Source: Margaritifera margaritifera (taxonomy: Eukaryota > Mollusca > Bivalvia > Unionida > Margaritiferidae). Taken from it: a DNA stretch of 64,000 nucleotides. The notes beneath the pieces were generated by a model, which was not told the origin of the DNA, did not search any database, and saw nothing but the letters and a program-made list of their open reading frames with translations. The stretch is from NCBI GenBank assembly GCA_029931535.1, contig JAQPZY010001692.1:1341001-1405000 (forward strand), written 5' to 3'. A program made the translations under genes and the position numbers. Position 1 is the first letter of the stretch; every line of letters starts with the position of its first letter. Shown here piece after piece: positions 1-64,000 of the stretch.

Positions 1-2903
1 CGTTTCGGCACACGTCCGACATAAAGGAAACATCAATTTTCCTTGACAATGGCAAGGTAAGATGGGATGAAACAAGTTTGTGGGAGGTAAAACTTTACAT
101 TTGATCAATCCTTCGTATTGACGAATGTGTTCCACGTCAATGTGCTCTGTTAAAATTTCAGGGTGTCCAGTGGGAAAACGAGCATATTTGCACACCCAAG
201 GATACAAAGAACACACGTCAATGTATTTGATTTCTTCTCCTTGGGATTCGTTCATGTCGTACAGTAAACAAGTGGCATTGGTTCGTCCTCCAAATAAACT
301 GTGACGTGGATCTAAAGGTTCGATGTCGGCTGCGTCGTAACTTTGAGTGATGGTTTTAAATTCAGGATCGATTTTCAAACGTCGATCGTACTCGTGTGCG
401 GGTTTTCTAAATCCCAACCATCCACGGAATAACCTCCAATCTTTTTTTCTCCTCCTCCGTTTCTAGCATGTTGTATCCATTTGTTTTCTTTTTGACATAA
501 GTAATGAAGCCAACGTAAAGCTTTGACCGAATATTGACGACTAGCAAAAACCCCCGTGTTGGAGTCAATGATGGCCAGTTGGTTTTCGGGCATGAAATTT
601 TGTCTGTAGACTAAGGAACAGGCTTTAGGTAAGGTGGCTGCATCTTTCAAAGGATCGACCTCCGCACTATCGAGAAATAACTCTCGAAATTTTCCACAAC
701 AACGCCTTAAAATATCTACATCCGATCGACAATATTTGAGCATCTCCTCTTGAAAGTCAAAGGGATCGTTCTGGTGAACACGGTACCAAGCGTGAAAAGC
801 TTCTCGCTGTTCGGGTCGCATTCCATCGGGGTCGTAATCATGAAGGTCAGGCAAATGAGGTAGGACGGCCTGTTGATTAGCTTCCGTGTTAAAGAAGTGA
901 GGAAAGTAACCTTTGGCCATTTCTGTCATGCCGAAGGTTTTTGGCATGCGACTCAAAGGCATGGCCAAATAACTTATTGAATCTTTGAATTGAACTTGTC
1001 CTACTTTCATGTAGATGAGTTTTTTTCCGTTCATGGTGACTTCAGGACGTTCGGTTCCATGGTTCAAATAATAATTAAGTAAAAACTGTCCATCGTATCC
1101 CGAAAAATTGTGAGCTATGACGGTCGCATACCGATGACAATCTCCGTAACGATGAATGTCTTCTTCGCTCCAACTGTCGTGGGTGGTAGGGTCTAAAACC
1201 CATTCAGCAAACTCCGACAAAGTATTCACTCCACGAAAGATTTTTTCACGTCCTCCTGGAATCCTACTACAATGAGGACAGTGAAAATGAATCGATTCTT
1301 GAATGCACTGATCACAAGCCCTATGGGCTACACAGAAATTAGGAATGTGAGTGCCTGTTTCTTGCATGCATTCAAAGTCAAAAAAGATGAAATCTACTTG
1401 TTTCTTGTTTTTCTTCATCTTTATTTCTTTCTTCTCTATCTTGTCATGCTTTTGAATAAAACATCGATGATCAAAATCGACGATCTGATGACAAATAGAA
1501 CATTTTTTCTTGCCAGCACAAACGTGTCTCTTGGAGTTGTTGGTACGAATGAGTTGTCCACACGTAGAACACGATTGTAATAACTCACAAGCACATTTTT
1601 GTTGGTGACCCTGAGTCTTGCGATGTTGTTCGTAGCAAGTAGAACTGACAAAACGGCGTCGACAGGTTTCACAATAAATGTGATGTTGTTGTTGTGGTTC
1701 AAGAAGGCATGGCGTGTTGGCTAAACAACCCCGACATCTTTCTCCACAAGTAATGTGTCGCTCCCTACTATTACACCCTTTGTTACATTTCTCACAGAAG
1801 TAAGAGTATCCCAAAAATCCAGTAATACTGGTAATGGTATCAAAATGTTCTTGATGGTGATAAAGATGAATGTATTTTCCCTCAGGAAAATCAGGGCCTC
1901 GAAACAGTAGATCTCCGCGCACTTCTTGAGGGTGAACTTTTAACGTATAATGAGGAGCCAAAACATCTTGAAGTTGCTGTATTTGAGAAATGCCACACAC
2001 GGTCTCTTTAGGGATCCCCGCTTGTTTCAACAAGAGTTCTGCTTCTTTTCGTTGTTGGGGTCTTTGCGATGTTCGAATATTATTCCAGGCTTTTTTCCAT
2101 TCTTTGCTCTCATTCTTGTTAGCAAAGGTACGACCCACCACGATAGCTCGAGCTAAGCACATTGAATCTTCTGTATTGTTAATTTGGACGACACTGCATT
2201 TGGTAGTACGAAGATCATCTACCGATAAAGTTTTTCTGCTTCGTCCACTTCCTCGAGGTGGAGAAACGTGGGTCATGTAAAGGGTGGCCTTTCCATCGGT
2301 GATGGTAAATTTGTCATTGGATTGTTGTACATGTTCTATTTTAGACATGACTTTGTCTGGCGTTAATTCTGCCGGAGTACTAAATTCAATCCAAACGGGA
2401 CTCTTCAATTGGTCATGATGGATGGTCAGTCTCAAGCGATCCTCTTCTTTGGCTCCACATTGCCGTTTCAAGTTGATTAAGACAGATTCCCACAAATCAC
2501 TAATGAACCCTGCCGCTTTCTCGGGTGGTACTTGGGACTTGAAGTCTTTGAAGTGTACTGTGTGAGTGTAGGCCGTGGTCCTAAATTTTCGAGAAGTGAT
2601 TTTTTGTGTCTCTCGAATCCGATAGTAATTTTCAGGAGCCACGGTAGGACTTTCTTGGTCAGGGGTTCTGGTGTTGGTAGTAGTGGTTTTGGTTTTGGTT
2701 TTGGTTTTGGGTGGTAGTGGTGGTTTGGAAGTTTGGGTTTCAGGTTGTTCACTCATTTCGTCTTCAAAGTCACTGGCATGGACTTGAGACAGTAATTCCT
2801 CTAAGGGTGTTTCAGGAGGCACGGAATACCTTCGTCGCCGTGGCTTCTTGGTTTGTTCTTGTTCTTGTTCTGATTTATCATGGTTTGGACGTGATCTTTT
2901 CAT
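1..2903 (-). pseudogene. Protein-primed DNA polymerase B of element 1 (broken, 3' end off window)
   Basis: Family B polymerase that would copy the element from a terminal protein. The ATG is at 2903 and an open frame of 842 codons runs to 375. Residues 1-110 are charged and low complexity. A Cys/His-rich region with many CxxC pairs covers about 370-500. The 3'-5' exonuclease motifs are all visible: FDFEC near residue 507 (ExoI), NFSGYDGQF near 597 (ExoII) and YCRSDVDIL near 725 (ExoIII). The frame ends prematurely at 375. Homologous coding sequence continues from about 395 to 1 in another frame and includes polymerase motif A (DVCSLYP). Compared with element 2, roughly 165 bp is missing at the junction near 395-400, so this copy has an internal frameshifting deletion. 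The polymerase motif B and C part lies outside the window. Assignment to PolB is firm. Confidence 0.92.
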
Positions 2904-3033
2904 CTTGAACTCTGATTTGAAACTGATTGAGTTTTCACCCAGGTACCTTTATATAGAGAGAGAAGAGTATATAAAGAGAGAGCTTCTTACCTTCAGAATC
3001 AGTCTTTGGTGATTGAACTTTCAAGCTGTCAAG
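2904..3033. promoter_or_regulatory. Divergent promoter between PolB and zinc-knuckle genes (element 1)
   Basis: The 130 bp between the two divergent ATGs holds two TATA-like boxes: TATATAAA on the plus strand at 2968-2975 for the zinc-knuckle gene, and TATATAAA on the minus strand at about 2948-2955 for PolB. GA-rich runs surround both. Element 2 keeps the same arrangement at 16236-16349. Confidence 0.6.
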
Positions 3034-3555
3034 ATGGAAGAGTCAAAAAGACAGATTGCTTTTTTGGTGAGAGATTTACAGACAGTGATTCGAAAGTATA
3101 CTACGTACAGTAAGAGTAAAGACTACTCCTCCTCTGTCAATAGAGATAAAAGTGAAGATACTTGTTTCATCTGTCAAGAGAAAGGACATTGGGCTCCAGA
3201 TTGCCCCAAACGTCAACAGCAAAAGAGAGATAAAGGGAAAGATATCTGCTATCATTGTAAAGGACCAGGACATTGGTCTTCGGAATGCCCACAAAAGAAA
3301 GAAGAACAAGAAGAAGAAGAAGAAGAGGAGAGGGAGGAAGTGGATTCAAAATTAACAAACCTAGAAGAAGAAGAAGAACATATCATCAGGAAAAGTAAGA
3401 AGAGAGAAAGAGGAATGGAAGACAGTGAGAATGAAGAAGAAGAAGAAAAGGAAAACAGGATTCCTATGAAGAAGAAATTCAAGAAACACAAGAGAGACAG
3501 TGAGAATGAAACTCCAGTGTTTCAATTCAAGCCACACAAGCATTACAGAAAGTGA
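3034..3555 (+). CDS. CCHC zinc-knuckle protein (element 1)
   Basis: Open frame of 173 codons. I chose ATG 3034 because it follows the TATA box at 2968 and the conserved CAAG context also seen before the PolB ATG. Two CX2CX4HX4C zinc knuckles lie at about residues 45-58 and 73-86 (CFICQEKGHWAPDC, CYHCKGPGHWSSEC), separated by a basic linker. The second half is extremely Glu/Lys-rich and predicted disordered. Zinc knuckles of this type bind single-stranded nucleic acid, so a role in replication or packaging is plausible, but this is inference. The gene is divergent from PolB. Element 2 has a broken homologue at 15837-16235. No histone-type stem-loop follows, unlike the three other small genes of this element. 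It is not a retroviral Gag: no capsid domain or protease is attached. Confidence 0.8.
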   Translation: MEESKRQIAFLVRDLQTVIRKYTTYSKSKDYSSSVNRDKSEDTCFICQEKGHWAPDCPKRQQQKRDKGKDICYHCKGPGHWSSECPQKKEEQEEEEEEEREEVDSKLTNLEEEEEHIIRKSKKRERGMEDSENEEEEEKENRIPMKKKFKKHKRDSENETPVFQFKPHKHYRK

Positions 3556-3794
3556 ACTTTGTTTTCTTGTGTGGTTTTTTTTTGGTGTTATATGTTATAT
3601 TGCTGAATTATTTTGTAAAAAAATTGGATGAATACACAAGACTGGAGAGAAAAAAAGTAAGTGGTTTTGTGTTATTTTGTTTTAGAGTAGAAATGTACGC
3701 ACGCACGCACGCACTCACACTTTTATCATGGTGGGATTTTTTAAAAGTTTTAACTTGATTTTTGGCAATTTGATTTCTTTTCTAGAAATCTGGG

Positions 3795-3810
3795 GGCCCT
3801 TAAAAGGACC
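3795..3810 (-). terminator. Histone-type 3' stem-loop after coiled-coil gene
   Basis: Minus-strand GGTCCT-TTTA-AGGGCC, a 6-bp stem (one G-U) with 4-nt loop, followed by CCCAG and then CTAGAAAAGAAATC as a purine-rich downstream element. It lies 37 nt after the stop codon at 3848. Confidence 0.72.
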
Positions 3811-3847
3811 GTTGGGTTGTTTTGTTTTTGGTTTCAAAACAAAACTT

Positions 3848-4492
3848 TCAAATTAACTTCAAATGCCGTAGTCCTTTACCACGGCCTAATCCATATCCTG
3901 TTAATGCTGCTGCTACTGATGGTGTTTTCATTATGGTGGTAGTCACTGGTGGTGGCGTGGAAGGCTTAGAAGAAGAAGAATGTTGTTTAGCCCTTGATGG
4001 TCTTTTCCGTTTAGGTGGTTGATGAGTTAAAGAATACTTATAGACATTGGTCAACCATTTTAACTCATATAATATCTCTTCCATCAGACTTACAGTTCTT
4101 TCTTGAAAACTGATGCTTTCCTTTCCTGTTTCCTTCTTCTCCTCCTCTTGTAACTGCTGCTGCTGCTGTTGCTGTCTGATTTCTTCTTCTTCACTTTGTT
4201 TTCTTCTCTCTTCTTCTTCTTTCTGTTGTTGTTGAAGAAGAAGAAACATTTCTTCCTCTTCCCGTTGCTTTTTTACAAAATTTTCCATCTCTTCCATTTG
4301 TCTTCTTTTAAAATCATCCACCATTGGTACAGTAGTAGCAGTAGTAGTAGTAGTAGCAGTATTGTCAAACTCTTGATTTAGTAAATCTAAATCAAAGTCT
4401 TCCGACCGGAAGTTCAATAATGCCGCAGCATTCATTATCGTTGCAGGATCACTCCAATACATTGATGTAGTACTTGTCTTTCCAGTCTCCAT
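3848..4492 (-). CDS. Coiled-coil basic-tailed accessory protein (element 1)
   Basis: Intact 214-codon frame with ATG at 4492. The N-terminus has a conserved W(S/G)(D/E)PAT segment and an acidic FDLDLL-type stretch (residues about 10-45). The middle (about 60-120) is a Glu/Gln-rich coiled coil beginning DDFK, followed by a KR-rich, Ser/Thr-rich region. The last residues, GRGKGLRHLKLI, match those encoded in element 2. I do not recognise the family. The homologue in element 2 (14945-15574) is frameshifted, but its conserved ends support this being a real gene. Its promoter carries a TGACGTCA site and TATA box, and its mRNA would end in a histone-type stem-loop. The basic tail may bind nucleic acid, which is inference. 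Confidence 0.72.
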   Translation of the reverse strand: METGKTSTTSMYWSDPATIMNAAALLNFRSEDFDLDLLNQEFDNTATTTTTATTVPMVDDFKRRQMEEMENFVKKQREEEEMFLLLQQQQKEEEERRKQSEEEEIRQQQQQQQLQEEEKKETGKESISFQERTVSLMEEILYELKWLTNVYKYSLTHQPPKRKRPSRAKQHSSSSKPSTPPPVTTTIMKTPSVAAALTGYGLGRGKGLRHLKLI

Positions 4493-4731
4493 GAAGGCTG
4501 TCGAAAAAAGTAATAAACCCCCTACGAACGCTACGATACCTTTATACCCGAGATGACGTCACACCTCCGCTCTCTTGCCATTGGAAGAAAACCGAACCGA
4601 CTTGTAACGCGTGTTTGGATTGGTAGTTGATTTGCATCCATTTCAATCCGATCGTAAGGTATATATACAACCGCTGGTTTCATAAAAGCTTCACCGGTTT
4701 TCTCCAAGACGACCACTCATAAAACATAATC
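4493..4731. promoter_or_regulatory. Bidirectional promoter with CRE site (element 1)
   Basis: Lies between divergent genes. A perfect TGACGTCA palindrome (ATF/CREB-type site) is at 4554-4561, followed on the minus strand by TATAAA at 4541-4546, about 50 bp before ATG 4492. On the plus strand a TATATATA box is at about 4659-4667 before ATG 4732. Also present are CCAAT-type sites and an octamer-like ATTTGCAT. Element 2 keeps the CRE plus TATA in the same relative place (14876-14896). Confidence 0.6.
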
Positions 4732-4968
4732 ATGTGGGTTAGTGTTGAATCCTCCAACATTGTTTCAGGAATGCTGTTTAATCCAGCATTCCTTATGTAT
4801 GTAAAAGCATCATGGGCTAAAACCAAAATTACAGACACAGCTACATGGTATAGACAAACTTATGTGGAGAGACAATGTTGTCTAAAGAGGGTTTTGCTGT
4901 ATCGGCCCGATGTTCGAAGAAGTTTAAAAAGAAAAAGAAAACCCTCTAGGAGATGCTCCTGTTGTTAA
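4732..4968 (+). CDS. Small basic-tailed protein, TIR-associated family (element 1)
   Basis: Intact 78-codon frame starting at ATG 4732 downstream of a TATA box. Residues about 4-30 form a mixed hydrophobic segment containing SGMLFN and MYVKASWA. The C-terminal half is very basic, ending RRSLKRKRKPSRRCSCC. A homologue in element 2 (14482-14715, minus) is frameshifted, and a third copy of just the tail sits in the right TIR of element 2. I do not recognise the family. Short, Arg/Lys-rich, Cys-ended proteins of this kind could be core or DNA-binding proteins, but that is speculation. It is followed after 28 nt by a perfect histone-type stem-loop. Confidence 0.65.
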   Translation: MWVSVESSNIVSGMLFNPAFLMYVKASWAKTKITDTATWYRQTYVERQCCLKRVLLYRPDVRRSLKRKRKPSRRCSCC

Positions 4969-4996
4969 AAACAACAACAATAACAAAAACAAAAAC

Positions 4997-5012
4997 GGTC
5001 CTTTTTAGGACC
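4997..5012 (+). terminator. Histone-type 3' stem-loop after small basic gene
   Basis: GGTCCT-TTTT-AGGACC, a perfect 6-bp stem and 4-nt loop, followed immediately by ACCCA (5013-5017) and CAAGAAAAGA at 5023-5032. Preceded by AAAAAC. It lies 28 nt after the stop codon. This is the layout of replication-dependent histone mRNA 3' ends, with the stem-loop-binding-protein site followed by the U7-pairing element. Confidence 0.85.
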
Positions 5013-5170
5013 ACCCATTTTTCAAGAAAAGATTAATTATTTTTCCAATATTACCTATATAAGTGTGTGTTTTTTATATGTTGTTTGTATATTTGTTTTT
5101 TGTTTTTGTCATAGTCTCCCCATGTATGTTATGTGTGGTGTGTGGATTTTTTTTGGAAAAAAAAAAGGGG

Positions 5171-5209
5171 GGATGTTTTCCATCACGTCCGCGCTTCTCG
5201 CATATAAAG
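5171..5209 (+). promoter_or_regulatory. Conserved promoter module with TATA (copy A)
   Basis: A 38-bp block running from ATGTTTTCCATCACGTCC through a GC-rich centre to GCATATAAAG, about 45 bp before ATG 5254. Near-identical blocks occur in element 2 at 29047-29085 and 29984-30023. Conservation between two diverged elements, always ending in the same TATA box, marks it as a core promoter. Confidence 0.7.
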
Positions 5210-5253
5210 TGGTGCCATCCACAGTAGCGCCATTCACACTTCATTGCTGAAGA

Positions 5254-5778
5254 ATGCTTGACATCATTGAAAATCTACAGGAAGCCTGGGACTGGATGGT
5301 GGAAGTGAAGTATTATAGGGAAAAAATGATGTGGTGGTATCCAGTCAGTTGGAAGTGGGAAATAAATCACTTCACCTACATTAATTTGATTTTGAATTTA
5401 ATTCAAGAAGTGACGAAGGAGGAGGAAGTTAAGAAGAGTAACAACTCCTCTTCACCTTGTCGAGTAGGACTTCTTAAAGAAGTTTTGGATTACATCCATA
5501 AATTGGATGATCATTTAAAATGTATCATCCTCACTCGACAAGAAGCGGCCCTGCTCCGAGTAGAAACCATTATTAAAAAAATTATGGAACAGGAGGTCGC
5601 CAAAATCAAGTTAATGTGGGTGAAGGAGAAAAGAGAAAAACAATTCAATCGTCTGAACTTGAACTGGATGAAAATTCAGAACAAGTTCAGAAAATTGATC
5701 ATCCCGACTGGATACCTGAGAAGAAGGAGGAGGAGAAGAAGAAGAAGAAAAACAAGTTCCACCTCCCAGGCTTCCTAA
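5254..5778 (+). CDS. Helical protein with ten-arginine tail (element 1)
   Basis: Intact 174-codon frame. ATG 5254 sits about 45 bp after the GCATATAAAG box. The N-terminal two thirds is mostly helical and Trp-rich (residues 10-45 contain many W, Y and E). A middle segment (about 80-140) is amphipathic with alternating charges. The C-terminus has an uninterrupted run of ten arginines followed by K and a Ser/Thr tail, suggesting nuclear targeting or nucleic-acid binding. No family recognised. Element 2 has no sequence match here, but its gene at 29137-29520 shares the same promoter module, a basic tail and the same type of 3' end, so the two may be functional counterparts (inference). Confidence 0.65.
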   Translation: MLDIIENLQEAWDWMVEVKYYREKMMWWYPVSWKWEINHFTYINLILNLIQEVTKEEEVKKSNNSSSPCRVGLLKEVLDYIHKLDDHLKCIILTRQEAALLRVETIIKKIMEQEVAKIKLMWVKEKREKQFNRLNLNWMKIQNKFRKLIIPTGYLRRRRRRRRRRKTSSTSQAS

Positions 5779-5813
5779 CTCAATGTTGGGGGAAATAAAA
5801 ATATTCCTCCAAT

Positions 5814-5829
5814 GGTCCTTATCAGGACC
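5814..5829 (+). terminator. Histone-type 3' stem-loop after Arg-tailed gene
   Basis: GGTCCT-TATC-AGGACC, perfect 6-bp stem, followed by ACCCA and then CAAGAAAGA at 5839-5847, nine nucleotides after the stem. CAAGAAAGA is the classic echinoderm-type histone downstream element. It lies 35 nt after the stop codon. Confidence 0.87.
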
Positions 5830-5877
5830 ACCCATTATCAAGAAAGATTAATTCTATTCCCACACCCTCCCCCACCC

Positions 5878-5980
5878 CGTAATGTAGTGACGAAGACAAC
5901 GTCTACTACTATCAAAACACCTCCCCACCCTCCACCCCTTTTTGATGGTAGTAGACGTTGTCTTTTGTCACTACATTACG
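5878..5980. repeat. Long hairpin just inside the TIR of element 1
   Basis: Two arms of about 40 bp (5878-5917 and 5939-5980), starting CGTAATGTAGTGACGAAG and closing with its complement, are inverted around a 21-nt C-rich spacer. The arms differ at only a few positions. No coding capacity. Confidence 0.8.
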
Positions 5981-5987
5981 GTACCAC

Positions 5988-6199
5988 AATGTTAAACTCC
6001 CGTACGTAGCTGGAGAGGCCCCCAATGTTAAACTCCCGTACGTAGCTGGATAGGCCCCCCAATGTTAAACTCCCGTACGTAGCTGGATAGGCCCCCCAAT
6101 GTTAAACTCCCGTACGTAGCTGGATAGGCCCCCCAATGTTAAACTCCCGTACGTAGCCAGAGTGCCCACACTGTAGCTAGATACCCCCACTCTACTACT
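5988..6199. repeat. TIR end of element 1 with 37-38-bp tandem units
   Basis: About five tandem copies of a unit of roughly 37-38 bp containing AATGTTAAACTCCCGTACGT and GTAGCTGGATAGGCCCC, running out to the terminal CCCCCACTCTACTACT. G/C-run subterminal repeats also occur in element 2, but the sequences differ beyond the first few bases. Confidence 0.75.
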
Positions 6200-6205
6200 T
6201 GCATC

Positions 6206-7130
6206 CTCTGCCGAGAGTAACACACAGCAGACCAACGTAGAAAATATATGCATGATAATTTTTTTTTTTAAATGGCTTTAATTTAGTAAGAACTTTTCGA
6301 TTTTGCTATCCATGATGTTGTAATATGTCGTCCGCTATCAGCCATTGTACCATATAGATATATCTTTACACATTTATGTGCATCCTAATCTGAGGTAGCA
6401 TTTAAGTTTAAAATTTGACCAGGGCCAATTTACGAGATTGTGGTGTGCTTCACTAGTAAGAAAAGAACGTAATTGAAACAACTCTTACAATGTTGTCCCC
6501 ATGTGCCTCTGTTACTTTCACTGATGTACTAATAGGATAATATCAATTGTACTCTGCTTATATTCAAATCTGCTCTATGTTGCGATTCAAAGAATATCGT
6601 TTTGGGGTGGGGTGGCAAATAGGTCTGTGGGATGGAACTTCTGGTGGGGGCCGATTGGAAGCTCCTGAATTTTAAGCGTTTCCTGTGTATAATTTTAACC
6701 ATCTAACTGTGACGACAACTTGTTTCGCGCTCATTTTGTGGAGGGAGGGGGCACCGGCACAGTCCTGCACCACCCCACCCCATCCCACCAACACCGACAC
6801 CACTCGCTCCCTGGATCCGCCCCTAGTTCAAAATTGAAACATGCAGAGAAATTACATCTGTGTAGGTCATACAGAGAGAACTAAACACCAAGTAGGTATA
6901 ATACCTTAATAACAGTGAACTTCGCAATATTGGTGTTCATGTACACATATACTTTACCTTTATACAATAATGCACTTCAAGTTCTTATGTTTGAACAGGA
7001 TTGCGATGATCCCTCATTGTGCCTGTGCTCCGATCCTGCTTGCTTCACCGTATACACCTGTGAACAATTTTACAAGTAAACACCGCTATTCGGTAATCCT
7101 TGAAGTTTAAAATGTTTTCCGTTTTTTGTT
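6206..7130. other. Flanking DNA, nothing recognised
   Basis: AT-rich host flank between element 1 and the SINE. I see no open frame of note, no RNA gene and no clear repeat apart from short G- and C-rich tracts near 6600-6800. Confidence 0.5.
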
Positions 7131-7320
7131 TGTTCATTTGTTGTTTAACGGCACGTCAACACATGACAGGGCATATGGTGCCGAGGAAATGGGAGTAAAC
7201 TACCTTACACAGAGACACGCCACAGCAGCCGACTTTGGCTGGTCTGGGCAGGATTCGAAAATGCAACCTTCGGTTTGCGAGACAAGCAAGCTAACCACTG
7301 AACCATCACGGTTCTCACTA
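7131..7320 (-). repeat. tRNA-derived SINE copy 1
   Basis: On the minus strand an A-box-like region (GGTTCAGTGGTTAGCTTGC) and a B-box-like TTCGAATCC are followed by a body ending GTGCCGTTAAACAACAAAT. The tail type matches the second copy near 60,650. Such SINEs are transcribed by RNA polymerase III and mobilised by LINEs. Confidence 0.7.
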
Positions 7321-7906
7321 ATATTTTTACAGTACGAATGGCCAGAAGCACCAAGTTAAGGAAGAATTTTCAAATGTTTCATTTCTAGGTGATATCAGTA
7401 AGGTCAGTGATAACAAATTGCATAGCTGACAAGGGGTTGTAGATTTTAAAAGGTAAAATGGGTTGTTAAAGATTGTAATGTATTGATGGGGCCGAATAAA
7501 TTTGGACGGTTTCGAGAATACAGGTGTCGATGTATCAACAACTAAATGTAGAGATTTTACAATTTCAACGGCAGACATCGGACCATTATGTCTATGGAAA
7601 CAGTTAATCGGTTCAATCAGGTGCACATATAGATAGATATACGTTGCTGTAGTTACATTTAGTATTGTATCATGAATACTTTTGGGAAGTAGTCATTTGG
7701 AATTCTATTGAAGTGCGGAATCTGAGCGTCATTAACCAATAATAAAAACTTTGCTGGATAATGAATTATGGAAAGAAAAGTGGCTCCTTTGAAAAATTAA
7801 TGAAATGCCGTGGTTTGGATTGAGATTCCATCAAAATATTCACAAGAAATATTCAACTGGAGATGCGATTGCAGCTAATAATGAAGAGGACCCTCATTTT
7901 CCGTTA

Positions 7907-8265
7907 ATAGTGGGCCACTTGAGACCCAAACGGGATTCCCATGTTAAACAGGGTAAAATGTTTATAGAGCCAAACCAGGATTTAATATTAGACAGCCGTC
8001 TTGTCGGGTATAGGGGAAAAAATGTATTGTCTAAATCTTTGTTCATAGGTTTTATCACAGGTTTAGTCTGTTTGTAACATTGTAACGTGTTACGTTGGTT
8101 TGGCGGAAAATGTGAGTTTGTTTGCCCTCTAACTGAAATGAATACGTGATAGGTTTCGATGTCTGTACTGGCTGGAAATTTAACACTTTACCATGTTAGA
8201 TGTGTTTGGCGTGAAATGTGAGTTTGTCTGCCCTTTAACTGAAAGAAATGTAGGTTTCATGTGTG
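7907..8265 (+). repeat. Left TIR of element 3
   Basis: Starts ATAGTGGGCCACTTGAGACC and pairs with the reverse complement of 12030-12390 over its whole length at clearly high but imperfect identity. It contains an internal duplication of a roughly 100-bp unit with GAAAATGTGAGTTTGTTTGC. Confidence 0.8.
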
Positions 8266-9446
8266 AGGTTTTCTGGCCAATAACAAGAAATGTAATGATA
8301 AAAAACAAAACTAAAAAACATCATGTTTTTTTTTTAAAATAAAAAACATCCACCTACTATTTAACATGCCTTTTGGAATTACCAACATTCAGTCATTTAC
8401 TGAGCACACAGGAAATAGAATGCAAAAGAAGGGGAGTAAAACAAAGAATTTAAATCCCTTATTAATACAAATAACCTCTAGTCCCATCTATAAAGTCAGT
8501 AACCTTTTTCTTAAACAAAGCTACTATCTCCTCGATATTCTCATAATCCCTATAATTTTACCAGAGGAGTGAAAGAAGAAAGAAAAGTGGGCCGCAACTA
8601 TTTATTTTTTTTTCTTCGTGGCATTTGGAGTTCAAGGGAAAATTAACATTTGGATACCATTTTTGTGAGTTTATAGCGACAAACGTAAATCCTATGTTAG
8701 AAATGTTTCTCAGTTTTATATTTTATAAATCCTATATGAAGCTCAAAAAAAGGGTGGGGGAGCTTCTGAAATTTTAGCTATCCTAAATTTTACAATTCTC
8801 ACTGCCAGCACGTTGTATTTTTGCATAAGGCTGGCAATTTTTTTTCTTTCATTTATCGGTTTCTGAAGATAAGTGCTATACTGCAACATTATTGAATTAA
8901 CACAGTACGAATTGGCGCCTGAGCCAAAATTACATTGATACATTTCTGTCAGCCGAGAATTGACTGTAATCTCAGCTGACAGAATTGGCGTGTGTGCCAA
9001 AAATTACATTATTACAATCTCTACCATTGACTGTAAATTTTGGTTTACGAAAGTCACAGAGCGAACAATAATTGCGATTCTCTCTGACTGCGGCTGAATA
9101 GCATCTGCTGTAGATTGAAGTCATAAGGTACTGCCATTTTGTTTAAACAATAGAGTCACATGATCAAAAGCCATGTCACTTGTTACAAAAATTGTGTTTT
9201 GCCTTAGATTTTGAAGACAAAGCAGTGCAAAATATTACTGCCGATACCCAAGTTAAGATTTCTTTTTGGTAAAGTTGTGAGTTTGTGTTTTTTGAAAACT
9301 TACTGCCAATTCATTTGTTTTCGTGACTCATCGGATATATTGTTTCGCAAAGCTAACGATTGATTATGACATTAATCAGTTCCCGTTTAGGAAACTAAAC
9401 TCTAGATTTAATGGGATCAATGATATGTACCCTATGAAGAAACATC

Positions 9447-9455
9447 GAGAGAGAG

Positions 9456-9495
<40 letters not shown>
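9447..9495. repeat. GA microsatellite
   Basis: Run of (GA)n, with further GA and CAGA tracts at 9651-9712 and a (TTA)n tract at 9574-9604. The interval 8266-9948 otherwise holds nothing I recognise. Confidence 0.9.
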
Positions 9496-9499
<4 letters not shown>

Positions 9500-9570
9500 G
9501 TATCTTAAAGCGGGACAACTACAGTTATAAATCCAATCCAAATCATTCTACCACATGTTTTATGTAGGCT

Positions 9571-9606
<36 letters not shown>

Positions 9607-9649
9607 TTGTTGTTCATGTTTTGTTTTTTTTTCATGATGTGTGTGTGAT

Positions 9650-9682
<33 letters not shown>

Positions 9683-9948
9683 AAGAAAGAGAAGGGGAGG
9701 GAGGGAGGGAGAGAATTCAACATAGAGCGGGTTGGTACCTGTGTGAGGGAGAGATATAATAAAATGTGAGTGTATGTGTGAGCGAACTAACGGCGTAATG
9801 TTAAATATTAGTGATGAAAAGTTGGTGTGTAGCGCTAGTAATTGAACCTTTGGTACACGTGTTTTACATGATCCTTCAAATTAATCAGGTTTAGTAATTG
9901 TATCATCTCCATTTATTTGAGTAAGATTTCAGGTAGCATGATAGTAGG

Positions 9949-10390
9949 AGCTCATGGGCAGCATGTTCGTACCAATAACAAACAAAGCTCATGGGCAGCA
10001 TGTTCGTACCAATAACAAACAAAGCTCATGGGCAGCATGTTCGTACCAATAACAAACAAAGCTCATGGGCAGCATGTTCGTATCAATAACAAAGAAAGCT
10101 CAAGGGCAGCATGTTCGTATCAATAACAAAGAAAGCTCAAAGGCAGCATGTTCGTATCAATAACAAACAAAGCTCATGGGCAGCATGTTTGTACCAATAA
10201 CAAACAAAGATCATGGGCAGCATGTTCGTACCAATAACAAACAAAGCTCATGGGCAGCATGTTCGTATCAATAACAAAGAAAGCTCAAGGGCAGCATGTT
10301 CGTATCAATAACAAAGAAAGCTCAAAGGCAGCATGTTCGTATCAATAACAAACAAAGCTCATGGGCAGCATGTTCGTATCAATAATAAAA
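9949..10390 (+). repeat. 37-bp minisatellite, about 12 units, with higher-order pattern
   Basis: Unit contains GGGCAGCATGTTCGTACC and AATAACAAACAAAGCTCA. Variant units (CAAGGGCAG, CAAAGGCAG) recur in the same order five units apart (10,081-10,170 and 10,266-10,350), giving a higher-order repeat of about 185 bp. Confidence 0.9.
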
Positions 10391-10435
10391 AGCTTCATGT
10401 TTGCACATGAAATAAACGATTTCATTTTTGTTACG

Positions 10436-10985
10436 TGCCGAACTTGTTTGTTTTGGATACAGTGTAATCATTGCGTTCTATAAACTGGGCGCTGCAAAAG
10501 TTAGCATGTTAGCAAATATAAGATGTGCACTTAAAGTCAAGTCTAGATCAAGATTTTCATGTCAAAACAGCGGATACTCAAAAAATCTGTACGCTTGTTA
10601 GATCATCAAATTCTTAGTGAACCTTGGAATAAGTTTGGGACATAATTATCAACGAAAGGTATCTGAACGCTCTAAAAAGACAGAAATTGAACAAACCTGA
10701 AGACAGAAAGTATTTTGTGACAAGACTCTTCTGCGAGCATGTTATAAGTCTTAACATACACTCATGCAGTTTCAATAATATATAAACATGTATGTGGGTA
10801 TAGTGTGTGTAAGCACTCCTACTCATCGCTGAAATTCACTACTTTGATATAAAGGTACACCAATATTACGCAGATCTTGTTTGTTTTTTTATACAGTGTA
10901 ATCATCGCGTTCTATAAACTGGGTGCTGCAAAAGTTCAGAGATTGGCAAATACAGAATGTGAACTTAAAGTCAGGTCATGGATAC
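10436..10985 (+). repeat. Direct repeat pair of about 110 bp
   Basis: 10,440-10,550 and 10,876-10,985 share ATACAGTGTAATCAT, CGTTCTATAAACTGGG and GCTGCAAAAGTT in the same order. Both copies follow a CTTGTTTGTTTT tract. Origin not recognised. Confidence 0.75.
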
Positions 10986-11689
10986 AGCATGTTAAAAGCT
11001 GCGGTAGAGAAAGAATATTTTATCTTATTCCGTGAATGGATATAATTTACAAAATCCGCAGATCGTGTATGAAATTCAGGGAACTATTTAGAGATGATTG
11101 CGTTTTTTTTTAAAACGGCAGAAACTAAATTGAGTGGCTTCGAGGTATTCATAATACGTACAATGTCATACTAGCCGTGGTTATATCATATGGCAAGTTA
11201 TTTTATTTATACCCCTCGTAAAAATCATTTCTTGAATATATTTCTTGAATAAATTATCAGTTTTTTGACTGCGACCGTAGTATTCTATTAGTCTTTAGAT
11301 GTGCATTATAAGAAAACTTTTCATACCGATTACCTCAGAAATGATTTCTGACGTCAGTCATTTTTGGTAATCAGATGACTTCAGAAATTTTTTGCACAGA
11401 TTCCCCTTTGAAATTAATCAGTGGTCATGCGTAATTATAAATTTAATACATGAAGATTTGAATATTTCTCTTTATATCATTAGATGTTCTTTAATAATTT
11501 TAGACTACGCGATCGTAGGATACAAAACTTATAGACAAAAATGTATTCTTATTCAAATACTTTTACAATGTCACGCAGATGTTAAGAAAAACGAAGGTAA
11601 TTTACATTTTTTCCTAAAGGCGGCGTTCTGATTACTTAGGATTCCACCATGCACATTTATGTAAACATGAATGTATCCCTGCTTTATTT

Positions 11690-11862
11690 CCGTGACCATC
11701 ATACCACCTCTGCTTGCAATAAGTGCAATAAATGCATTCAAAAACCTTTTATTTCATCACTGTCGAAATTGTAGTTTGACTCCAGGAGGACGTGAAAAGA
11801 TATTCAGTGGCTCTCGTACTATTTCTGATTTGCCAAGCGGAATGTATGCCCTATCGACGTAG
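11690..11862 (+). pseudogene. PolB fragment of element 3
   Basis: One frame reads HHCRNCS..PGGREKIFSGS, matching the HCPHCSR.PGGREKIF region just after ExoI in the PolB genes of elements 1 and 2. Just upstream another frame gives Cys-rich similarity to the CxxCIQ segment. Frames shift and no full motif set remains. It is a short relic, recognised only by comparison with the other two elements. Confidence 0.72.
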
Positions 11863-12029
11863 CAAAATTAGGGACGTAGGTGGATTTAGACCATTTTCGT
11901 TGTCTTACTAAAAAAAAGAGACGTTCTTATTTAGAAATTATAGAAATTGAACAATATCACCATGCAGTACAAAACTAAGTTCTTAATCATATGATATCCT
12001 ATATTTATATATTTACATATGATAAACCC

Positions 12030-12390
12030 ATATTCCTTCCAGTTAGAGGGCAGGCAAGCTCACATTTGTCGTCAAACACATCTGGCATGCTACAGTGTTA
12101 CATTTCCAGCCAGGACAGACTCGTCATATGAAACCTATCAAGTAATATTCATTTCAGTTAAAGGGCAAACAAACTCACATTTTCCGTCAAACATACATAA
12201 CATGTTACAATATTACAAACAGACTCATCCTGTGAAAAAACTGTGAACCAATGAACACTTTTAAAAACGATTTCCCCTATACATTTCAAGACGGCTGTCT
12301 AATGTTAAATCTCCGTTCGACTCTTCAAACTTTTTTATCCTGTTTATCATGGAAGTCCCATTTGGGTCTCAAGTGGCCCACTATACTACT
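12030..12390 (-). repeat. Right TIR of element 3
   Basis: Reverse complement of 7907-8265. Its outer end has the Polinton-like AGTAGTATAGTGGG terminus, while the left arm has lost the first bases. Confidence 0.8.
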
Positions 12391-12396
12391 TCTGTT

Positions 12397-14096
12397 CAAA
12401 TAAATATTCTTAAGATAAAATAAGAGGAAAATATTTCTTATACAGATAGATACTAGCATTATATGTGTCACGAGTAATATTTCTTTGCAGAAAATTTACT
12501 TTTATGGTATGTTATTTTATATTAATGTTTTTTTTTGTTTGTTTGTTTGTTTGTTTGGTTTTTTTTGTTTGTTTTTTTTTGGGTTGTTGTTGTTTTGTTT
12601 TGTTTTGTTTTTTGTTTGTTTGTTGTTGTTGTTTGTTTGCCCACAAATCTTGGAAACCTTCGGAGTTGCGATTATGCCCACCAAACCTCCCTTTGGTACT
12701 TGCGTGTAACGGTGATTACAAATAATAAATTAGAGGTGACAAATTCACGTACTGTAACCCTTCTGTTTATAGTCAATCGACAATATGACTGAGACAGGTT
12801 ACTGAGGGGTAAAAGCATTCCAAATCGTCAAGATTTAGTAACCTTGGCAAGATATAGTAATCTTGCGTTCTTCTCACATTCACTATTCTAAAAATGTGGA
12901 AAGTGCAACTGGACACATCGTGCATTATAAATGTTTGTTCTATTTGATATTGATGACCATTAAAATAAAGAGTTTTGATTTTCCGTTGATTCATGAAACG
13001 ATTCTGAAACTTTCGCCGGTTTTTATAAACAAAGGAGATTCAAACGCATAATTATTCCTAAAATCAACACCTGGTAAATTTTGACAAAGTATTTTAGCTG
13101 GAAGAAATACAACAAACGAAAAAGATTATCGATAACAAGAGTGTCATATTTGTGAACTGTATAAGCTCAAACTTCACTGAAAGACCTTCAGTTATCGCTA
13201 CTTTGTGAATTATGCACGTGGGGCAATTCTTTGAAAATATATATCAGTCGCCACCTTTTTTTAAATGAATAAACTTCATGAAACGTTCAGAGTATTTTCT
13301 ATAAATCCTGCCTCTGGCAGGTCATGAAAGACGTAGAGTGATCAGTCAAAACTCAACGCCAATAAAACCTAAAAAGTTTGTATTTTTAGAGCTGTAGCTG
13401 TAGTTCAGTAAGCATCATCTTCTGTTGGTGCCGGCAGTGGGAAAAGTTACTCAAATCCAGGAAGCTGGTAGTATCCTACACTAAGATCCCAGATCTTCTG
13501 CTCTAACTCCTTGCTCGTAGATCCTTCTGATGATTGCGCTATCTTGAAGTCTCGTAAAAACTTTTCTCTGATAAATACAAGTAGGAAACAAATGTATTAA
13601 ATGAACATTATAACGCCAAAATGTAACAATACCAACTCTAAGTACTGACCATGCGATGACTTTACCAAAATGCATCATCGGTACAGTAACTAGCTATGGA
13701 TTACCAAAGGGGCGGATTAACACATAGGCTAATAAGGCCACAGCCTTAGGCCCTCTATTCCATATTTTTGCAATATGTAATACATACTTAGGCCCTTCCC
13801 TCTATTAGCCTTAGGTCCCTCATAATCTTAACCAGGCCCTGATTGCCGTATAACGTCCTGTTATCAGCTTTTGTATCCAGATCAAACTCGACATCGTCGG
13901 ATCATGTTTATTTGGTATTCGGATGCTGTCGCTCATAGGAAACGAAAGTCATGAGATAAACGTGTAAAGCAGCCTTCAACGGAACTATTGATCAAAAATC
14001 CTTACCAGTTCCATCATTACAATGTCTTCAAGAAAAAAGTCAATCGGGACAGCCAGACGTTCTGTATCGAAATTAACTTTATCCAGAATAATTAAT
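12397..14096. other. Interval between elements 3 and 2, nothing recognised
   Basis: AT-rich, with a T/G homopolymer-rich tract at 12,525-12,645 (stacked TTTG and TTG runs). Open frames there are low-complexity artefacts. I see no gene. Confidence 0.5.
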
Positions 14097-14102
14097 TGCG
14101 AT
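14097..14102. repeat. Target-site duplication of element 2, left
   Basis: TGCGAT, identical to 31230-31235. A 6-bp duplication is the known signature of Polinton integrase. Confidence 0.93.
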
Positions 14103-14555
14103 AGTAGTATATGGGGGGTAAATAGCCCGGTGGGGGCACTACGGCCCGGTCTGGGGTACTATGGTCCGGTATGGGGGCACTATGGTCCGGTATGGGGTCA
14201 CTATGGCCCGGTCTGGGGCACTATGGCCCGGTAGGGGCACTTGGGCTCTGGCCCGATATGGGGTCACTCTGGACCAGTAACGGGAAAGGAACATGGAGTT
14301 AAAAAAGGTTTATAGGGGTCAAAAGGGTTTATGGGACAGAAGTATTTTAGAGGGATAGAATATATACATACACCTAACACACAAACACAAAACATAGAAA
14401 TACTTAGATTGGCAAATGAGATTTCTTTTCGTGGCAATTGGGTGGCCCTGAAAAGGGCGTTGGTTTATTTGGTGAACTAAGTTAACACAGATGGCACCTC
14501 ATGGAGGGTCTTCTTCTTCTTAAGGTTCTACAGACTTCAGGTCCGTAGTGGAAGA
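14103..14555 (+). repeat. Left TIR of element 2
   Basis: Starts AGTAGTATATGGGG and continues with G-run units of about 15-20 bp (CCCGGTNTGGGGNCACTATGG), then a unique part that includes the end of the small basic gene and its stem-loop. Pairs with 30796-31229. Confidence 0.92.
14444..14459 (-). terminator. Histone-type stem-loop in left TIR of element 2
   Basis: Minus-strand CGCCCT-TTTC-AGGGCC. The outer base pair is lost, leaving 5 bp. It is followed by ACCCA and ACGAAAAGAAATC and lies 22 nt after the stop of the small basic gene. Confidence 0.65.
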
Positions 14556-14715
14556 CCCGCTTCAGGCAGCCTTGTCTTTCGATATAAATCCGTCTTTTTC
14601 ACACCTCAGTAGTGGTGATCTTCGTGACTGCCCATGATGCTTTGACATACATCGGGAAGTCTTGGTTAAACAACATCCCCGATACGATGGAGGATGACTC
14701 TACAGAGGTATACAT
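14482..14715 (-). pseudogene. Small basic-tailed protein, frameshifted (element 2)
   Basis: Homologue of the 78-residue protein of element 1 (4732-4968). ATG at 14715 opens a frame that shares the SGMLFN and MYVKASWA segment and stops at about 14600. The basic tail, ending SMRCHLC, continues in a different frame to a stop at 14482-14484. At least one frameshift therefore separates the halves. The 3' part lies within the TIR, and its second copy is at about 30812-30874. Confidence 0.7.
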
Positions 14716-14944
14716 CTTTCTTGAGTTGTCTTGAGAACCGGTGAAGCTCTGTGACAAAAGCGGTGGTATATATAGCCTAAGAGCGGATCGAAACGGATCG
14801 AAATGAACCACCAATCCAATAGCGCGTTACAACAGGGTAGGTCTCTCTTCCAATAGGAAGAGAGCGGGGGGGGGGTGACGTCATCTTTAGTATATAGGCG
14901 TCACAGCTTTCGTAGGGTTTTACCTTTGCCGACATAATTTGAGT
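14716..14944. promoter_or_regulatory. Bidirectional promoter with CRE site (element 2)
   Basis: TGACGTCA at 14876-14883 with TATATA at 14891-14896 drives the plus-strand coiled-coil gene. A TATATATA box at about 14766-14773 and ATTGG/CCAAT sites serve the minus-strand small gene. Same architecture as 4493-4731. Confidence 0.6.
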
Positions 14945-15574
14945 ATGTCTGATACCACGAAGACCGTGTATTGGGGTGAGCCTGCGACGGAAAGTTATGT
15001 TCGGAGTGAGAGTGCGACGACAGCAGCGAATGCAGTGGTAAACTTTCAACCAGAAGATTTTAATTTAGATTTTGTGGATTTTCTGTCATCGCAAGAATTT
15101 TTGCCTGAAACAACTACCGCTGTTGTACCACCACCATCTTTTCTGTGATCGATGATTTTAAAAAGAGGCAAAAAGAAGAATTGGAATTTTTTTTACATCG
15201 TCAGAGAGAAGCAGAAGAAGCCTTTTTTCAGCAAGAAGAGGAAAGAAGTAAGCAAGAAGAAGAAATAAGAAAGTTAGAAGAGGAGAAGTCTGAAGGACAG
15301 AAGGAAGGGAGTGATGAAAACAAAACGGTGAGTTTGTTACAAGACATTTTAGCTGAGTTAAAGAATCTGAGAAACATGTATCAGATTTCTTTAACACAAC
15401 CCAAGAGAAAGAGACCTTCACGGGCGAAACATTCTAAACCCATCACTACTACTACCACCACCACCACCATTCACTACTACTACTACTACCACCAAAGCAG
15501 CAGCAGCAGGAGGAATAGAACTTGGCCGTGGAAAGGGATTGAGACAGTTAAAGCTCATCATGTTCTGTCCATAA
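14945..15574 (+). pseudogene. Coiled-coil basic-tailed accessory protein, frameshifted (element 2)
   Basis: Homologue of 3848-4492 in element 1. ATG 14945 opens a frame with the conserved W-x-(D/E)PAT start and an acidic FNLDFVDF stretch, ending in a stop at 15146-15148. The DDFK coiled-coil continues in a second frame from about 15145, with Glu/Lys/Gln-rich heptads and a KRKRPSRAK basic motif. The conserved GRGKGLRQLKLI end is in a third frame, with its stop at 15572-15574. Two frameshifts are needed, so it is a pseudogene unless spliced. A (CTACCA)n tract near 15,450-15,490 is a likely slippage site. Confidence 0.72.
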
Positions 15575-15604
15575 GTTTGTTTTTAAAAAAACAAACACCC
15601 CAAC

Positions 15605-15620
15605 GGTCCTTTTCAGGGTC
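15605..15620 (+). terminator. Histone-type stem-loop after coiled-coil gene (element 2)
   Basis: GGTCCT-TTTC-AGGGTC, 6-bp stem with two G-U pairs, preceded by CCAAC, followed by ACCTA and TTAGAAAAGAAATAAT. 30 nt after the stop at 15574. Confidence 0.72.
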
Positions 15621-15836
15621 ACCTACATTTCTTAGAAAAGAAATAATCAAATTTGCCAACAAATCAAGTAAAACTTTAAACCCCATCTTTTGTTTGTGTA
15701 AGAGTGAGTGAGTCCATACTCTAAAAAAACAAAACCAAAAGACACTGTGGTATATTCTCTTAAAAAAAAATCACAATGAACATTTCATAACACAACACTC
15801 GTCGTTCACTGTCTGTCTGTCTTTTCTTCACAGGGA

Positions 15837-16235
15837 TCAATGGTTCTTCCTCTTCTTCTTCACTGTCTTACAGTCGTCTGGCTTTCTTGCATTTCTTAAC
15901 CACGGAGATGAGTTCTTCTTCTTCTGGGGCTGAAGATCCCTCTGCTTCCTCTCTCTCTCTTGTTGGTTATCTTGTTTCTTAGGGCACTCTGAAGACCAAT
16001 GTCCTTTTTCTTGACAATGATAACAGGTATCTTTCCCTTTGTCTCTCTTTTCTTTTCCTTGGTTTTGACGTTGTGGACATTCTGGAGCCCAATGTCCTTT
16101 CTCTTGGCAGATATAGCAAGTATCTTGACTTTTATCTCGAGAGGAGTAGTCCTTAGTCTTATTGAAAGTGGTATACTTTCGAAGGACTCTGCAAATTTCT
16201 GACCAGAAAGGCAATCTGTCTTCTTTATTCTTCCA
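15837..16235 (-). pseudogene. CCHC zinc-knuckle protein, broken (element 2)
   Basis: Homologue of 3034-3555. The ATG at 16235 is followed after three codons by an in-frame TAA, and a frameshift separates the N-terminus from the rest. The two knuckles remain intact in the downstream frame (CYICQEKGHWAPEC and CYHCQEKGHWSSEC, about 16,110-16,000). The Glu-rich tail is shorter than in element 1 and ends at 15837. Divergent from PolB, and no stem-loop follows. Confidence 0.8.
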
Positions 16236-16349
16236 TTTTCACTGTTTGAAAGTTGAATAACGAATAGTGATTCTGAGGGTAGGAAGGTCTCTCTATATAT
16301 AGGGAGAGAGCCTGTGTCAAACTCAATCAGATTCAAGTGAGACATCAAG
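16236..16349. promoter_or_regulatory. Divergent promoter of zinc-knuckle and PolB genes (element 2)
   Basis: TATATATA at 16293-16300 lies about 55 bp before the PolB ATG at 16350, within GA/CT-rich sequence, as in element 1. Confidence 0.55.
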
Positions 16350-19300
16350 ATGAAAAGATCACGCACTTTCAGTGAGAAAACAGAAGAAGAAACGAAGAAG
16401 CCACGACGGAGACTTTCTGCACCGCCTCAAACGCCGCTAGCTGAAGTGCTAGCTCAAGTCCATGCCAGCGAGTTCGAAGAGGAGATGAGTGAGTCTGAAG
16501 CCACACCTTCCACCAAACCAAGAGAATTCACAACCTCTAACCAAGAAAGTCCTTCCGTGGCTCCCAAAAATTACTATCGCATTCGAGAGACACAAAAAAT
16601 GACATCTAGAAAATTTAGAACCACGGCTTACACTTACACCGTCAACTTTACAAACTTCAAATCTGAAGTGCCTCCCGAGAAAGCCGCAGGGTTTATTACG
16701 GACTTGTGGGATTCCTTGTTACAGACCTTGAAACAACAATGTCTAGCCAAAGAGGACGATAGGTTGAGACTTTCCATCCATCACGACAGTTTGAATTCTC
16801 CTGTCTGGATCGAGTTCAGCACCCCGGCAGAATTAACACCGTCAGGACAAGATGTGCTTGGCCCGTGCCATCGTGGTGGGACGAACGTATGCCGACAAGA
16901 ACGAGACCGCAGAATGGAAAAGAGCATGGAAGAGAATTCGACGATTTTTCAGAGTTCAAAAACGAAAAGAAGCAGAACTCCTGTTACAACAAGCAGGTAT
17001 ACCAAAAAACACCGTGTGTGGCATTGCTGTTTCGAGGACTCGATTTCCCGGAGGGAAAATACATTCACGTGTATTATCATCAAGAACATTTCGATGCCAT
17101 CACCAGTATCACATCATTTCTTGGATACTCTTACTAATGCGAGAAATGCGACCAAGGATTTAACAGTCGGGAGCGACACATTCATTGCGGATAGAGATGT
17201 CGGGGCTGTTTAGCTTCCACGCCATGCCTTCCTGAAAAACACGTGCATTGTTTGACGTGTCGACGAACTTTTGTCAGTCCCTCTTGTTACGAACAACATC
17301 GCAGGTCACAAGCTCACCAGCAGTAAATGGCTTGTGATTTATTGAAATTGTGCTCCAAGTGTGGACACCTGATTCGAACCAACGACCCCAAGTCACACAC
17401 TTGTGCTGGAAAGAAAAGATGCCACATTTGCGACCAAATCGTGGATTATGATCATCAATGTTTCATTCAAAAATATGACAATACACTGGAGAAAGAATTA
17501 AAGGGTGATCACAAGAAGAACAAGACCAAAGTAGATTTCATCTTTTTTTTACTTTAAATGCAAGAGACGAGCATTCACATCCCTAATTTCTGCGTCGCTC
17601 ATCGGGCTTGTGAGAAGTGCATACAAGAACCTATCCATTTTCACTGTCCTCATTGTAGTAGGATTCCAGGAGGACATGAAAAAAAATTTCGTAGCCCCAA
17701 CATTCTAGCAGATTTTGCTCAATGGATTTTAGACCCTACCGACGACACTTGGAGCGAAGAGGACATTCAACGTTACGGAGACTGTCATCGCTATGCTACC
17801 GTCATGGCACACAATTTCTCGGGATACGATGGACAGTTTCTTCTGAAATATTATTCAGAACAATGTACCGAATGCCCCAAAGTCATCATGAACGGAGCCA
17901 AACTTATCTACATGCAAGTAGGACAAGTACAATTCAAAGATTCCATGAGTTATTTGACCATGCCTTTGAGTCGAATGCCTAAAACATTTGGAATGACAGA
18001 AATGGCCAAAGTATATTTTCCCCACTTCTTCAATGCGGAAGCCAATCAACACGTCGTGCTGCCGTATTTGCCTGACGTTCACGATTACGACCCCGACGGA
18101 ATGCACACCGAACACCGAGAAGCCTTTCACGCTTGGTACCAGGCTCACGCTTCAGAACCGTTTGACTTTCAAGAAGAAATGTTAAAGTATTGTCGATTTG
18201 ATGTGGACATTTTGCGCCGTTGCTATGGAAAGTTTAGACAATTATTTCTAGATCACGGAGAAGTCGATCCTTTAAAGGAAGCGTGCACCCTACCCAAAGC
18301 CTGTACCTTAGTGTACACCAAAAAGTTCATGCCCGAGAACGAACTAGCTATCATAGACCCTAACACTTCTCTCTTTGCCATTCGTCAATACTCTGCCAAA
18401 GCATTGCGTTGGTTGCATTACTTGTGCCAAAAAAGAAGACAAATGGATACAACATGCCAGAAACGGAGGGGGAGAAAAGAAAGTGGACAGTCTTTCTGTG
18501 GATGGTTGGGATTTAGAAAACCCTCAGACGGTATACGAATTTCAGAGATGCTTGTTTCACGGATGCCCTACATGTTTTCCTCCACGAGACATGAAAAGTC
18601 CTTTTTCAGACTCCACCATGGAAGAGTTGTAGGAACGCATCTACCAACGCCGCCTGAAGTTAGAAAGTCGAGGATACCATGTAGTAGAAATGTGGGAGCA
18701 GGAGTACGATCGACGTTTCAAAACCAATCCAGAATTTAGACGCATTGCTGAAAGTCACGACGTGGTCGACATCGAACCTTTGGATCCACGCCACAGTTTG
18801 TTTGGAGGACGAACCAATTCCACACGCTTGCTGTACGACGTAGACGAATCTCGAGGAGAAGAAATCAAATACATCGACGTGTGTTCGTTGTATCCTTGGG
18901 TGTGCAAATACAGGAGATTCCCTACCGGACACTCTGAAATCCTGACAGAACACATCGACGTGGAAAACATTCGGCAATACGAAGGATTGATCAAATGCAA
19001 AGTCTTACCCCTGACCCACTTGTACCATACTGTCTTACCCCATCATTGCCATGGAAAACTGATGCAACCAAGATCACGGAGGAAGAACGCGCTTTGACAG
19101 GGACCTGGGTCAGCGCCGAATTGTTTCGCGCTCTGGATCGGGGATACCGCTTGTTGAAAGTGTACGAAATTTGGCACTTTCCTACCACAGCACAATACCA
19201 AAATGACGACGCCTCGAATCCAGGCCTTTTCTCATGCTACGTTAACCAATTTCTCAAACTGAAAAAAGAAGTCAGCGGCTATCCCTGTTGGTGTCGGACG

Positions 19301-20152
19301 CCAGAAGACCAAGTTCAATTCAAAGAACAGTACCGTGCCGTAGAAGGCATCACTTTGAAGAAAAGAACGAAGGAAGGGAGTAGATTGTTTGCCAAAGTAA
19401 TGTTGAATTGCTTGTTGGGAAAAATGGCACAACGCACGATCTTGCCCAAGACGGAATACTTGGCAGATCCCAGTCGCTACTTTCAACTGGTGGACGACAA
19501 AGGAAAACTAGTAAAACACGTAGAAATCATCCGTGAAGGTTTGATCTTGGTCAATTAAGAAGACGAATCCAAGTTTGTACACCCCAACGAGTTTAGCAAT
19601 GTGGTCATTTCAGCCTACGTGACAGCCCATGCTCGCTTGAAATTGTACAATGAGGCTTTAGAAGTGTTGGGAGATCGTGTCCTGTACTTTGACATCGATA
19701 GTTGTATGTACATTCATCGCCCCGGTTGCCCACACCCCACCATCGAAGGAGATCGGTTAGGAGCCTGGACGGACGAGCACCCTCAAGAGACGATCCTCAG
19801 TTTTTCCAACGGTGGCCCTAAAAATTACGGATACCGATACCGAGACAGACAAGGCCAACTTCACACCAAATGCAAAGTCAAAGGATTAACCCTGAACTAT
19901 CGAACCAGCCAAGTGGTGAACTTTGATGTTTTGAAAAATGCTTTGCACTCTGGACAAGCCCAAGACTTTCGAGTGAAAACTTTAGAACCCCACCAAATCG
20001 TCAGTCTCCTTTTAAAAAAAGTTTACCAAATTGTGTACCATAAACGAGTGAGACTTCCAGACTGCACCACTTTGCCTTATGGACATGTCGCTCTTCAGTA
20101 TAAAAAGGGACAACTTCCAGGCCCAACCATTCATTGTGACTCCAAACGTTGA
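16350..20152 (+). pseudogene. Protein-primed DNA polymerase B of element 2 (many breaks)
   Basis: Nearly full-length family B polymerase in several frames. ATG 16350 has the same start context as element 1. The N-terminal frame runs to about 16840, where roughly 170 bp present in element 1 is missing. Further in-frame stops occur near 17135, 17191, 17325 and 17555. The ExoI DxE motif is destroyed at the last of these. ExoII (NFSGYDGQF, about 17812) and ExoIII (YCRFDVDIL, about 18190) remain. Polymerase motif A (DVCSLYP, about 18880), motif B-like KVMLNCLLGKM (about 19400) and motif C (YFDIDS, about 19686) are visible, with frameshifts near 18450 and 19060 and a stop at 19556-19558. The coding region ends at 20150-20152. 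Clearly non-functional. Compared with element 1 it keeps a segment near 18510-18680 that element 1 lacks. Confidence 0.95.
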
Positions 20153-20170
20153 CCGAGTAAGAAGAAGAAG

Positions 20171-20449
20171 ATGATGAATACTCATGTCACCCACCCACCG
20201 AGTGAGGAACTCACTGTGAACTTCGAGTTCAATGCTGAAGTTAGAACACAGACACCGAGCGAAGAACCTAGTGTGAACTCCAAGTGCGATCACGACCTGG
20301 AGTGCGATGCAGTGCCTTGCGACGAGACGGATGCCGTATGCTTTGACATCAGCAATGCCGTGCGTGTGACTTACCGCCACACTAGCCAAAGCGATGCAGG
20401 ACGCCCTTTCTTCTTTATTGGGGATGCTAAGCGTGTACCTACTTGCTGA
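20171..20449 (+). CDS. Accessory ORF upstream of BIR gene
   Basis: 92-codon open frame beginning ATGATGAATACT, acidic, with several Cys near the middle (residues about 40-60). It ends at a TGA (20447-20449) whose A starts the ATG of the BIR gene, so the two overlap by one base. No family recognised. It may be a separate gene or a relic of something larger. Confidence 0.4.
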   Translation: MMNTHVTHPPSEELTVNFEFNAEVRTQTPSEEPSVNSKCDHDLECDAVPCDETDAVCFDISNAVRVTYRHTSQSDAGRPFFFIGDAKRVPTC

Positions 20450-20719
20450 TGCCATCCCTACATGGGCAAAGAATTGACGCTGCCTGTCGCTATTCCGTCT
20501 TTGAAAGTCGACTCCAGACGTTCAAAGATAAGTGGCCTAAATATCTGCAAGGACCTACTTCCAAAGCTTTAGCCAGAGCTGGATTTATCTACTTGGGAGA
20601 ATGCGAATAAGTTCAGTGTTTCAGTTGCGGTGTGGGAGTATAAAGACTCAGCTTACTTGGAGCATGCCAGATGGTCTCCGCGCAGTCAGTACCTGCCTTT
20701 GGTCGGTCCTAAGAAGTAA
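20449..20719 (+). pseudogene. BIR-domain (inhibitor-of-apoptosis type) gene, broken
   Basis: From ATG 20449 the frame shows a BIR core: an R-L-x-T-F start, a WP followed by LARAGF and YLGE, then an in-frame TAA at 20608-20610, then the zinc pair CFSC (Cys codons 20617 and 20626). A frameshift near 20632-20640 moves the remainder, with W and the zinc-ligand His (EHARW, His codon 20663), to another frame ending at 20719. The usual fourth ligand Cys is a Ser codon (20684-20686). BIR proteins bind caspases or other IAP partners and block cell death, and IAP-like genes are known cargo in large animal DNA viruses. This copy has one stop, one frameshift and one missing zinc ligand, so it is dead. 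Confidence 0.8.
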
Positions 20720-20720
20720 C

Positions 20721-21186
20721 ATGTCGGATACTTTAGAAGAGCACATTCATTTTTTGCCTCCGGAGCTGCGAGAACGCATTTACAAGAGAGTTGGTCCAGA
20801 TTCAAGTGAAACGCAAAGAACAGTTACATCCTTTACGACACAGACAATTTAACCAGTGGTATCTGAATGCTGTAAGAGCATTGGCTCTTTTCAGAGCGTA
20901 TAAAGAGTCAGGCATTGATCAACTCCCCACAACTCATAAGGATTTCTATGCTACAACTTCTACCTACAGGGTTGGAGTGGTACACAGAATTCGAGAGAAC
21001 AAAGACTTAGAGGATTACAAAAAACGTTTGCAACAAGTGTCACCTCAAGAAGATACTTCTTCATGACGTGTGGTGTGTGAGTTAGTGACTGGTCTGGTTT
21101 CTTATCATTTACCACCAGATAAAGATTCCGTTTGGCAAAAGTATGACTATTTTCTCAAAATGAAAGATGTGCCTGTGAATGACTAG
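20721..21186 (+). pseudogene. Accessory ORF A of a tandem family (F-box-like N-terminus)
   Basis: ATG 20721 opens a frame starting with a TLEEHI..LPPELRERIY motif, which resembles the start of F-box-type motifs seen in many large DNA viruses. The match is short and I treat it as tentative. A frameshift near 20790 moves the remainder to another frame (basic, with HPLRHRQFNQWY), which has a TGA at 21064-21066 and similarity continuing to 21186. ORFs B and C downstream repeat the N-terminal motif, pointing to tandem duplication. Partner and function unknown. Confidence 0.45.
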
Positions 21187-21436
21187 TTTAGAAGAGTACA
21201 TTCGTTGTTTGCCTTTGGAGCTGCGAGAAAGCATTTACAGAGAGTTTGTCAAGATACAAGTGAAACGCAAACTCAAAGTCATTCCTCGATTTGTAAACTA
21301 TTGTTATTTCCACAGTATGAGAAGACTGGTTCTTGGGAGAAACTATTACCTTGGGAACCTGGATATAAAAGCGAACCATGCCAGAACCGTTGTCTTCACT
21401 TGTGAAACGTATTCCGTGGAAGGAAGTCAACGATAG
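21179..21436 (+). CDS. Accessory ORF B of a tandem family
   Basis: 85-codon frame that overlaps the end of ORF A by 8 bp. Its start, SLEEYIRCLPLELRESIY, is a close relative of ORF A, followed by a shared IQVKRK block. After residue about 45 it diverges. It is probably a shortened duplicate. If the F-box reading is right it could recruit host SCF ubiquitin ligase, but I cannot show that from the sequence. Confidence 0.42.
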   Translation: MTSLEEYIRCLPLELRESIYREFVKIQVKRKLKVIPRFVNYCYFHSMRRLVLGRNYYLGNLDIKANHARTVVFTCETYSVEGSQR

Positions 21437-21653
21437 TGTTCAGACCTTAGAGGATTATATACACATGATACAGGAACTGTTTCCATTGAATTTTGGACGC
21501 TATGTGGTCAGTGTGTTAGTGACTACTTTTCTTGGATTTCGTTTCCCAGGACATTTGTTGTGGACTATTTTGGAGGAACAGTGTTTGTGGTGGATTATTT
21601 TGGTGACAAAAAAACATGACCATTCACGCTTTATCGGCGCACGAAAGACATGA
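21378..21653 (+). CDS. Accessory ORF C of a tandem family
   Basis: 91-codon frame overlapping ORF B. Residues about 23-40 (TLEDYIHMIQELFP) resemble the starts of A and B, and the following VVSVLVTTFL resembles VVCELVTGLV near the end of A. The centre is hydrophobic and aromatic. I considered a Bcl-2-like fold because of an NFGR motif, but the paralogy with A and B argues against it. Function unknown. Confidence 0.4.
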   Translation: MPEPLSSLVKRIPWKEVNDSVQTLEDYIHMIQELFPLNFGRYVVSVLVTTFLGFRFPGHLLWTILEEQCLWWIILVTKKHDHSRFIGARKT

Positions 21654-21853
21654 ACACCAGTTGTGTACCTCCGTGTGAAGAAAACATTGGTCAAACTTTA
21701 TCTACACTTCATACGCTTCTAGAAGTGTGCATCGTTAGTTGGTTACACCAACAACTTTACGATTGGAAAGATGTACGTGACTGGAAAAGTGTTGGTTTCG
21801 ATGCCTGGCTACAAGAAGTGGCACACTTTGCCAAGGATCTGGCGTGTCACTAA
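21650..21853 (+). CDS. Small ORF of unknown function
   Basis: 67-codon frame overlapping the end of ORF C by 4 bp. Contains several Trp residues in a predicted amphipathic helix (residues 30-65). It could be the displaced C-terminus of ORF C after a frameshift. No family recognised. Confidence 0.3.
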   Translation: MNTSCVPPCEENIGQTLSTLHTLLEVCIVSWLHQQLYDWKDVRDWKSVGFDAWLQEVAHFAKDLACH

Positions 21854-21896
21854 TTTTCCAAGACAAAAAGAAGTGAACTTGGAACCAAAGTTAACC

Positions 21897-22085
21897 ATGA
21901 CACTCGAACCTCAAGAAGAAGACCACAAGGTCGTACCCATAGAAACACCTGAGGAACAAAAAACCTTTCCGTCAGAGACATTTCGTTCTTCCACCACAGA
22001 GACAAGAATACCAGTGCGTGTGCACCCAATTCGTAGGACACCTATTCATCAAGTGTGTTCTTGTTGTACATTGACTTGTTTATAA
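21897..22085 (+). CDS. Small Glu/Pro/Thr-rich ORF with Cys-rich end
   Basis: ATG 21897 gives a 62-codon frame, acidic and Pro/Thr-rich, with a short Cys-containing end (VCSCCTLTCL). The frame extends further upstream without another good start. No family recognised. It is followed by about 180 bp of AT-rich spacer before the ATPase gene. Confidence 0.35.
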   Translation: MTLEPQEEDHKVVPIETPEEQKTFPSETFRSSTTETRIPVRVHPIRRTPIHQVCSCCTLTCL

Positions 22086-22271
22086 AGAACTTTTATTCAT
22101 TTAGTGGTGGCCTTATTGTTGTACCTCACCATTTTTGGTGTATGCGTTTTCGTACTTCATGACCTGTAAATATGTTTTTTGTTGTTTTTGAAAAAAACAT
22201 TAAACGTGTATGAAACGTATAATACGTCTTGTGTCTTTCGTGTTCTTCTCAAAATTCTTCCTACCTCAGTC

Positions 22272-23014
22272 ATGGCTGCATCTTCCTCTGCCTCCTCTGC
22301 CTCTTCTTCTTCTGTGGTCAAAGTGATTGACGAAAAGTTAGATCGTCCAAGTTGGGAAGCTTTGTATCTGCGCCATCCATTTAACATGTTGATTGCTGGA
22401 CCTAGTGGTTCAGGCAAAACCGAGTTTGTCAAACTTTTGATCGAACACAAATCTCATTTGTTTGATCGTTCTCCTCAACGTATCGTGTGGTGTTACAAAG
22501 AGTGGCAATCGTCTTGCACGTTACTTCATGAAAGTCAAGGAGAAGCCATTTCGTTTGTCGAAGGCATTCCTCATTGATCGTGTCTGACCTGAGTCAAACA
22601 CATCTGGTCATCTTCGACGATATGTTAGGAGAAGACGAAGAAGACATTTTAAACTTTGGTTTACACGAAAAGGACATCATCGGAATGCCAGCATCATTTA
22701 CATTACTCAAAATTTATTTTATACAAAGTAAAGCCCATCGTACCATCAGTCTCAACGCTCATTACGTGGTGTTGTTTAAAAGCCCCAGAGACAAATCTCA
22801 AGTGCAAGTTTTAGCCAAACAGTTAGGTACTCCTAGGCTGAATTATGCGTACGACGATGCCACTCAAACACCTCATGCGTATTTACTCATCGATTTAAAA
22901 CCCACCACTCCCGAGTATTTGAGATTTCGTACCAGTTTGTTTCACCATTGGTGTCAAGAAGGAGGTCCCATCATTTTACACGTCCCCTTCAGTCACTCTC
23001 TGAAAGAAAAAAAA
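22272..23014 (+). pseudogene. FtsK/HerA-type DNA-packaging ATPase, frameshifted
   Basis: P-loop ATPase of the adenovirus IVa2/poxvirus A32-like type that loads DNA into capsids. ATG 22272 follows an AT-rich promoter region. After a Ser/Ala-rich start, Walker A GPSGSGKTEF is at residues about 43-52. The frame meets TGA at 22575-22577, and the protein continues one base over with Walker B LVIFDDML (about 22604) and the ISLNAHYVVLFKSPRDKSQ sensor region (about 22750-22800) typical of Polinton ATPases. A natural end is not obvious. Similarity fades after about 23,010. A single frameshift lies between Walker A and B, so the copy is non-functional unless the sequence has an error there. Confidence 0.9.
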
Positions 23015-23062
23015 ACTATAAAAACATCCACCACGTCATTTCTTTCTCACAGTCTTCGAGAT

Positions 23063-23433
23063 GACTTTCTTTCAATTTCATCTTCCTGCCAAATTGATTC
23101 GCGCCCTGTATGGCATCGATCGCGAAAAAAATGCACAAGTCCGTGCCCATTTGTTTACTTTCACGGCACGTCAATTACTTCAAGGCATCATTCACATCCC
23201 TCATCAACCCAAAACGTTTTTTTGAAAAACATAAAGTGGCGTTGTCACAACTGGCAGATCCTAGAATTGATCCACGCACTAAAAAACAAATCATTTTGAC
23301 CCCTGGTGGTAGTTGTTCTTGAGGAGGTGTCATGATTCGTTCTCTTTTGAAATGGGATCCTAATGCCCAAGCCAAAACCAAAACCAAAAATAAAACCACC
23401 AAGAAGAAGAGCCCTAAGAAAAAAAAAACCTAA
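23063..23433 (+). pseudogene. Small virion/core-like protein with Lys/Pro-rich end, broken
   Basis: ATG 23063 opens a 54-codon frame (MTFFQFHLPAKLIRALYG...), which frameshifts near 23220 into DPRIDPRTKKQIILTPGGS, has a TGA at 23320-23322 and ends with a Lys-rich tail at 23431-23433. An overlapping frame (23363-23545) is even more Lys/Pro/Arg-rich. The I-x-P-x-T-KKQIL-x-GG pattern with a basic tail resembles small Polinton core/membrane-active proteins placed between ATPase and integrase, but I cannot name the family with certainty. Confidence 0.5.
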
Positions 23434-23605
23434 GAAGATGAAGAAGAAAAACCCTTCCAATAAAAAACCACCAACTACTACCAGAAAGAGAGATACTACT
23501 GCTATAGGACGCGCACGTACTCCCGAAAGCCACGAGAGGCAGTGACGGTGTCTCCTTCTCCTCCGTCCACTTCTTCGTCTCCTTCTTCTTCCTCGCCCCT
23601 TTGTC

Positions 23606-23914
23606 ATGATGCCTGCCAAACCGAATTTAAGACAAGTGTTTCCTAATTTGATGCAAAAATGGAAACCCATTTCGAAAGTCACCACTCCTCAGGCATCGAC
23701 TTCGGCTGCTCTGGCAACTGCGGCTGCCACTAAAAAAGTACCCTCACCTAAAACCAAAGTCCAAGAGAGGACCGGCGTGTTACAAAGCTTACTGGATTTA
23801 TCCAAACAAGAACTGACACGATTTAGTCCGTTGAAAACACCTCAACGTCGAGTGATGCCTGTCGTGAAGATGGTACGCCGTGCGGAAAATCAGTGGAGAC
23901 GTGTTCCAGTATAA
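23606..23914 (+). CDS. Basic small protein of unknown family
   Basis: 102-codon open frame starting ATGATGCCTGCC. Ala/Thr/Lys-rich middle, Arg-rich end (RRAENQWRRV). Isoelectric point clearly basic. Lies in the virion gene block between ATPase and integrase and overlaps the next ORF start by 22 bp. Possibly a core protein. Confidence 0.4.
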   Translation: MMPAKPNLRQVFPNLMQKWKPISKVTTPQASTSAALATAAATKKVPSPKTKVQERTGVLQSLLDLSKQELTRFSPLKTPQRRVMPVVKMVRRAENQWRRVPV

Positions 23915-24393
23915 AAAAGAAGTGTGACCTCCGAGAAACCTCAGTTCTATTGTTTGTTCCCGACATCCAAGATGACCCCAAAAGTGGACACCATTCTACT
24001 CGTCCCAAGAAAGGCAAAACCAAAAAAGAACTTCCACCTCGTCTAGTTAAACATTGGGACGTGTTGTCCGACCTGACTAAATCCAATCCGCATATGCGAA
24101 AACAACTCATTCAGACAGCTCCCAAAGAAATCATCGATACCGTGAGCGAATGTTGTTTGAATGTGTTGAAAGGAACGGTACCTTTTGTCCAAGATGCAGA
24201 GAAAAAAAAATTAGGCAAACATCGGAACGTTCTTCGCCAAATGGTCAAAAAGAAAATACCTCTCAGTCAAAATAAAAAAATGTTGGTGCAACGAGGAGGA
24301 TTTCTACCCATACTGATACGACCGTTGTTAAAAATAGCGGCTTCTTTGTTAGGTACGATTGCTGGACCCATTTTAGGAGGAGTCATGCTATAA
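23893..24393 (+). CDS. Polinton core/PX-like protein with QRGGF motif
   Basis: Open frame of 166 codons, start uncertain because the first 40 residues do not look conserved and an alternative ATG at 23971 is in another frame. From residue about 50 it matches a very widespread Polinton protein: a helical LSDLTKSNPHMRKQLI repeat-like part, a CCLNVLKGTVP segment, many lysines, then KKMLVQRGGFLPILIRP, and a hydrophobic Gly-rich end (SLLGTIAGPILGGVML). In the family this basic plus hydrophobic layout suggests a DNA-core or membrane-active virion protein. The body is unbroken here. Confidence 0.65.
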   Translation: METCSSIKKKCDLRETSVLLFVPDIQDDPKSGHHSTRPKKGKTKKELPPRLVKHWDVLSDLTKSNPHMRKQLIQTAPKEIIDTVSECCLNVLKGTVPFVQDAEKKKLGKHRNVLRQMVKKKIPLSQNKKMLVQRGGFLPILIRPLLKIAASLLGTIAGPILGGVML

Positions 24394-24417
24394 AGACGGG
24401 AAGAAAAAGAAGATAAA

Positions 24418-24984
24418 ATGGACACCCTTCTATGGAAAGACAACACACTTATACCGTTGGATATTATGGAAGGACGAAAACTGACTTTAGTTCCTTACAA
24501 ACGATGGATGGAATTCCATAGTTGGAACGAACAACGGATACCTCATTTACTTCCCAATCCGAATCTCAACGAGATGTCACAGTTACAACAAGAATTACAA
24601 TCGCTCATGGATCGAAGTGATTTGTCAGAAGCAGAAAAATCGCAACGGTAAGGTCAACTCTTGCAACGTCTTCAACTCTTTCACCAGAAAGCTTTAGACG
24701 AAACAGCTAAACCCACTCTGAAAGATTTCAAGGCGATGATGAAAAGCGAACCTAAAGTCACCACCATCACTAAAACAGACACCGCCACGGGGACGACAGA
24801 AGAAGACGAGCCCCGAGAAGTGTTTCAAACTCCGTCTGCTCCCATCTCTAGTAAGATTTCAGCTGCCTTGTTGACACCCTCTCCTACACCTTTTAGAGAA
24901 GAAATGAAAGCTTGGGTTAAAAAGATGATGTCCACTCCCTCTTCAGCAGAAGAAAAAAAAATAAAGAAAGCAAGACTGAAGTGA
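24418..24984 (+). pseudogene. Integrase-adjacent Polinton virion protein, one internal stop
   Basis: ATG 24418. N-terminal KLTLVPYKRW segment and a helical LQQELQSLMDRSDLSEAEKS region are features of the protein that commonly precedes integrase in Polintons. A TAA at 24649-24651 interrupts the frame where the family continues (LLQRLQLFHQK). The remainder, 24652-24984, is Thr/Ser/Pro-rich and ends in a basic KKARLK tail. The stop sits where family members usually carry a polar residue and is most simply a point mutation. Function in the virion is not established. Confidence 0.6.
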
Positions 24985-25091
24985 AAAAAGACACCAAGAA
25001 GAAACCTACCATCACCCCTTCACAACCGACTCCTGTGGCTCGTTGAACGCGTCAAGCCGCTTCGTCCAAACCTCACGACACCAAAAGTAGT

Positions 25092-26221
25092 ATGGAACAG
25101 TGGGTGACTTATTGAGGAACAACAAAAAATCATATAGAAACTTTTAGCTAGCATTTACTACATCCTGCCCATGCTGCTGGTTACGGAGGAGTTCAAAAAT
25201 TGTATCGGGCTGCTAAAAGCCAATTGAAAAGTGTACGTTTGCCAGAAGTACGACGATGGTTACAAGAACAATCGACGTACACGTTACACAAACCCATTCG
25301 ACGAAATTTGTCTAGAAGTCAAACCAAAGTGGAAGGGATCGATCATCAATGGCAAGCAGATTTAGCGGATGTCTCTCATTTGGCAGCGTACAATCGTGGT
25401 TACAAATATTTGTTTTGTGTCATCGACGTGTTTTCCAAATTTGCTTGGGTCGTGCCTTTGACTTCTAAAAGCAGTACCCAGTTGGTACGCCCCTTAAAAC
25501 TGGTGTTGAAACAAAGTGGTCGTCACACTTTACGATGGCAAACCGACAAAGGCTCCGAATTTCTAAACCAAGCTTTTCAAAAAGAGTTGAAACAACGCCA
25601 CATTCATTTTTTTACCACCGAAAATCCTGAAACCAAAGCCAGTGTCGTGGAACGTTTTCAAAGAACTTTGAAAGAGCGCATGTGGAAATATTTTACATAT
25701 CAACACACTCTCAAGCACATCGACGTGTTACCACGTTTGGTCAAAGCGTACAATCAATCGTACCATCGTAGCATCGGATGAGCACCACTGAAAACGAAGT
25801 GACGGTGTTTGATAAATTGTTTGGTACACCAAAATTGAGACACCAGAAAATCGTGGTGCTCAAGACGGGAGATTGGGTTCGCATCGGAAAAACCAAACGC
25901 ACTTTTGACAAAGGTTATTTACCCAACTGGACGACCGAATTGTTTCGTGTCACTGGACCAATGCGTTGACGTGATCCTCCCGTCTATAAATTGGAAGACA
26001 TGCACGGAGAAGTGTTAAAAGGAACTTTTTACTTGCCTGAGTTACAACGATTGACCAAAAAAGAAGACGACTTGTACGACATCGAAAGCATTCTCGAACG
26101 AAGAACACGCAAAGTGGGCAAACGTCGAGTAGAAGAAGTCAAAGTGCGTTGGAAAGGATATCCACCTGGTTTTGATTCTTGAATTGCCGCTTCCCAAGTC
26201 GTCGACTATAAAAAGAAGTAA
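25092..26221 (+). pseudogene. Retroviral-type integrase with C-terminal chromodomain, broken
   Basis: Inserts the element and makes 6-bp duplications. The N-terminal part (25092-25199) has stops and a frameshift, followed by an AAGYGGVQKLYRAAK motif. The catalytic core is an open stretch at 25200-25778. The D,D-35-E residues are visible: D in WQADLADV (about 25355), D in WQTDKGSEF (about 25545) and E in VVERFQRTL (about 25650). After a stop at 25779-25781 the frame shifts. The SH3-like part has a TGA at 25967-25969, and a chromodomain (YDIESILERRTRK..VRWKGYPPGF, about 26077-26175) is cut by a TGA at 26180-26182 where a Trp codon is expected. End at 26219-26221. The perfect TGCGAT duplication shows that an active integrase acted when this copy arrived. 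Confidence 0.95.
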
Positions 26222-26226
26222 CCAAC

Positions 26227-26602
26227 ATGCCGTTCAACACAGCAACTACCTCTTCTCCTTCGCAGAGTTCCTCTCTTCACGAATTAGAAAAACAACCTTT
26301 GCGGGTGTGGTGCGGAGAACGTGTGCCTAAAAATCAAATCGTCTTTTTCTGCCAAATCTTTTTGGTATATTGTGTCATCGGAGCAGCCATTGCCAATTTG
26401 AGTTTGCAACAAGGGAAGAAAAAATTTGTGGACCATTTTACTCAGTAGTTGCATCGGTTATCTTTTACCCAGTCCTTCCTTGAAATTTACGACGGACAGT
26501 CACAACAGCAGCCAGCACAACGGTAAACGGTACGGCCAACGCCAGTCATCCTTCTTCCAGTCACCACAATACCAGCCCTCTTTTGGAACAGTTTGAACAT
26601 CA
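26227..26602 (+). pseudogene. Small Polinton membrane protein, frameshifted
   Basis: ATG 26227, six bases after the integrase end. An RVWCGERVPKNQIVFFCQIF segment leads into a hydrophobic helix (FLVYCVIGAAIANLSL, about residues 38-53). The frame meets TAG near 26446, and the usual continuation (SSCIGYLLPSP) follows in another frame before a polar tail ending near 26602. This hydrophobic protein regularly lies between integrase and capsid genes in Polintons. Function unknown. Confidence 0.6.
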
Positions 26603-26655
26603 TTCTCCTTTGGCCGCAAGTGACTCCTCGGACACCAGAACCCTCGAACTACTAT

Positions 26656-27576
26656 GAATAACCAATTTTATTGAACTTTACCCAGTGACGTGTGTTTCTC
26701 AACAACAAATGATGTTGTTTCCCGGCTAAATTACCTCCATCAATACAATTGAATCACGAAGCTCATTGGGAAGTGGCTTTGGTAGAAATCATTCATCCTA
26801 CGCAAGCCCTCAACATCAACGAAGGCCAAAGCACTTTCATCGTGGATATCATAAACGAGCAAGTGCAACAACACTTGGACACCAATGATCCTATAAAAAA
26901 AACAACACCAATCCTCCTTCTTTGACTAGCTGTAGCATGAGTATTCCTGTGGGGTATTATTTTAATGCTCAGCATTTGGTTGAGACGATTGCAGCTATCT
27001 TTCAGGACCAATTTGGCAAAGCCGTGGACAAAACCAAGAAAATTGTCCATATCGAGTACCATAAAGTGTCACATCGTCTTAGAATGCATTTTTCGGACCT
27101 CCATCACTTTTTGTCCTGAGTTGTTTGATATTTTGGGCGCATACACAAAACTGGTTCCCATGAAAGACATCCACAGCAACGATCGATTTTACAAGTTTTT
27201 TCGCTACCCTGTCGAATTAAACGATGGACTGAATGTATTGTTTGTGTCCTCCGATGTAGTGGAGTACAACGTGGTGGGAAACACAGCCGCTCCGTTACTG
27301 AGAGTCATTCCTTTCAAAGCGGATTCTGCTGTCACCGCGTACGAGGAAGTTGGAAACACGTATCACGTTCACCGTGAATTTGTACATCCTCATTATATTC
27401 CAGTCAGTAACTCGTATTTTGACAGTGTCAACATTAGTATAAAAGGAGATTTGGGACAAAGTGTTATATTCAGTAAAGGAAAAGTCACGGTGAAACTACA
27501 TTTTCGAAAAAGGTTTGTAACACCAAAATGTATCCTGTGTACCAATGAGTGGCTCGACAACGAGGACACGGTTTAG
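26656..27576 (+). pseudogene. Penton-like minor capsid protein (single jelly roll), broken
   Basis: Starts at ATG 26656 (NNQFY start typical of the family) with an immediate TGA. The characteristic HWEVALVEIIHP segment is in another frame near 26766-26802, a SIPVGYYFNAQHLV segment at about 26940, and a long open stretch at 27111-27576 carries the C-terminal half, ending in the family pattern FDSVNISIKGDLGQSVIF..GKVTVKLHFRK. The true end is probably near 27520. Forms capsid vertices in related viruses. At least two frameshifts and several stops make it inactive. Confidence 0.85.
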
Positions 27577-27944
27577 GAGATATGTTAAAATCTGCTTTTC
27601 GGACGGTAGCCCCCATCTTGAAACCCATGGTGACTCGAGGATTGCATGCCTTAAAAGATGCCGCTTTGACGCAAGGAAAATAATTTCTTCCTAAACGTCC
27701 TCATCGACAAACAAAATCCGAAAGAAGCCTTTATGAGAGCAGGAAAAATGTGTTGCTGCAAACTGGAAAAGAACTTTTGGGTCGACGAGAGACCCCAATA
27801 AATTTGCTTCACGCCTCTGGCCCTGGCATTACTTCTTCCTTCACTCCACAGCAAGGACAAGGCAGAAAGAGGCGTCGACACCCCTTGGGATTCTTGCATC
27901 GTCATCATGGTCGGGGCATGGCAAACAGATCCAGTTCTGACTAG
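27528..27944 (+). pseudogene. pVI-like virion protein, broken
   Basis: ATG 27528 overlaps the penton gene end. The seventh codon is TGA (27546-27548). Then comes the typical GHGLGDMLKSAFRTVAPILK amphipathic helix, a second helix (HALKDAALTQGK), a TAA near 27681, further similarity in other frames, and a GQGRKRRRH basic end near 27880. In adintovirus-type Polintons this position holds a membrane-lytic internal virion protein comparable to adenovirus pVI. Assignment rests on the Gly-rich amphipathic helix, gene position and basic C-terminus. Confidence 0.65.
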
Positions 27945-28056
27945 GTACATTCGCAAGAATCTCGGTGCATCATTTTTTCAACAGTTAGTAATCAAACACG
28001 TCTTATTCTCTGACCGTTCTTCTTTTCTTATTCTTTTTCTGAACACCGTGTGATTT

Positions 28057-28212
28057 ATGAGTTCTGAGATCTCGGAAGAAAAGGTGTTGAGAAAGTGGTA
28101 TAAAGACTTGCAGGATCGTTCTTCACCTCCACTCACTTCTCTGGAGACCAAACGCATCGAAGCTCTCTTGCAACAGAGTACAGAGACTTCCGTGATTCAT
28201 CGACTTACTTGA
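28057..28212 (+). pseudogene. Remnant of the capsid-adjacent CxxC gene (element 2)
   Basis: 51-codon frame from ATG 28057. Its TKRIEALLQQSTETS segment matches TKYVEALLYQSTDALL in the element 4 gene at 31,890-31,925, which normally follows the major capsid gene. The Cys/His-rich front half is absent here. The region 27,945-28,056 contains nothing resembling a capsid gene, so a deletion removed the major capsid gene and the start of this one. Confidence 0.5.
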
Positions 28213-28285
28213 GAGACCAATTCAAGCATAAAGTCAAGTGTGAATTGAGGACTTATCGTTACCTGTGAACCAAGAAAAAAAAGAA

Positions 28286-28852
28286 ATGGATACCTGGGAA
28301 CTCCATAACATGTTGACTCGCTGTTCGTACACTTCTTCTTGGAATCCTGTGGTGTGTGCTAAAGATGAACTTATCCATCGCAAACCTACAGACGTTCATG
28401 CCTATGTCATCAATACCGACGTCAGTGATCGACCAGGAACCCATTGGGTGGCCGTGTACTTTCCCAACGATCACAGTGTGGAATATTTTGATTCTTATGG
28501 ATTACCTCCTTTGGAAGACGACATCATTGACTTTATGAGAAGAAATGCGGTCTCTACTCGACTCAATAATGCCAGATTACAAGGATCAGATTATATGGTG
28601 TGTGGACAATATTGTGTGCATTTTCTTCATCAACGCAGTCTCAGATATTCCTTAGAACATTTAGCGACTTGTTTTGATAGAGAGTATGCTCGAAACGATG
28701 CTAAAGTAGAAAGATGGTTTTGTGAACATTATGGTTATCTCTTGTCTTTAGCTCAGAAACGTAGTGTGCATCGAGGACAGAATGATTTAGAACAGTGGAA
28801 GTCGAGTTTGACTTCCCAACGTTGTCAACCCTGTAAATACGTTCATGTTTAA
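28286..28852 (+). CDS. Adenain-type cysteine protease (maturation protease)
   Basis: Intact 188-codon frame. ATG 28286 is the first ATG in a frame open from 28265. Cleaves virion proteins during assembly in adenoviruses and relatives. The catalytic triad is readable in adenain order: His in GTHWVAVYF (residue about 51), Asp in EYFDSYG (about 67), and Cys in the CGQYCVHFL block (about 113, after the Gln of the oxyanion hole). Length suits Polinton proteases (about 180-200). It follows the capsid-adjacent gene, as usual. One of only a few unbroken genes in this element, which is notable among so many pseudogenes. No histone-type stem-loop follows; AT-rich tail only. Confidence 0.95.
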   Translation: MDTWELHNMLTRCSYTSSWNPVVCAKDELIHRKPTDVHAYVINTDVSDRPGTHWVAVYFPNDHSVEYFDSYGLPPLEDDIIDFMRRNAVSTRLNNARLQGSDYMVCGQYCVHFLHQRSLRYSLEHLATCFDREYARNDAKVERWFCEHYGYLLSLAQKRSVHRGQNDLEQWKSSLTSQRCQPCKYVHV

Positions 28853-29045
28853 AAAATGTTTGTTTGTATTTGCATTTTGTGTTAGAGAAGCTTCTTGTTG
28901 TTCATTAAAAAATGTTGATTTTTGAAAGAAAATGGTGTAGTGTTGTTTATTTTATTTTGATAAAAATGAAATGGTTATGCTCTTTCACTCTTTCTATCCC
29001 TCTGAGGTAACCTACTCTTTCACATTTCTCACTATTAATCTGAGT

Positions 29046-29085
29046 CATGTTTTCCATCGCGTCCGCGCTTCCAGCATATAAAGCG
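29046..29085 (+). promoter_or_regulatory. Conserved promoter module with TATA (copy B)
   Basis: ATGTTTTCCATCGCGTCC...GCATATAAAG, about 52 bp before ATG 29137. Near-identical to 5171-5209. The leading ATG of this block is in frame with the gene but is part of the promoter, so I do not take it as the start. Confidence 0.72.
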
Positions 29086-29136
29086 GTGTGTTGGTCAGTC
29101 CAGTCACTCTCGTTGACTCGCCAATACTTCAAGAAG

Positions 29137-29520
29137 ATGGCAGCCAAAATTAGCACGTTGAATGAAGCAATGGCGAATATGCAGCGAGTGAGGCATGTTT
29201 TGCTTGAGAAGAACCCAGAGAAGAAGACTGATCTTTTTGCAAATGGCTCAAGATCTGGTGGAAGAAGTCCTGAGAGAAGAAATCGTCAGGGACAGAGCGG
29301 AATGGAGGAGAGACAAAGAGTTCAGCAGCAGCAAAGACAACAACAACAGCAGCAGCTACAGCAACAACAACAACTCTTACAGCAGCTGAAACAACCAAAC
29401 GGAGAAGTCAGCTGCAGAATGGATTGTGATCAGTTTGCCTTCTCTTTCGCCAGAAAGCGCCCTTGTCCTGCAGCAGTGAGACCTGTGGCGAAACGTGGAC
29501 GTCCTGCTGCTAGAAGTTAA
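29137..29520 (+). CDS. Gln-rich basic small protein with promoter module and histone-type end
   Basis: Intact 127-codon frame. ATG 29137 is chosen because it lies downstream of the TATA box. An N-terminal helix (about 1-30) is followed by a charged region, a Gln-rich coiled stretch with runs of up to seven Gln (about residues 58-85), and an Arg/Pro/Ala-rich tail with KRPCPAAVRPVAKRGRPAARS, which looks like an NLS or AT-hook-like basic motif. No family recognised. It shares its promoter block and 3'-end type with the Arg-tailed gene of element 1 (5254-5778), and both sit near an element end. Unbroken, unlike most of element 2. Confidence 0.62.
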   Translation: MAAKISTLNEAMANMQRVRHVLLEKNPEKKTDLFANGSRSGGRSPERRNRQGQSGMEERQRVQQQQRQQQQQQLQQQQQLLQQLKQPNGEVSCRMDCDQFAFSFARKRPCPAAVRPVAKRGRPAARS

Positions 29521-29551
29521 AAAAAACTTCTCACCAAAACAAAAACCCAAC

Positions 29552-29567
29552 GGCCCTTTTTAGGGCC
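29552..29567 (+). terminator. Histone-type 3' stem-loop after Gln-rich gene
   Basis: GGCCCT-TTTT-AGGGCC, perfect 6-bp stem, preceded by CCCAAC, followed by ACCCA and CTAGAAAAAGATTAC. 31 nt after the stop at 29520. Closest of all copies to the animal histone consensus. Confidence 0.87.
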
Positions 29568-29983
29568 ACCCAGATCTCTAGAAAAAGATTACTGTAGGAT
29601 TGCCTACCAAAACAAATTTAGTGTCTTTGTATGTGAAGTGTTTGTTTGTTGTGTTTTGTCTTTGTCTTCCCACTCCAAAAAAAATCCCTTTCCCTTCAAA
29701 AAAAAATGTATGTGTGATGTGTGTTTGCATAGAATGTTTGTTTTTTTTTTTTTTTTAAATAAAAAAATTCTAAAAATGTATGTGTGGTGTGTGTTTGTAT
29801 AGAGTGTGTTGTGTTTTATCAAAAAAATAAAAATTTAAAAGTGTTTCATTTTAGGTCCGCGTACTGAGTGTGGTTTTTTTTGTAGGGGTGGTGGAGTGCA
29901 GAATCGGCGAAGCAAAGAATGACCTCATAAGGATGACGTCAGACGCGGTCGTGTGGGTGATGTTTTTTTATGTATGTGTGAGG
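29568..29983. other. AT-rich spacer without gene (element 2)
   Basis: A roughly 40-bp stretch with ATGTATGTGTG(A/G)TGTGTGTTTG is repeated at 29,706 and 29,775. Poly-T/A runs. No coding frame I can support. Confidence 0.5.
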
Positions 29984-30023
29984 GATGTTTTCCTTCACGT
30001 CCATGTTTTAAGCATATAAAGCG
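29984..30023 (+). promoter_or_regulatory. Conserved promoter module with TATA (copy C, no gene downstream)
   Basis: ATGTTTTCCTTCACGTCC...GCATATAAAG, third copy of the module. The following sequence runs into a minisatellite within about 45 bp, so the gene it once served is gone or replaced. A transcript could still start here. Confidence 0.62.
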
Positions 30024-30064
30024 ACGCATTCCCCAGTCGAGCTACCACCGACTGATAACTCACA

Positions 30065-30765
30065 CCGCGTGTTGGATACCGGTAGTAATCAAAAAGTGGG
30101 TGTTGGATAGTAATCAAAAAGTGGATTTTGGATAGTAATAAAAAAGTGGGTGTTGGATAGTAATCAAAAAGTTGGTGTTGGATAGTATGTTTGTGTGATT
30201 TCATCCCTTCGTCATACCCTTTTCGTCTGATAGTAGGTTTGGATTTTTTAGACAGCACGCAAGGCGTTTGGAATTAGTGTATATGGGGTATTGGATAGTA
30301 ACCAAAAAGTGGGTATTGGATAGTAATCAGAAAGTGGGTGTTGGATAGTAATCAAAAAGTGGGTGTTGGATAGTAATCAAAAAATGGGTGTTGGATAGTA
30401 ATAAAAAATGGGTGTTAGATAGTAATCAAAAAGTGGGTGTTGGATAGTAACCAAAAAAGTGGGTATTGGATAGTAATCAAAAAGTGGGTGTTGGATAGTA
30501 ATCAAAAAGTGGGTGTTGGATAGTAATCAAAAAAATGGGTGTTGGATAGTGTGTTGGTGTGATTTCATCCCTTCGTCATACTCTCTTCGTCTGATAGTAG
30601 GTTAGGGGTTTTTAGACAGCACGCAAGGCGTTTGGGATAGTGTGTGCATGGGGTATTGGATAGTAGATAACTAAGTATTGGATAGAAGATAACTAAGTAA
30701 TTGGATAGTAGATAACTAAGTATTGGATAGTAGATAACAAAGTAATTGGATAGTAGATAACTATT
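30065..30765 (+). repeat. 25-bp minisatellite with embedded 80-bp duplicated block
   Basis: Many units of GTGGGTGTTGGATAGTAATC plus A-run, then units built on TTGGATAGTAGATAACTAAG. An unrelated block of about 80 bp (GATTTCATCCCTTCGTCATA ... GACAGCACGCAAGGCGTTTG) occurs twice, at 30,199-30,271 and 30,561-30,632, so the array expanded by segmental duplication. Confidence 0.85.
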
Positions 30766-30795
30766 CCCATGTTAAATTCTTTTAGACCCCCATCT

Positions 30796-31229
30796 GCGGG
30801 TTCTCATCTATGGACCTGAAGTAAGTCGAAGCTTAAGGAGAAGAAGACCCTCCATGAGATGCCATCTGTGTTAACTTGGTTGACACCACTCCAACGGCCC
30901 TTTTCAGGGCCACGCACCTCTCTCGAAAAGATTATTCTAAGATTGCCAATCCTAGTGTTTCTATGTTTTGTTTGTTTGTGTGTTAGGTGTATGTATATAT
31001 TCTATCCCTCTAAAATATTTATGTCCCATAAACCCTTTTGACCCCTATAAACCTTTTTTAACTCCATGTTCCTTTCCCGTTACTGGTCCAGAGTGACCCC
31101 ATACCGGGCCAGAGTGACCCATACCGGGCCCAAGTGCCCCCACCTGGCTATAGTGCCCCATACCGGACCATAGTACCCCAGACCGGGCCGTAGATCCCCC
31201 ACCGGGCTATTTACCCCCCATATACTACT
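30796..31229 (-). repeat. Right TIR of element 2
   Basis: Reverse complement of 14103-14555, with small differences. Includes a second copy of the tail of the small basic gene (about 30812-30874, read on the plus strand, ending SMRCHLC) and of the stem-loop. The upstream part of that gene is not present on this side. Confidence 0.92.
30896..30911 (+). terminator. Histone-type stem-loop in right TIR of element 2
   Basis: GGCCCT-TTTC-AGGGCC, perfect stem, preceded by CCAAC, followed by ACGCA and CTCGAAAAGATTATT. 21 nt after the TAA at 30872-30874. Here the stem is intact while the left TIR copy has lost one pair. Confidence 0.83.
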
Positions 31230-31235
31230 TGCGAT
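31230..31235. repeat. Target-site duplication of element 2, right
   Basis: TGCGAT, identical to 14097-14102. Confidence 0.93.
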
Positions 31236-31254
31236 CTTACTTGCATCTGTTTTG

Positions 31255-31530
31255 AAACCACAAAACAATTGGTTTCGAATAGTTCACATGTCATTTTCTA
31301 CAATGACTATGCTGGAGGTTGTTGTTTGTAGAAATTTGATTTCATACCAGACCAAGGCTATGACGATGGACATTTACACCCTATAAAATCGGAAAAACTG
31401 CGTTTGGAAATTCAGTTTTGCTCAAGCACTGGACAACACAGTAGACATGTTTGCAGGATTCGACAACACCATTGACATCAATTGTCTCAGAGAATTTATC
31501 CTGGACTATTACAGACTCATTCATTGAAAA
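31255..31530 (+). pseudogene. Major capsid protein C-terminus (double jelly-roll hexon), element 4
   Basis: Frames here spell the strongly conserved end of Polinton capsid proteins: an FDFIPDQ..DDGHLHPIKS block, then LRLEIQF, then ALDNTVDMFAGFDNTIDI in another frame. A stop before FDF and at least one frameshift make it a pseudogene, and the remaining 80 per cent of the gene is absent. This is the only capsid hexon sequence in the window. Confidence 0.82.
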
Positions 31531-31549
31531 TGTAATCATGGACATAGAC

Positions 31550-31955
31550 AACAAAACATAGGGACCACAGCCAAGTCAAAGTATAGAAGAAATAGGTAAA
31601 GACGAAGGAGGGGTAGTAGAAACTGAATTGTCAAGATAGTCCGAACAAGAGAAAGCGTTAGTGAACTGCTTCACTAAACACATTGCCAAAATAATCACGC
31701 TACTGACGAAAGACCATTGTGGTGGATGTCAAGTGGATCATCCCAGTGAAGTACAACATGACAAATGTTTGCTGAAGGTCAAAAAGAAACGCTAGAGTCT
31801 TATCCGGAGGGAGCTTGGACTCTCATCCAAGAAAAGAAAATCATGAATGACTTGGTACAACATTCGAAACCATCATTGACTTGCACCTAGACGAAATACG
31901 TCGAAGCCCTCTTGTATCAGAGTACTGACGCTCTACTGTCCAAAGAGAATGTCCA
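31550..31955 (+). pseudogene. Capsid-adjacent Cys/His protein, element 4
   Basis: In Polintons a small gene with a CxxC...HPS...H motif usually follows the capsid gene. Here the frame shows KDHCGGCQVDHPSEVQHDKC at about 31710-31770, later frames the TKYVEALLYQSTD segment also seen in element 2 (28057-28212). Stops and frameshifts throughout. Zinc binding is inferred from the Cys/His spacing. Function not known. Confidence 0.68.
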
Positions 31956-31990
31956 GAAATTCAAGATAAGACCATTTCTTCTTTTTAACT

Positions 31991-32410
31991 GCTGAGTGTT
32001 TAAACCATCTCTGATATATTTGAGCGATGAGATTTTCAAATTACCCGTTGTGGCAGCCATATTAGATGCAAGATCGGCGCCATTTTCATTTAGAACAAAC
32101 AAGACACCATTAGAAGAATTTTGGTGAAAACCCATGCCAATATGGCCATCCATTTAGAAGAATTAGTGACAAGATTTTCAATATGTTCAATGTAGAAGCC
32201 TTATTGGATGTCTGTGGGGCACCATTTTCATTTAGATCCAACTAGATATCATATGAAATCTTCTGTGTGGTGTCCATTTTGCAAAAAAGATATCGAGATG
32301 ACTGAGAATACTAAAAGAGTGATACAAAGATGTTACAGGGCCGATGAGGAGAAATTAAGAAAAATTAAATTGCCAAACACTTCGATTTTAACGCATGATA
32401 GGAGACATAA
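31991..32410. repeat. Imperfect duplication with CCATTTTCATTTAGA units
   Basis: 32,020-32,100 and 32,160-32,245 both contain GATTTTCAA...GCC.TATT(A/G)GATG...GC(G/A)CCATTTTCATTTAGA. A short frame after it has a CPFCKKD Cys pair. Nothing else recognised. Confidence 0.5.
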
Positions 32411-32439
32411 TAGAAGTATATAAAATTCAAAGAGGCATA

Positions 32440-32690
32440 TATGTCAGGTAGGTAAAAGTTGCTCTATTCCAACTAAGTACAGCAACATATACTAGAAACC
32501 ACTCCCTCAGGTTAAACAAATCAAGAAGCAAATTGGACAACTGAAAACACTACTTCAACACCAGAATGGTGGACATTTGGAACAACTTACCAGAAAATGT
32601 GAACAGTTGTACACAGTCAGGAATTTTGAGAGGAGGCTAGACAAATACTGGGAAGGTCAACTAATGATTTGTGCTTTCTGAGCAAAGAAC
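32440..32690 (+). mobile_element. Non-LTR retrotransposon C-terminal fragment
   Basis: The frame from about 32,455 reads LSTATYTRNHSLRLNKSRSK, then FNTRMVDIWNNLP, then SGIFERRLDKYW: the standard C-terminus of many LINE reverse-transcriptase ORFs. One internal stop. About 75 codons; the reverse-transcriptase core is absent. 5'-truncated, as is typical. Confidence 0.75.
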
Positions 32691-33215
32691 ATCTTCAACA
32701 CCGGAAGTGACAGGAGTAGAAAGATGACCTGAATGCAAAGGATCACTTGCGACTGCGTTCAAAATCAAGAAAAGGTAACGTGACAAAATATACATGTAGC
32801 TCACACATTTTATACTGCACGTGACAAAATATACATGTAGTTCACACATTTTATACAGCTTTTCATCTGACTCTTTTTTCCTTGTTTTTATATTTTATTA
32901 TTAAATCAGCCCTCTTTCTGTATATTTCCCGTCATTCAAACAAGCAAATAGTTCAGGTCTTCTGTCGGCTTTTGTATTACGTGTTTGTTTAGTTTTTGGA
33001 AGTTCCCATCCCCACACCCCCGCCAAATAAATAGTCACAAGCTATATTTCAGGGTCGATTTCATTGCTTTTTCACTCCACGTGTATGAAAATGGTCTAAT
33101 AATAAATATATCGGTCATAGTTAGTTCTTACAGATAGTTCTAACATTTCCGTTCCCTGTAATTATTTTATTAATTATATTTTGACAACGTGAGAGAGAGA
33201 ACAAAATACAATCTG
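32691..33215. other. Nothing recognised
   Basis: AT-rich. A roughly 40-bp segment with CGTGACAAAATATACATGTAG is tandemly duplicated at 32,778-32,858. No gene seen. Confidence 0.45.
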
Positions 33216-33225
33216 TGAGAGCAGA

Positions 33226-33369
33226 GATTCTCTATGTTGAATGTCATTATATTACAAGTGCTGAACACACGGTGATTCTCTATGTTGAGTGTCCTTATAT
33301 TACAAGTGCTGAACACACGGTGATTCTCTATGTTGAGTATCCTTATATTACAAGTGCTGAACACACGGT
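33226..33369 (+). repeat. 48-bp tandem repeat, three units
   Basis: GATTCTCTATGTTGA(A/G)T followed by TATTACAAGTGCTGAACACACGG, repeated three times with few changes. Confidence 0.9.
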
Positions 33370-33469
33370 GAGCATGATGAGACATATTTATAAATTTCTG
33401 TTGATGATGGCAGCTGCATATTCGATAATTTTAAAATTGTATGTTCATGTTTTGAGTTAAAGTTTTTGA

Positions 33470-34190
33470 AAGTTAGATACAGTTGATACATAAACATGCG
33501 GAAGGAGGGTAGACAGTAGGTTTCATGGAATACTCTTTTATTATATGGATATTTCTGTGCGAAGTCAGAATACATAAATAATAGAAAGCAAATTTTAAGA
33601 CAGTGTATGCGTGATATATGATGAATAAGGATGACAAACATTTCTGACATTCACATACAGTACTCAGAAAAGAACCAAGACCACTACTGTTACCCATGCA
33701 AGTTCGAGTTATTTATATTTACAAACACAAAATATCTTCTCTCCAAATCAAAACATGTGAAAAGTATATGTACATTGAAAAAACAATTGAAAAAAAGACA
33801 TCTGAAACAGAAAGTTTACGTTCCAAAGAAAGGTTTAAAATACATATCAGTTATAGTCAGTATATAGTATTTTTGTATATAAATTTGACTAGTGACATGT
33901 AAAGTAAGTCTGTTCGTGTATAATCGCAATACTTAGATCTATGAAGAAAATATTTGCAATAATTTTTAATGCCCCTATGCCATGATGCATACATTTTACC
34001 AATTTATTAATGACGACGATTTGCTTTCCAATAACGTTTTGAGTGGGGAGTAGGATCATAACGAACCAAACTGAGGAATAAAGTTTGAAAACTGACAGAA
34101 TCATGCATTCACCAGACATCATCATATTTCGATTAGGATTACCAAAGATCACTTTTATAGGATTACCAAAGATCACTTTTATATAAGATT
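33470..34190. other. Nothing recognised
   Basis: AT-rich, with short open frames on both strands that look like chance. A 26-bp direct repeat (GGATTACCAAAGATCACTTT) is at 34,136-34,182. Confidence 0.45.
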
Positions 34191-34247
34191 TAATTTTGGG
34201 TAAAAATAAGGCCTATAAAATAACGGTGTGTGCGTGTGCTATAAGTA

Positions 34248-34248
34248 G

Positions 34249-34322
<74 letters not shown>

Positions 34323-34358
34323 TGTGTGTGTGTGTTTGTGTGTGTGTGTGCTATGTGG
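34248..34358. repeat. GT/TA/GT compound microsatellite
   Basis: (GT)n then (TA)n of about 52 bp then (GT)n. Confidence 0.92.
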
Positions 34359-35094
34359 TGTGGCTGTTCGTCTGTCTAACCTGTATGTATCCTATATGGT
34401 AGTATTTGTGTTCCGTGTATGCTATATATCTGGCTGCTTTGGGTGCTGGAACACACGTATGCTATAGTTTGTTTGCTGTGTTTGTTGGGAGTGGGGGTGG
34501 CAATTTTCTTCACATTTGTTTAATCCTAATTAGGACTTTGTGTTGTGCTCCTTTCCTGGTGGCTTCCCATTATCTTCTGTCCGGTGTCTTCTTTAATTCT
34601 TTTTCACCTCTTTTCTTCGTTCCGGTATATTTTTTTAATCTGCTTCCACTTCTATCCCATCTGAAATAGTTGCATAGTTTTGTTGTTTGCTTATGTTTTG
34701 TTCTGTGAGTGAGTGTGCTATAATGTGTTTTTCGGTGGTGGTTATGGTGGTGGTGGTGGTGGGGGGGGGGGGGCAACTTTTTATTTTTTCATAGTCCTAA
34801 GAAAGACTTTTTGTTCTTTTCTTTTCTCTTGGTGTTTTCCTTCTACTTCCTTCTCCCGTCCTTCCTGCTTCTTCTAATTTATCCCGCTGCTGTCTGCGTC
34901 CCATCTCCTTCTCTGTTGTTATTCCCTTTCTTTGGTCGAATGCTCTTCCCCTTTCCCCGTCTTCTTTAATACCGTACTTTACTGACCCCTCCGTTTGATT
35001 TCTTTTGCCCACTTCGTTCTCTTTTGCTTTTGGATTCTCCGTGCTCCTTTGCTCATTTGACCCCTATTAGCTCTACATTTATATCACGCCTTAT

Positions 35095-35137
35095 TTGTTA
35101 TGGTTATTATTATATTTTATCATTATTATTATTATTA

Positions 35138-35176
<39 letters not shown>

Positions 35177-35431
35177 GCTTTGTTATGCTTGTTGGGTCCC
35201 TACCTCTGAATTATGTTCGGGGTTTTTTAGGGGGGGGGGGTTAGGGTGGGGGCTACAATCTCTATCAGTGGACTTTTTTTTAGCTAACCTTCCCTCTGAG
35301 TTATATTTCGTTTTTAAATGTATGGACGGTCTAGTTCGCTGACCTTAGGCCAACCGGCTGTCCTGATATGGCGAACCGGCTGTCCTGATTGTTGAGGGTA
35401 TTGTTTTATAGAGTTATGGTTATTATTTATA

Positions 35432-35467
<36 letters not shown>

Positions 35468-35600
35468 GCTTTGTTATGCTTGTTGGGCCCCTATCAATGA
35501 CTTATGTTATGTTTTGCTTTTATCAATAAACTTATCGCTAACCTTCCCTCCGAGTTATTTTTCTTTTTCGCTGACCTTAAGTCGTCTCCTTGACATGGTG
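35095..35600. repeat. Two tandem units with (ATT)n tract
   Basis: Each unit has a TTATGGTTATTATTATAT-like start, an (ATT)n run, TTAGCTTTGTTATGCTTGTTGG, CTAACCTTCCCTC and GCTGACCTTA. Offset about 310 bp. May be the 3' UTR of the LINE to its right, which reads on the minus strand toward this area. Confidence 0.6.
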
Positions 35601-35999
35601 AATCGACTGTTCTTAATGGAGAGGGTATTGGTTTGTAAAGGTACTGTTATGGTCGTTTCGTTATTTTTAGTTGTCCTAATCGTTTTACTGCATTTAGTGT
35701 TGATTGGGTTATAAACTGTGGTTAGTTTGGTTAGGTTTTTACGCATTTATAGTATTTATTTTCTACTGTTGGTATTTTTTTAATTATTATTGTTTTAGTT
35801 ATGGTTATCTTACTGATTGCTGTCTTTTTGTCGTTTCCTGTATTAACTAATTTGATCCGAGCTGTGCTTGCTTGTTTGTATTGTTCTTGTGGGGATTGTT
35901 ATACAGGGTTAGACTAAAGTATTTTATGCCGGTGGGAGTGGGGTCAGCAGTTCCGGTAACGCGCCTACCGCTTATGGGAATAGACATATAATGTCCCCT

Positions 36000-37725
36000 T
36001 TCCCCCTTACTCAACTTAGCTTAACCTAAATTTCCCCGATTTTTCCTAGTTTTTGTTATATACGCCAGGAGATTTTGATACGTAGTCCCCAAGTTTTTGC
36101 TTCTAGCCTCTAGATATTCCGGATACGTGCTTCGTGCATCAGTGCTTTTTTGGAGTTCCTGAAGTACCGATCTCTCTTGATTATATCTTGGGCATATGTT
36201 TAGCACGTGATCAAGTGTTTCCGGGTCGGGCAGTGTAGGCAGTTTGTACTAGTGGTTGCCTTTATATATTTGCCTGTGCATCCTGCTAATAGGGTTTTAT
36301 CTGTGCGGAATCTATTTATTATAGTCGTGTCGTAATGACCGTGGGCGGTCGGGTTTGCTATTAGTCTATTTATTATTCTTCAAGTTTTTGCGGAAGAGTT
36401 TATAGCATTTTTCTATGCTTCAAGAGTAAGGTGATTTGATCCATGTATTGACACGCAGGCAAGATTCTTCAGGAGCATCATTTCCTTACGTCTTAGTTGC
36501 AGCGGGGGTTCCCCTGATAATACCAGGGTTTCCTCCGTAGAAGTGCTTTTAAGTACTCCAATAATGCTCGTAGCGTTTCAGATTGGATTGCACCCAATTT
36601 ACGGAGTACCGCAGCGCTCGTTGATCCATACACTTGACATCCGTAGACAAGTTTGGCTCTAATTAGTGCTCCGTATAGAGTTAAAAGCGTGGTTAATTTG
36701 GTCAGCGCCCCAGTTAGGGCCTTTAAGACTATGGATAAGTTGATATCTCGATTGCATCGTTTTACTATTTCTTTGATATGGGATTCCGATGTTAGTTCTT
36801 CGTCGATTGTCATATCTAAAAAGGTGGCCTGTTTTTTTAATTTTATTGTAATTCCGTTCAGGAATCGCCTGGGTGGGAGAGGGTGATTTTGTCCTCTTGA
36901 ACGGAAGAGTACCCCTATTGTTTTTTTTGTGGAGATAATTTGAAGCCCCATTTATCAGCCCAATTCCCTATTGATTTAACCTTGTTTGTATTTTATTTTT
37001 TTATTCTTTTAGAGAGAGAGAGAGAGTTTGATTTGGGGGATTCCCAGCCTTCCAGATACCACTATCATCTGCGAATTGTGATAGGTCAAGGTCTTTAGGA
37101 TTTCCTGTGCTTTCAAGGTCATTAATCATAATGTTAAAAAGTGTCGGGCTGATTACACTTCCCTGCGGTGTTCCATTTTCCAGTGTGAACTGATCGGAGT
37201 ACTCGCTTCCGATTCTGACTTGAATTTTCCTATCAGCTAGGAAGTTTGCAATCCATTTGGGCATACGTCCGGTTATTCCGTAAGATAAAAGTTTGTATTT
37301 TAGCCCTTTTGTCCACATTAGGTCATATGCTTTCTCCATATCTAGGAAAATGGCGGTGACATATATATTGTTTCTTTTTATTAGAGAAGGCTAATTTAAT
37401 AGCGGATTCCAGTCTAATTAGTTGATCTATTGTGCAGAGATTATTACGGAATCCGCTTTGTGTATTGGACATTAGGCCTCGGCTTTCAAGAAAGTATTTA
37501 AGTCTATTATTGATCATTGTTTCCATTATTTTGCATATATTATCTGTGAGTGATATGGGCCTATATGATTTTACATCTTCTGTTGTTGTCCCTGGCTTGG
37601 GAATGGGGATGATTACTGCTTTCTTCCATCTATTTGGTATTAATCCTGTTTCCCATATTTCATTTATTAGATCTAATATTTTGGTTATGAGTTTATTTGG
37701 AAGATTTTTTTTTATATTTCATTGA
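36000..37725 (-). mobile_element. Non-LTR retrotransposon (LINE), partial, broken
   Basis: Minus-strand coding remnants in order: PIPKPGTTTEDVKSYRPISL (about 37,620-37,560), TQSGFRNNLCTIDQLIRLES (about 37,470-37,400), MEKAYDLMW (37,339), ENGTPQGSVISPTLFNIMIN (about 37,185-37,120), the FADD catalytic box (about 37,075), then thumb-like VKRCNRDINLSIVLKAL and YGALIRAKLVYGCQVYGS (about 36,850-36,620), and a far C-terminal HVLNICPRYNQERSVLQEL region near 36,190. This layout is a Jockey/Nimb-like element that probably had an RNase H or similar C-terminal part. Several frameshifts and stops; the endonuclease end is missing or unrecognisable beyond 37,725. Not mobile. Confidence 0.85.
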
Positions 37726-37954
37726 GTGTGTATAGCCAACGATTCGGGTTAAATTGGATTATTCGCACACCTGTTCTCCATGTTTTATGTTATGTGCCAG
37801 TGAAATGTTCAAGTTCCACCCATTTCCTTTTGTTTATGTCAATAAATGTCATAATGCAATCCACTATACCGATCAGCAGACCTTTGGGCGTGAAATATCG
37901 GCTGTTTTTCTCATACTGAATCAATCTCTCACACTGTCATTGGCCCACTTCACA

Positions 37955-38258
37955 GGGGCTCCGGGTGACCGAGTGGTCTAAGGCGCTCAAGGAAAGGTAG
38001 ACAGGCTTTGTATAAATTTATAATAAGTACCTCTATGAAATATATATATATGAACAGATTTTTTGTGGTAGTCAGAAACAATTCCCTTTTTAAAAATTCC
38101 ATCATATGTTTTATTGCGACAAATCCAATGTAATTTTCTAAATCATATTGCATTTTAAAAACTGTCATTGCAAAACCGAAAACGGACCATGAATCACACA
38201 ATGTGGCGATAACTGTAAAGGCAAGAGCCTTGGACCACTCGGTCACACGGGGCCCCTT
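37955..38258. repeat. Inverted pair of tRNA-like segments
   Basis: GGGGCTCCGGGTGACCGAGT...GGTCTAAGGC at 37955-37990 faces the reverse complement of a very similar segment at 38221-38256. Both contain an RNA polymerase III A-box-like GTGACCGAGTGGTC, but I see no matching B box or cloverleaf, so they look like two head-to-head SINE starts and not tRNA genes. Confidence 0.45.
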
Positions 38259-38259
38259 C

Positions 38260-40640
38260 TGCAGTAAGTGTATTCATATCTTTTTATTCAAAATGTACAC
38301 TCAGTTGAAACATGTTATCACATATTTTACACTGGTGGTTTTCTTTTTTTTTTTTTTCTTTTTTTTCAGTATGTAAGCTCATATACACGCTCAAATTAAA
38401 GCACTCCCAAACTATAAGGCCCTTCATTAAAACACGGTTCTGTTTATAAGGCGAGTATGTTCATGGATCCCATTTCATTAAGTGGTTGTAACATTATATG
38501 TATAATGTACTTCATTATAAATTGGATTCACTATAAGGCGGTATAATCTGTGACTCCAATGTACAATGTCACAATGAGGGTGTACTGTATTGATATGACT
38601 AAAGATTTTAGAATAAACTTCACATTTGAATGTTGTTGTTGTTTCATTTATTTTCTTTCTTTTTTTTTTTTTTCTTTTTTTTTTTCTACGTTTGAGTAGA
38701 TATAAGGAAATATTTCACGAGTAAACTATCTCCTTATATCTACTGAAGAAAACAAAGATTTTCTTTTTATTATACATTTGTTAAGGTGAAAACCGTCGAT
38801 TTGCATGATTTTTTTTCTTTCCATTATGTGCCAATGCGATTAACGACAGCATTACTACATTGATAAAATGAAGCTCCGAAACTTTACAATAAGTGTTGGA
38901 CAGCGGCTTTGTACAAATTTAGCTCATACATATCACGCTCCAAAATTGTGTATTTTGTCAAATTAATTACTGTTTTCATGCGAAAATGAAGAGACTTTTA
39001 TTTTCGTTAACTCATTTCTTGCGCGGATTGATACAGTGAACATTGCTGGGTCGGCATTACTGTAGAAACATTACAGAGCGGTCGTATCCGACAGACTTCA
39101 GAGGGTAACATCTTTAAACAAAAGATTTTAATGATTGTGAGTCTACCTAAAAGGATTTTGGTTCTTTATTTTGTTTATTTCTGCATTCAAACATGAATTG
39201 TGGGGCCTTGGCCAGCGTGCAGTCAAGTTTTTATTATCACTTGATTTCGGTTTGTAGTCAACACTCATCTATCCCCGATTTCTCTATCGTTTGATGCGAG
39301 TTAAAATTGCCACTTAAACAGCTGTATTACTATATTTAATCAAGAGTTTTCTACTAAAAACTTGTACCGTTTGTCATAAAGTGTAACAGGTATACGATAC
39401 TGTATAGGCTGTAGCGTACTAACGGAGGGGGGGGGGGGACGGGCGGAAGGAGGGCGCCAGAGGTCTTGGGGCGCCAAAACAGCTGATAAAAATTCGGGCC
39501 TCGTATTCTGGCCCTTCGGGCCATCATCGTCGCCCCTAGCGCCATTTACCCTTAGTAAGCCGCTGTGTATGGGCAATACTGACAGAAACAGGTCATGTAC
39601 GTTTAGTCACTGACAATTTGAACGATTCATGTTGAAAAAGTATGTTTTAAAAAGTTGATACCTGAAGCCTACTTTTTGTTGTTCGTTTTTAGGCATTTTT
39701 TTTTTTTTTTTTTTTTTTGCACCTCCTCGTTTATTACGCAGATGTGTACTAGAATGTCTAATCTTCACAAATGTTAAGATTTGTTCATCCTGATGGGGAA
39801 GGAGAGAGTGATGGAGGGAGAGAGAGAATGAGCAGAAGAAGAAAAACAATTAAATAGGTCTAATATGGAAATACAATTTTGATTAACATACATAAGGGCA
39901 GATTTATTTTCAATATGAGAAAAAGTAGCTCCAAAAGATATATCGTCACTATGGCGATAAAAGTGGTATTGGCATGTGGCGATATCAATTTTCTCCCACT
40001 AATACATTTAAATATGTCATTATGAAATATACAATAAATCTTCATATATACTTTTTATGTACAAAATTTAAACCACATCAACCTGCCTAATATAAACATT
40101 CATAAATAGCTTAACAAAAATATCGTCTCTAGTTTTTTATGATAGAAAAAACGAACTAATTATATCCATTATATTTTTAAAAAATTATCTTGAGGTAAAA
40201 GAAAAAAATATCCTGGTTCGAAAGAAAATCTCAGGCCTCATTGTTCAGAATATTATATGGTTGGTCCCTTTGGTGAAAGAGGGACATATTTTTGGATAGC
40301 TATAACAAATCATAAAACAAATATATGGTTCAACTGACCTGACAAGTCTATACAAGTTCAAAGAAAAGAAGTGTATGCACCTCAACCCTAAATTCATACA
40401 TGCATTTGTCATGTCAGAAGGTCATTTCTGAAGCAAAGCAACGCTCACGGTGCAAATGCGTGTCGTTTCCCCACGTGATAATTTTGAAAAACATTGTGTA
40501 CTAAACAGCTTGATGCAATTCAAAATAGTTGCCATTGCTGAAACATTCTACTTGCCTTGAACCCACTACCCACTTACTAGGCAACTATTGGTATTTTAGT
40601 ATCCTGACAAGAACCACACAAGCCTGAAACACCAAAGGGG
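38260..40640. other. Mostly unrecognised intergenic DNA
   Basis: Poly-T/C tracts (38,340-38,370; 38,650-38,690), a short inverted repeat around 38,697-38,742 (GTAGATATAAGGA and complement), a G-run at 39,427-39,439 and a poly-T at 39,697-39,718. No gene recognised. Confidence 0.45.
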
Positions 40641-40642
40641 CT

Positions 40643-40861
40643 GATCATTTAATTTTCGGGAGAGGGGCCCCCAGGATTTAGATACTTTATTTTTTTTCAC
40701 CTGATATAGTATAGTAATATAGTGGTATAATACTTTGGTTTTTATTTTCACTATAAATCGGTACAAGAATATTTTTTTGTCAATCTATTTGAGAGCCGAA
40801 ATTTTGTTCAACAAATATCTCAGCCCCCTCCCCCCCCCCCCCCTCCGAAAATTAAATGGTC
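40643..40861. repeat. MITE-like element, 219 bp
   Basis: GATCATTTAATTTTCGGGAG at the left pairs with CTCCGAAAATTAAATGGTC at the right; the interior is AT-rich without coding. Typical miniature inverted-repeat structure. Family not identified. Confidence 0.65.
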
Positions 40862-41580
40862 ATTCCCTAATTCACAAAATATATCCTTTTTTTTAATTAT
40901 TGAACAATACTAGCTGAAAACAGCACATGATAGCTTTAAACAATTTAAAATGAGAATTTTTAAAGGGTCCAAGTTGATGAAACTATCCCCTGCCTCCTGA
41001 GCCTACTACTCTGACTGGGTACAGATCATTTCGGCCCAAAACAAGATTGTCTCGGGTCGATTCGGTCGAGTTGTTTCGGCCCACTATGTCAACCGGGTCG
41101 ATTCGGTCCACATATGTGGGTCGTTTCGGCCCACTATACTTTAATACATTTTCCCTAACAATAAAGAGTACATGTAAATTTATGCAAAAGAGAATGTGAA
41201 TGTGTAATTTATTTAGTGAAAAATATGTAAATGTATGTATTGTGCAAAAGTTAATAGAATAATAAATAACATTTCTCATGTGCATATATGCCTTGTGTTT
41301 GTAATGTTAACAACATTAAATTAAATAAATACAGTACTAATAATGGTACAGTCTATTGATTTTTAGCAAATTTATTAATTCAATTAAACTTGGTTAAGTA
41401 GATGCTTTTCAATGTTCGTCGTTTCTTATCATCAGCTTTATTACTGGATTGATTAATATATATAACTGATTGCAAAATGGTGATTTTTTTAGTCTTTAAA
41501 TTAATGTTATATCTTTCCGTCGTATAACTGAGTCTTTGATAAGAATGATTGAGAAAATCCCACTCGATATTATTAGTTGC

Positions 41581-41625
41581 CGAATGCATATGTGCGTGTG
41601 CGTGTCCGTGTGCGTGTGTGTGTGT
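41581..41625. repeat. GT-rich microsatellite
   Basis: TGTGCGTGTGCGTGTCCGTG then (TG)n, inside the 3-kb element. Confidence 0.8.
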
Positions 41626-42902
41626 CGTATAATTACAATGGGTATATTTATGACAATTTTCTATGTTTATTGCTGTTTAAATTTAAGAGGTAAAAAAATA
41701 TTGTATATGATACATTTGTTATAGTTGTTTTGATTTGAATGAAAAATTAGTGTTTATTTGTAAAGGTGTAATTGCAAAACATTTGTAAAAGGTTTTCTCA
41801 TCGTTCTATGAAGAAGGGCGGTACTGGGATTCATATTAAAATCGTCCTCTTAGATCAACATAAACAAGATTGGTTATCTGTTTTAGAAAAAAAAAAACGT
41901 CCAAAGGACAAAATTGTACAATTTTATAAAACAGGTATTTAAATATGAATAATATTTAATAAACAAATGTACTTACCTATCTTAAAATTTAGGACGTAAA
42001 TCTATAAATTACATGTTGAAAATGGTCATTGTAATAAAAATCAATGTGAAGAAAGAAAATGTACCAAATATCAGAATAACGTTTTGGGTGACGAATTACA
42101 TTACCTCGATAATCCATGTTCTCTCTCTCTCTCTCTCATTTATTCGGTCTCTTCCGTTTTTAATACATCATTATGGTTTCACATATAATAGAACTTTGAT
42201 TATACTTGATTGATGCCTATATGTACGACCTGAGTATGATTCTTTTTCCAATAAAGTTTTGTTATGTTCTATTCTTTTCTGTAACATACATCTTTCATTT
42301 ACGCAAACTCATTTTTTGTATCCTTAATTGGACCGTAACTTACAAGCGCAATTAGCTGCGGTTTGTTTAAGTTAATATACAAGGGTTTGGGACCATTGCA
42401 ATCAACATAAATCAAAGTCGCATATGCAGCTAAAAGAAGACAATGCCACCAATCCGTTTTAAAAGAAAGACTACAGACCGCCTGTATGTAATGTGTGTAA
42501 TACTTATCGTTCCTTTACAAAAACGTGAAAATGTCATCTTCGATCCTTATTATAATTGGACAACTAATGAAATGCGCAATTACTTGCGGTCTCTTTAAGT
42601 TAATAACCTTTAATAAGTGTTTGTAAAAGAAATTGATGCTCGTTAAGAAATTTTAATGTTTTAGTAAATAAACACTGTTATAAGAAAATTGTTAATACGC
42701 TTAGTTTAATTATGTTGCTTTTCTGGCGATTACATTTTTTTTTTTTTTTTTTTTTTTACATCAATACTTAAGTACAGAAATCAGCAAGAACTGGTTCCGA
42801 CCTGAATTTTTTGTGCGATCCCTGCAAACATATGATTCCACCACTCGAAGCAGATGAGATAATGTGTTGCTGCTCCTCATGATGATTTTTTAAAATGTAG
42901 CT

Positions 42903-43116
42903 TATATACTCGCGTATAATACAGGTTCAAATGCAAACAACATAGACCCTGATATGCCGTCGCATAATGCGCCAGCAGATCAGGGTCTATGTTGTTTGTT
43001 CTACTCATTAGTCATTACAAATTTCATAGACCCAGATCTGCCGGCGCATTATGCGACAGCAGATTTGGGTCTATGCAGTTTGCAGTTGGTATGGGTGATA
43101 CGCGAGTATATACGGT
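42903..43116. repeat. Palindromic MITE-like element, copy 1
   Basis: TATATACTCGCGTATAATAC at the left faces GATACGCGAGTATATACGGT at the right. Inside are two nested hairpins, each built on CATAGACCC..AT.TGCCG.CGCATAATGCG..AGCAGAT..GGGTCTATG. Strongly foldback. A related copy is at 56173-56300. Confidence 0.75.
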
Positions 43117-44084
43117 AAATTGTTAAGAATGTGATATAGAGTTATGACTATTTTCAAATGATTAGTTGTAATATGCTGTTTCATTTAATACTTATGCCAA
43201 GTTAGTCTCAGCATATTTAATTGTTAAGAATATGTTCTGTAATTGGTACATTTATAGGTACAGATGGTCCACTGTTTCAGATGTAATTCAAGACCTAGAC
43301 TTCAACATTACCAACTGGAGCTGGATCACACTGCCGAAGTGTTGGTGGAGTGAGTATGACATATTCATTATAAATATATATTTCATATCGGAAGATAGAC
43401 TTCGATTTCATTGAAACAGTCATTTTTTTGCCAATCAAGTATTGCCGTAGTTATGTCTTAAGTAGTTCTACATGCTGTGATTAGCAGTGCTTGCATATTA
43501 TTACTTTTTCTATAATTGTTTTTACTATATAATGTTCTGAAATAAAGATATAACATTACTTAGCTGCATATAAGCAAGACTTTTAGTGGTATGCATACTG
43601 TCTCCCTGCAAGATCGTTCCTTGTCAGAGTTGATTGTCGAGGCCACGAGGGTGTGTTTGAAGTGGTCGAGTTTGGTACCAAACGTGTTAGCAAGAAGAGT
43701 ATTATCACAAACCATATATCGGTTAACATTTCGGGTTTATGAATTATCTTTATCTGCATATACGGGTACTCGTACACGGAAATGCAAAAAGAATAAGCCT
43801 GGATTTTGGTCCGAATCAGCCCGTAATTTGTATTGAGTAAGCCTGCTCTGAATCAGCCACTTTTAATTTGTTTTTATTTCATCAAAATACATTATCAACT
43901 GATATGTCACTATGATCACTGGCACATTGTTGCTCAACGTTATACTATTCCAATGAAAATATAATTATTAAAGTAGTACAGTATATCCCTAATAAAACGT
44001 ATGTGGGCCAAAACAACCCGACCGAAACTAGCGTTTGGGCCGAATTGACCTGGGCCGAACTGGTTTTGGGCCGAAATGACCATA

Positions 44085-44345
44085 AGTCCTCTGACTTGAA
44101 CTTATCAAAAACTTCCCATTTTAATGGTTTTTCTCCCGTTTTGCTCGTGTAAGCCTTTAAAACACTACTGTCGATATACACTTTATCACAAACTTTACAC
44201 CTGAGTGGTTTATCTTCTCAATGTAAACATGTGTGCACTGTAAGATTTTCGCTCCGACTAAAAGTTTTCTGACAAAGTTGACACTTGAATTGATTTTCTC
44301 CAGAATGTATCCTTATGTTAGCAACAGGGGACGCCGCTAGAGGGC
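44085..44345 (-). pseudogene. C2H2 zinc-finger relics
   Basis: Minus-strand fragments with HSGENQFKCQLCQKTFSRSE and a degraded second and third finger with TGEKPLKWEVFDKF, where Cys and His ligands have been lost. Related to the array at 46237-47060. No intact frame, so a dead part of a zinc-finger gene or a duplicate of it. Confidence 0.7.
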
Positions 44346-44349
44346 ACTA

Positions 44350-45400
44350 GCGATCAAGATTAACATTTTCTCAAAATGTCAACCTCATTACACCATGTAC
44401 TTTCTCCGCTTTCGTATGTAAAAAGCCGACATTATTATATCCGAATGTATTCACGGTTGAAAGGTTGAATGTCTATATTGAGCGTATATGACATTGGGCC
44501 TTTTGTACAACATATTCGGCGAAAATAAACGAACACTGAATTTTTCAAAACGCAGAAAAAGTAAATTAACGAACATATACGCTCACCTAAGCCTACTTTT
44601 TAAATACTTTGGAGTTCTTTTTACGAGAATAATGGTAAAATATGTGCGAATATTTGCGGAAAACCCACGAATAACGTCTTTTTAAAGGTCAACCGTGCCA
44701 GCAAGAACGGTAACTCTTCCCGGCACATAGGTACGTACAAAATGGAAACAATGACAACAACACGACATAAATTGGGTTAAAAAACACACGAAAACTTAAT
44801 TTTATGAAAGGGCAGACGTTTATACCAAGGAATTAGATTATACAAACGTATTTCTCATTCATTATACCAAATTTATTACAACATTTTGGTACAACTTTTG
44901 TTGTGTAATGTAATTTCGAGATTAGAGACTTGACGGGTGATACTGATAATGATATTAAAAATATGTATGTGATTGTGATCACTTAGATATTGTCAATGTC
45001 AGGTCATCTGCTCTAGGTAGGATTCTTATCTAGAGACACTGGTATTCAAATTAAAATGTTCATGTTAGTAGGGGCGAAAAAGAGGTAAAAGTTAAACTTA
45101 TTTTCAGAATTTTGAAAAATGAAAACAAATTTATTTCATACCATTTTTTGTGAATATAAAAATGAATATTGTCATCGTAAAGAACAGAAAATCGATCTGT
45201 CGTATTTCTCTACTTAAACAAAAACATAATCATAACTATTTCTTGAGAACAAAATCAGTGCCAGAAGTAGAATTGTGGACGTATTAAAACTAAGTTATTT
45301 TTATGGTTTTTTTTTGTCATTGATTTTATTTGACAGATATGAAAACTGGCCAAAAATATCTTATCATAACTAAAACAATGGCAATTGTTATTTACTAAAT
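44350..45400. other. Nothing recognised
   Basis: AT-rich intergenic DNA without readable coding frames, RNA genes or clear repeats. Confidence 0.45.
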
Positions 45401-45414
45401 TGTGATTTCAGATC

Positions 45415-46215
45415 AATGTATATATGTACAAGAACACTGTAATGCATTTGCACTATTGCTTTTAAGAGTAACATACAATTTAAACTTGTGTATGACTCAT
45501 GATTATGGCATTTCAAGCAAAAATGTTGGGGGGGGGGGCGTGATAAAAAGGAACTGAAAGGCTTCAGAAGTACCTGGAACATAGAAAAAAGTGAATATAT
45601 TCTTGAAGCTGAATGTTCACAAAACATTTATATATAACCATATGTAAGAAATATGCAACTTTCAGAATGAAATAACATGATGTCAAAAATTAGCAAAAAG
45701 TGACCAAAGACCAATATTAACAATGGTGGACGGCTCATGTGTTTGAATGCTTCCTGTGAATTTATTTGAAAATATATTATAAAGATGGGTTTATTTTTGA
45801 ATTCTGCACACTCAAATTATGCAGAAAAGGTTCCATTTTAACAGCAACATATAATTTCAACATGTGTATGACTGAAATATATAGTATTTCATGCAAAAAC
45901 GTTAGGGGGGTGCTTGATAAAAAGGCACAGGGGGGCTTCTGAATTACCTGGAACATAGAAAATGTAAATTTATTCTTAAAGCTGAATGTTCACAAAACAT
46001 TTCTATATAAACATATGTAAGAAACATGCAAATTTCAGCTTGAAATAACATGAGGTCAAGAATTTGCAAAAAGTGCCAAAGACCAATATTAAAAATGGTG
46101 AACGGTACATGTGTTTGAATGCTTCCTGTGAATTTATTTGAAAAGATATCATAAAGATGGGTTCATTTTTGAAATTTGCACACTCAAATTATGCAGAAAA
46201 CATTCCATTTTTGTA
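45415..46215 (+). repeat. Tandem duplication of about 395 bp
   Basis: Units near 45,415-45,835 and 45,836-46,215 share ordered blocks: GTTGGGGGG/GTTAGGGGG with TGATAAAAAGG, TACCTGGAACATAGAAAA, GCTGAATGTTCACAAAACAT, and GTGTTTGAATGCTTCCTGTG. Noncoding. Adjoins the 3' side of the zinc-finger array. Confidence 0.85.
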
Positions 46216-46236
46216 TATTCTATAATTCTGAAAAAA

Positions 46237-47060
46237 TCATCCCCTGTTGCTACTTATGTGCGCAGTCAGACTTCCACTCTGACTAAACCTGGTAGCACAA
46301 ATTTCGCACTTGAATGGTTTATCTCCAGAATGTATCCTCATGTGCGCGGTCAGAATTCCACTCTGAATAAACCTTTTATAACAAACGTCACACTTGTATG
46401 GTTTTTCTCCAGTATGTATCCTTATATGTTTCTTTAAACTACCACAATCAACAAACATCCTGTCACAAACCTCACATGTGAATGGTTTCTCCCCTGAATA
46501 TATCCTCATGTGTGCCGCCTGACCTGCACTCCGAATAAACCTTTTACCACAAACCTCAAACCTATATGGTTTGTTTCTAGACTTTGAATGTATCTTCGTG
46601 TGCGTCGTCAGATTGTCACTCCGACTAAATATTTTATTACAAACATCACACTTGTATGGTTGTTCTCCAGCAGTAGTGTACTGGCCATTGGGCATACCGG
46701 GACAAATCCCGGTGGGCCGCCGCAAAAAAAATCCGTTTTTACCGGTGTTTTACTGGTGTGAGCAAAACCCCGGGCCTGTCCCGGCAGACCGCCGCATCGG
46801 TGGGCCGGTGGGCCGTCAAAAAAATCCTATTTTACCGGTGTTTTACTGGTGTGAGCAAAACCCCGGGCCTGTCCCGGCAGATAAGTCCAGGGCCGAGTTG
46901 CTTACCCAGTACACTCCTGTTCTACAGTGTGTATTCTTATATGCCTTCTAAACTTACTATTGTCACCAAATATTTTATCACAAGCTTCCCATTTGAATAA
47001 TTTTCTCCAGTATGTGTTCCCATGTGCATACTGAAGTTACGTCTCCAACTGCACATCCCT
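46237..47060 (-). pseudogene. C2H2 zinc-finger gene (partial, interrupted by hAT element)
   Basis: Minus-strand open frame 46237-46670 encodes five tandem fingers with TGEKP-type linkers (EQPYKCDVCNKIF..., EKPFTCEVCDRMF..., EKPYKCDVCYKRF...). One finger has Phe in place of the first Cys and Tyr in place of the last His; the final finger lacks its last His. One more degenerate finger lies at 46,920-47,060, on the other side of a 249-bp hAT insertion that sits in the linker. A DNA-binding transcription-factor-type protein if it were intact. The insertion, lost ligands and missing start make it a probable pseudogene, although an exon of a living gene cannot be excluded. Confidence 0.75.
46671..46919. 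mobile_element. hAT-type non-autonomous element, 249 bp
   Basis: Ends CAGTAGTGTACTGGC and GCCCAGTACACTCCTG-like (CCCAGTACACTCCTG) form a 14-15-bp imperfect TIR. Flanks TTCTCCAG (46663-46670) and TTCTACAG (46920-46927) are an 8-bp target-site duplication with one change, the hAT signature. The interior has a duplicated TTTTACCGGTGTTTTACTGG block and GGGCCGGTGGGCCG runs. No transposase. Confidence 0.8.
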
Positions 47061-47069
47061 CTCCCCACA

Positions 47070-50000
47070 CAATTGTTCTGACACCATTGTGTACAGCTAG
47101 ATTTGATTTTGTTCTTTTGTCGTCGACATCAGTCATCTCAATCATTTATTGTGTTAAAATTTCTCAAAACTCTCATTCTTGACCGCCATTATCGTTTCAA
47201 TCTTCACCCCTGACCTACAATGGGCTGGCCTGTCGGTCGTTGAAGGGCATGCGGTAGGATTCTGTAATGTTTCGTGAACCGGAGAAGTTGTGGGTAGGGG
47301 GGTGGCCTGCAATTTCCTTTCAAGACGGGATATAATTAGACTAACTTCGGGTTCATCCTTGAATCGTGCGCCACGTTTCTCGCGACCTCGCGTGCTTGTT
47401 TTGAGATCCTGGCGTCATCAACTGGGCCACAAGCGTTCGTTGACAAAGACAGTAAGTGCTGATTAAGAAATATTCGATGAAATGAAATTTAAATACGAAC
47501 TACAATTAAAATTGAAAAAACACAATGAAAATGGACACTTTTACAAATGCCATATTTGCTTCAAGCTTGTGGCCCTGGCGTGAGTGTTAGCTGTTCAAGC
47601 TAGGGCCGCTGTTCACATGTTGGTTTTCTTTACCTTTTTATTAGTAGGAAATCCACGACATAGATTTCTCAGACGACAAAGGCAATGTAAAAACTTCGTT
47701 TGTATAACATGCACTTCTTATATCATGTTAGAAAAAAATAAATCAAATGGAAGAGTATGCAGTATGAAATTCTGTATTGGATTATTGTAATGTAGCGATA
47801 AAAAATCTTTGTTGTAACACAGACTGAAGAAAAAAATCTTTTAAAAGTTCAGCGTATCTTTAAATACGATAATTATATCGAAATAGCTTGAAAACAAAAT
47901 AATTAAAAAACCCATCCTATTTTTACATTTTTTAAAAACTTTTGGCATCATTTTTGATATGTTTTATTGCAGTCAATATGCGTACGAAAGCAATGCAATT
48001 AATCAAAATACAGAGACATTATAAGACGATCACTTTGGTCTATTTTTTACATCCCAATCTTACGTCACCTGGCCTTTATTTCAGGGGCACAAACCATAGA
48101 TGACCTTCCGGAAACAGACACATTTTGACACGCTCAGAAAAACGGTAGCTCGCAAAGGATTTAGAGAGTTTATAAACATTTTTCAACGATGAATAAATTA
48201 AGTAGATATAGTTGAATACACTGTACTTACTATGGTTATTTTAATAGATTCTCACAATATTATAACGAACGCGTTAAAATTCACGTTAAGGGCACGAAAT
48301 ATTGAGGATATATATAATCTTTAGATACAACAAAAAGAAATTCAACTACTGTAATGAATATAATAGGATTTTGTTTTTACTGCAAATCAGAGCAAGAATA
48401 TTTTTAAAGCTATTTGCCAAATATTTTTGGGGTAAAAAAAAAACAAACAAAAAAAACATGCCGCTATTAGCCGTCTTAAGAATTGCAAGTAGACAGAAAT
48501 ATCACGAAAAATAGTGTAAAAACATTTCAGCAAAGAATCCATACTTACACTGTTTCTTTTATTTAATGTTGTCACGATTTTTAACGCTATCTTCCATTTT
48601 TGAGGTTTATATTAATTCGTTCAAATGGATCAAGATTGTACAGTTATGTCTAAAAATATGAAAAGTTAAAGACATAATCATTTTCAGGTATAAAATATTT
48701 ACGTTTGTAGTAATCTGTTTTCATGTATGTATTCTTGCGCGAATTTATACATCTTTTTTTCGTTGTCTCTCAGTAGTCGTATTTAAAAAAAAAAATTTGG
48801 CTGGTTTTTCAGAGCAATATATGCAATTTTTTCATTTTCTACAATATTATTATCATATCATAACGCCTTTTTTAGCTAACCTGCAAGGGTTTTTATTTTA
48901 TCAAGTTATTATATAAAAGTGAAACCTAAAAGTTAATAGCAATGCTTGTAAAATTGAGCTTGGTAAGCAATTGTTGTGTAAGTTTTATCTGAGTTCCTTG
49001 GTCAGATTGAATATAATACAGTTATTCGTTTCTTGCCTTATATATAAGGATATGTATAACATAATTTTCTCATATTTAATTAATTCAGACATTATTCTAG
49101 AGATGTTTTGTTATTTATCATGGACTAATCATTCGATCTTCAACTTCAACAGATAATTTATTCGCATTTTCCTTATTATTTACAGAGTCAAAGGATTTAT
49201 AGGGGACTCCTTCCGTACGGCAAGATATGCTGCAACGTTTTCAATGTTTTATTCCTGTTTATATTTTCTATTTATTTTATTTCTAAAGGTTTTAGTTACA
49301 ATAGCTTCTGTGCTAGCAGCTGTACCTATACAATCACCTATACCGGTGACATATTGACAATTAGAAGGAAGGTCTAAGATTGCTGGTGAATCTCCTTTAG
49401 CAACTGTATTATGTACATTATTTCCTTTCTTTTTTATTGTTCAACTATATGCTATAGAAATGGAGTGGAAATAGCATATCCTTTCATGATTGCACAGTAC
49501 AAATTCATAGTAACACCTAGCTTTCTTACATGCTCTTCTTAAATTTTTATCCTTTTCAAGGTCACAAAAAACATTTAACACCAATAAAAGTTTGAAAGTT
49601 ATAGTTAGGTCGGTTACATTAGCAATATGGCATATGCCATTCAAACACATCTCCTTAGTGTTATATGCAATTACTGACATTCATATTTAATTTATTTGAA
49701 AGATTTTATTGGCTATAAAATGATTCATTTTAGAGACAGAGCATCACGCACCTGTGGTGCGAGAACCGAAGGTTCTTTTATAATTAGATCTAGCTGGTGA
49801 TTTATACAATAATTACATCTAAGCACTCCATCTATGATCTGATGAAACTCGTCTTCAAATTTAATTTATTTACATTCCAATCTTTTAATTGTTTTTCTTT
49901 ATGACTCCACATAATATATTTTGAACATTGTTTCCTCGTCCAGTTCCGACTATAGTTTTGAGTACTTTAGTGTTTGAACGAGAATTTAGTATTGGTCATA

Positions 50001-51640
50001 CTTGCTTTATAATAGTTAGTATCAGCGCACTTGTTGGTCTTTCTACAATCGTAAATTTTTAAATATGCTGTCGTTGTTTCTTGTATACAAGAATTATTCT
50101 AAAGGAGTTCATCAAGTAACATCCTTGTGTAGGGTTACTTGGAAGAAGCGAAGCATCTACAGACGTCTTCATATGGGAGAACAGCAAGTCTCGCACCCTG
50201 TGTTACGAGGAAGTTGCGAAGCAACATTTGCATACGGAGATGTGTTGCTCAGCAAACAATGGTAAGCGAAGAATACGCAGTCTATATTTTTTTTACTAGT
50301 TATACAGATGTGCAGGTTCTAGAGAATACTGGTTTTGACTGATTTTCTTTTTCAGTTAGAGTAGTTTTTGGGTAATTTGCAATGTAACTTACGATATCTT
50401 TACTAAGCTGCTCCAATGTCTTTCTAATTTATTTTTTAGTTCGGCTCTCGAGCTCAATTTAAAAAAATGTAAAAAATCAATAAAGAAACAATAGCCATTG
50501 CACTAGAACTCACACATTTATATTATTCAAGACTTCAATCTTTGGACCGTTCTATTTCCAGAATCTAATAGACACTTATTGAACCCATAAATATAATAAA
50601 TGTTTTAACCGTAATTCTAATGAAATTTTCAATGGCAAATTGGAGAAATTACCACGAATTTTATGGACTGCATTATCTGTACAGACGCCCGCTTTTCTTT
50701 CACTGAGCGCATCGCGTCAGTGTTGTGCCCAAATCTAACATGAATTATAGCCGACTGATCTTATTTGCAAATCATGCTTAGGAAACTGGCCTTTTGGGAG
50801 AATTTCAGTAGCTTTAACTACTTTAAAGATTAAAAATACGTCTATTGTTCAACTTCGATGCTTGATTTATTTTGTTCATCTAAATTTTGTTGCATTTTTT
50901 ATTTTTTATTTTTGTGCATGTTAAGTTTTGTCCTCGATAAAAAATAATTTACTCAGAGACTGTTTCAATATCACCTTTCAAGTCATTTCTCGTTCCCACT
51001 TTCAACGACGCCGTTGCAAATCACCATCATCATCGTCATTATCATCATTATTGTGGTCATCGTCGTCATCTCATCATCGTCGTCCTTGTCGTAAATACTA
51101 TCATCGTATTCTTGGTCGACTTCATCATCGTCATTGTAGTCATGGTCGAAAACGTCTCATCAACATTCTGAACATCGTCATTGTCATCATAATCTTCTTT
51201 GAGTAAATAGTATTCGGCTTTATGGAGTAATCGTATACAGGAATATCGTAGGAAAGATAAAACACAATAACGTTCACTAGAATAGTATTGGTAAATGTAA
51301 CTGACGCGTAACAATGTTATTTTCATTTGTTAGCATCATCTCTGTTAAATTCAACTCATTTGACTTAGCAAACATTTCTAGAACACCAAGTTCATTTCGA
51401 TGTTGAATGGAGCATTCATTTAATTTATTGCTTACGACGGTGGAATTTTGATGATAAGTCGATAATGTTTTTTTTACAAATGTGTATAAATTTTGTTTAT
51501 ATTTTTAAAGCCCTTCTAGTCCCAAAGCAATATGCAATCAGTGCATCTTGTTTAGCAAAAAACTAAAACAAATTTGAAAAAGAAAAGAAGCTGGCTCTTT
51601 AGGCTATATCTAACCGATAAATAGAGAGATAAGCAAACTT
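47070..51640. other. Intergenic DNA, no gene I can support
   Basis: A relatively CpG-rich patch at 47,340-47,460 could be a promoter. 49,250-49,470 and 49,940-50,060 contain hydrophobic translations that might be old exons of a membrane protein, with stops, and I could not identify them. 51,020-51,190 is a CAT/CGT-rich low-complexity tract. Confidence 0.4.
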
Positions 51641-51643
51641 AGT

Positions 51644-51645
51644 GG

Positions 51646-51721
<76 letters not shown>
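51644..51721. repeat. TA microsatellite
   Basis: About 76 bp of (TA)n. Confidence 0.95.
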
Positions 51722-51725
<4 letters not shown>

Positions 51726-54700
51726 AAAATCCCCACCCCACCTAAAACCGACCCGCCGATCCCACCTTTTTGGGGGTACGTCACCATATTTGTCGAAAGA
51801 GTGTCTGTAACTCCCGCTTCACCCTCAGTTATGAAATAATCTTTAGACTGAAGTGAATTTTATCGTCCAAATTCGCTAAGAAATTTGTAGCTGGTGTTTG
51901 GATATTTTCAGATGTCAATGTTACTCAATTATCATTCATGTCGGTGACTAGATTGTGTGAATGAACTAAGGACTGGTTACGCTGGTTCTTGGTTTTGAAA
52001 GGCTTTTATCATGACCAGCACTTCTAAAACAGGGAACGAAAAGCGCCATAGTACACAAGCGCCATCTGGAAGAGTAATTGGTGAATAAGGTTGATCACAA
52101 AAATGAGCAAAATGTGTGTGTAATAATTTGAAGGATGCTTTAATTTTCTGAATACATTACTTATTTGATAAGCTTAATTGAAACACTTTGTATTTTAATA
52201 GATGACAAAAGAATCGTTACTTTCAAAACTGTTTAGATATAAAAAAAATTGCGGAATTGACTGTAGGCTTTATCAGCTGATTGTAGTGACCCTTTTTTGT
52301 TATTATTAACTGGTTTGATTGTTTATGATACAGTAATTAACTTAAATAAACCGGGGCGTTGTTGAGTGAGTAAAATATGCTATATAATGATATGCACATG
52401 AAAAATTCACTTTAGCCCTCAGGCAAACTTACCGAACGTCCAGTGGTATATTTTGCGCACTTTGGCGGACAGGATGGATTACATGTCGCAATATATCTTT
52501 GTATTATCTGCATGTCATGCGTATAGCCGTTTCACTTGTATTTCGCACTAAATGTCTCAAAGCTGAACCCTTCTACATCAATATTCACCAAGACCATTAT
52601 CTTAATCAGTCTTTGCAACAAGTCGCCATTTCTGAATTACAGGAAATGGGCTGTAATTATTGTATAGGCGTGAAATGATACGTGTCGTTCAATCTAATTT
52701 AGATTTCAAAAGTCGATGACCTAAATGTGTAAGAGGAAATGTGCTCTTATGCAGTTCTGAAAGCTGATCGTATTCTTCCATAAGAAATGTGTGGCAGTAA
52801 TATATTCCATGGAAGTGAATGATTGCTCGATGTTTCAGTATCTGCACAGTCAGATTGTAATGAACATTGACCATTATTGTATGAACTAAAGACACGTGTA
52901 GTTCTGTCAAACAAAAAAACTAATCTATGTAAGTGCTTCAAATTGGTGTTCTCGCCATTAAAAATGCTCTCTGACATTCGTTTCCAAGGGAGGAATTTCA
53001 AAATTTATAAATGTCAGTCGCGTCAGCAAAGTGGTACGTTAGTATTCGAGTTTATTAACAATATTGTTCGGAACTAATTTGTGTGTTGCCTAAGTGAATC
53101 TGAATTGATCTTTTGAATATTCAATAAATCAATCTACACATCAACATGTATACTTTACTGCAATTATATGTATATTTAAATGTTGAATGATCCGATGCAA
53201 CAAAGAAATGTCCTGATGGACATTCGCAACAAAGCATGAGAGGCATCCAAACTATATGCAAATTTATATGATTGCATGATATACTTTTCTTCTATCATTA
53301 TTAATAAATTTAAATTAAGAAAAAAACAAATATTTATATTTGCACTATATCAACATCAGAGTACAAATCATATTTCTCAGTACATGCATATTTATATTTT
53401 TACAGAGTAATACGATGGCATCTGTACATACATGCAAAGTCAGTGCACATCGATATATCGGGGTAAAAGTGAGACACTACACTATGCTTTAATGTACCTA
53501 GAAAACATGAAAAGTAAGACATCAGAAATTTTCGAAACACACAAAGTAGATATTTACCTTGCTCACTTTAATCACTTTTCGCCAAATGTGCCATACCTGT
53601 ACGAATAAGTATGCACAAATCAACTGGACTTGGTAAATTGCTGATAATGTACAATCGGTATAGAGAGCTAGTCCACTTGAAACTAGAGTTCACTCGAGCT
53701 TCAATTAAACAGGCAAGGGTTACTACCCAGAATTGTGGAGTAGAGTACTCAGATAACACTAGGCGGGAGTAACGTTAAACTCAGATAGCTTAAGGTCCCG
53801 ATTGAAAACATGTAGCCAATCATTGGCTGCTTGACCTATATTTTGATTGGGTAACGTTAAACGCAGGAGAACATCAGTAAACGGTACAGCTAGATGTACT
53901 ATGGTGAAATTGGAGTTTCACCTGAACTTGGTGTTATATATATATACACATACACACACAGTGTTTCCGCTCACATTCATATTTTGTTCGCTAAATGGTT
54001 CGCGAAAACGATGATTATTTCGCCACTTTGGATAAAATTTCGTCAGCCTCAGTTTCCGATGTAGAATGCTAGTGCAAATTTTTCAGGATAAAACATAAAT
54101 GAAATTACAACGTATTCTTTCCGTGTAGATACTTTTTACCTCTTGCACGCTGACAGAAACTTGAGTAAATCCAGCATCCAAAACTGTACTCTAATATTTT
54201 ATAGAATTACAGCCATGAACAAATTGAAGTGCAGAGATCACCTCATATATTTATTTGAAGCAAAAGTGGTTTCAATTTTTAGCCATTCTGAGGCATACTG
54301 ATTTTGCAGTGATTGTAAGGGTTTACTCAAACCGCCATGGAGCAATGGAATCGACATATCTCTCAATTGTCTTTACAGTGTGTTACGGCATTATGTATTA
54401 TCTTTAAATTATAAAAGTTTTCATTTGGGTTTATAATCATTGTATTATAATTCCTTAGTTTAGTAGCATACGCTATTTGTAAAGTACAAATCAACATGTT
54501 TACATGAGTCATGCTAAGTCCAGGGAAAATCAATAATTATGTCGATCAGATTAACCCACAATGGTGAACCACGTGGTTATTCGAGAAGATGTATATGACA
54601 TGAATTCTATATCAACATCTGGTTGATTTGAAATATGGTAATGTAATTGTAGTGCAAAGGCACTTTTATCAGTATCACGCGCGACCTAGTTTCTGATTGG

Positions 54701-55255
54701 TTAGAATAACTTGTTTACTCGACAATGTTAGAACGTAGTTTTAGAGTTAAGGGTTTTTCTCTTTTGCGCAGTAAGAGACTAAATAATGCCAATATAACCA
54801 CTGAATGGGCATTTTTTGGCAGTTCATCAAAATCATAAGGTTATTGTTGTTAGTAAAATCAGCTGGTGAAAATCTATTATCTACATAGTACATTTTGGAT
54901 TTAAGTACTATTCTTCAAGGAAGTTAACAAAATTCTACATTCACAGGAGTTTACCTGGGATTAATAACATTTGGATTTAAAACTGTGTTTCTTGTGGCAT
55001 ATCAACACATTAGTGACTTCATTCGGAACAATCTTCCATTCGGAATACTTTGGATTAACTTCCGGATTATAAAAATTCAATAGGACATTTAGGATTATTT
55101 AGGAATTTCTAAACTGTAAGTTATTTTTAATTCTTTCACTTTGTTTGTTTGAAATATTTAATATTTTAGGAAATTAAATTTATATTGTAGAAATTGTGAA
55201 AGCTTGTTTGAGTAGTTCTTTCTTTTGTTACTATTTCTAACCCCTAGACGTAACA
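51722..55255. other. Nothing recognised
   Basis: AT-rich intergenic DNA. Short open frames here show no family resemblance or compositional sign of coding. Confidence 0.45.
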
Positions 55256-55610
55256 AGTGTATCAGATATAGAAAAGCATACTCCCTTTGGTTCATTCACT
55301 ATCACAGTGTATCAGATATCGAAAAGCATACTCCTTTTGGTTCATTCACTGTCACAGTGTATCAGATATAGAAAAGTATACTCTTTTTGGTTCATTCGGT
55401 GTCACATTGTATCAGATATAGAAAAGCATATTCCCTTTGGTTCATTCACTGTCACAGTGTATCAGATATAGAAAAGCATACTCATTTTGGTTCCTTCACT
55501 GTCACAGTGTATCAGATATAGAAAAGCATACTACCTTTGGTTCATTCGTCACAGTGTATCAGATATAGAAAAGCATACTCCTTTTGGTTCGTTCACTGTC
55601 ACATTTGAGT
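55256..55610 (+). repeat. 50-bp minisatellite, seven units
   Basis: Unit: GTATCAGATATAGAAAAGCA, TACTCC(C/T)TTTGGTTCATTC, ACTGTCACA. Period exactly 50 bp for the first units (55261, 55311, 55361, 55411), with one shortened unit near the end. Confidence 0.93.
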
Positions 55611-55742
55611 TAACATTATCTTAACAATAATGTAGATCGAAATAAATCCCACATGAGTAGTAAATGCTCCGCCAGATTCGGGTATTTTTCGCCAAATTAT
55701 GTTTTTCCCTGCATCTTGCGAATTCGGCAACCAACAGCGGAA

Positions 55743-55745
<3 letters not shown>

Positions 55746-55835
<90 letters not shown>
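55746..55835. repeat. TA microsatellite
   Basis: About 88 bp of (TA)n. Confidence 0.95.
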
Positions 55836-56172
55836 ATATCGTCGTTTGCACCCACATATAGATTCACGTGGTCGAACCAGGTTTGGACAGTTCCAGTCTA
55901 AATAAGATTGATAATTTTAGCTATAGTAACTCCCTGTAAACTCGTATCAAGGTATTGATATAATTTTCAACATATGTAAGAACTGAGTCTAAGTCGATAA
56001 TGACGTTGACCGGTTCCAAACCTGAAAGAAGAAATTGTTATCAAAACATGGACAAAGTATATAATATTATTTGCTGAAGACTAAAATCATATTCTTGAAA
56101 GAAAATTTGGATACTTTTGTGTATTTTATTACCGCCAATCTCATTGCAACTGTATCCAATTGACATATATAT

Positions 56173-56300
56173 ACCGTATATTCTCGAGTATAAGTTGGAT
56201 TCAACTGCATAGACCCATATCTGCATGGGCGTAATGCGCCGGCCGAGCTGGGTCTATGTTGTTTGCAGTTGAGCACGACTTGTACGCGAGTTTATACCGT
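56173..56300. repeat. Palindromic MITE-like element, copy 2
   Basis: ACCGTATATTCTCGAGTATA faces GTACGCGAGTTTATACCGT. The interior repeats the CATAGACCC...GCGTAATGCGCCGG...GGGTCTATG hairpin once. Same family as 42903-43116, which has two hairpins. Confidence 0.72.
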
Positions 56301-56309
56301 AAAAGTTGC

Positions 56310-57515
56310 ACCTTCTCTTTAGGGTATGAGAAAAAGAACATTTTTATATCTCTACTTTTCTGTCTGATTCGATCACGAACAAATTTGTGCAGTTTTATAT
56401 ATGTAATAGATGTGCAGTTCTTACCTATCTGTTCTCCAAAGACTGAAACATCCCGAGGGTTTGGAACCATTCTACATACTTGTTTTGTACGTGGATAAAG
56501 AAACAGTGGTTAATAAGGATACTGAGGGATTGGAGCCAATCTAAGCACGTGTTTTTTATGCAGATAAACAGAGATTAATTGATTTTTCTCAGAAAGGTCC
56601 AATCATTGCTCCATAAGAAGATCCCTTATGCCAGCATTCTTATGTAGCTTTGGGATATCTATTTGCGCCACTGAAATTTTCTGCAAATTTATTGACTCCA
56701 TCTCTCTTTCAAAACTAATAGAAAAACCAAATTTGAGTATTCCTGTCAATATCCTAATATCGTTCTAGATTCGTTTCAAATTAAATATTGAAAATAAAGT
56801 GGACAGAAATTCTATATAGAGGAAAATTTATTTCTTCTAATCCATAAAATGTGCTTATAGATTTGGAAAATGTCGAGACAATACAAGTGCTTCACGAGAA
56901 AAAACGTTTACACTAATCAAAATAGAGTTGTTTATAGATGAATGCAATAATTTAATTAGTTAACACGTTTTCTGTTGGATGAGGCTGTTCATTCTCGATT
57001 CATAGTCAACTTTGTAACTGATTTAGGCGTGAGAGGGAACATTATGTATGACCAAGCGTGTCCTCAACAAGCAAGTGGCGCATATTTGTTATCAATATTT
57101 AAACTTATCATTCAGTAGAGCACTATACGACTTCTTGTGTTCACAGCTATTTCTTCTTTTGTGATTTCCTCAGAAAATACAATATATACTCTGCTATGAT
57201 CTCCTCGTACTAGTGCGAACAGCGGAATCTCAAGATCATATACGGGGTCTTTCAGGGTATTAGCAAATACTTTTTTTTTATAGCAAACTATTCCTGTTGT
57301 GAACTGACAATAACTTATTTCGTTTGTAAACAAGATTTTTGCCAAATCTGAGGACATTTAACGCGATCTGCTGGTTAGGAAACAACCTATATTTTACTTT
57401 TGATCTTTTTCTTGTTCTGAAATTTCCTGGAATCTGTTTCAGCAGATTATTTCTAAACACCTCTTGTATGTGGACAGTCTCTAAACTGGCACTCAAAATA
57501 CATATAAAATCAAGG
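56310..57515. other. Nothing recognised
   Basis: AT-rich intergenic DNA without a supportable gene. Confidence 0.45.
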
Positions 57516-57517
57516 TG

Positions 57518-57518
<1 letters not shown>

Positions 57519-57573
<55 letters not shown>
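57519..57573. repeat. CA/TA microsatellite
   Basis: (CA)n followed by (TA)n. A separate (GT)n tract is at 58,151-58,170. Confidence 0.93.
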
Positions 57574-57574
<1 letters not shown>

Positions 57575-60500
57575 CTGACATAACAATTAGCAATCAAACT
57601 TTTCGTCATTGAAGAAATAACCTACAACAGTAAAACTTACCCGTAAAAACACAAGCAGAGATGAAACCTTAACTATTTACATTATTCAATGCGAGGGAAA
57701 ATATTTAAAAAGGTAGTTAAATAATGAAGAAAACAAATGAGATGATAAACAGTCTCCAAATGTGTAAACTACCTTTCTCTTTTGTGTTGGTATATGGTCA
57801 CCAGTGTAAAACCGAGTCAACGGTTTAATCACTATTATTCGTATTAACGTTGGATTGCGTTAACCTTTCATCTTTATTATTTCATACAAGAAACTTTTGT
57901 TCTTTATTAACCTATCTTGCATGTTGCCTTTTTCGTAGATTTTTTTTTATTTTTTACTATATTTTTCATTCATTTCGTAGGGTATTTTTCTTTGTACCAT
58001 AAAGTAAACACTTTTCTCTCTCATAACCTTTGTGTTAAGTTTGTTTTTGTCCTCACGAAGAGCTGGCCGAGATCGAAATATTGGGCTGCAATTCGTACCC
58101 GTGCCATTGTGCCAATTTTTCTTATATATATACATATAATGACACAAATAGTGTGTGTGTGTGTGTGTGTTTCTACGAGATAAAAAGTTCCTATGGTTGA
58201 GGCAAGCATCTACAGGTCGTCAATGTCGATGAAATCTATGGAAAACCGCCAGCAGGTCGCACAGTTCGTAATGAAAAGCAAGTCTATATTCACAACACAA
58301 AAATCTAATGAAGAAAAATTTGAAGAAACTTCCACTTAAGAAATTCCGAGGAGACGAGAACTGAATAAGCATCCGGGCCACGAAAAACACAAAAGAAAAC
58401 ACAAAGACACACGACCTCTCGATTTTGTTCACCAACTAAAAGCTAATGAAAAAAACCAACAAAAAAACAAAGGTTATCTACTGACTTTATCTGGATCACG
58501 ATAGCTTGACAAGATGCAGAACTGGTGACAATTAGGCTGCGAGTATTTGGAAACGTGTGCGATAACAAATTACATAACGAAAACATCCAAGCAGAGAAGT
58601 GGAGTTATACAGGGCAAACTTTCCGTTTTTCCCATCCATTCAGAGACGGATTTGCAAAAAATAATTTTGCAAAGAAACAAAATCAATATGTCCACGTCTG
58701 ATCCGTTGTTTTATTTACTGAGGGTCTTCATTCGACGTTACTATTAAGGAATCCTATCGGCCATATATGAAATTAAATGACGTGCATCCTCAATCGGAAC
58801 TTCGTTGGCCTTTTTCGTCACATGCTAGAAAATAAACTTCGGGTGTGAAACTGCTCTCCAAAAGTAAACTACTCTCGAAAATAAACAATTCCACCTCCTG
58901 CACTGACCGTTTGTCCTCGGAGTTAGCATCGTTTTGAGTTGTCATTTCAATCATTTTTGCGTTAAATTTTGGCGAAAAAAGATAACGAAGTTAGCAATGA
59001 CAGTGCTAAAGATGCTAGCTAAAGTCTTAAAATTTTCATATTTTCCGCTTCTTTCTGAGAAGTCCTAGAAGAATGAGGAAAAAAACAAGAGTATACGTTT
59101 TTGCAATATATTGGCTGATTTCAACTTGTGGCGGCAGTGGAGTTTCGAGAGAAGCGAGAGCGTTACACGGGGAACAGTTTGCTCAGGTGTAAGGTCAGCC
59201 TCGTTGAACCAAAGAATCATACTACTCTCAGTTACTAACTTCAATTTCGAAGGATAGCACCACTGCCACAACGCGGTAACGTTGGTGGTAAAATGCCACC
59301 TGAAAAAAAACGCACGCTTTGATAACTGCATCACACTTAATTTAAATCGCATTTTCTACGACTTTTTTCTGCAAGTAGTGGTGTTAAATTCTATCCTTTT
59401 AAGTTTTCAATATTATTTTGGATTCAATGATGGCAACAAATATGTGTAGAAAAATTTCGATATAGGGAGATATGTCATTGTAGTTTCACTTCTGCAAAGT
59501 TTTATCGATGCGCCTGATATCGGTAAGAGAGATCAATGAATTTACTAGACTCTCGTATTGCGAAGCTCTTACCGAGCCACGCGAGAGTCTGGTTGGACGA
59601 TACTAGTGTAAATAGTATCAATTTGTAAACTTTCCTCATCCTCTCGGTTGTTATTATAGGAATGGGTTTTTATCGAAGTGTAAATCACAGAGTAAATAAA
59701 GTTCTTTCAATCGTCAAATCAGCGGATTCCGTCAACAAAATATTCGATTTTAGGTTTCACGTAGTTTTCTTTCATTAGCCTCTTCACATGGCGCCAGAAT
59801 ACCAAACCCCATCTTCGCTAGCCAGGGTCGCTGACTCTTATATATAGTATTAAAGAATACTGTAGAGTGTCATAGCTGGTGACTGTAGTGATCTGAGAAC
59901 CTTTTGTCACTTTTGTCACTTGGCATGATTTTGCAAAATTTAATGTACTTACCAGGCCATTGCTTTTTTCAACATTAGGCTTGCCTTCTATTCCTGTTGT
60001 TTTAGCAATCGTTGTTCTTGTTTTTTTACGCATTTCAGTCTTTTAAAACAAAAATGGTGTCCAATTTGAGTAAGACTCATAGACCACGATTTTCAATAAC
60101 AGCTGGTGAAACATTGTTGAAGCAAAAATTCAGTAATTTATGACTGTAGCGTAAATCGTAAAGCCTGCCATATGCTTTGTTCGGCTAAAGATGTGAGTAC
60201 TGGAGTACATAAAGGACTGTGCGATTACGTTGTTTGAACCTCTAATCGGAAATTTTATCTGGGGTTGTAAATTTTGAAATGAAGACACGAATCGGAGGGG
60301 GCGAAGGGGGGTTTTAGTTGTTATGATTGTGTTCTTCCGTATGACCACTGAGTCTCCTTGTGCGGATCGAGTAGATTCGGCTCTAATTGGAAAGACGAAT
60401 TTGTTCCGAATAGTGTATCCTATGGGAGCCAGGCGAAATTGTGAGAAAGCGTCTTTCAGTGTGCTTGTGTAATTCTTTAAACTCAGCCTTCAATCAAGTT

Positions 60501-60640
60501 AACTTTTTTTTATCCTCTTATGTTCTCCACAGGACCAATCTCGAATTCCTGAATTTATATTACATTATATGATCTAGCTATTCCTTTTGATTTTTTCAAG
60601 TTGAAAGGTTGCATCTTGTGACCATACGATTTTGAACTAA
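57575..60640. other. Intergenic DNA, possible LTR relic
   Basis: 59,560-59,800 has an AATAAA signal followed by TGGCGCCAGAA, which resembles an LTR end and primer-binding site, but no partner LTR or pol sequence is present. Nothing else recognised. Confidence 0.3.
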
Positions 60641-60649
60641 ATAAAAGCA

Positions 60650-60835
60650 GGGAACGCTGTGGTTAGTGGTTAGCGTGCCGGACTCGCGACCTACCACGGG
60701 TTCGAATCCTATCATAGGATCAGCCTGAATGGGCTACAGTGGTGTGTCCTTGGGTAATGAGCTTTCTCCAATTTTGCAGCGGCCTAACTAAGCTACTAGT
60801 GTTGCTGTGCCGTAAAACACCAACTTAAACCAAAG
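60650..60835 (+). repeat. tRNA-derived SINE copy 2
   Basis: A box GTGGTTAGCGTGCCGG and B box GGTTCGAATCC in correct order and spacing, then a body ending GCTGTGCCGTAAAACACC. Same tail family as 7131-7320. Confidence 0.8.
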
Positions 60836-60839
60836 CAAA

Positions 60840-61404
60840 ATCAAGAACTCACCTCTTAATAATGATTGATTCACAATAATATTACAGGGAGCTTACGTTT
60901 TTTATTTTGTGCAAACGTTTGCCAGAGCGTGATGGAAAGGTTTAAGCCCAAGCGTTCAAAGTCTTTCGCCAATGCTCCTGCACAGCAAACCGTGTATGTA
61001 TCGTTTATCTTATATAATCGATAACGAAATACATGCAAAATTATTTTTGTAAATACACACACACACACACACACAAATAAAACTGCACTCTAGCAGCATT
61101 TGCAAGTTCCGATGTTTAATATGGCCGACATCAAAAATCCCACGCGTCAAACCAGCTAAAACCGGTCATGTCTGAATAATGTTTATAGCCATGGCAGTAA
61201 GTTAATACGTATATTAAAGTCATGTCACTTAAACTGGTGGGATTTTGTATTAAAATATATTCAGAGTTGATGTAGAAAATCATAATTCAGATTGTTGCAA
61301 TCAAGAGATACTTGAAGACATTAATTTTTCTTTTTAAACTATGGATTTTTGGGGGAAATATCGTTTTCAGATGACGTTACACAACGTTTGTTTATCACAT
61401 ACAG

Positions 61405-61437
<33 letters not shown>

Positions 61438-64000
61438 TTATTTAGATAGGATCAGCAAATAACTCAAGTAGTAAAGCATATATAACAAATATAAATAAGT
61501 CCATTAACATTGACATAGTACGTGTATAAAAACATCTGTAATACAAACGTACACAATTTACCAAGGATGACCCATACAAGTTTATAAAACTTATTTCCAA
61601 TGGGGTCCTGAAAATGACAATGACACAATAAACAAGTTTTATGCGTAGTAATATCTAACGTAAGCCTTTCTAATTTAAAATTGAAAATTAGCGAGAGAAA
61701 GACTCCAAATTTCAATTCCCCCTATCTGTATAGACCTGAAGCCCCTTAATTTCCTGCATCTCTCTACATCCATCGAATGTGGATGTCAGTGTGCGTGGAT
61801 GGACAGTAGGCAACAATCATTGGAATCTAAGGGTTCGTGGTTATCTCCTGTTAACCGAAGGGTCGATTAAGTTTTTATCGTCTGAAGTTAGGTTAAAGAT
61901 CACGGCTAATTTTCTAATAAGATTAGACGGTTAGCCCGACCATCGAGATTAGGGGATATGTATGAGTGACATAGAAATCATTTTGCAAAGAATTTTTATC
62001 AGACAGTGTAACCAGAACAGCATTTCCTTGTGCAAAACTTGCATACGGCTTCAGATTATAGCATTGTACTCTCAATGGCGCACTTTTCTTGAATCATGAT
62101 ATCGATAAAAAAAACATCAATCTTTCAATTATTTCTCCGTAAATCATCACACGAAAAAGCTTCCGCATTGGAGGATTAGTTTCTCCAATTTTAACATGAG
62201 AAATTTGTTACAAAAAACACGATCATGTTTTTGATTTTTACGGGAAGGGAGACAAAGTTCAGCTGCCATAGGGATTCAAATTCGGATAATCTGCATGATA
62301 GTCAGACTTACATACCACCAGACAAGAAGTTCCATATCATACCAGTGGTCTTACATATCTTGACAGTCACAGTCGTTCCACTTATCTTAATATTCATATT
62401 CAAATGTTCATTAGATACACCTCTCAAAGCTTCTTTGCTAGCCAATGAAGTCGATCAACTTCTCTGCTGACACTATACTTTTTAAGTTGAATAGTCCCTA
62501 ACATCTACACCAATATAATCCTTGACCTCTACAGACTGGAGCTATATAAAAAGAGATGACAAATAGGCTATATTAAATAGTACGATGTAGGAGATAAGAG
62601 AGCATGATGAAATCAGATTTTCAACTGTCTCTTGTGCTTAATTGCATACGTTTGAAAAGAATCAAGGTATCTAGCAAGCTTAGTGATCCTCTGCCATAAA
62701 GAAGAAATGTACAGCTTGTAAAAGTAATCCTTCTCAGGCCAGAAAAGCTGTATCGATTAAATGCTAGCATATATCGAAAGACATTTTCTCTCATTATGGG
62801 TAATCATTGGATATATCACATTGATTGGATGAATGCGTTATTGCATACGCTTAGTTATTTCTTGATTCACTGCGAATATGCCACTTTTTGAGATCTTAGC
62901 TATTGAAATAAAGATTTTTGTGCGGCCTTTAATGGAAATTAAATAAATATAAATACTTACAAATTCATTTTTCATTTTAATTGAAACGTAATCAAGATGT
63001 TGCTGTCACCTGAAATCGTCACAAAACTTACGACAAGGAATGGAATGTCACCTGAATGTTTCTCATCCATGCCTCATCTCATCGTTTTAGCTTCACCCAA
63101 TGACCAATGCTTTCTATCTCAGGTTTCGTAGCTCTAATTACTATACATTTTTCATGCAATAGTTTTACAGGTAAACTATATGTTCCAAGATAGGGCACGG
63201 CAAAGTGATGGAATGCACGTAACACCGGTTAGAAATTGTTAACAGTATATACGATAGTGAACTAAAAAAGTAACAACCGATGACGTTCGCAAAGATATAT
63301 ACAAGAGACACAAATGTAAATATTATGAGGATAAATATACAAATAATCATATTTTAATTGCAGCTGAATGTCAAAATATAAAGATAAGAATCTCAAGGGT
63401 CTGTTCAAATTTCTAAATCATAGGTTTTACATTGACAACTGTCATATTATGTATGCCAGCAGTTTTATTTACAATAGAAACAACCTATTTGTTGCAAAAT
63501 CTATAACTGTTTTAATTCTTGAATAAAATTACTTCGAAGGTAAACCTACCACTACAATAAAACGACAAAATAACTATTAATTAGTAATAGATACCACGTA
63601 TTATTTATTTTCGAACTTTTAGGGTACCGTTTAATGTCACATCAGCTTTTGGGACGTGATGTCTGATCGGATGAACCTTTATTTAAAATAAACGTGTGTT
63701 TGATACTGCAATATGTCTTCCTTCGTTTGGATTTGACAGTTATCGCGTTTTTTCAGAGTCCTACTCCTACATTTACATTAATCAATCAGGACCTAATAGG
63801 ATAATGGGCTCCAGAGGAACACAACATTTAAAAGCATTTGTTAACCCATATTTCTTTCACAGATGAATACACTCTTACCCCAGAATCCAAGAGGCCTTTT
63901 GCACTCATAAATCTGTTACAGATCAACACAATATAGGTACAGAATTCAGCAAGGTTTCTACGCCCATTATCCTTTGACAGATGAACACAGTACAGCCACA
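60840..64000. other. Intergenic DNA, no gene recognised
   Basis: Contains (CA)n at 61,055-61,074 and (TAA)n at 61,407-61,436. An 81-codon frame at 62,225-62,470 has a hydrophobic stretch but no recognisable family and no supporting context. Confidence 0.4.

Follow-up and report, generated by a model that had tools for sequence, protein, structure and literature searches.

Among metazoan mRNAs, those of replication-dependent histones are described as the only known ones with a stem-loop end in place of a poly(A) tail (PMC10388802, PMC6303110). SLBP reads G7 of this stem-loop and contacts A3–A5 (PMC12775136), and its minimal site includes one 3' adenine (PMC10388802). In C. elegans, histone genes possess a hairpin and an HDE-like element, and the transcripts end 3–6 nt after the hairpin (PMC1924863). 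Among viruses, the SARS-CoV-2 frameshift RNA interacts with SLBP (PMC12166091); it is a viral SLBP-binding RNA but not a 3'-end processing signal. For some adintoviruses zinc-finger genes named ‘Ziftr’ are described in a paper whose main text contains neither ‘stem-loop’ nor ‘polyadenyl’ (PMC11071296). In the open-access papers searched we found no description of histone-type ends on Polintons, and none that pairs SLBP with Polinton.

We analyzed a window of 64,000 nucleotides from the bivalve Margaritifera margaritifera. It contains two elements, termed A and B, which resemble Polintons/Mavericks and Adintoviridae by their PolB, rve integrase and terminal inverted repeats, the repeats being shown for element B only. 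Seven stem-loops are located behind genes of these elements (Table 1). They correspond to replication-dependent histone 3' ends in their stem and loop, in the AA of the 5' flank, in a purine HDE and in the short distance to the stop codon, and in most cases also in an ACCCA-like flank; unlike in the histone system, the genes bearing the signal are Polinton accessory genes and not histones. Hairpin and HDE-like element are also shared with the histone genes of C. elegans, a system that differs in that histones are encoded and the hairpin is followed by a conserved AATAAA (PMC1924863). The presence of a histone-gene tail signal on a class of Polinton genes suggests that the elements borrow the host histone machinery. 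On the sequence evidence given below we consider it very probable that this accessory gene class ends in a host histone pre-mRNA 3'-processing signal, at which host SLBP and U7 snRNP would form ends without poly(A).

Table 1. Features of elements A and B in the window, with the evidence for each.
Feature	Position	Strand	Evidence
Element A
Open frame of PolB	375..2903	-	PF03175 5.5e-15; element continues past window edge
Zinc-knuckle gene	3034..3555	+	PF00098; no stem-loop, no Histone3 match
Stem-loop behind KRKR gene	3795..3810	-	RF00032 23.5 bits; 37 nt after stop 3848
KRKR accessory gene of 214 aa, ending in GLGRGKGLRHLKLI	3848..4492	-	ORF; homologues in element B and other copies
‘Small’ accessory gene (78 aa) with a basic C-terminus	4732..4968	+	64% identical stretch at 14715-14485; family alignment
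Stem-loop behind small gene	4997..5012	+	RF00032 40.8 bits, above cut-off; 28 nt after stop
gene3A, 174 aa, arginine-rich end	5254..5778	+	ORF; family alignment
Stem-loop behind gene3A, then CAAGAAAGA	5814..5829	+	RF00032 31.1 bits; 35 nt after stop
Element B
Left terminal inverted repeat, with minisatellite	14103..14560	.	83% to 31229-30796; tandem repeats
Stem-loop in left terminal repeat, behind small-gene copy	14444..14459	-	RF00032 24.4 bits; 22 nt after stop 14482
Small-gene copy	14485..14715	-	tblastn 64% over 78 aa
Stem-loop behind KRKR homologue	15605..15620	+	RF00032 24.2 bits; 30 nt after stop 15572
Decayed PolB, in pieces	16350..20089	+	tblastn
Integrase	25164..26200	+	35-39% to L002 integrase, which has rve
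Protease-like gene, no stem-loop	28286..28852	+	29% to L002 ORF; no Pfam match
gene3B, ends KRGRPAARS	29138..29520	+	frame 29047-29520; relatives in own genome
Stem-loop behind gene3B	29552..29567	+	RF00032 37.9 bits; 31 nt after stop
Right terminal repeat	30796..31229	.	83% match to left repeat
Stem-loop in right terminal repeat	30896..30911	+	RF00032 34.3 bits; 21 nt after stop 30872

The seven stem-loops had been proposed in an earlier note made from the sequence alone. All of them are present, and when the window was compared with all 4,227 Rfam families (cmscan) each one matched Histone3 (RF00032) above background, with E-values from 1.3e-8 to 0.038. The matches are placed at positions 3770, 4992, 5809, 14419, 15600, 29547 and 30891, and up to E = 5 the window contains no further Histone3 match. 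The curated cut-off of 34 bits is reached by three of the seven (4997, 29552 and 30896); the remaining four lie below it, with E-values of 5.8e-5 to 0.038. As proposed, all seven are located on the coding strand, 21–37 nt 3' of a stop codon. For the decayed genes at 14444, 15605 and 30896 this distance was taken from the stop of the homologous frame. The start of gene3B was placed after a TATA-like box. Because the sites at 14444 and 30896 belong to the left and right copies of the same terminal inverted repeat, at most six sites are independent, and the site at 15605 is the homologue in element B of the one at 3795.

For a closer description of their form the seven sites were aligned with an eighth one from a distant Polinton contig (L002). 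All eight have G7, in the second pair, and U12 and U14, the first and third bases of the four-base loop, and the 5' flank is mostly CCAAC, its adenines A3 and A4 being present in 7/8 and 8/8 sites, respectively. All six pairs are formed in seven of the eight. The 6-bp stem claimed for every site holds except at 14444, where the first pair is broken (C opposite C). Likewise, ACCCA or a variant generally follows the stem, with the site at 3795 lacking the first A, while the purine-rich element CAAGAAAGA is exact at 5814 as described. The pattern GGYYCTTYTYAGRRCC occurred ten times with up to two mismatches, against 0.71 expected; three of these occurrences lie outside the seven sites. A covariance model built from the eight sites scores its own sites at 50.4–60.5 bits, which is circular by construction; the next best stretch reaches 17.0 bits in 81,351 bases. 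Compensatory change was seen in one pair of this set, without excess, since the same covariation score was attained by 123 of 500 shuffles. One additional candidate, 20883-20898, is stem-like and was rejected, since it lacks ACCCA and gives no Histone3 match up to E = 5.

We then turned to the 2.45-Gb host genome, which was scanned with the six-pair stem, U at loop positions 1 and 3 and G at the second pair as search criteria. Of 75 scored Histone3 matches, all above the RF00032 cut-off, 74 are located behind Polinton accessory genes (tblastn), with one (L092) unplaced. This set does not comprise the highest-scoring 75 matches in the genome, as it leaves out ends of host histone genes that score up to 40.6 bits. 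The 75 loci contain 130 sites, 126 of them distinct, and 124 of the 126 are found behind five accessory gene families. Hence in related elements, too, the sites lie after stop codons, and the gene families concerned are the same, as predicted. The Polinton copies are related to one another, so these counts do not represent independent events. Among the open frames listed for the copies in the host genome, at least 53 are distinct. When we started from the genes in the fetched loci instead of from the signal, a stem-loop was found at 55 of 60 ends away from the selecting site; the five misses were off by one base in four cases and by two bases in one.

The earlier note had also claimed that PolB, zinc-knuckle and virion genes lack the signal, and this held for the ends examined. 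None of 20 PolB ends, from 37 listed PolB matches, showed it by either the covariance model or a strict script. Upstream of the same 20 PolB copies the signal of the KRKR gene was detected in 19 by the covariance model (one of them partial) and in 17 by the strict script, leaving one copy without it. The signal was likewise missing from all three zinc-knuckle ends in the fetched loci, from the single protease end and from the ends of the genes that we take to be capsid genes in the window, L001 (a second distant contig) and L002; the gene at 28286..28852 is presumably a protease. We also considered whether the signal-bearing class could be described as basic proteins. This was rejected, since the five stem-loop genes range from -3 to +16 in net charge and several other genes are also basic. 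No Pfam histone match was obtained at E ≤ 0.1 for gene3B and for the KRKR, small and gene3A genes of element A, nor at E ≤ 0.01 for the stem-loop gene of L002.

We next compared the Polinton sites with the ends of the host's own histone genes. All 15 host histone ends examined have a stem-loop, 14 of them over the Rfam cut-off, and a model of the Polinton sites finds all 15 (42.8–52.1 bits). In 119 of 130 Polinton sites the purine core, as in the HDE cores CAAGAAAAGA and CTAGAAAAGA, starts 12 nt after the stem; in the host it lies at 12–13 nt in 13 of 15 ends, and the script did not find it in the other two. Over the 25 nt downstream of the Polinton stems, agreement with the best host segment averages 17.6 positions (lowest 11), compared to 8.5 (highest 16) in the control, although the window site at 3795 reaches only 9/25. 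All 130 sites retain the 5'-flank adenines A3 and A4, including 55/55 outside the selecting sites, and A5 is mostly C, as in host histone ends. ACCCA occurs in 120 of 130 sites, a number inflated by selection on the Rfam score (74/75 selecting sites vs 46/55 others). Among 17 KRKR ends found by the script upstream of PolB it is present in only four, the first A being absent in 11 (CCCAG in nine, CCCCA in two). A search for the host U7 snRNA gave no match, but the search controls were silent as well.

This likeness might have arisen in a different way: signals captured from a host histone gene could have spread passively with the elements and now be functionless. In 47 of 130 sites the stem-loop is indeed identical to a host one. 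Passive spread fits poorly with a signal behind five gene families and with its conservation, as between A and B the 46-nt signal block is 72–76% identical while the flanks are at 49–57%. Furthermore, pair 3 is standard in 130/130 sites and pair 4 in 118/130, 11 sites having a C-A mismatch at the latter, although both pairs vary. The distant element, too, carries the signal, at 35.8 bits (E = 2.8e-7) and 28 nt beyond a stop codon. We regard the probability of this explanation as very low.

Hairpins could also act on the level of DNA or transcription, as terminators of the type used by some giant viruses or as palindromes of the terminal repeats, and resemble histone ends by convergence. Hairpin termination is known in some large DNA viruses, and two of the window sites sit in the terminal repeat of element B. 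The other five lie outside the terminal repeats found, and an AA flank and an HDE kept at fixed spacing are not needed by a plain hairpin. The same feature set is found on host histone genes. Such an origin appears highly improbable.

A third possibility is that SLBP binds the stem-loops for translation or stability while the mRNAs are still polyadenylated, with dual ends as are possible for C. elegans histone genes. An A[AT]TAAA motif within 60 nt before the stem was found in 23 of 46 gene3A sites, so that polyadenylation there is possible. Within 150 nt after the expected cut the motif is found in 7 of 129 sites, compared to 27 of 129 when the letters were permuted once, which speaks against polyadenylated mRNAs. 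In addition, an HDE core conserved at the host spacing would have no evident use if only SLBP binds. Taken together we judge this possibility to be unlikely. When 24 gene ends of the window, L001 and L002 were compared, the poly(A) signals downstream of them did not separate the gene classes.

In the case of processing by the host histone machinery, the 5' flank with AA, the six-pair stem, the U-rich four-base loop, the ACCCA-like flank and the purine HDE would together form the signal. Host SLBP would bind the stem-loop, the U7 snRNP would pair with the HDE, and CPSF73 would cut between the two. The mature accessory mRNA would then end a few bases past the stem without poly(A), and the likely gain would be expression coupled to cells replicating their DNA, placing these genes under S-phase control. 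A further-reaching proposal is that the small accessory genes form an ancient regulon of animal Polintons, modelled on histone mRNAs. Their mRNAs would lack poly(A) and depend on the host histone mRNA cycle for production, translation and degradation, which would let the element sense S phase and exploit it; the case for and against this proposal seems to us evenly balanced. If it were true, this would be the first natural non-histone set of protein-coding genes in the histone mRNA pathway. A virus-like element with the histone signal on a whole class of its genes would break the rule that among animal mRNAs only those of histones have a stem-loop end and no poly(A). Such an element would also link its genes to host DNA replication in a way that is new for DNA elements, would remove them from poly(A)-based control, and would imply that poly(A)-selected RNA-seq misses such transcripts. 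Since this one genome has numerous copies whose frames are open, the idea is directly testable.

In order to look beyond this host, two distant Polinton contigs were compared. L002 has a site and L001 gave no Histone3 match, that is, one of two outside the host. In IMG/VR a strict stem-loop pattern gave no match, and a looser one gave 20 stretches, only four of them with six standard pairs; for 11 of the 20 that were run against Rfam there was no Histone3 match at the gathering score. IMG/VR queries with PolB sequences or alignments yielded no confirmed relatives. The stem-loop gene of L002 encodes a C2H2 protein; the Ziftr genes of adintoviruses are zinc-finger genes as well (PMC11071296).

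Regarding the encoded proteins, a protein search with gene3A of the window returned no homologue at E ≤ 0.1. For a relative of gene3A (L068) a four-helix bundle is predicted (pLDDT 82.7), and comparison of this model with PDB and BFVD returned nothing at E ≤ 0.001. Prediction for the small family was poor (pLDDT 57.6). A putative ATPase fragment of element B gave weak FtsK/A32 matches below cut-off. A LINE ORF yielded no close named match. In element A more PolB similarity is located at positions 4-396. Named PolB matches include Saccostrea, Mya and Lytechinus, the nearest one being from Mercenaria (45%).

All seven hairpins behind Polinton accessory genes (starting at 3795, 4997, 5814, 14444, 15605, 29552 and 30896) lie at the positions claimed in the earlier note. 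In a run of the Rfam covariance models all seven matched RF00032 (Histone3); the sites did not score as background, and three exceeded the curated cut-off of 34 bits. Searched against 4,227 Rfam families up to E = 5, the rest of the 64-kb window gave no further Histone3 match. The spacing of 21–37 nt between stop codon and stem and the location on the coding strand held for each site. Allowing up to two mismatches, the stem pattern matched the window 10 times versus 0.71 expected, and the strict pattern 6 times versus 0–4 per shuffle (script count, 20 shuffles). A covariance model trained on the seven sites and the distant contig L002 gave its own members 50.4–60.5 bits, scores that are circular because the same sites made the model, and the runner-up stretch in 81,351 bases 17.0 bits; the Rfam scores are free of this circularity. 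While all seven sites are present, they do not represent seven independent events, because one site is present twice, as 14444 and 30896, in the terminal repeats, and 15605 corresponds to 3795.

The elements A and B look like Polintons. They share 68–82% identity in aligned parts, B being decayed, and the nearest named match of PolB is from the clam Mercenaria (45%). A small PolB fragment may be what is left of a third element.

Features of the window and of contig L002
Feature	Position	Strand	Remarks
Element A, partial	left window edge to about 5,860	inverted	PolB and zinc-knuckle gene
Element B	14,103-31,229		terminal inverted repeats 83% alike; PolB, integrase, protease-like gene
PolB fragment	11758-11859		47% over 34 aa
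Promoter-like block	5173-5225, 29044-29080, 29985-30023		TGTTTTCC..CACGTCC..GCATATAAAG and variants; by eye
TGACGTCA (CRE-like) and CCAAT-type boxes	4550-4680, 14760-14890; L002:7870-7960		by eye
TATA-binding-protein domain gene	L002:7189-7695	-	beside integrase; PF00352, E 1.2e-27

We then searched the host assembly (2.45 Gb, 1,696 contigs) with RF00032. Among 508,685 first-look candidates 75 were scored, all above the cut-off, and all 75 places were fetched; these are an incomplete set rather than the best 75, and host histone ends scoring as much as 40.6 bits are missing from it. Scanning both strands of the loci gave 130 sites; overlap of two locus pairs reduces these to 126 distinct ones. 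A tblastn search with the upstream DNA placed 124 distinct sites behind five gene families (gene3A 45, small 42, crak 18, KRKR 15, gene3B 4) and left two unplaced. Of the selecting matches, by which the loci were picked, 74 of 75 were placed (gene3A 38, small 29, crak 7), the match at L092 being unplaced. The 130 sites comprise 69 distinct 46-mers, many being related copies. The scan required G7 (second stem pair), U12 and U14 (loop), certain bases of the stem and a C within the 3' flank, so constancy at these positions is no result. The 5' flanking A3 and A4, which were not required, are invariant in all 130 sites, including the 55 non-selecting ones. ACCCA follows the stem in 120 of 130 sites, a frequency inflated by selection (74/75 selecting sites versus 46/55 others). 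Stem pair 3 is CG in 98, TG in 27 and TA in 5 of the 130 sites; stem pair 4 is CG in 80, TA in 27, TG and CA in 11 each and TT in one. A poly(A)-like hexamer precedes the stem in 23 of 46 gene3A sites.

Two controls were independent of this selection. Among 60 gene ends in fetched loci away from the selecting site (up to four may double as the selecting site of a locus that overlaps), 55 carried the stem-loop by the script rule; four misses were one base off the rule and one was two bases off. As the earlier note had it for the window, zinc-knuckle ends in the fetched host loci lacked the signal (0/3), as did the protease end (0/1). For the first 20 of 37 PolB matches listed, we compared the 800 nt on the upstream side of PolB, which include the end of the KRKR gene, with 350 nt past the PolB end. 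The upstream region gave a covariance-model match in 19 of 20 (one partial, 29.3 bits) and a script match in 17, with no model match in these 800 nt at L114; past PolB neither method found any (0/20). The 17 script-found KRKR ends keep A3, A4 and a block resembling the purine-rich histone downstream element (HDE). Directly 3' of the stem, only six have A (ACCCA 4, AGCCA 1, ACCAG 1); the others read CCCAG (9) or CCCCA (2). CCCAG, an inherited variant, replaces ACCCA upstream of PolB at loci L117, L119, L121, L124–L128 and L132, and also at the KRKR site 3795 of the window. This missing adenine at KRKR sites is the main blemish of the case.

For comparison with the host's histone genes, about 350 nt were fetched past 15 of 150 scored PF00125 matches, which include tandem arrays repeating about every 8 kb. 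The stem-loop is present at all 15 ends (8 distinct sequences); 14 exceed the Rfam cut-off, and L111 scores 20.9 bits. The stem GGCCCTTTTCAGGGCC is the commonest both in Polinton sites and in host ends (9/15), and 47 of 130 Polinton stem-loops are identical to some host one. Of 130 Polinton sites, 119 have a purine core that begins 12 nt past the stem, and for 13 of the 15 host ends the distance is 12–13 nt; in two host ends and one Polinton site the script found no core. When the 25 nt 3' of Polinton stems were compared with the best host segment, 17.6 positions matched on average (lowest 11), versus 8.5 (highest 16) for stretches drawn at random from these loci. Window sites reach 9 to 18 on this measure, 3795 being lowest because it lacks a base. 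With L111 set aside, host ends score 34.2–40.6 bits, and 49 of the 75 listed Polinton-locus matches at least 44.9 bits; the 3' flank, ACCCA in Polintons versus ACACA, ATACA, ATGCA or ATCCA in the host, may lie behind the higher Polinton scores. Host contigs C668, C1281, C751, C349 and C318 carry arrays of histone-like frames interrupted by in-frame stops; some of these arrays repeat about every 1.74 kb.

SLBP, the stem-loop-binding protein, is described as recognising G7 and contacting A3–A5 (PMC12775136), and two 5' adenines plus one 3' adenine as the minimal RNA for full affinity (PMC10388802). Histone pre-mRNA is reported to be cut about 5 nt 3' of the stem (PMC6303110), the HDE pairing with U7 (PMC7026596). 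Sites of gene3A, small and crak appear in the main to fit these SLBP/U7 features, and SLBP binding may be weaker at KRKR sites that lack the 3' adenine. A U7 search returned no match, but its controls gave none either. A gene3A relative is predicted to form a four-helix bundle with no known structural match, and a basic end of the small protein is conserved in the family alignment. The signal would tie the mRNA supply of the accessory genes to SLBP. Because SLBP is an S-phase protein, we infer that the stem-loop gene class serves the element's replication phase. The earlier note knew of no description of this for Polintons or adintoviruses, and in the open-access literature searched (in part the top-ranked results) we came upon no description of Polinton, adintovirus or transposon genes with ends of the histone type, nor any co-occurrence there of 'stem-loop binding protein' and 'Polinton'.

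Outside Margaritifera margaritifera the signal was present in one of two contaminant contigs obtained from a PolB scan of public prokaryote genomes. L001, which may hold a partial element, gave no Histone3 match. L002 encodes a PolB 32% identical in the best segment and an rve integrase with a weak chromodomain match, and has a Histone3 match of 35.8 bits (E = 2.8e-7). Its stem-loop lies 28 nt 3' of a C2H2 zinc-finger ORF close to the contig end, with minisatellites beyond; this ORF is likely part of the Polinton.

We noticed CRE-like and CCAAT-type boxes, which are frequent in histone promoters, ahead of stem-loop genes in both window elements and in L002. A promoter-like block is common to several stem-loop genes on their 5' side, so that the class may also share 5' control.
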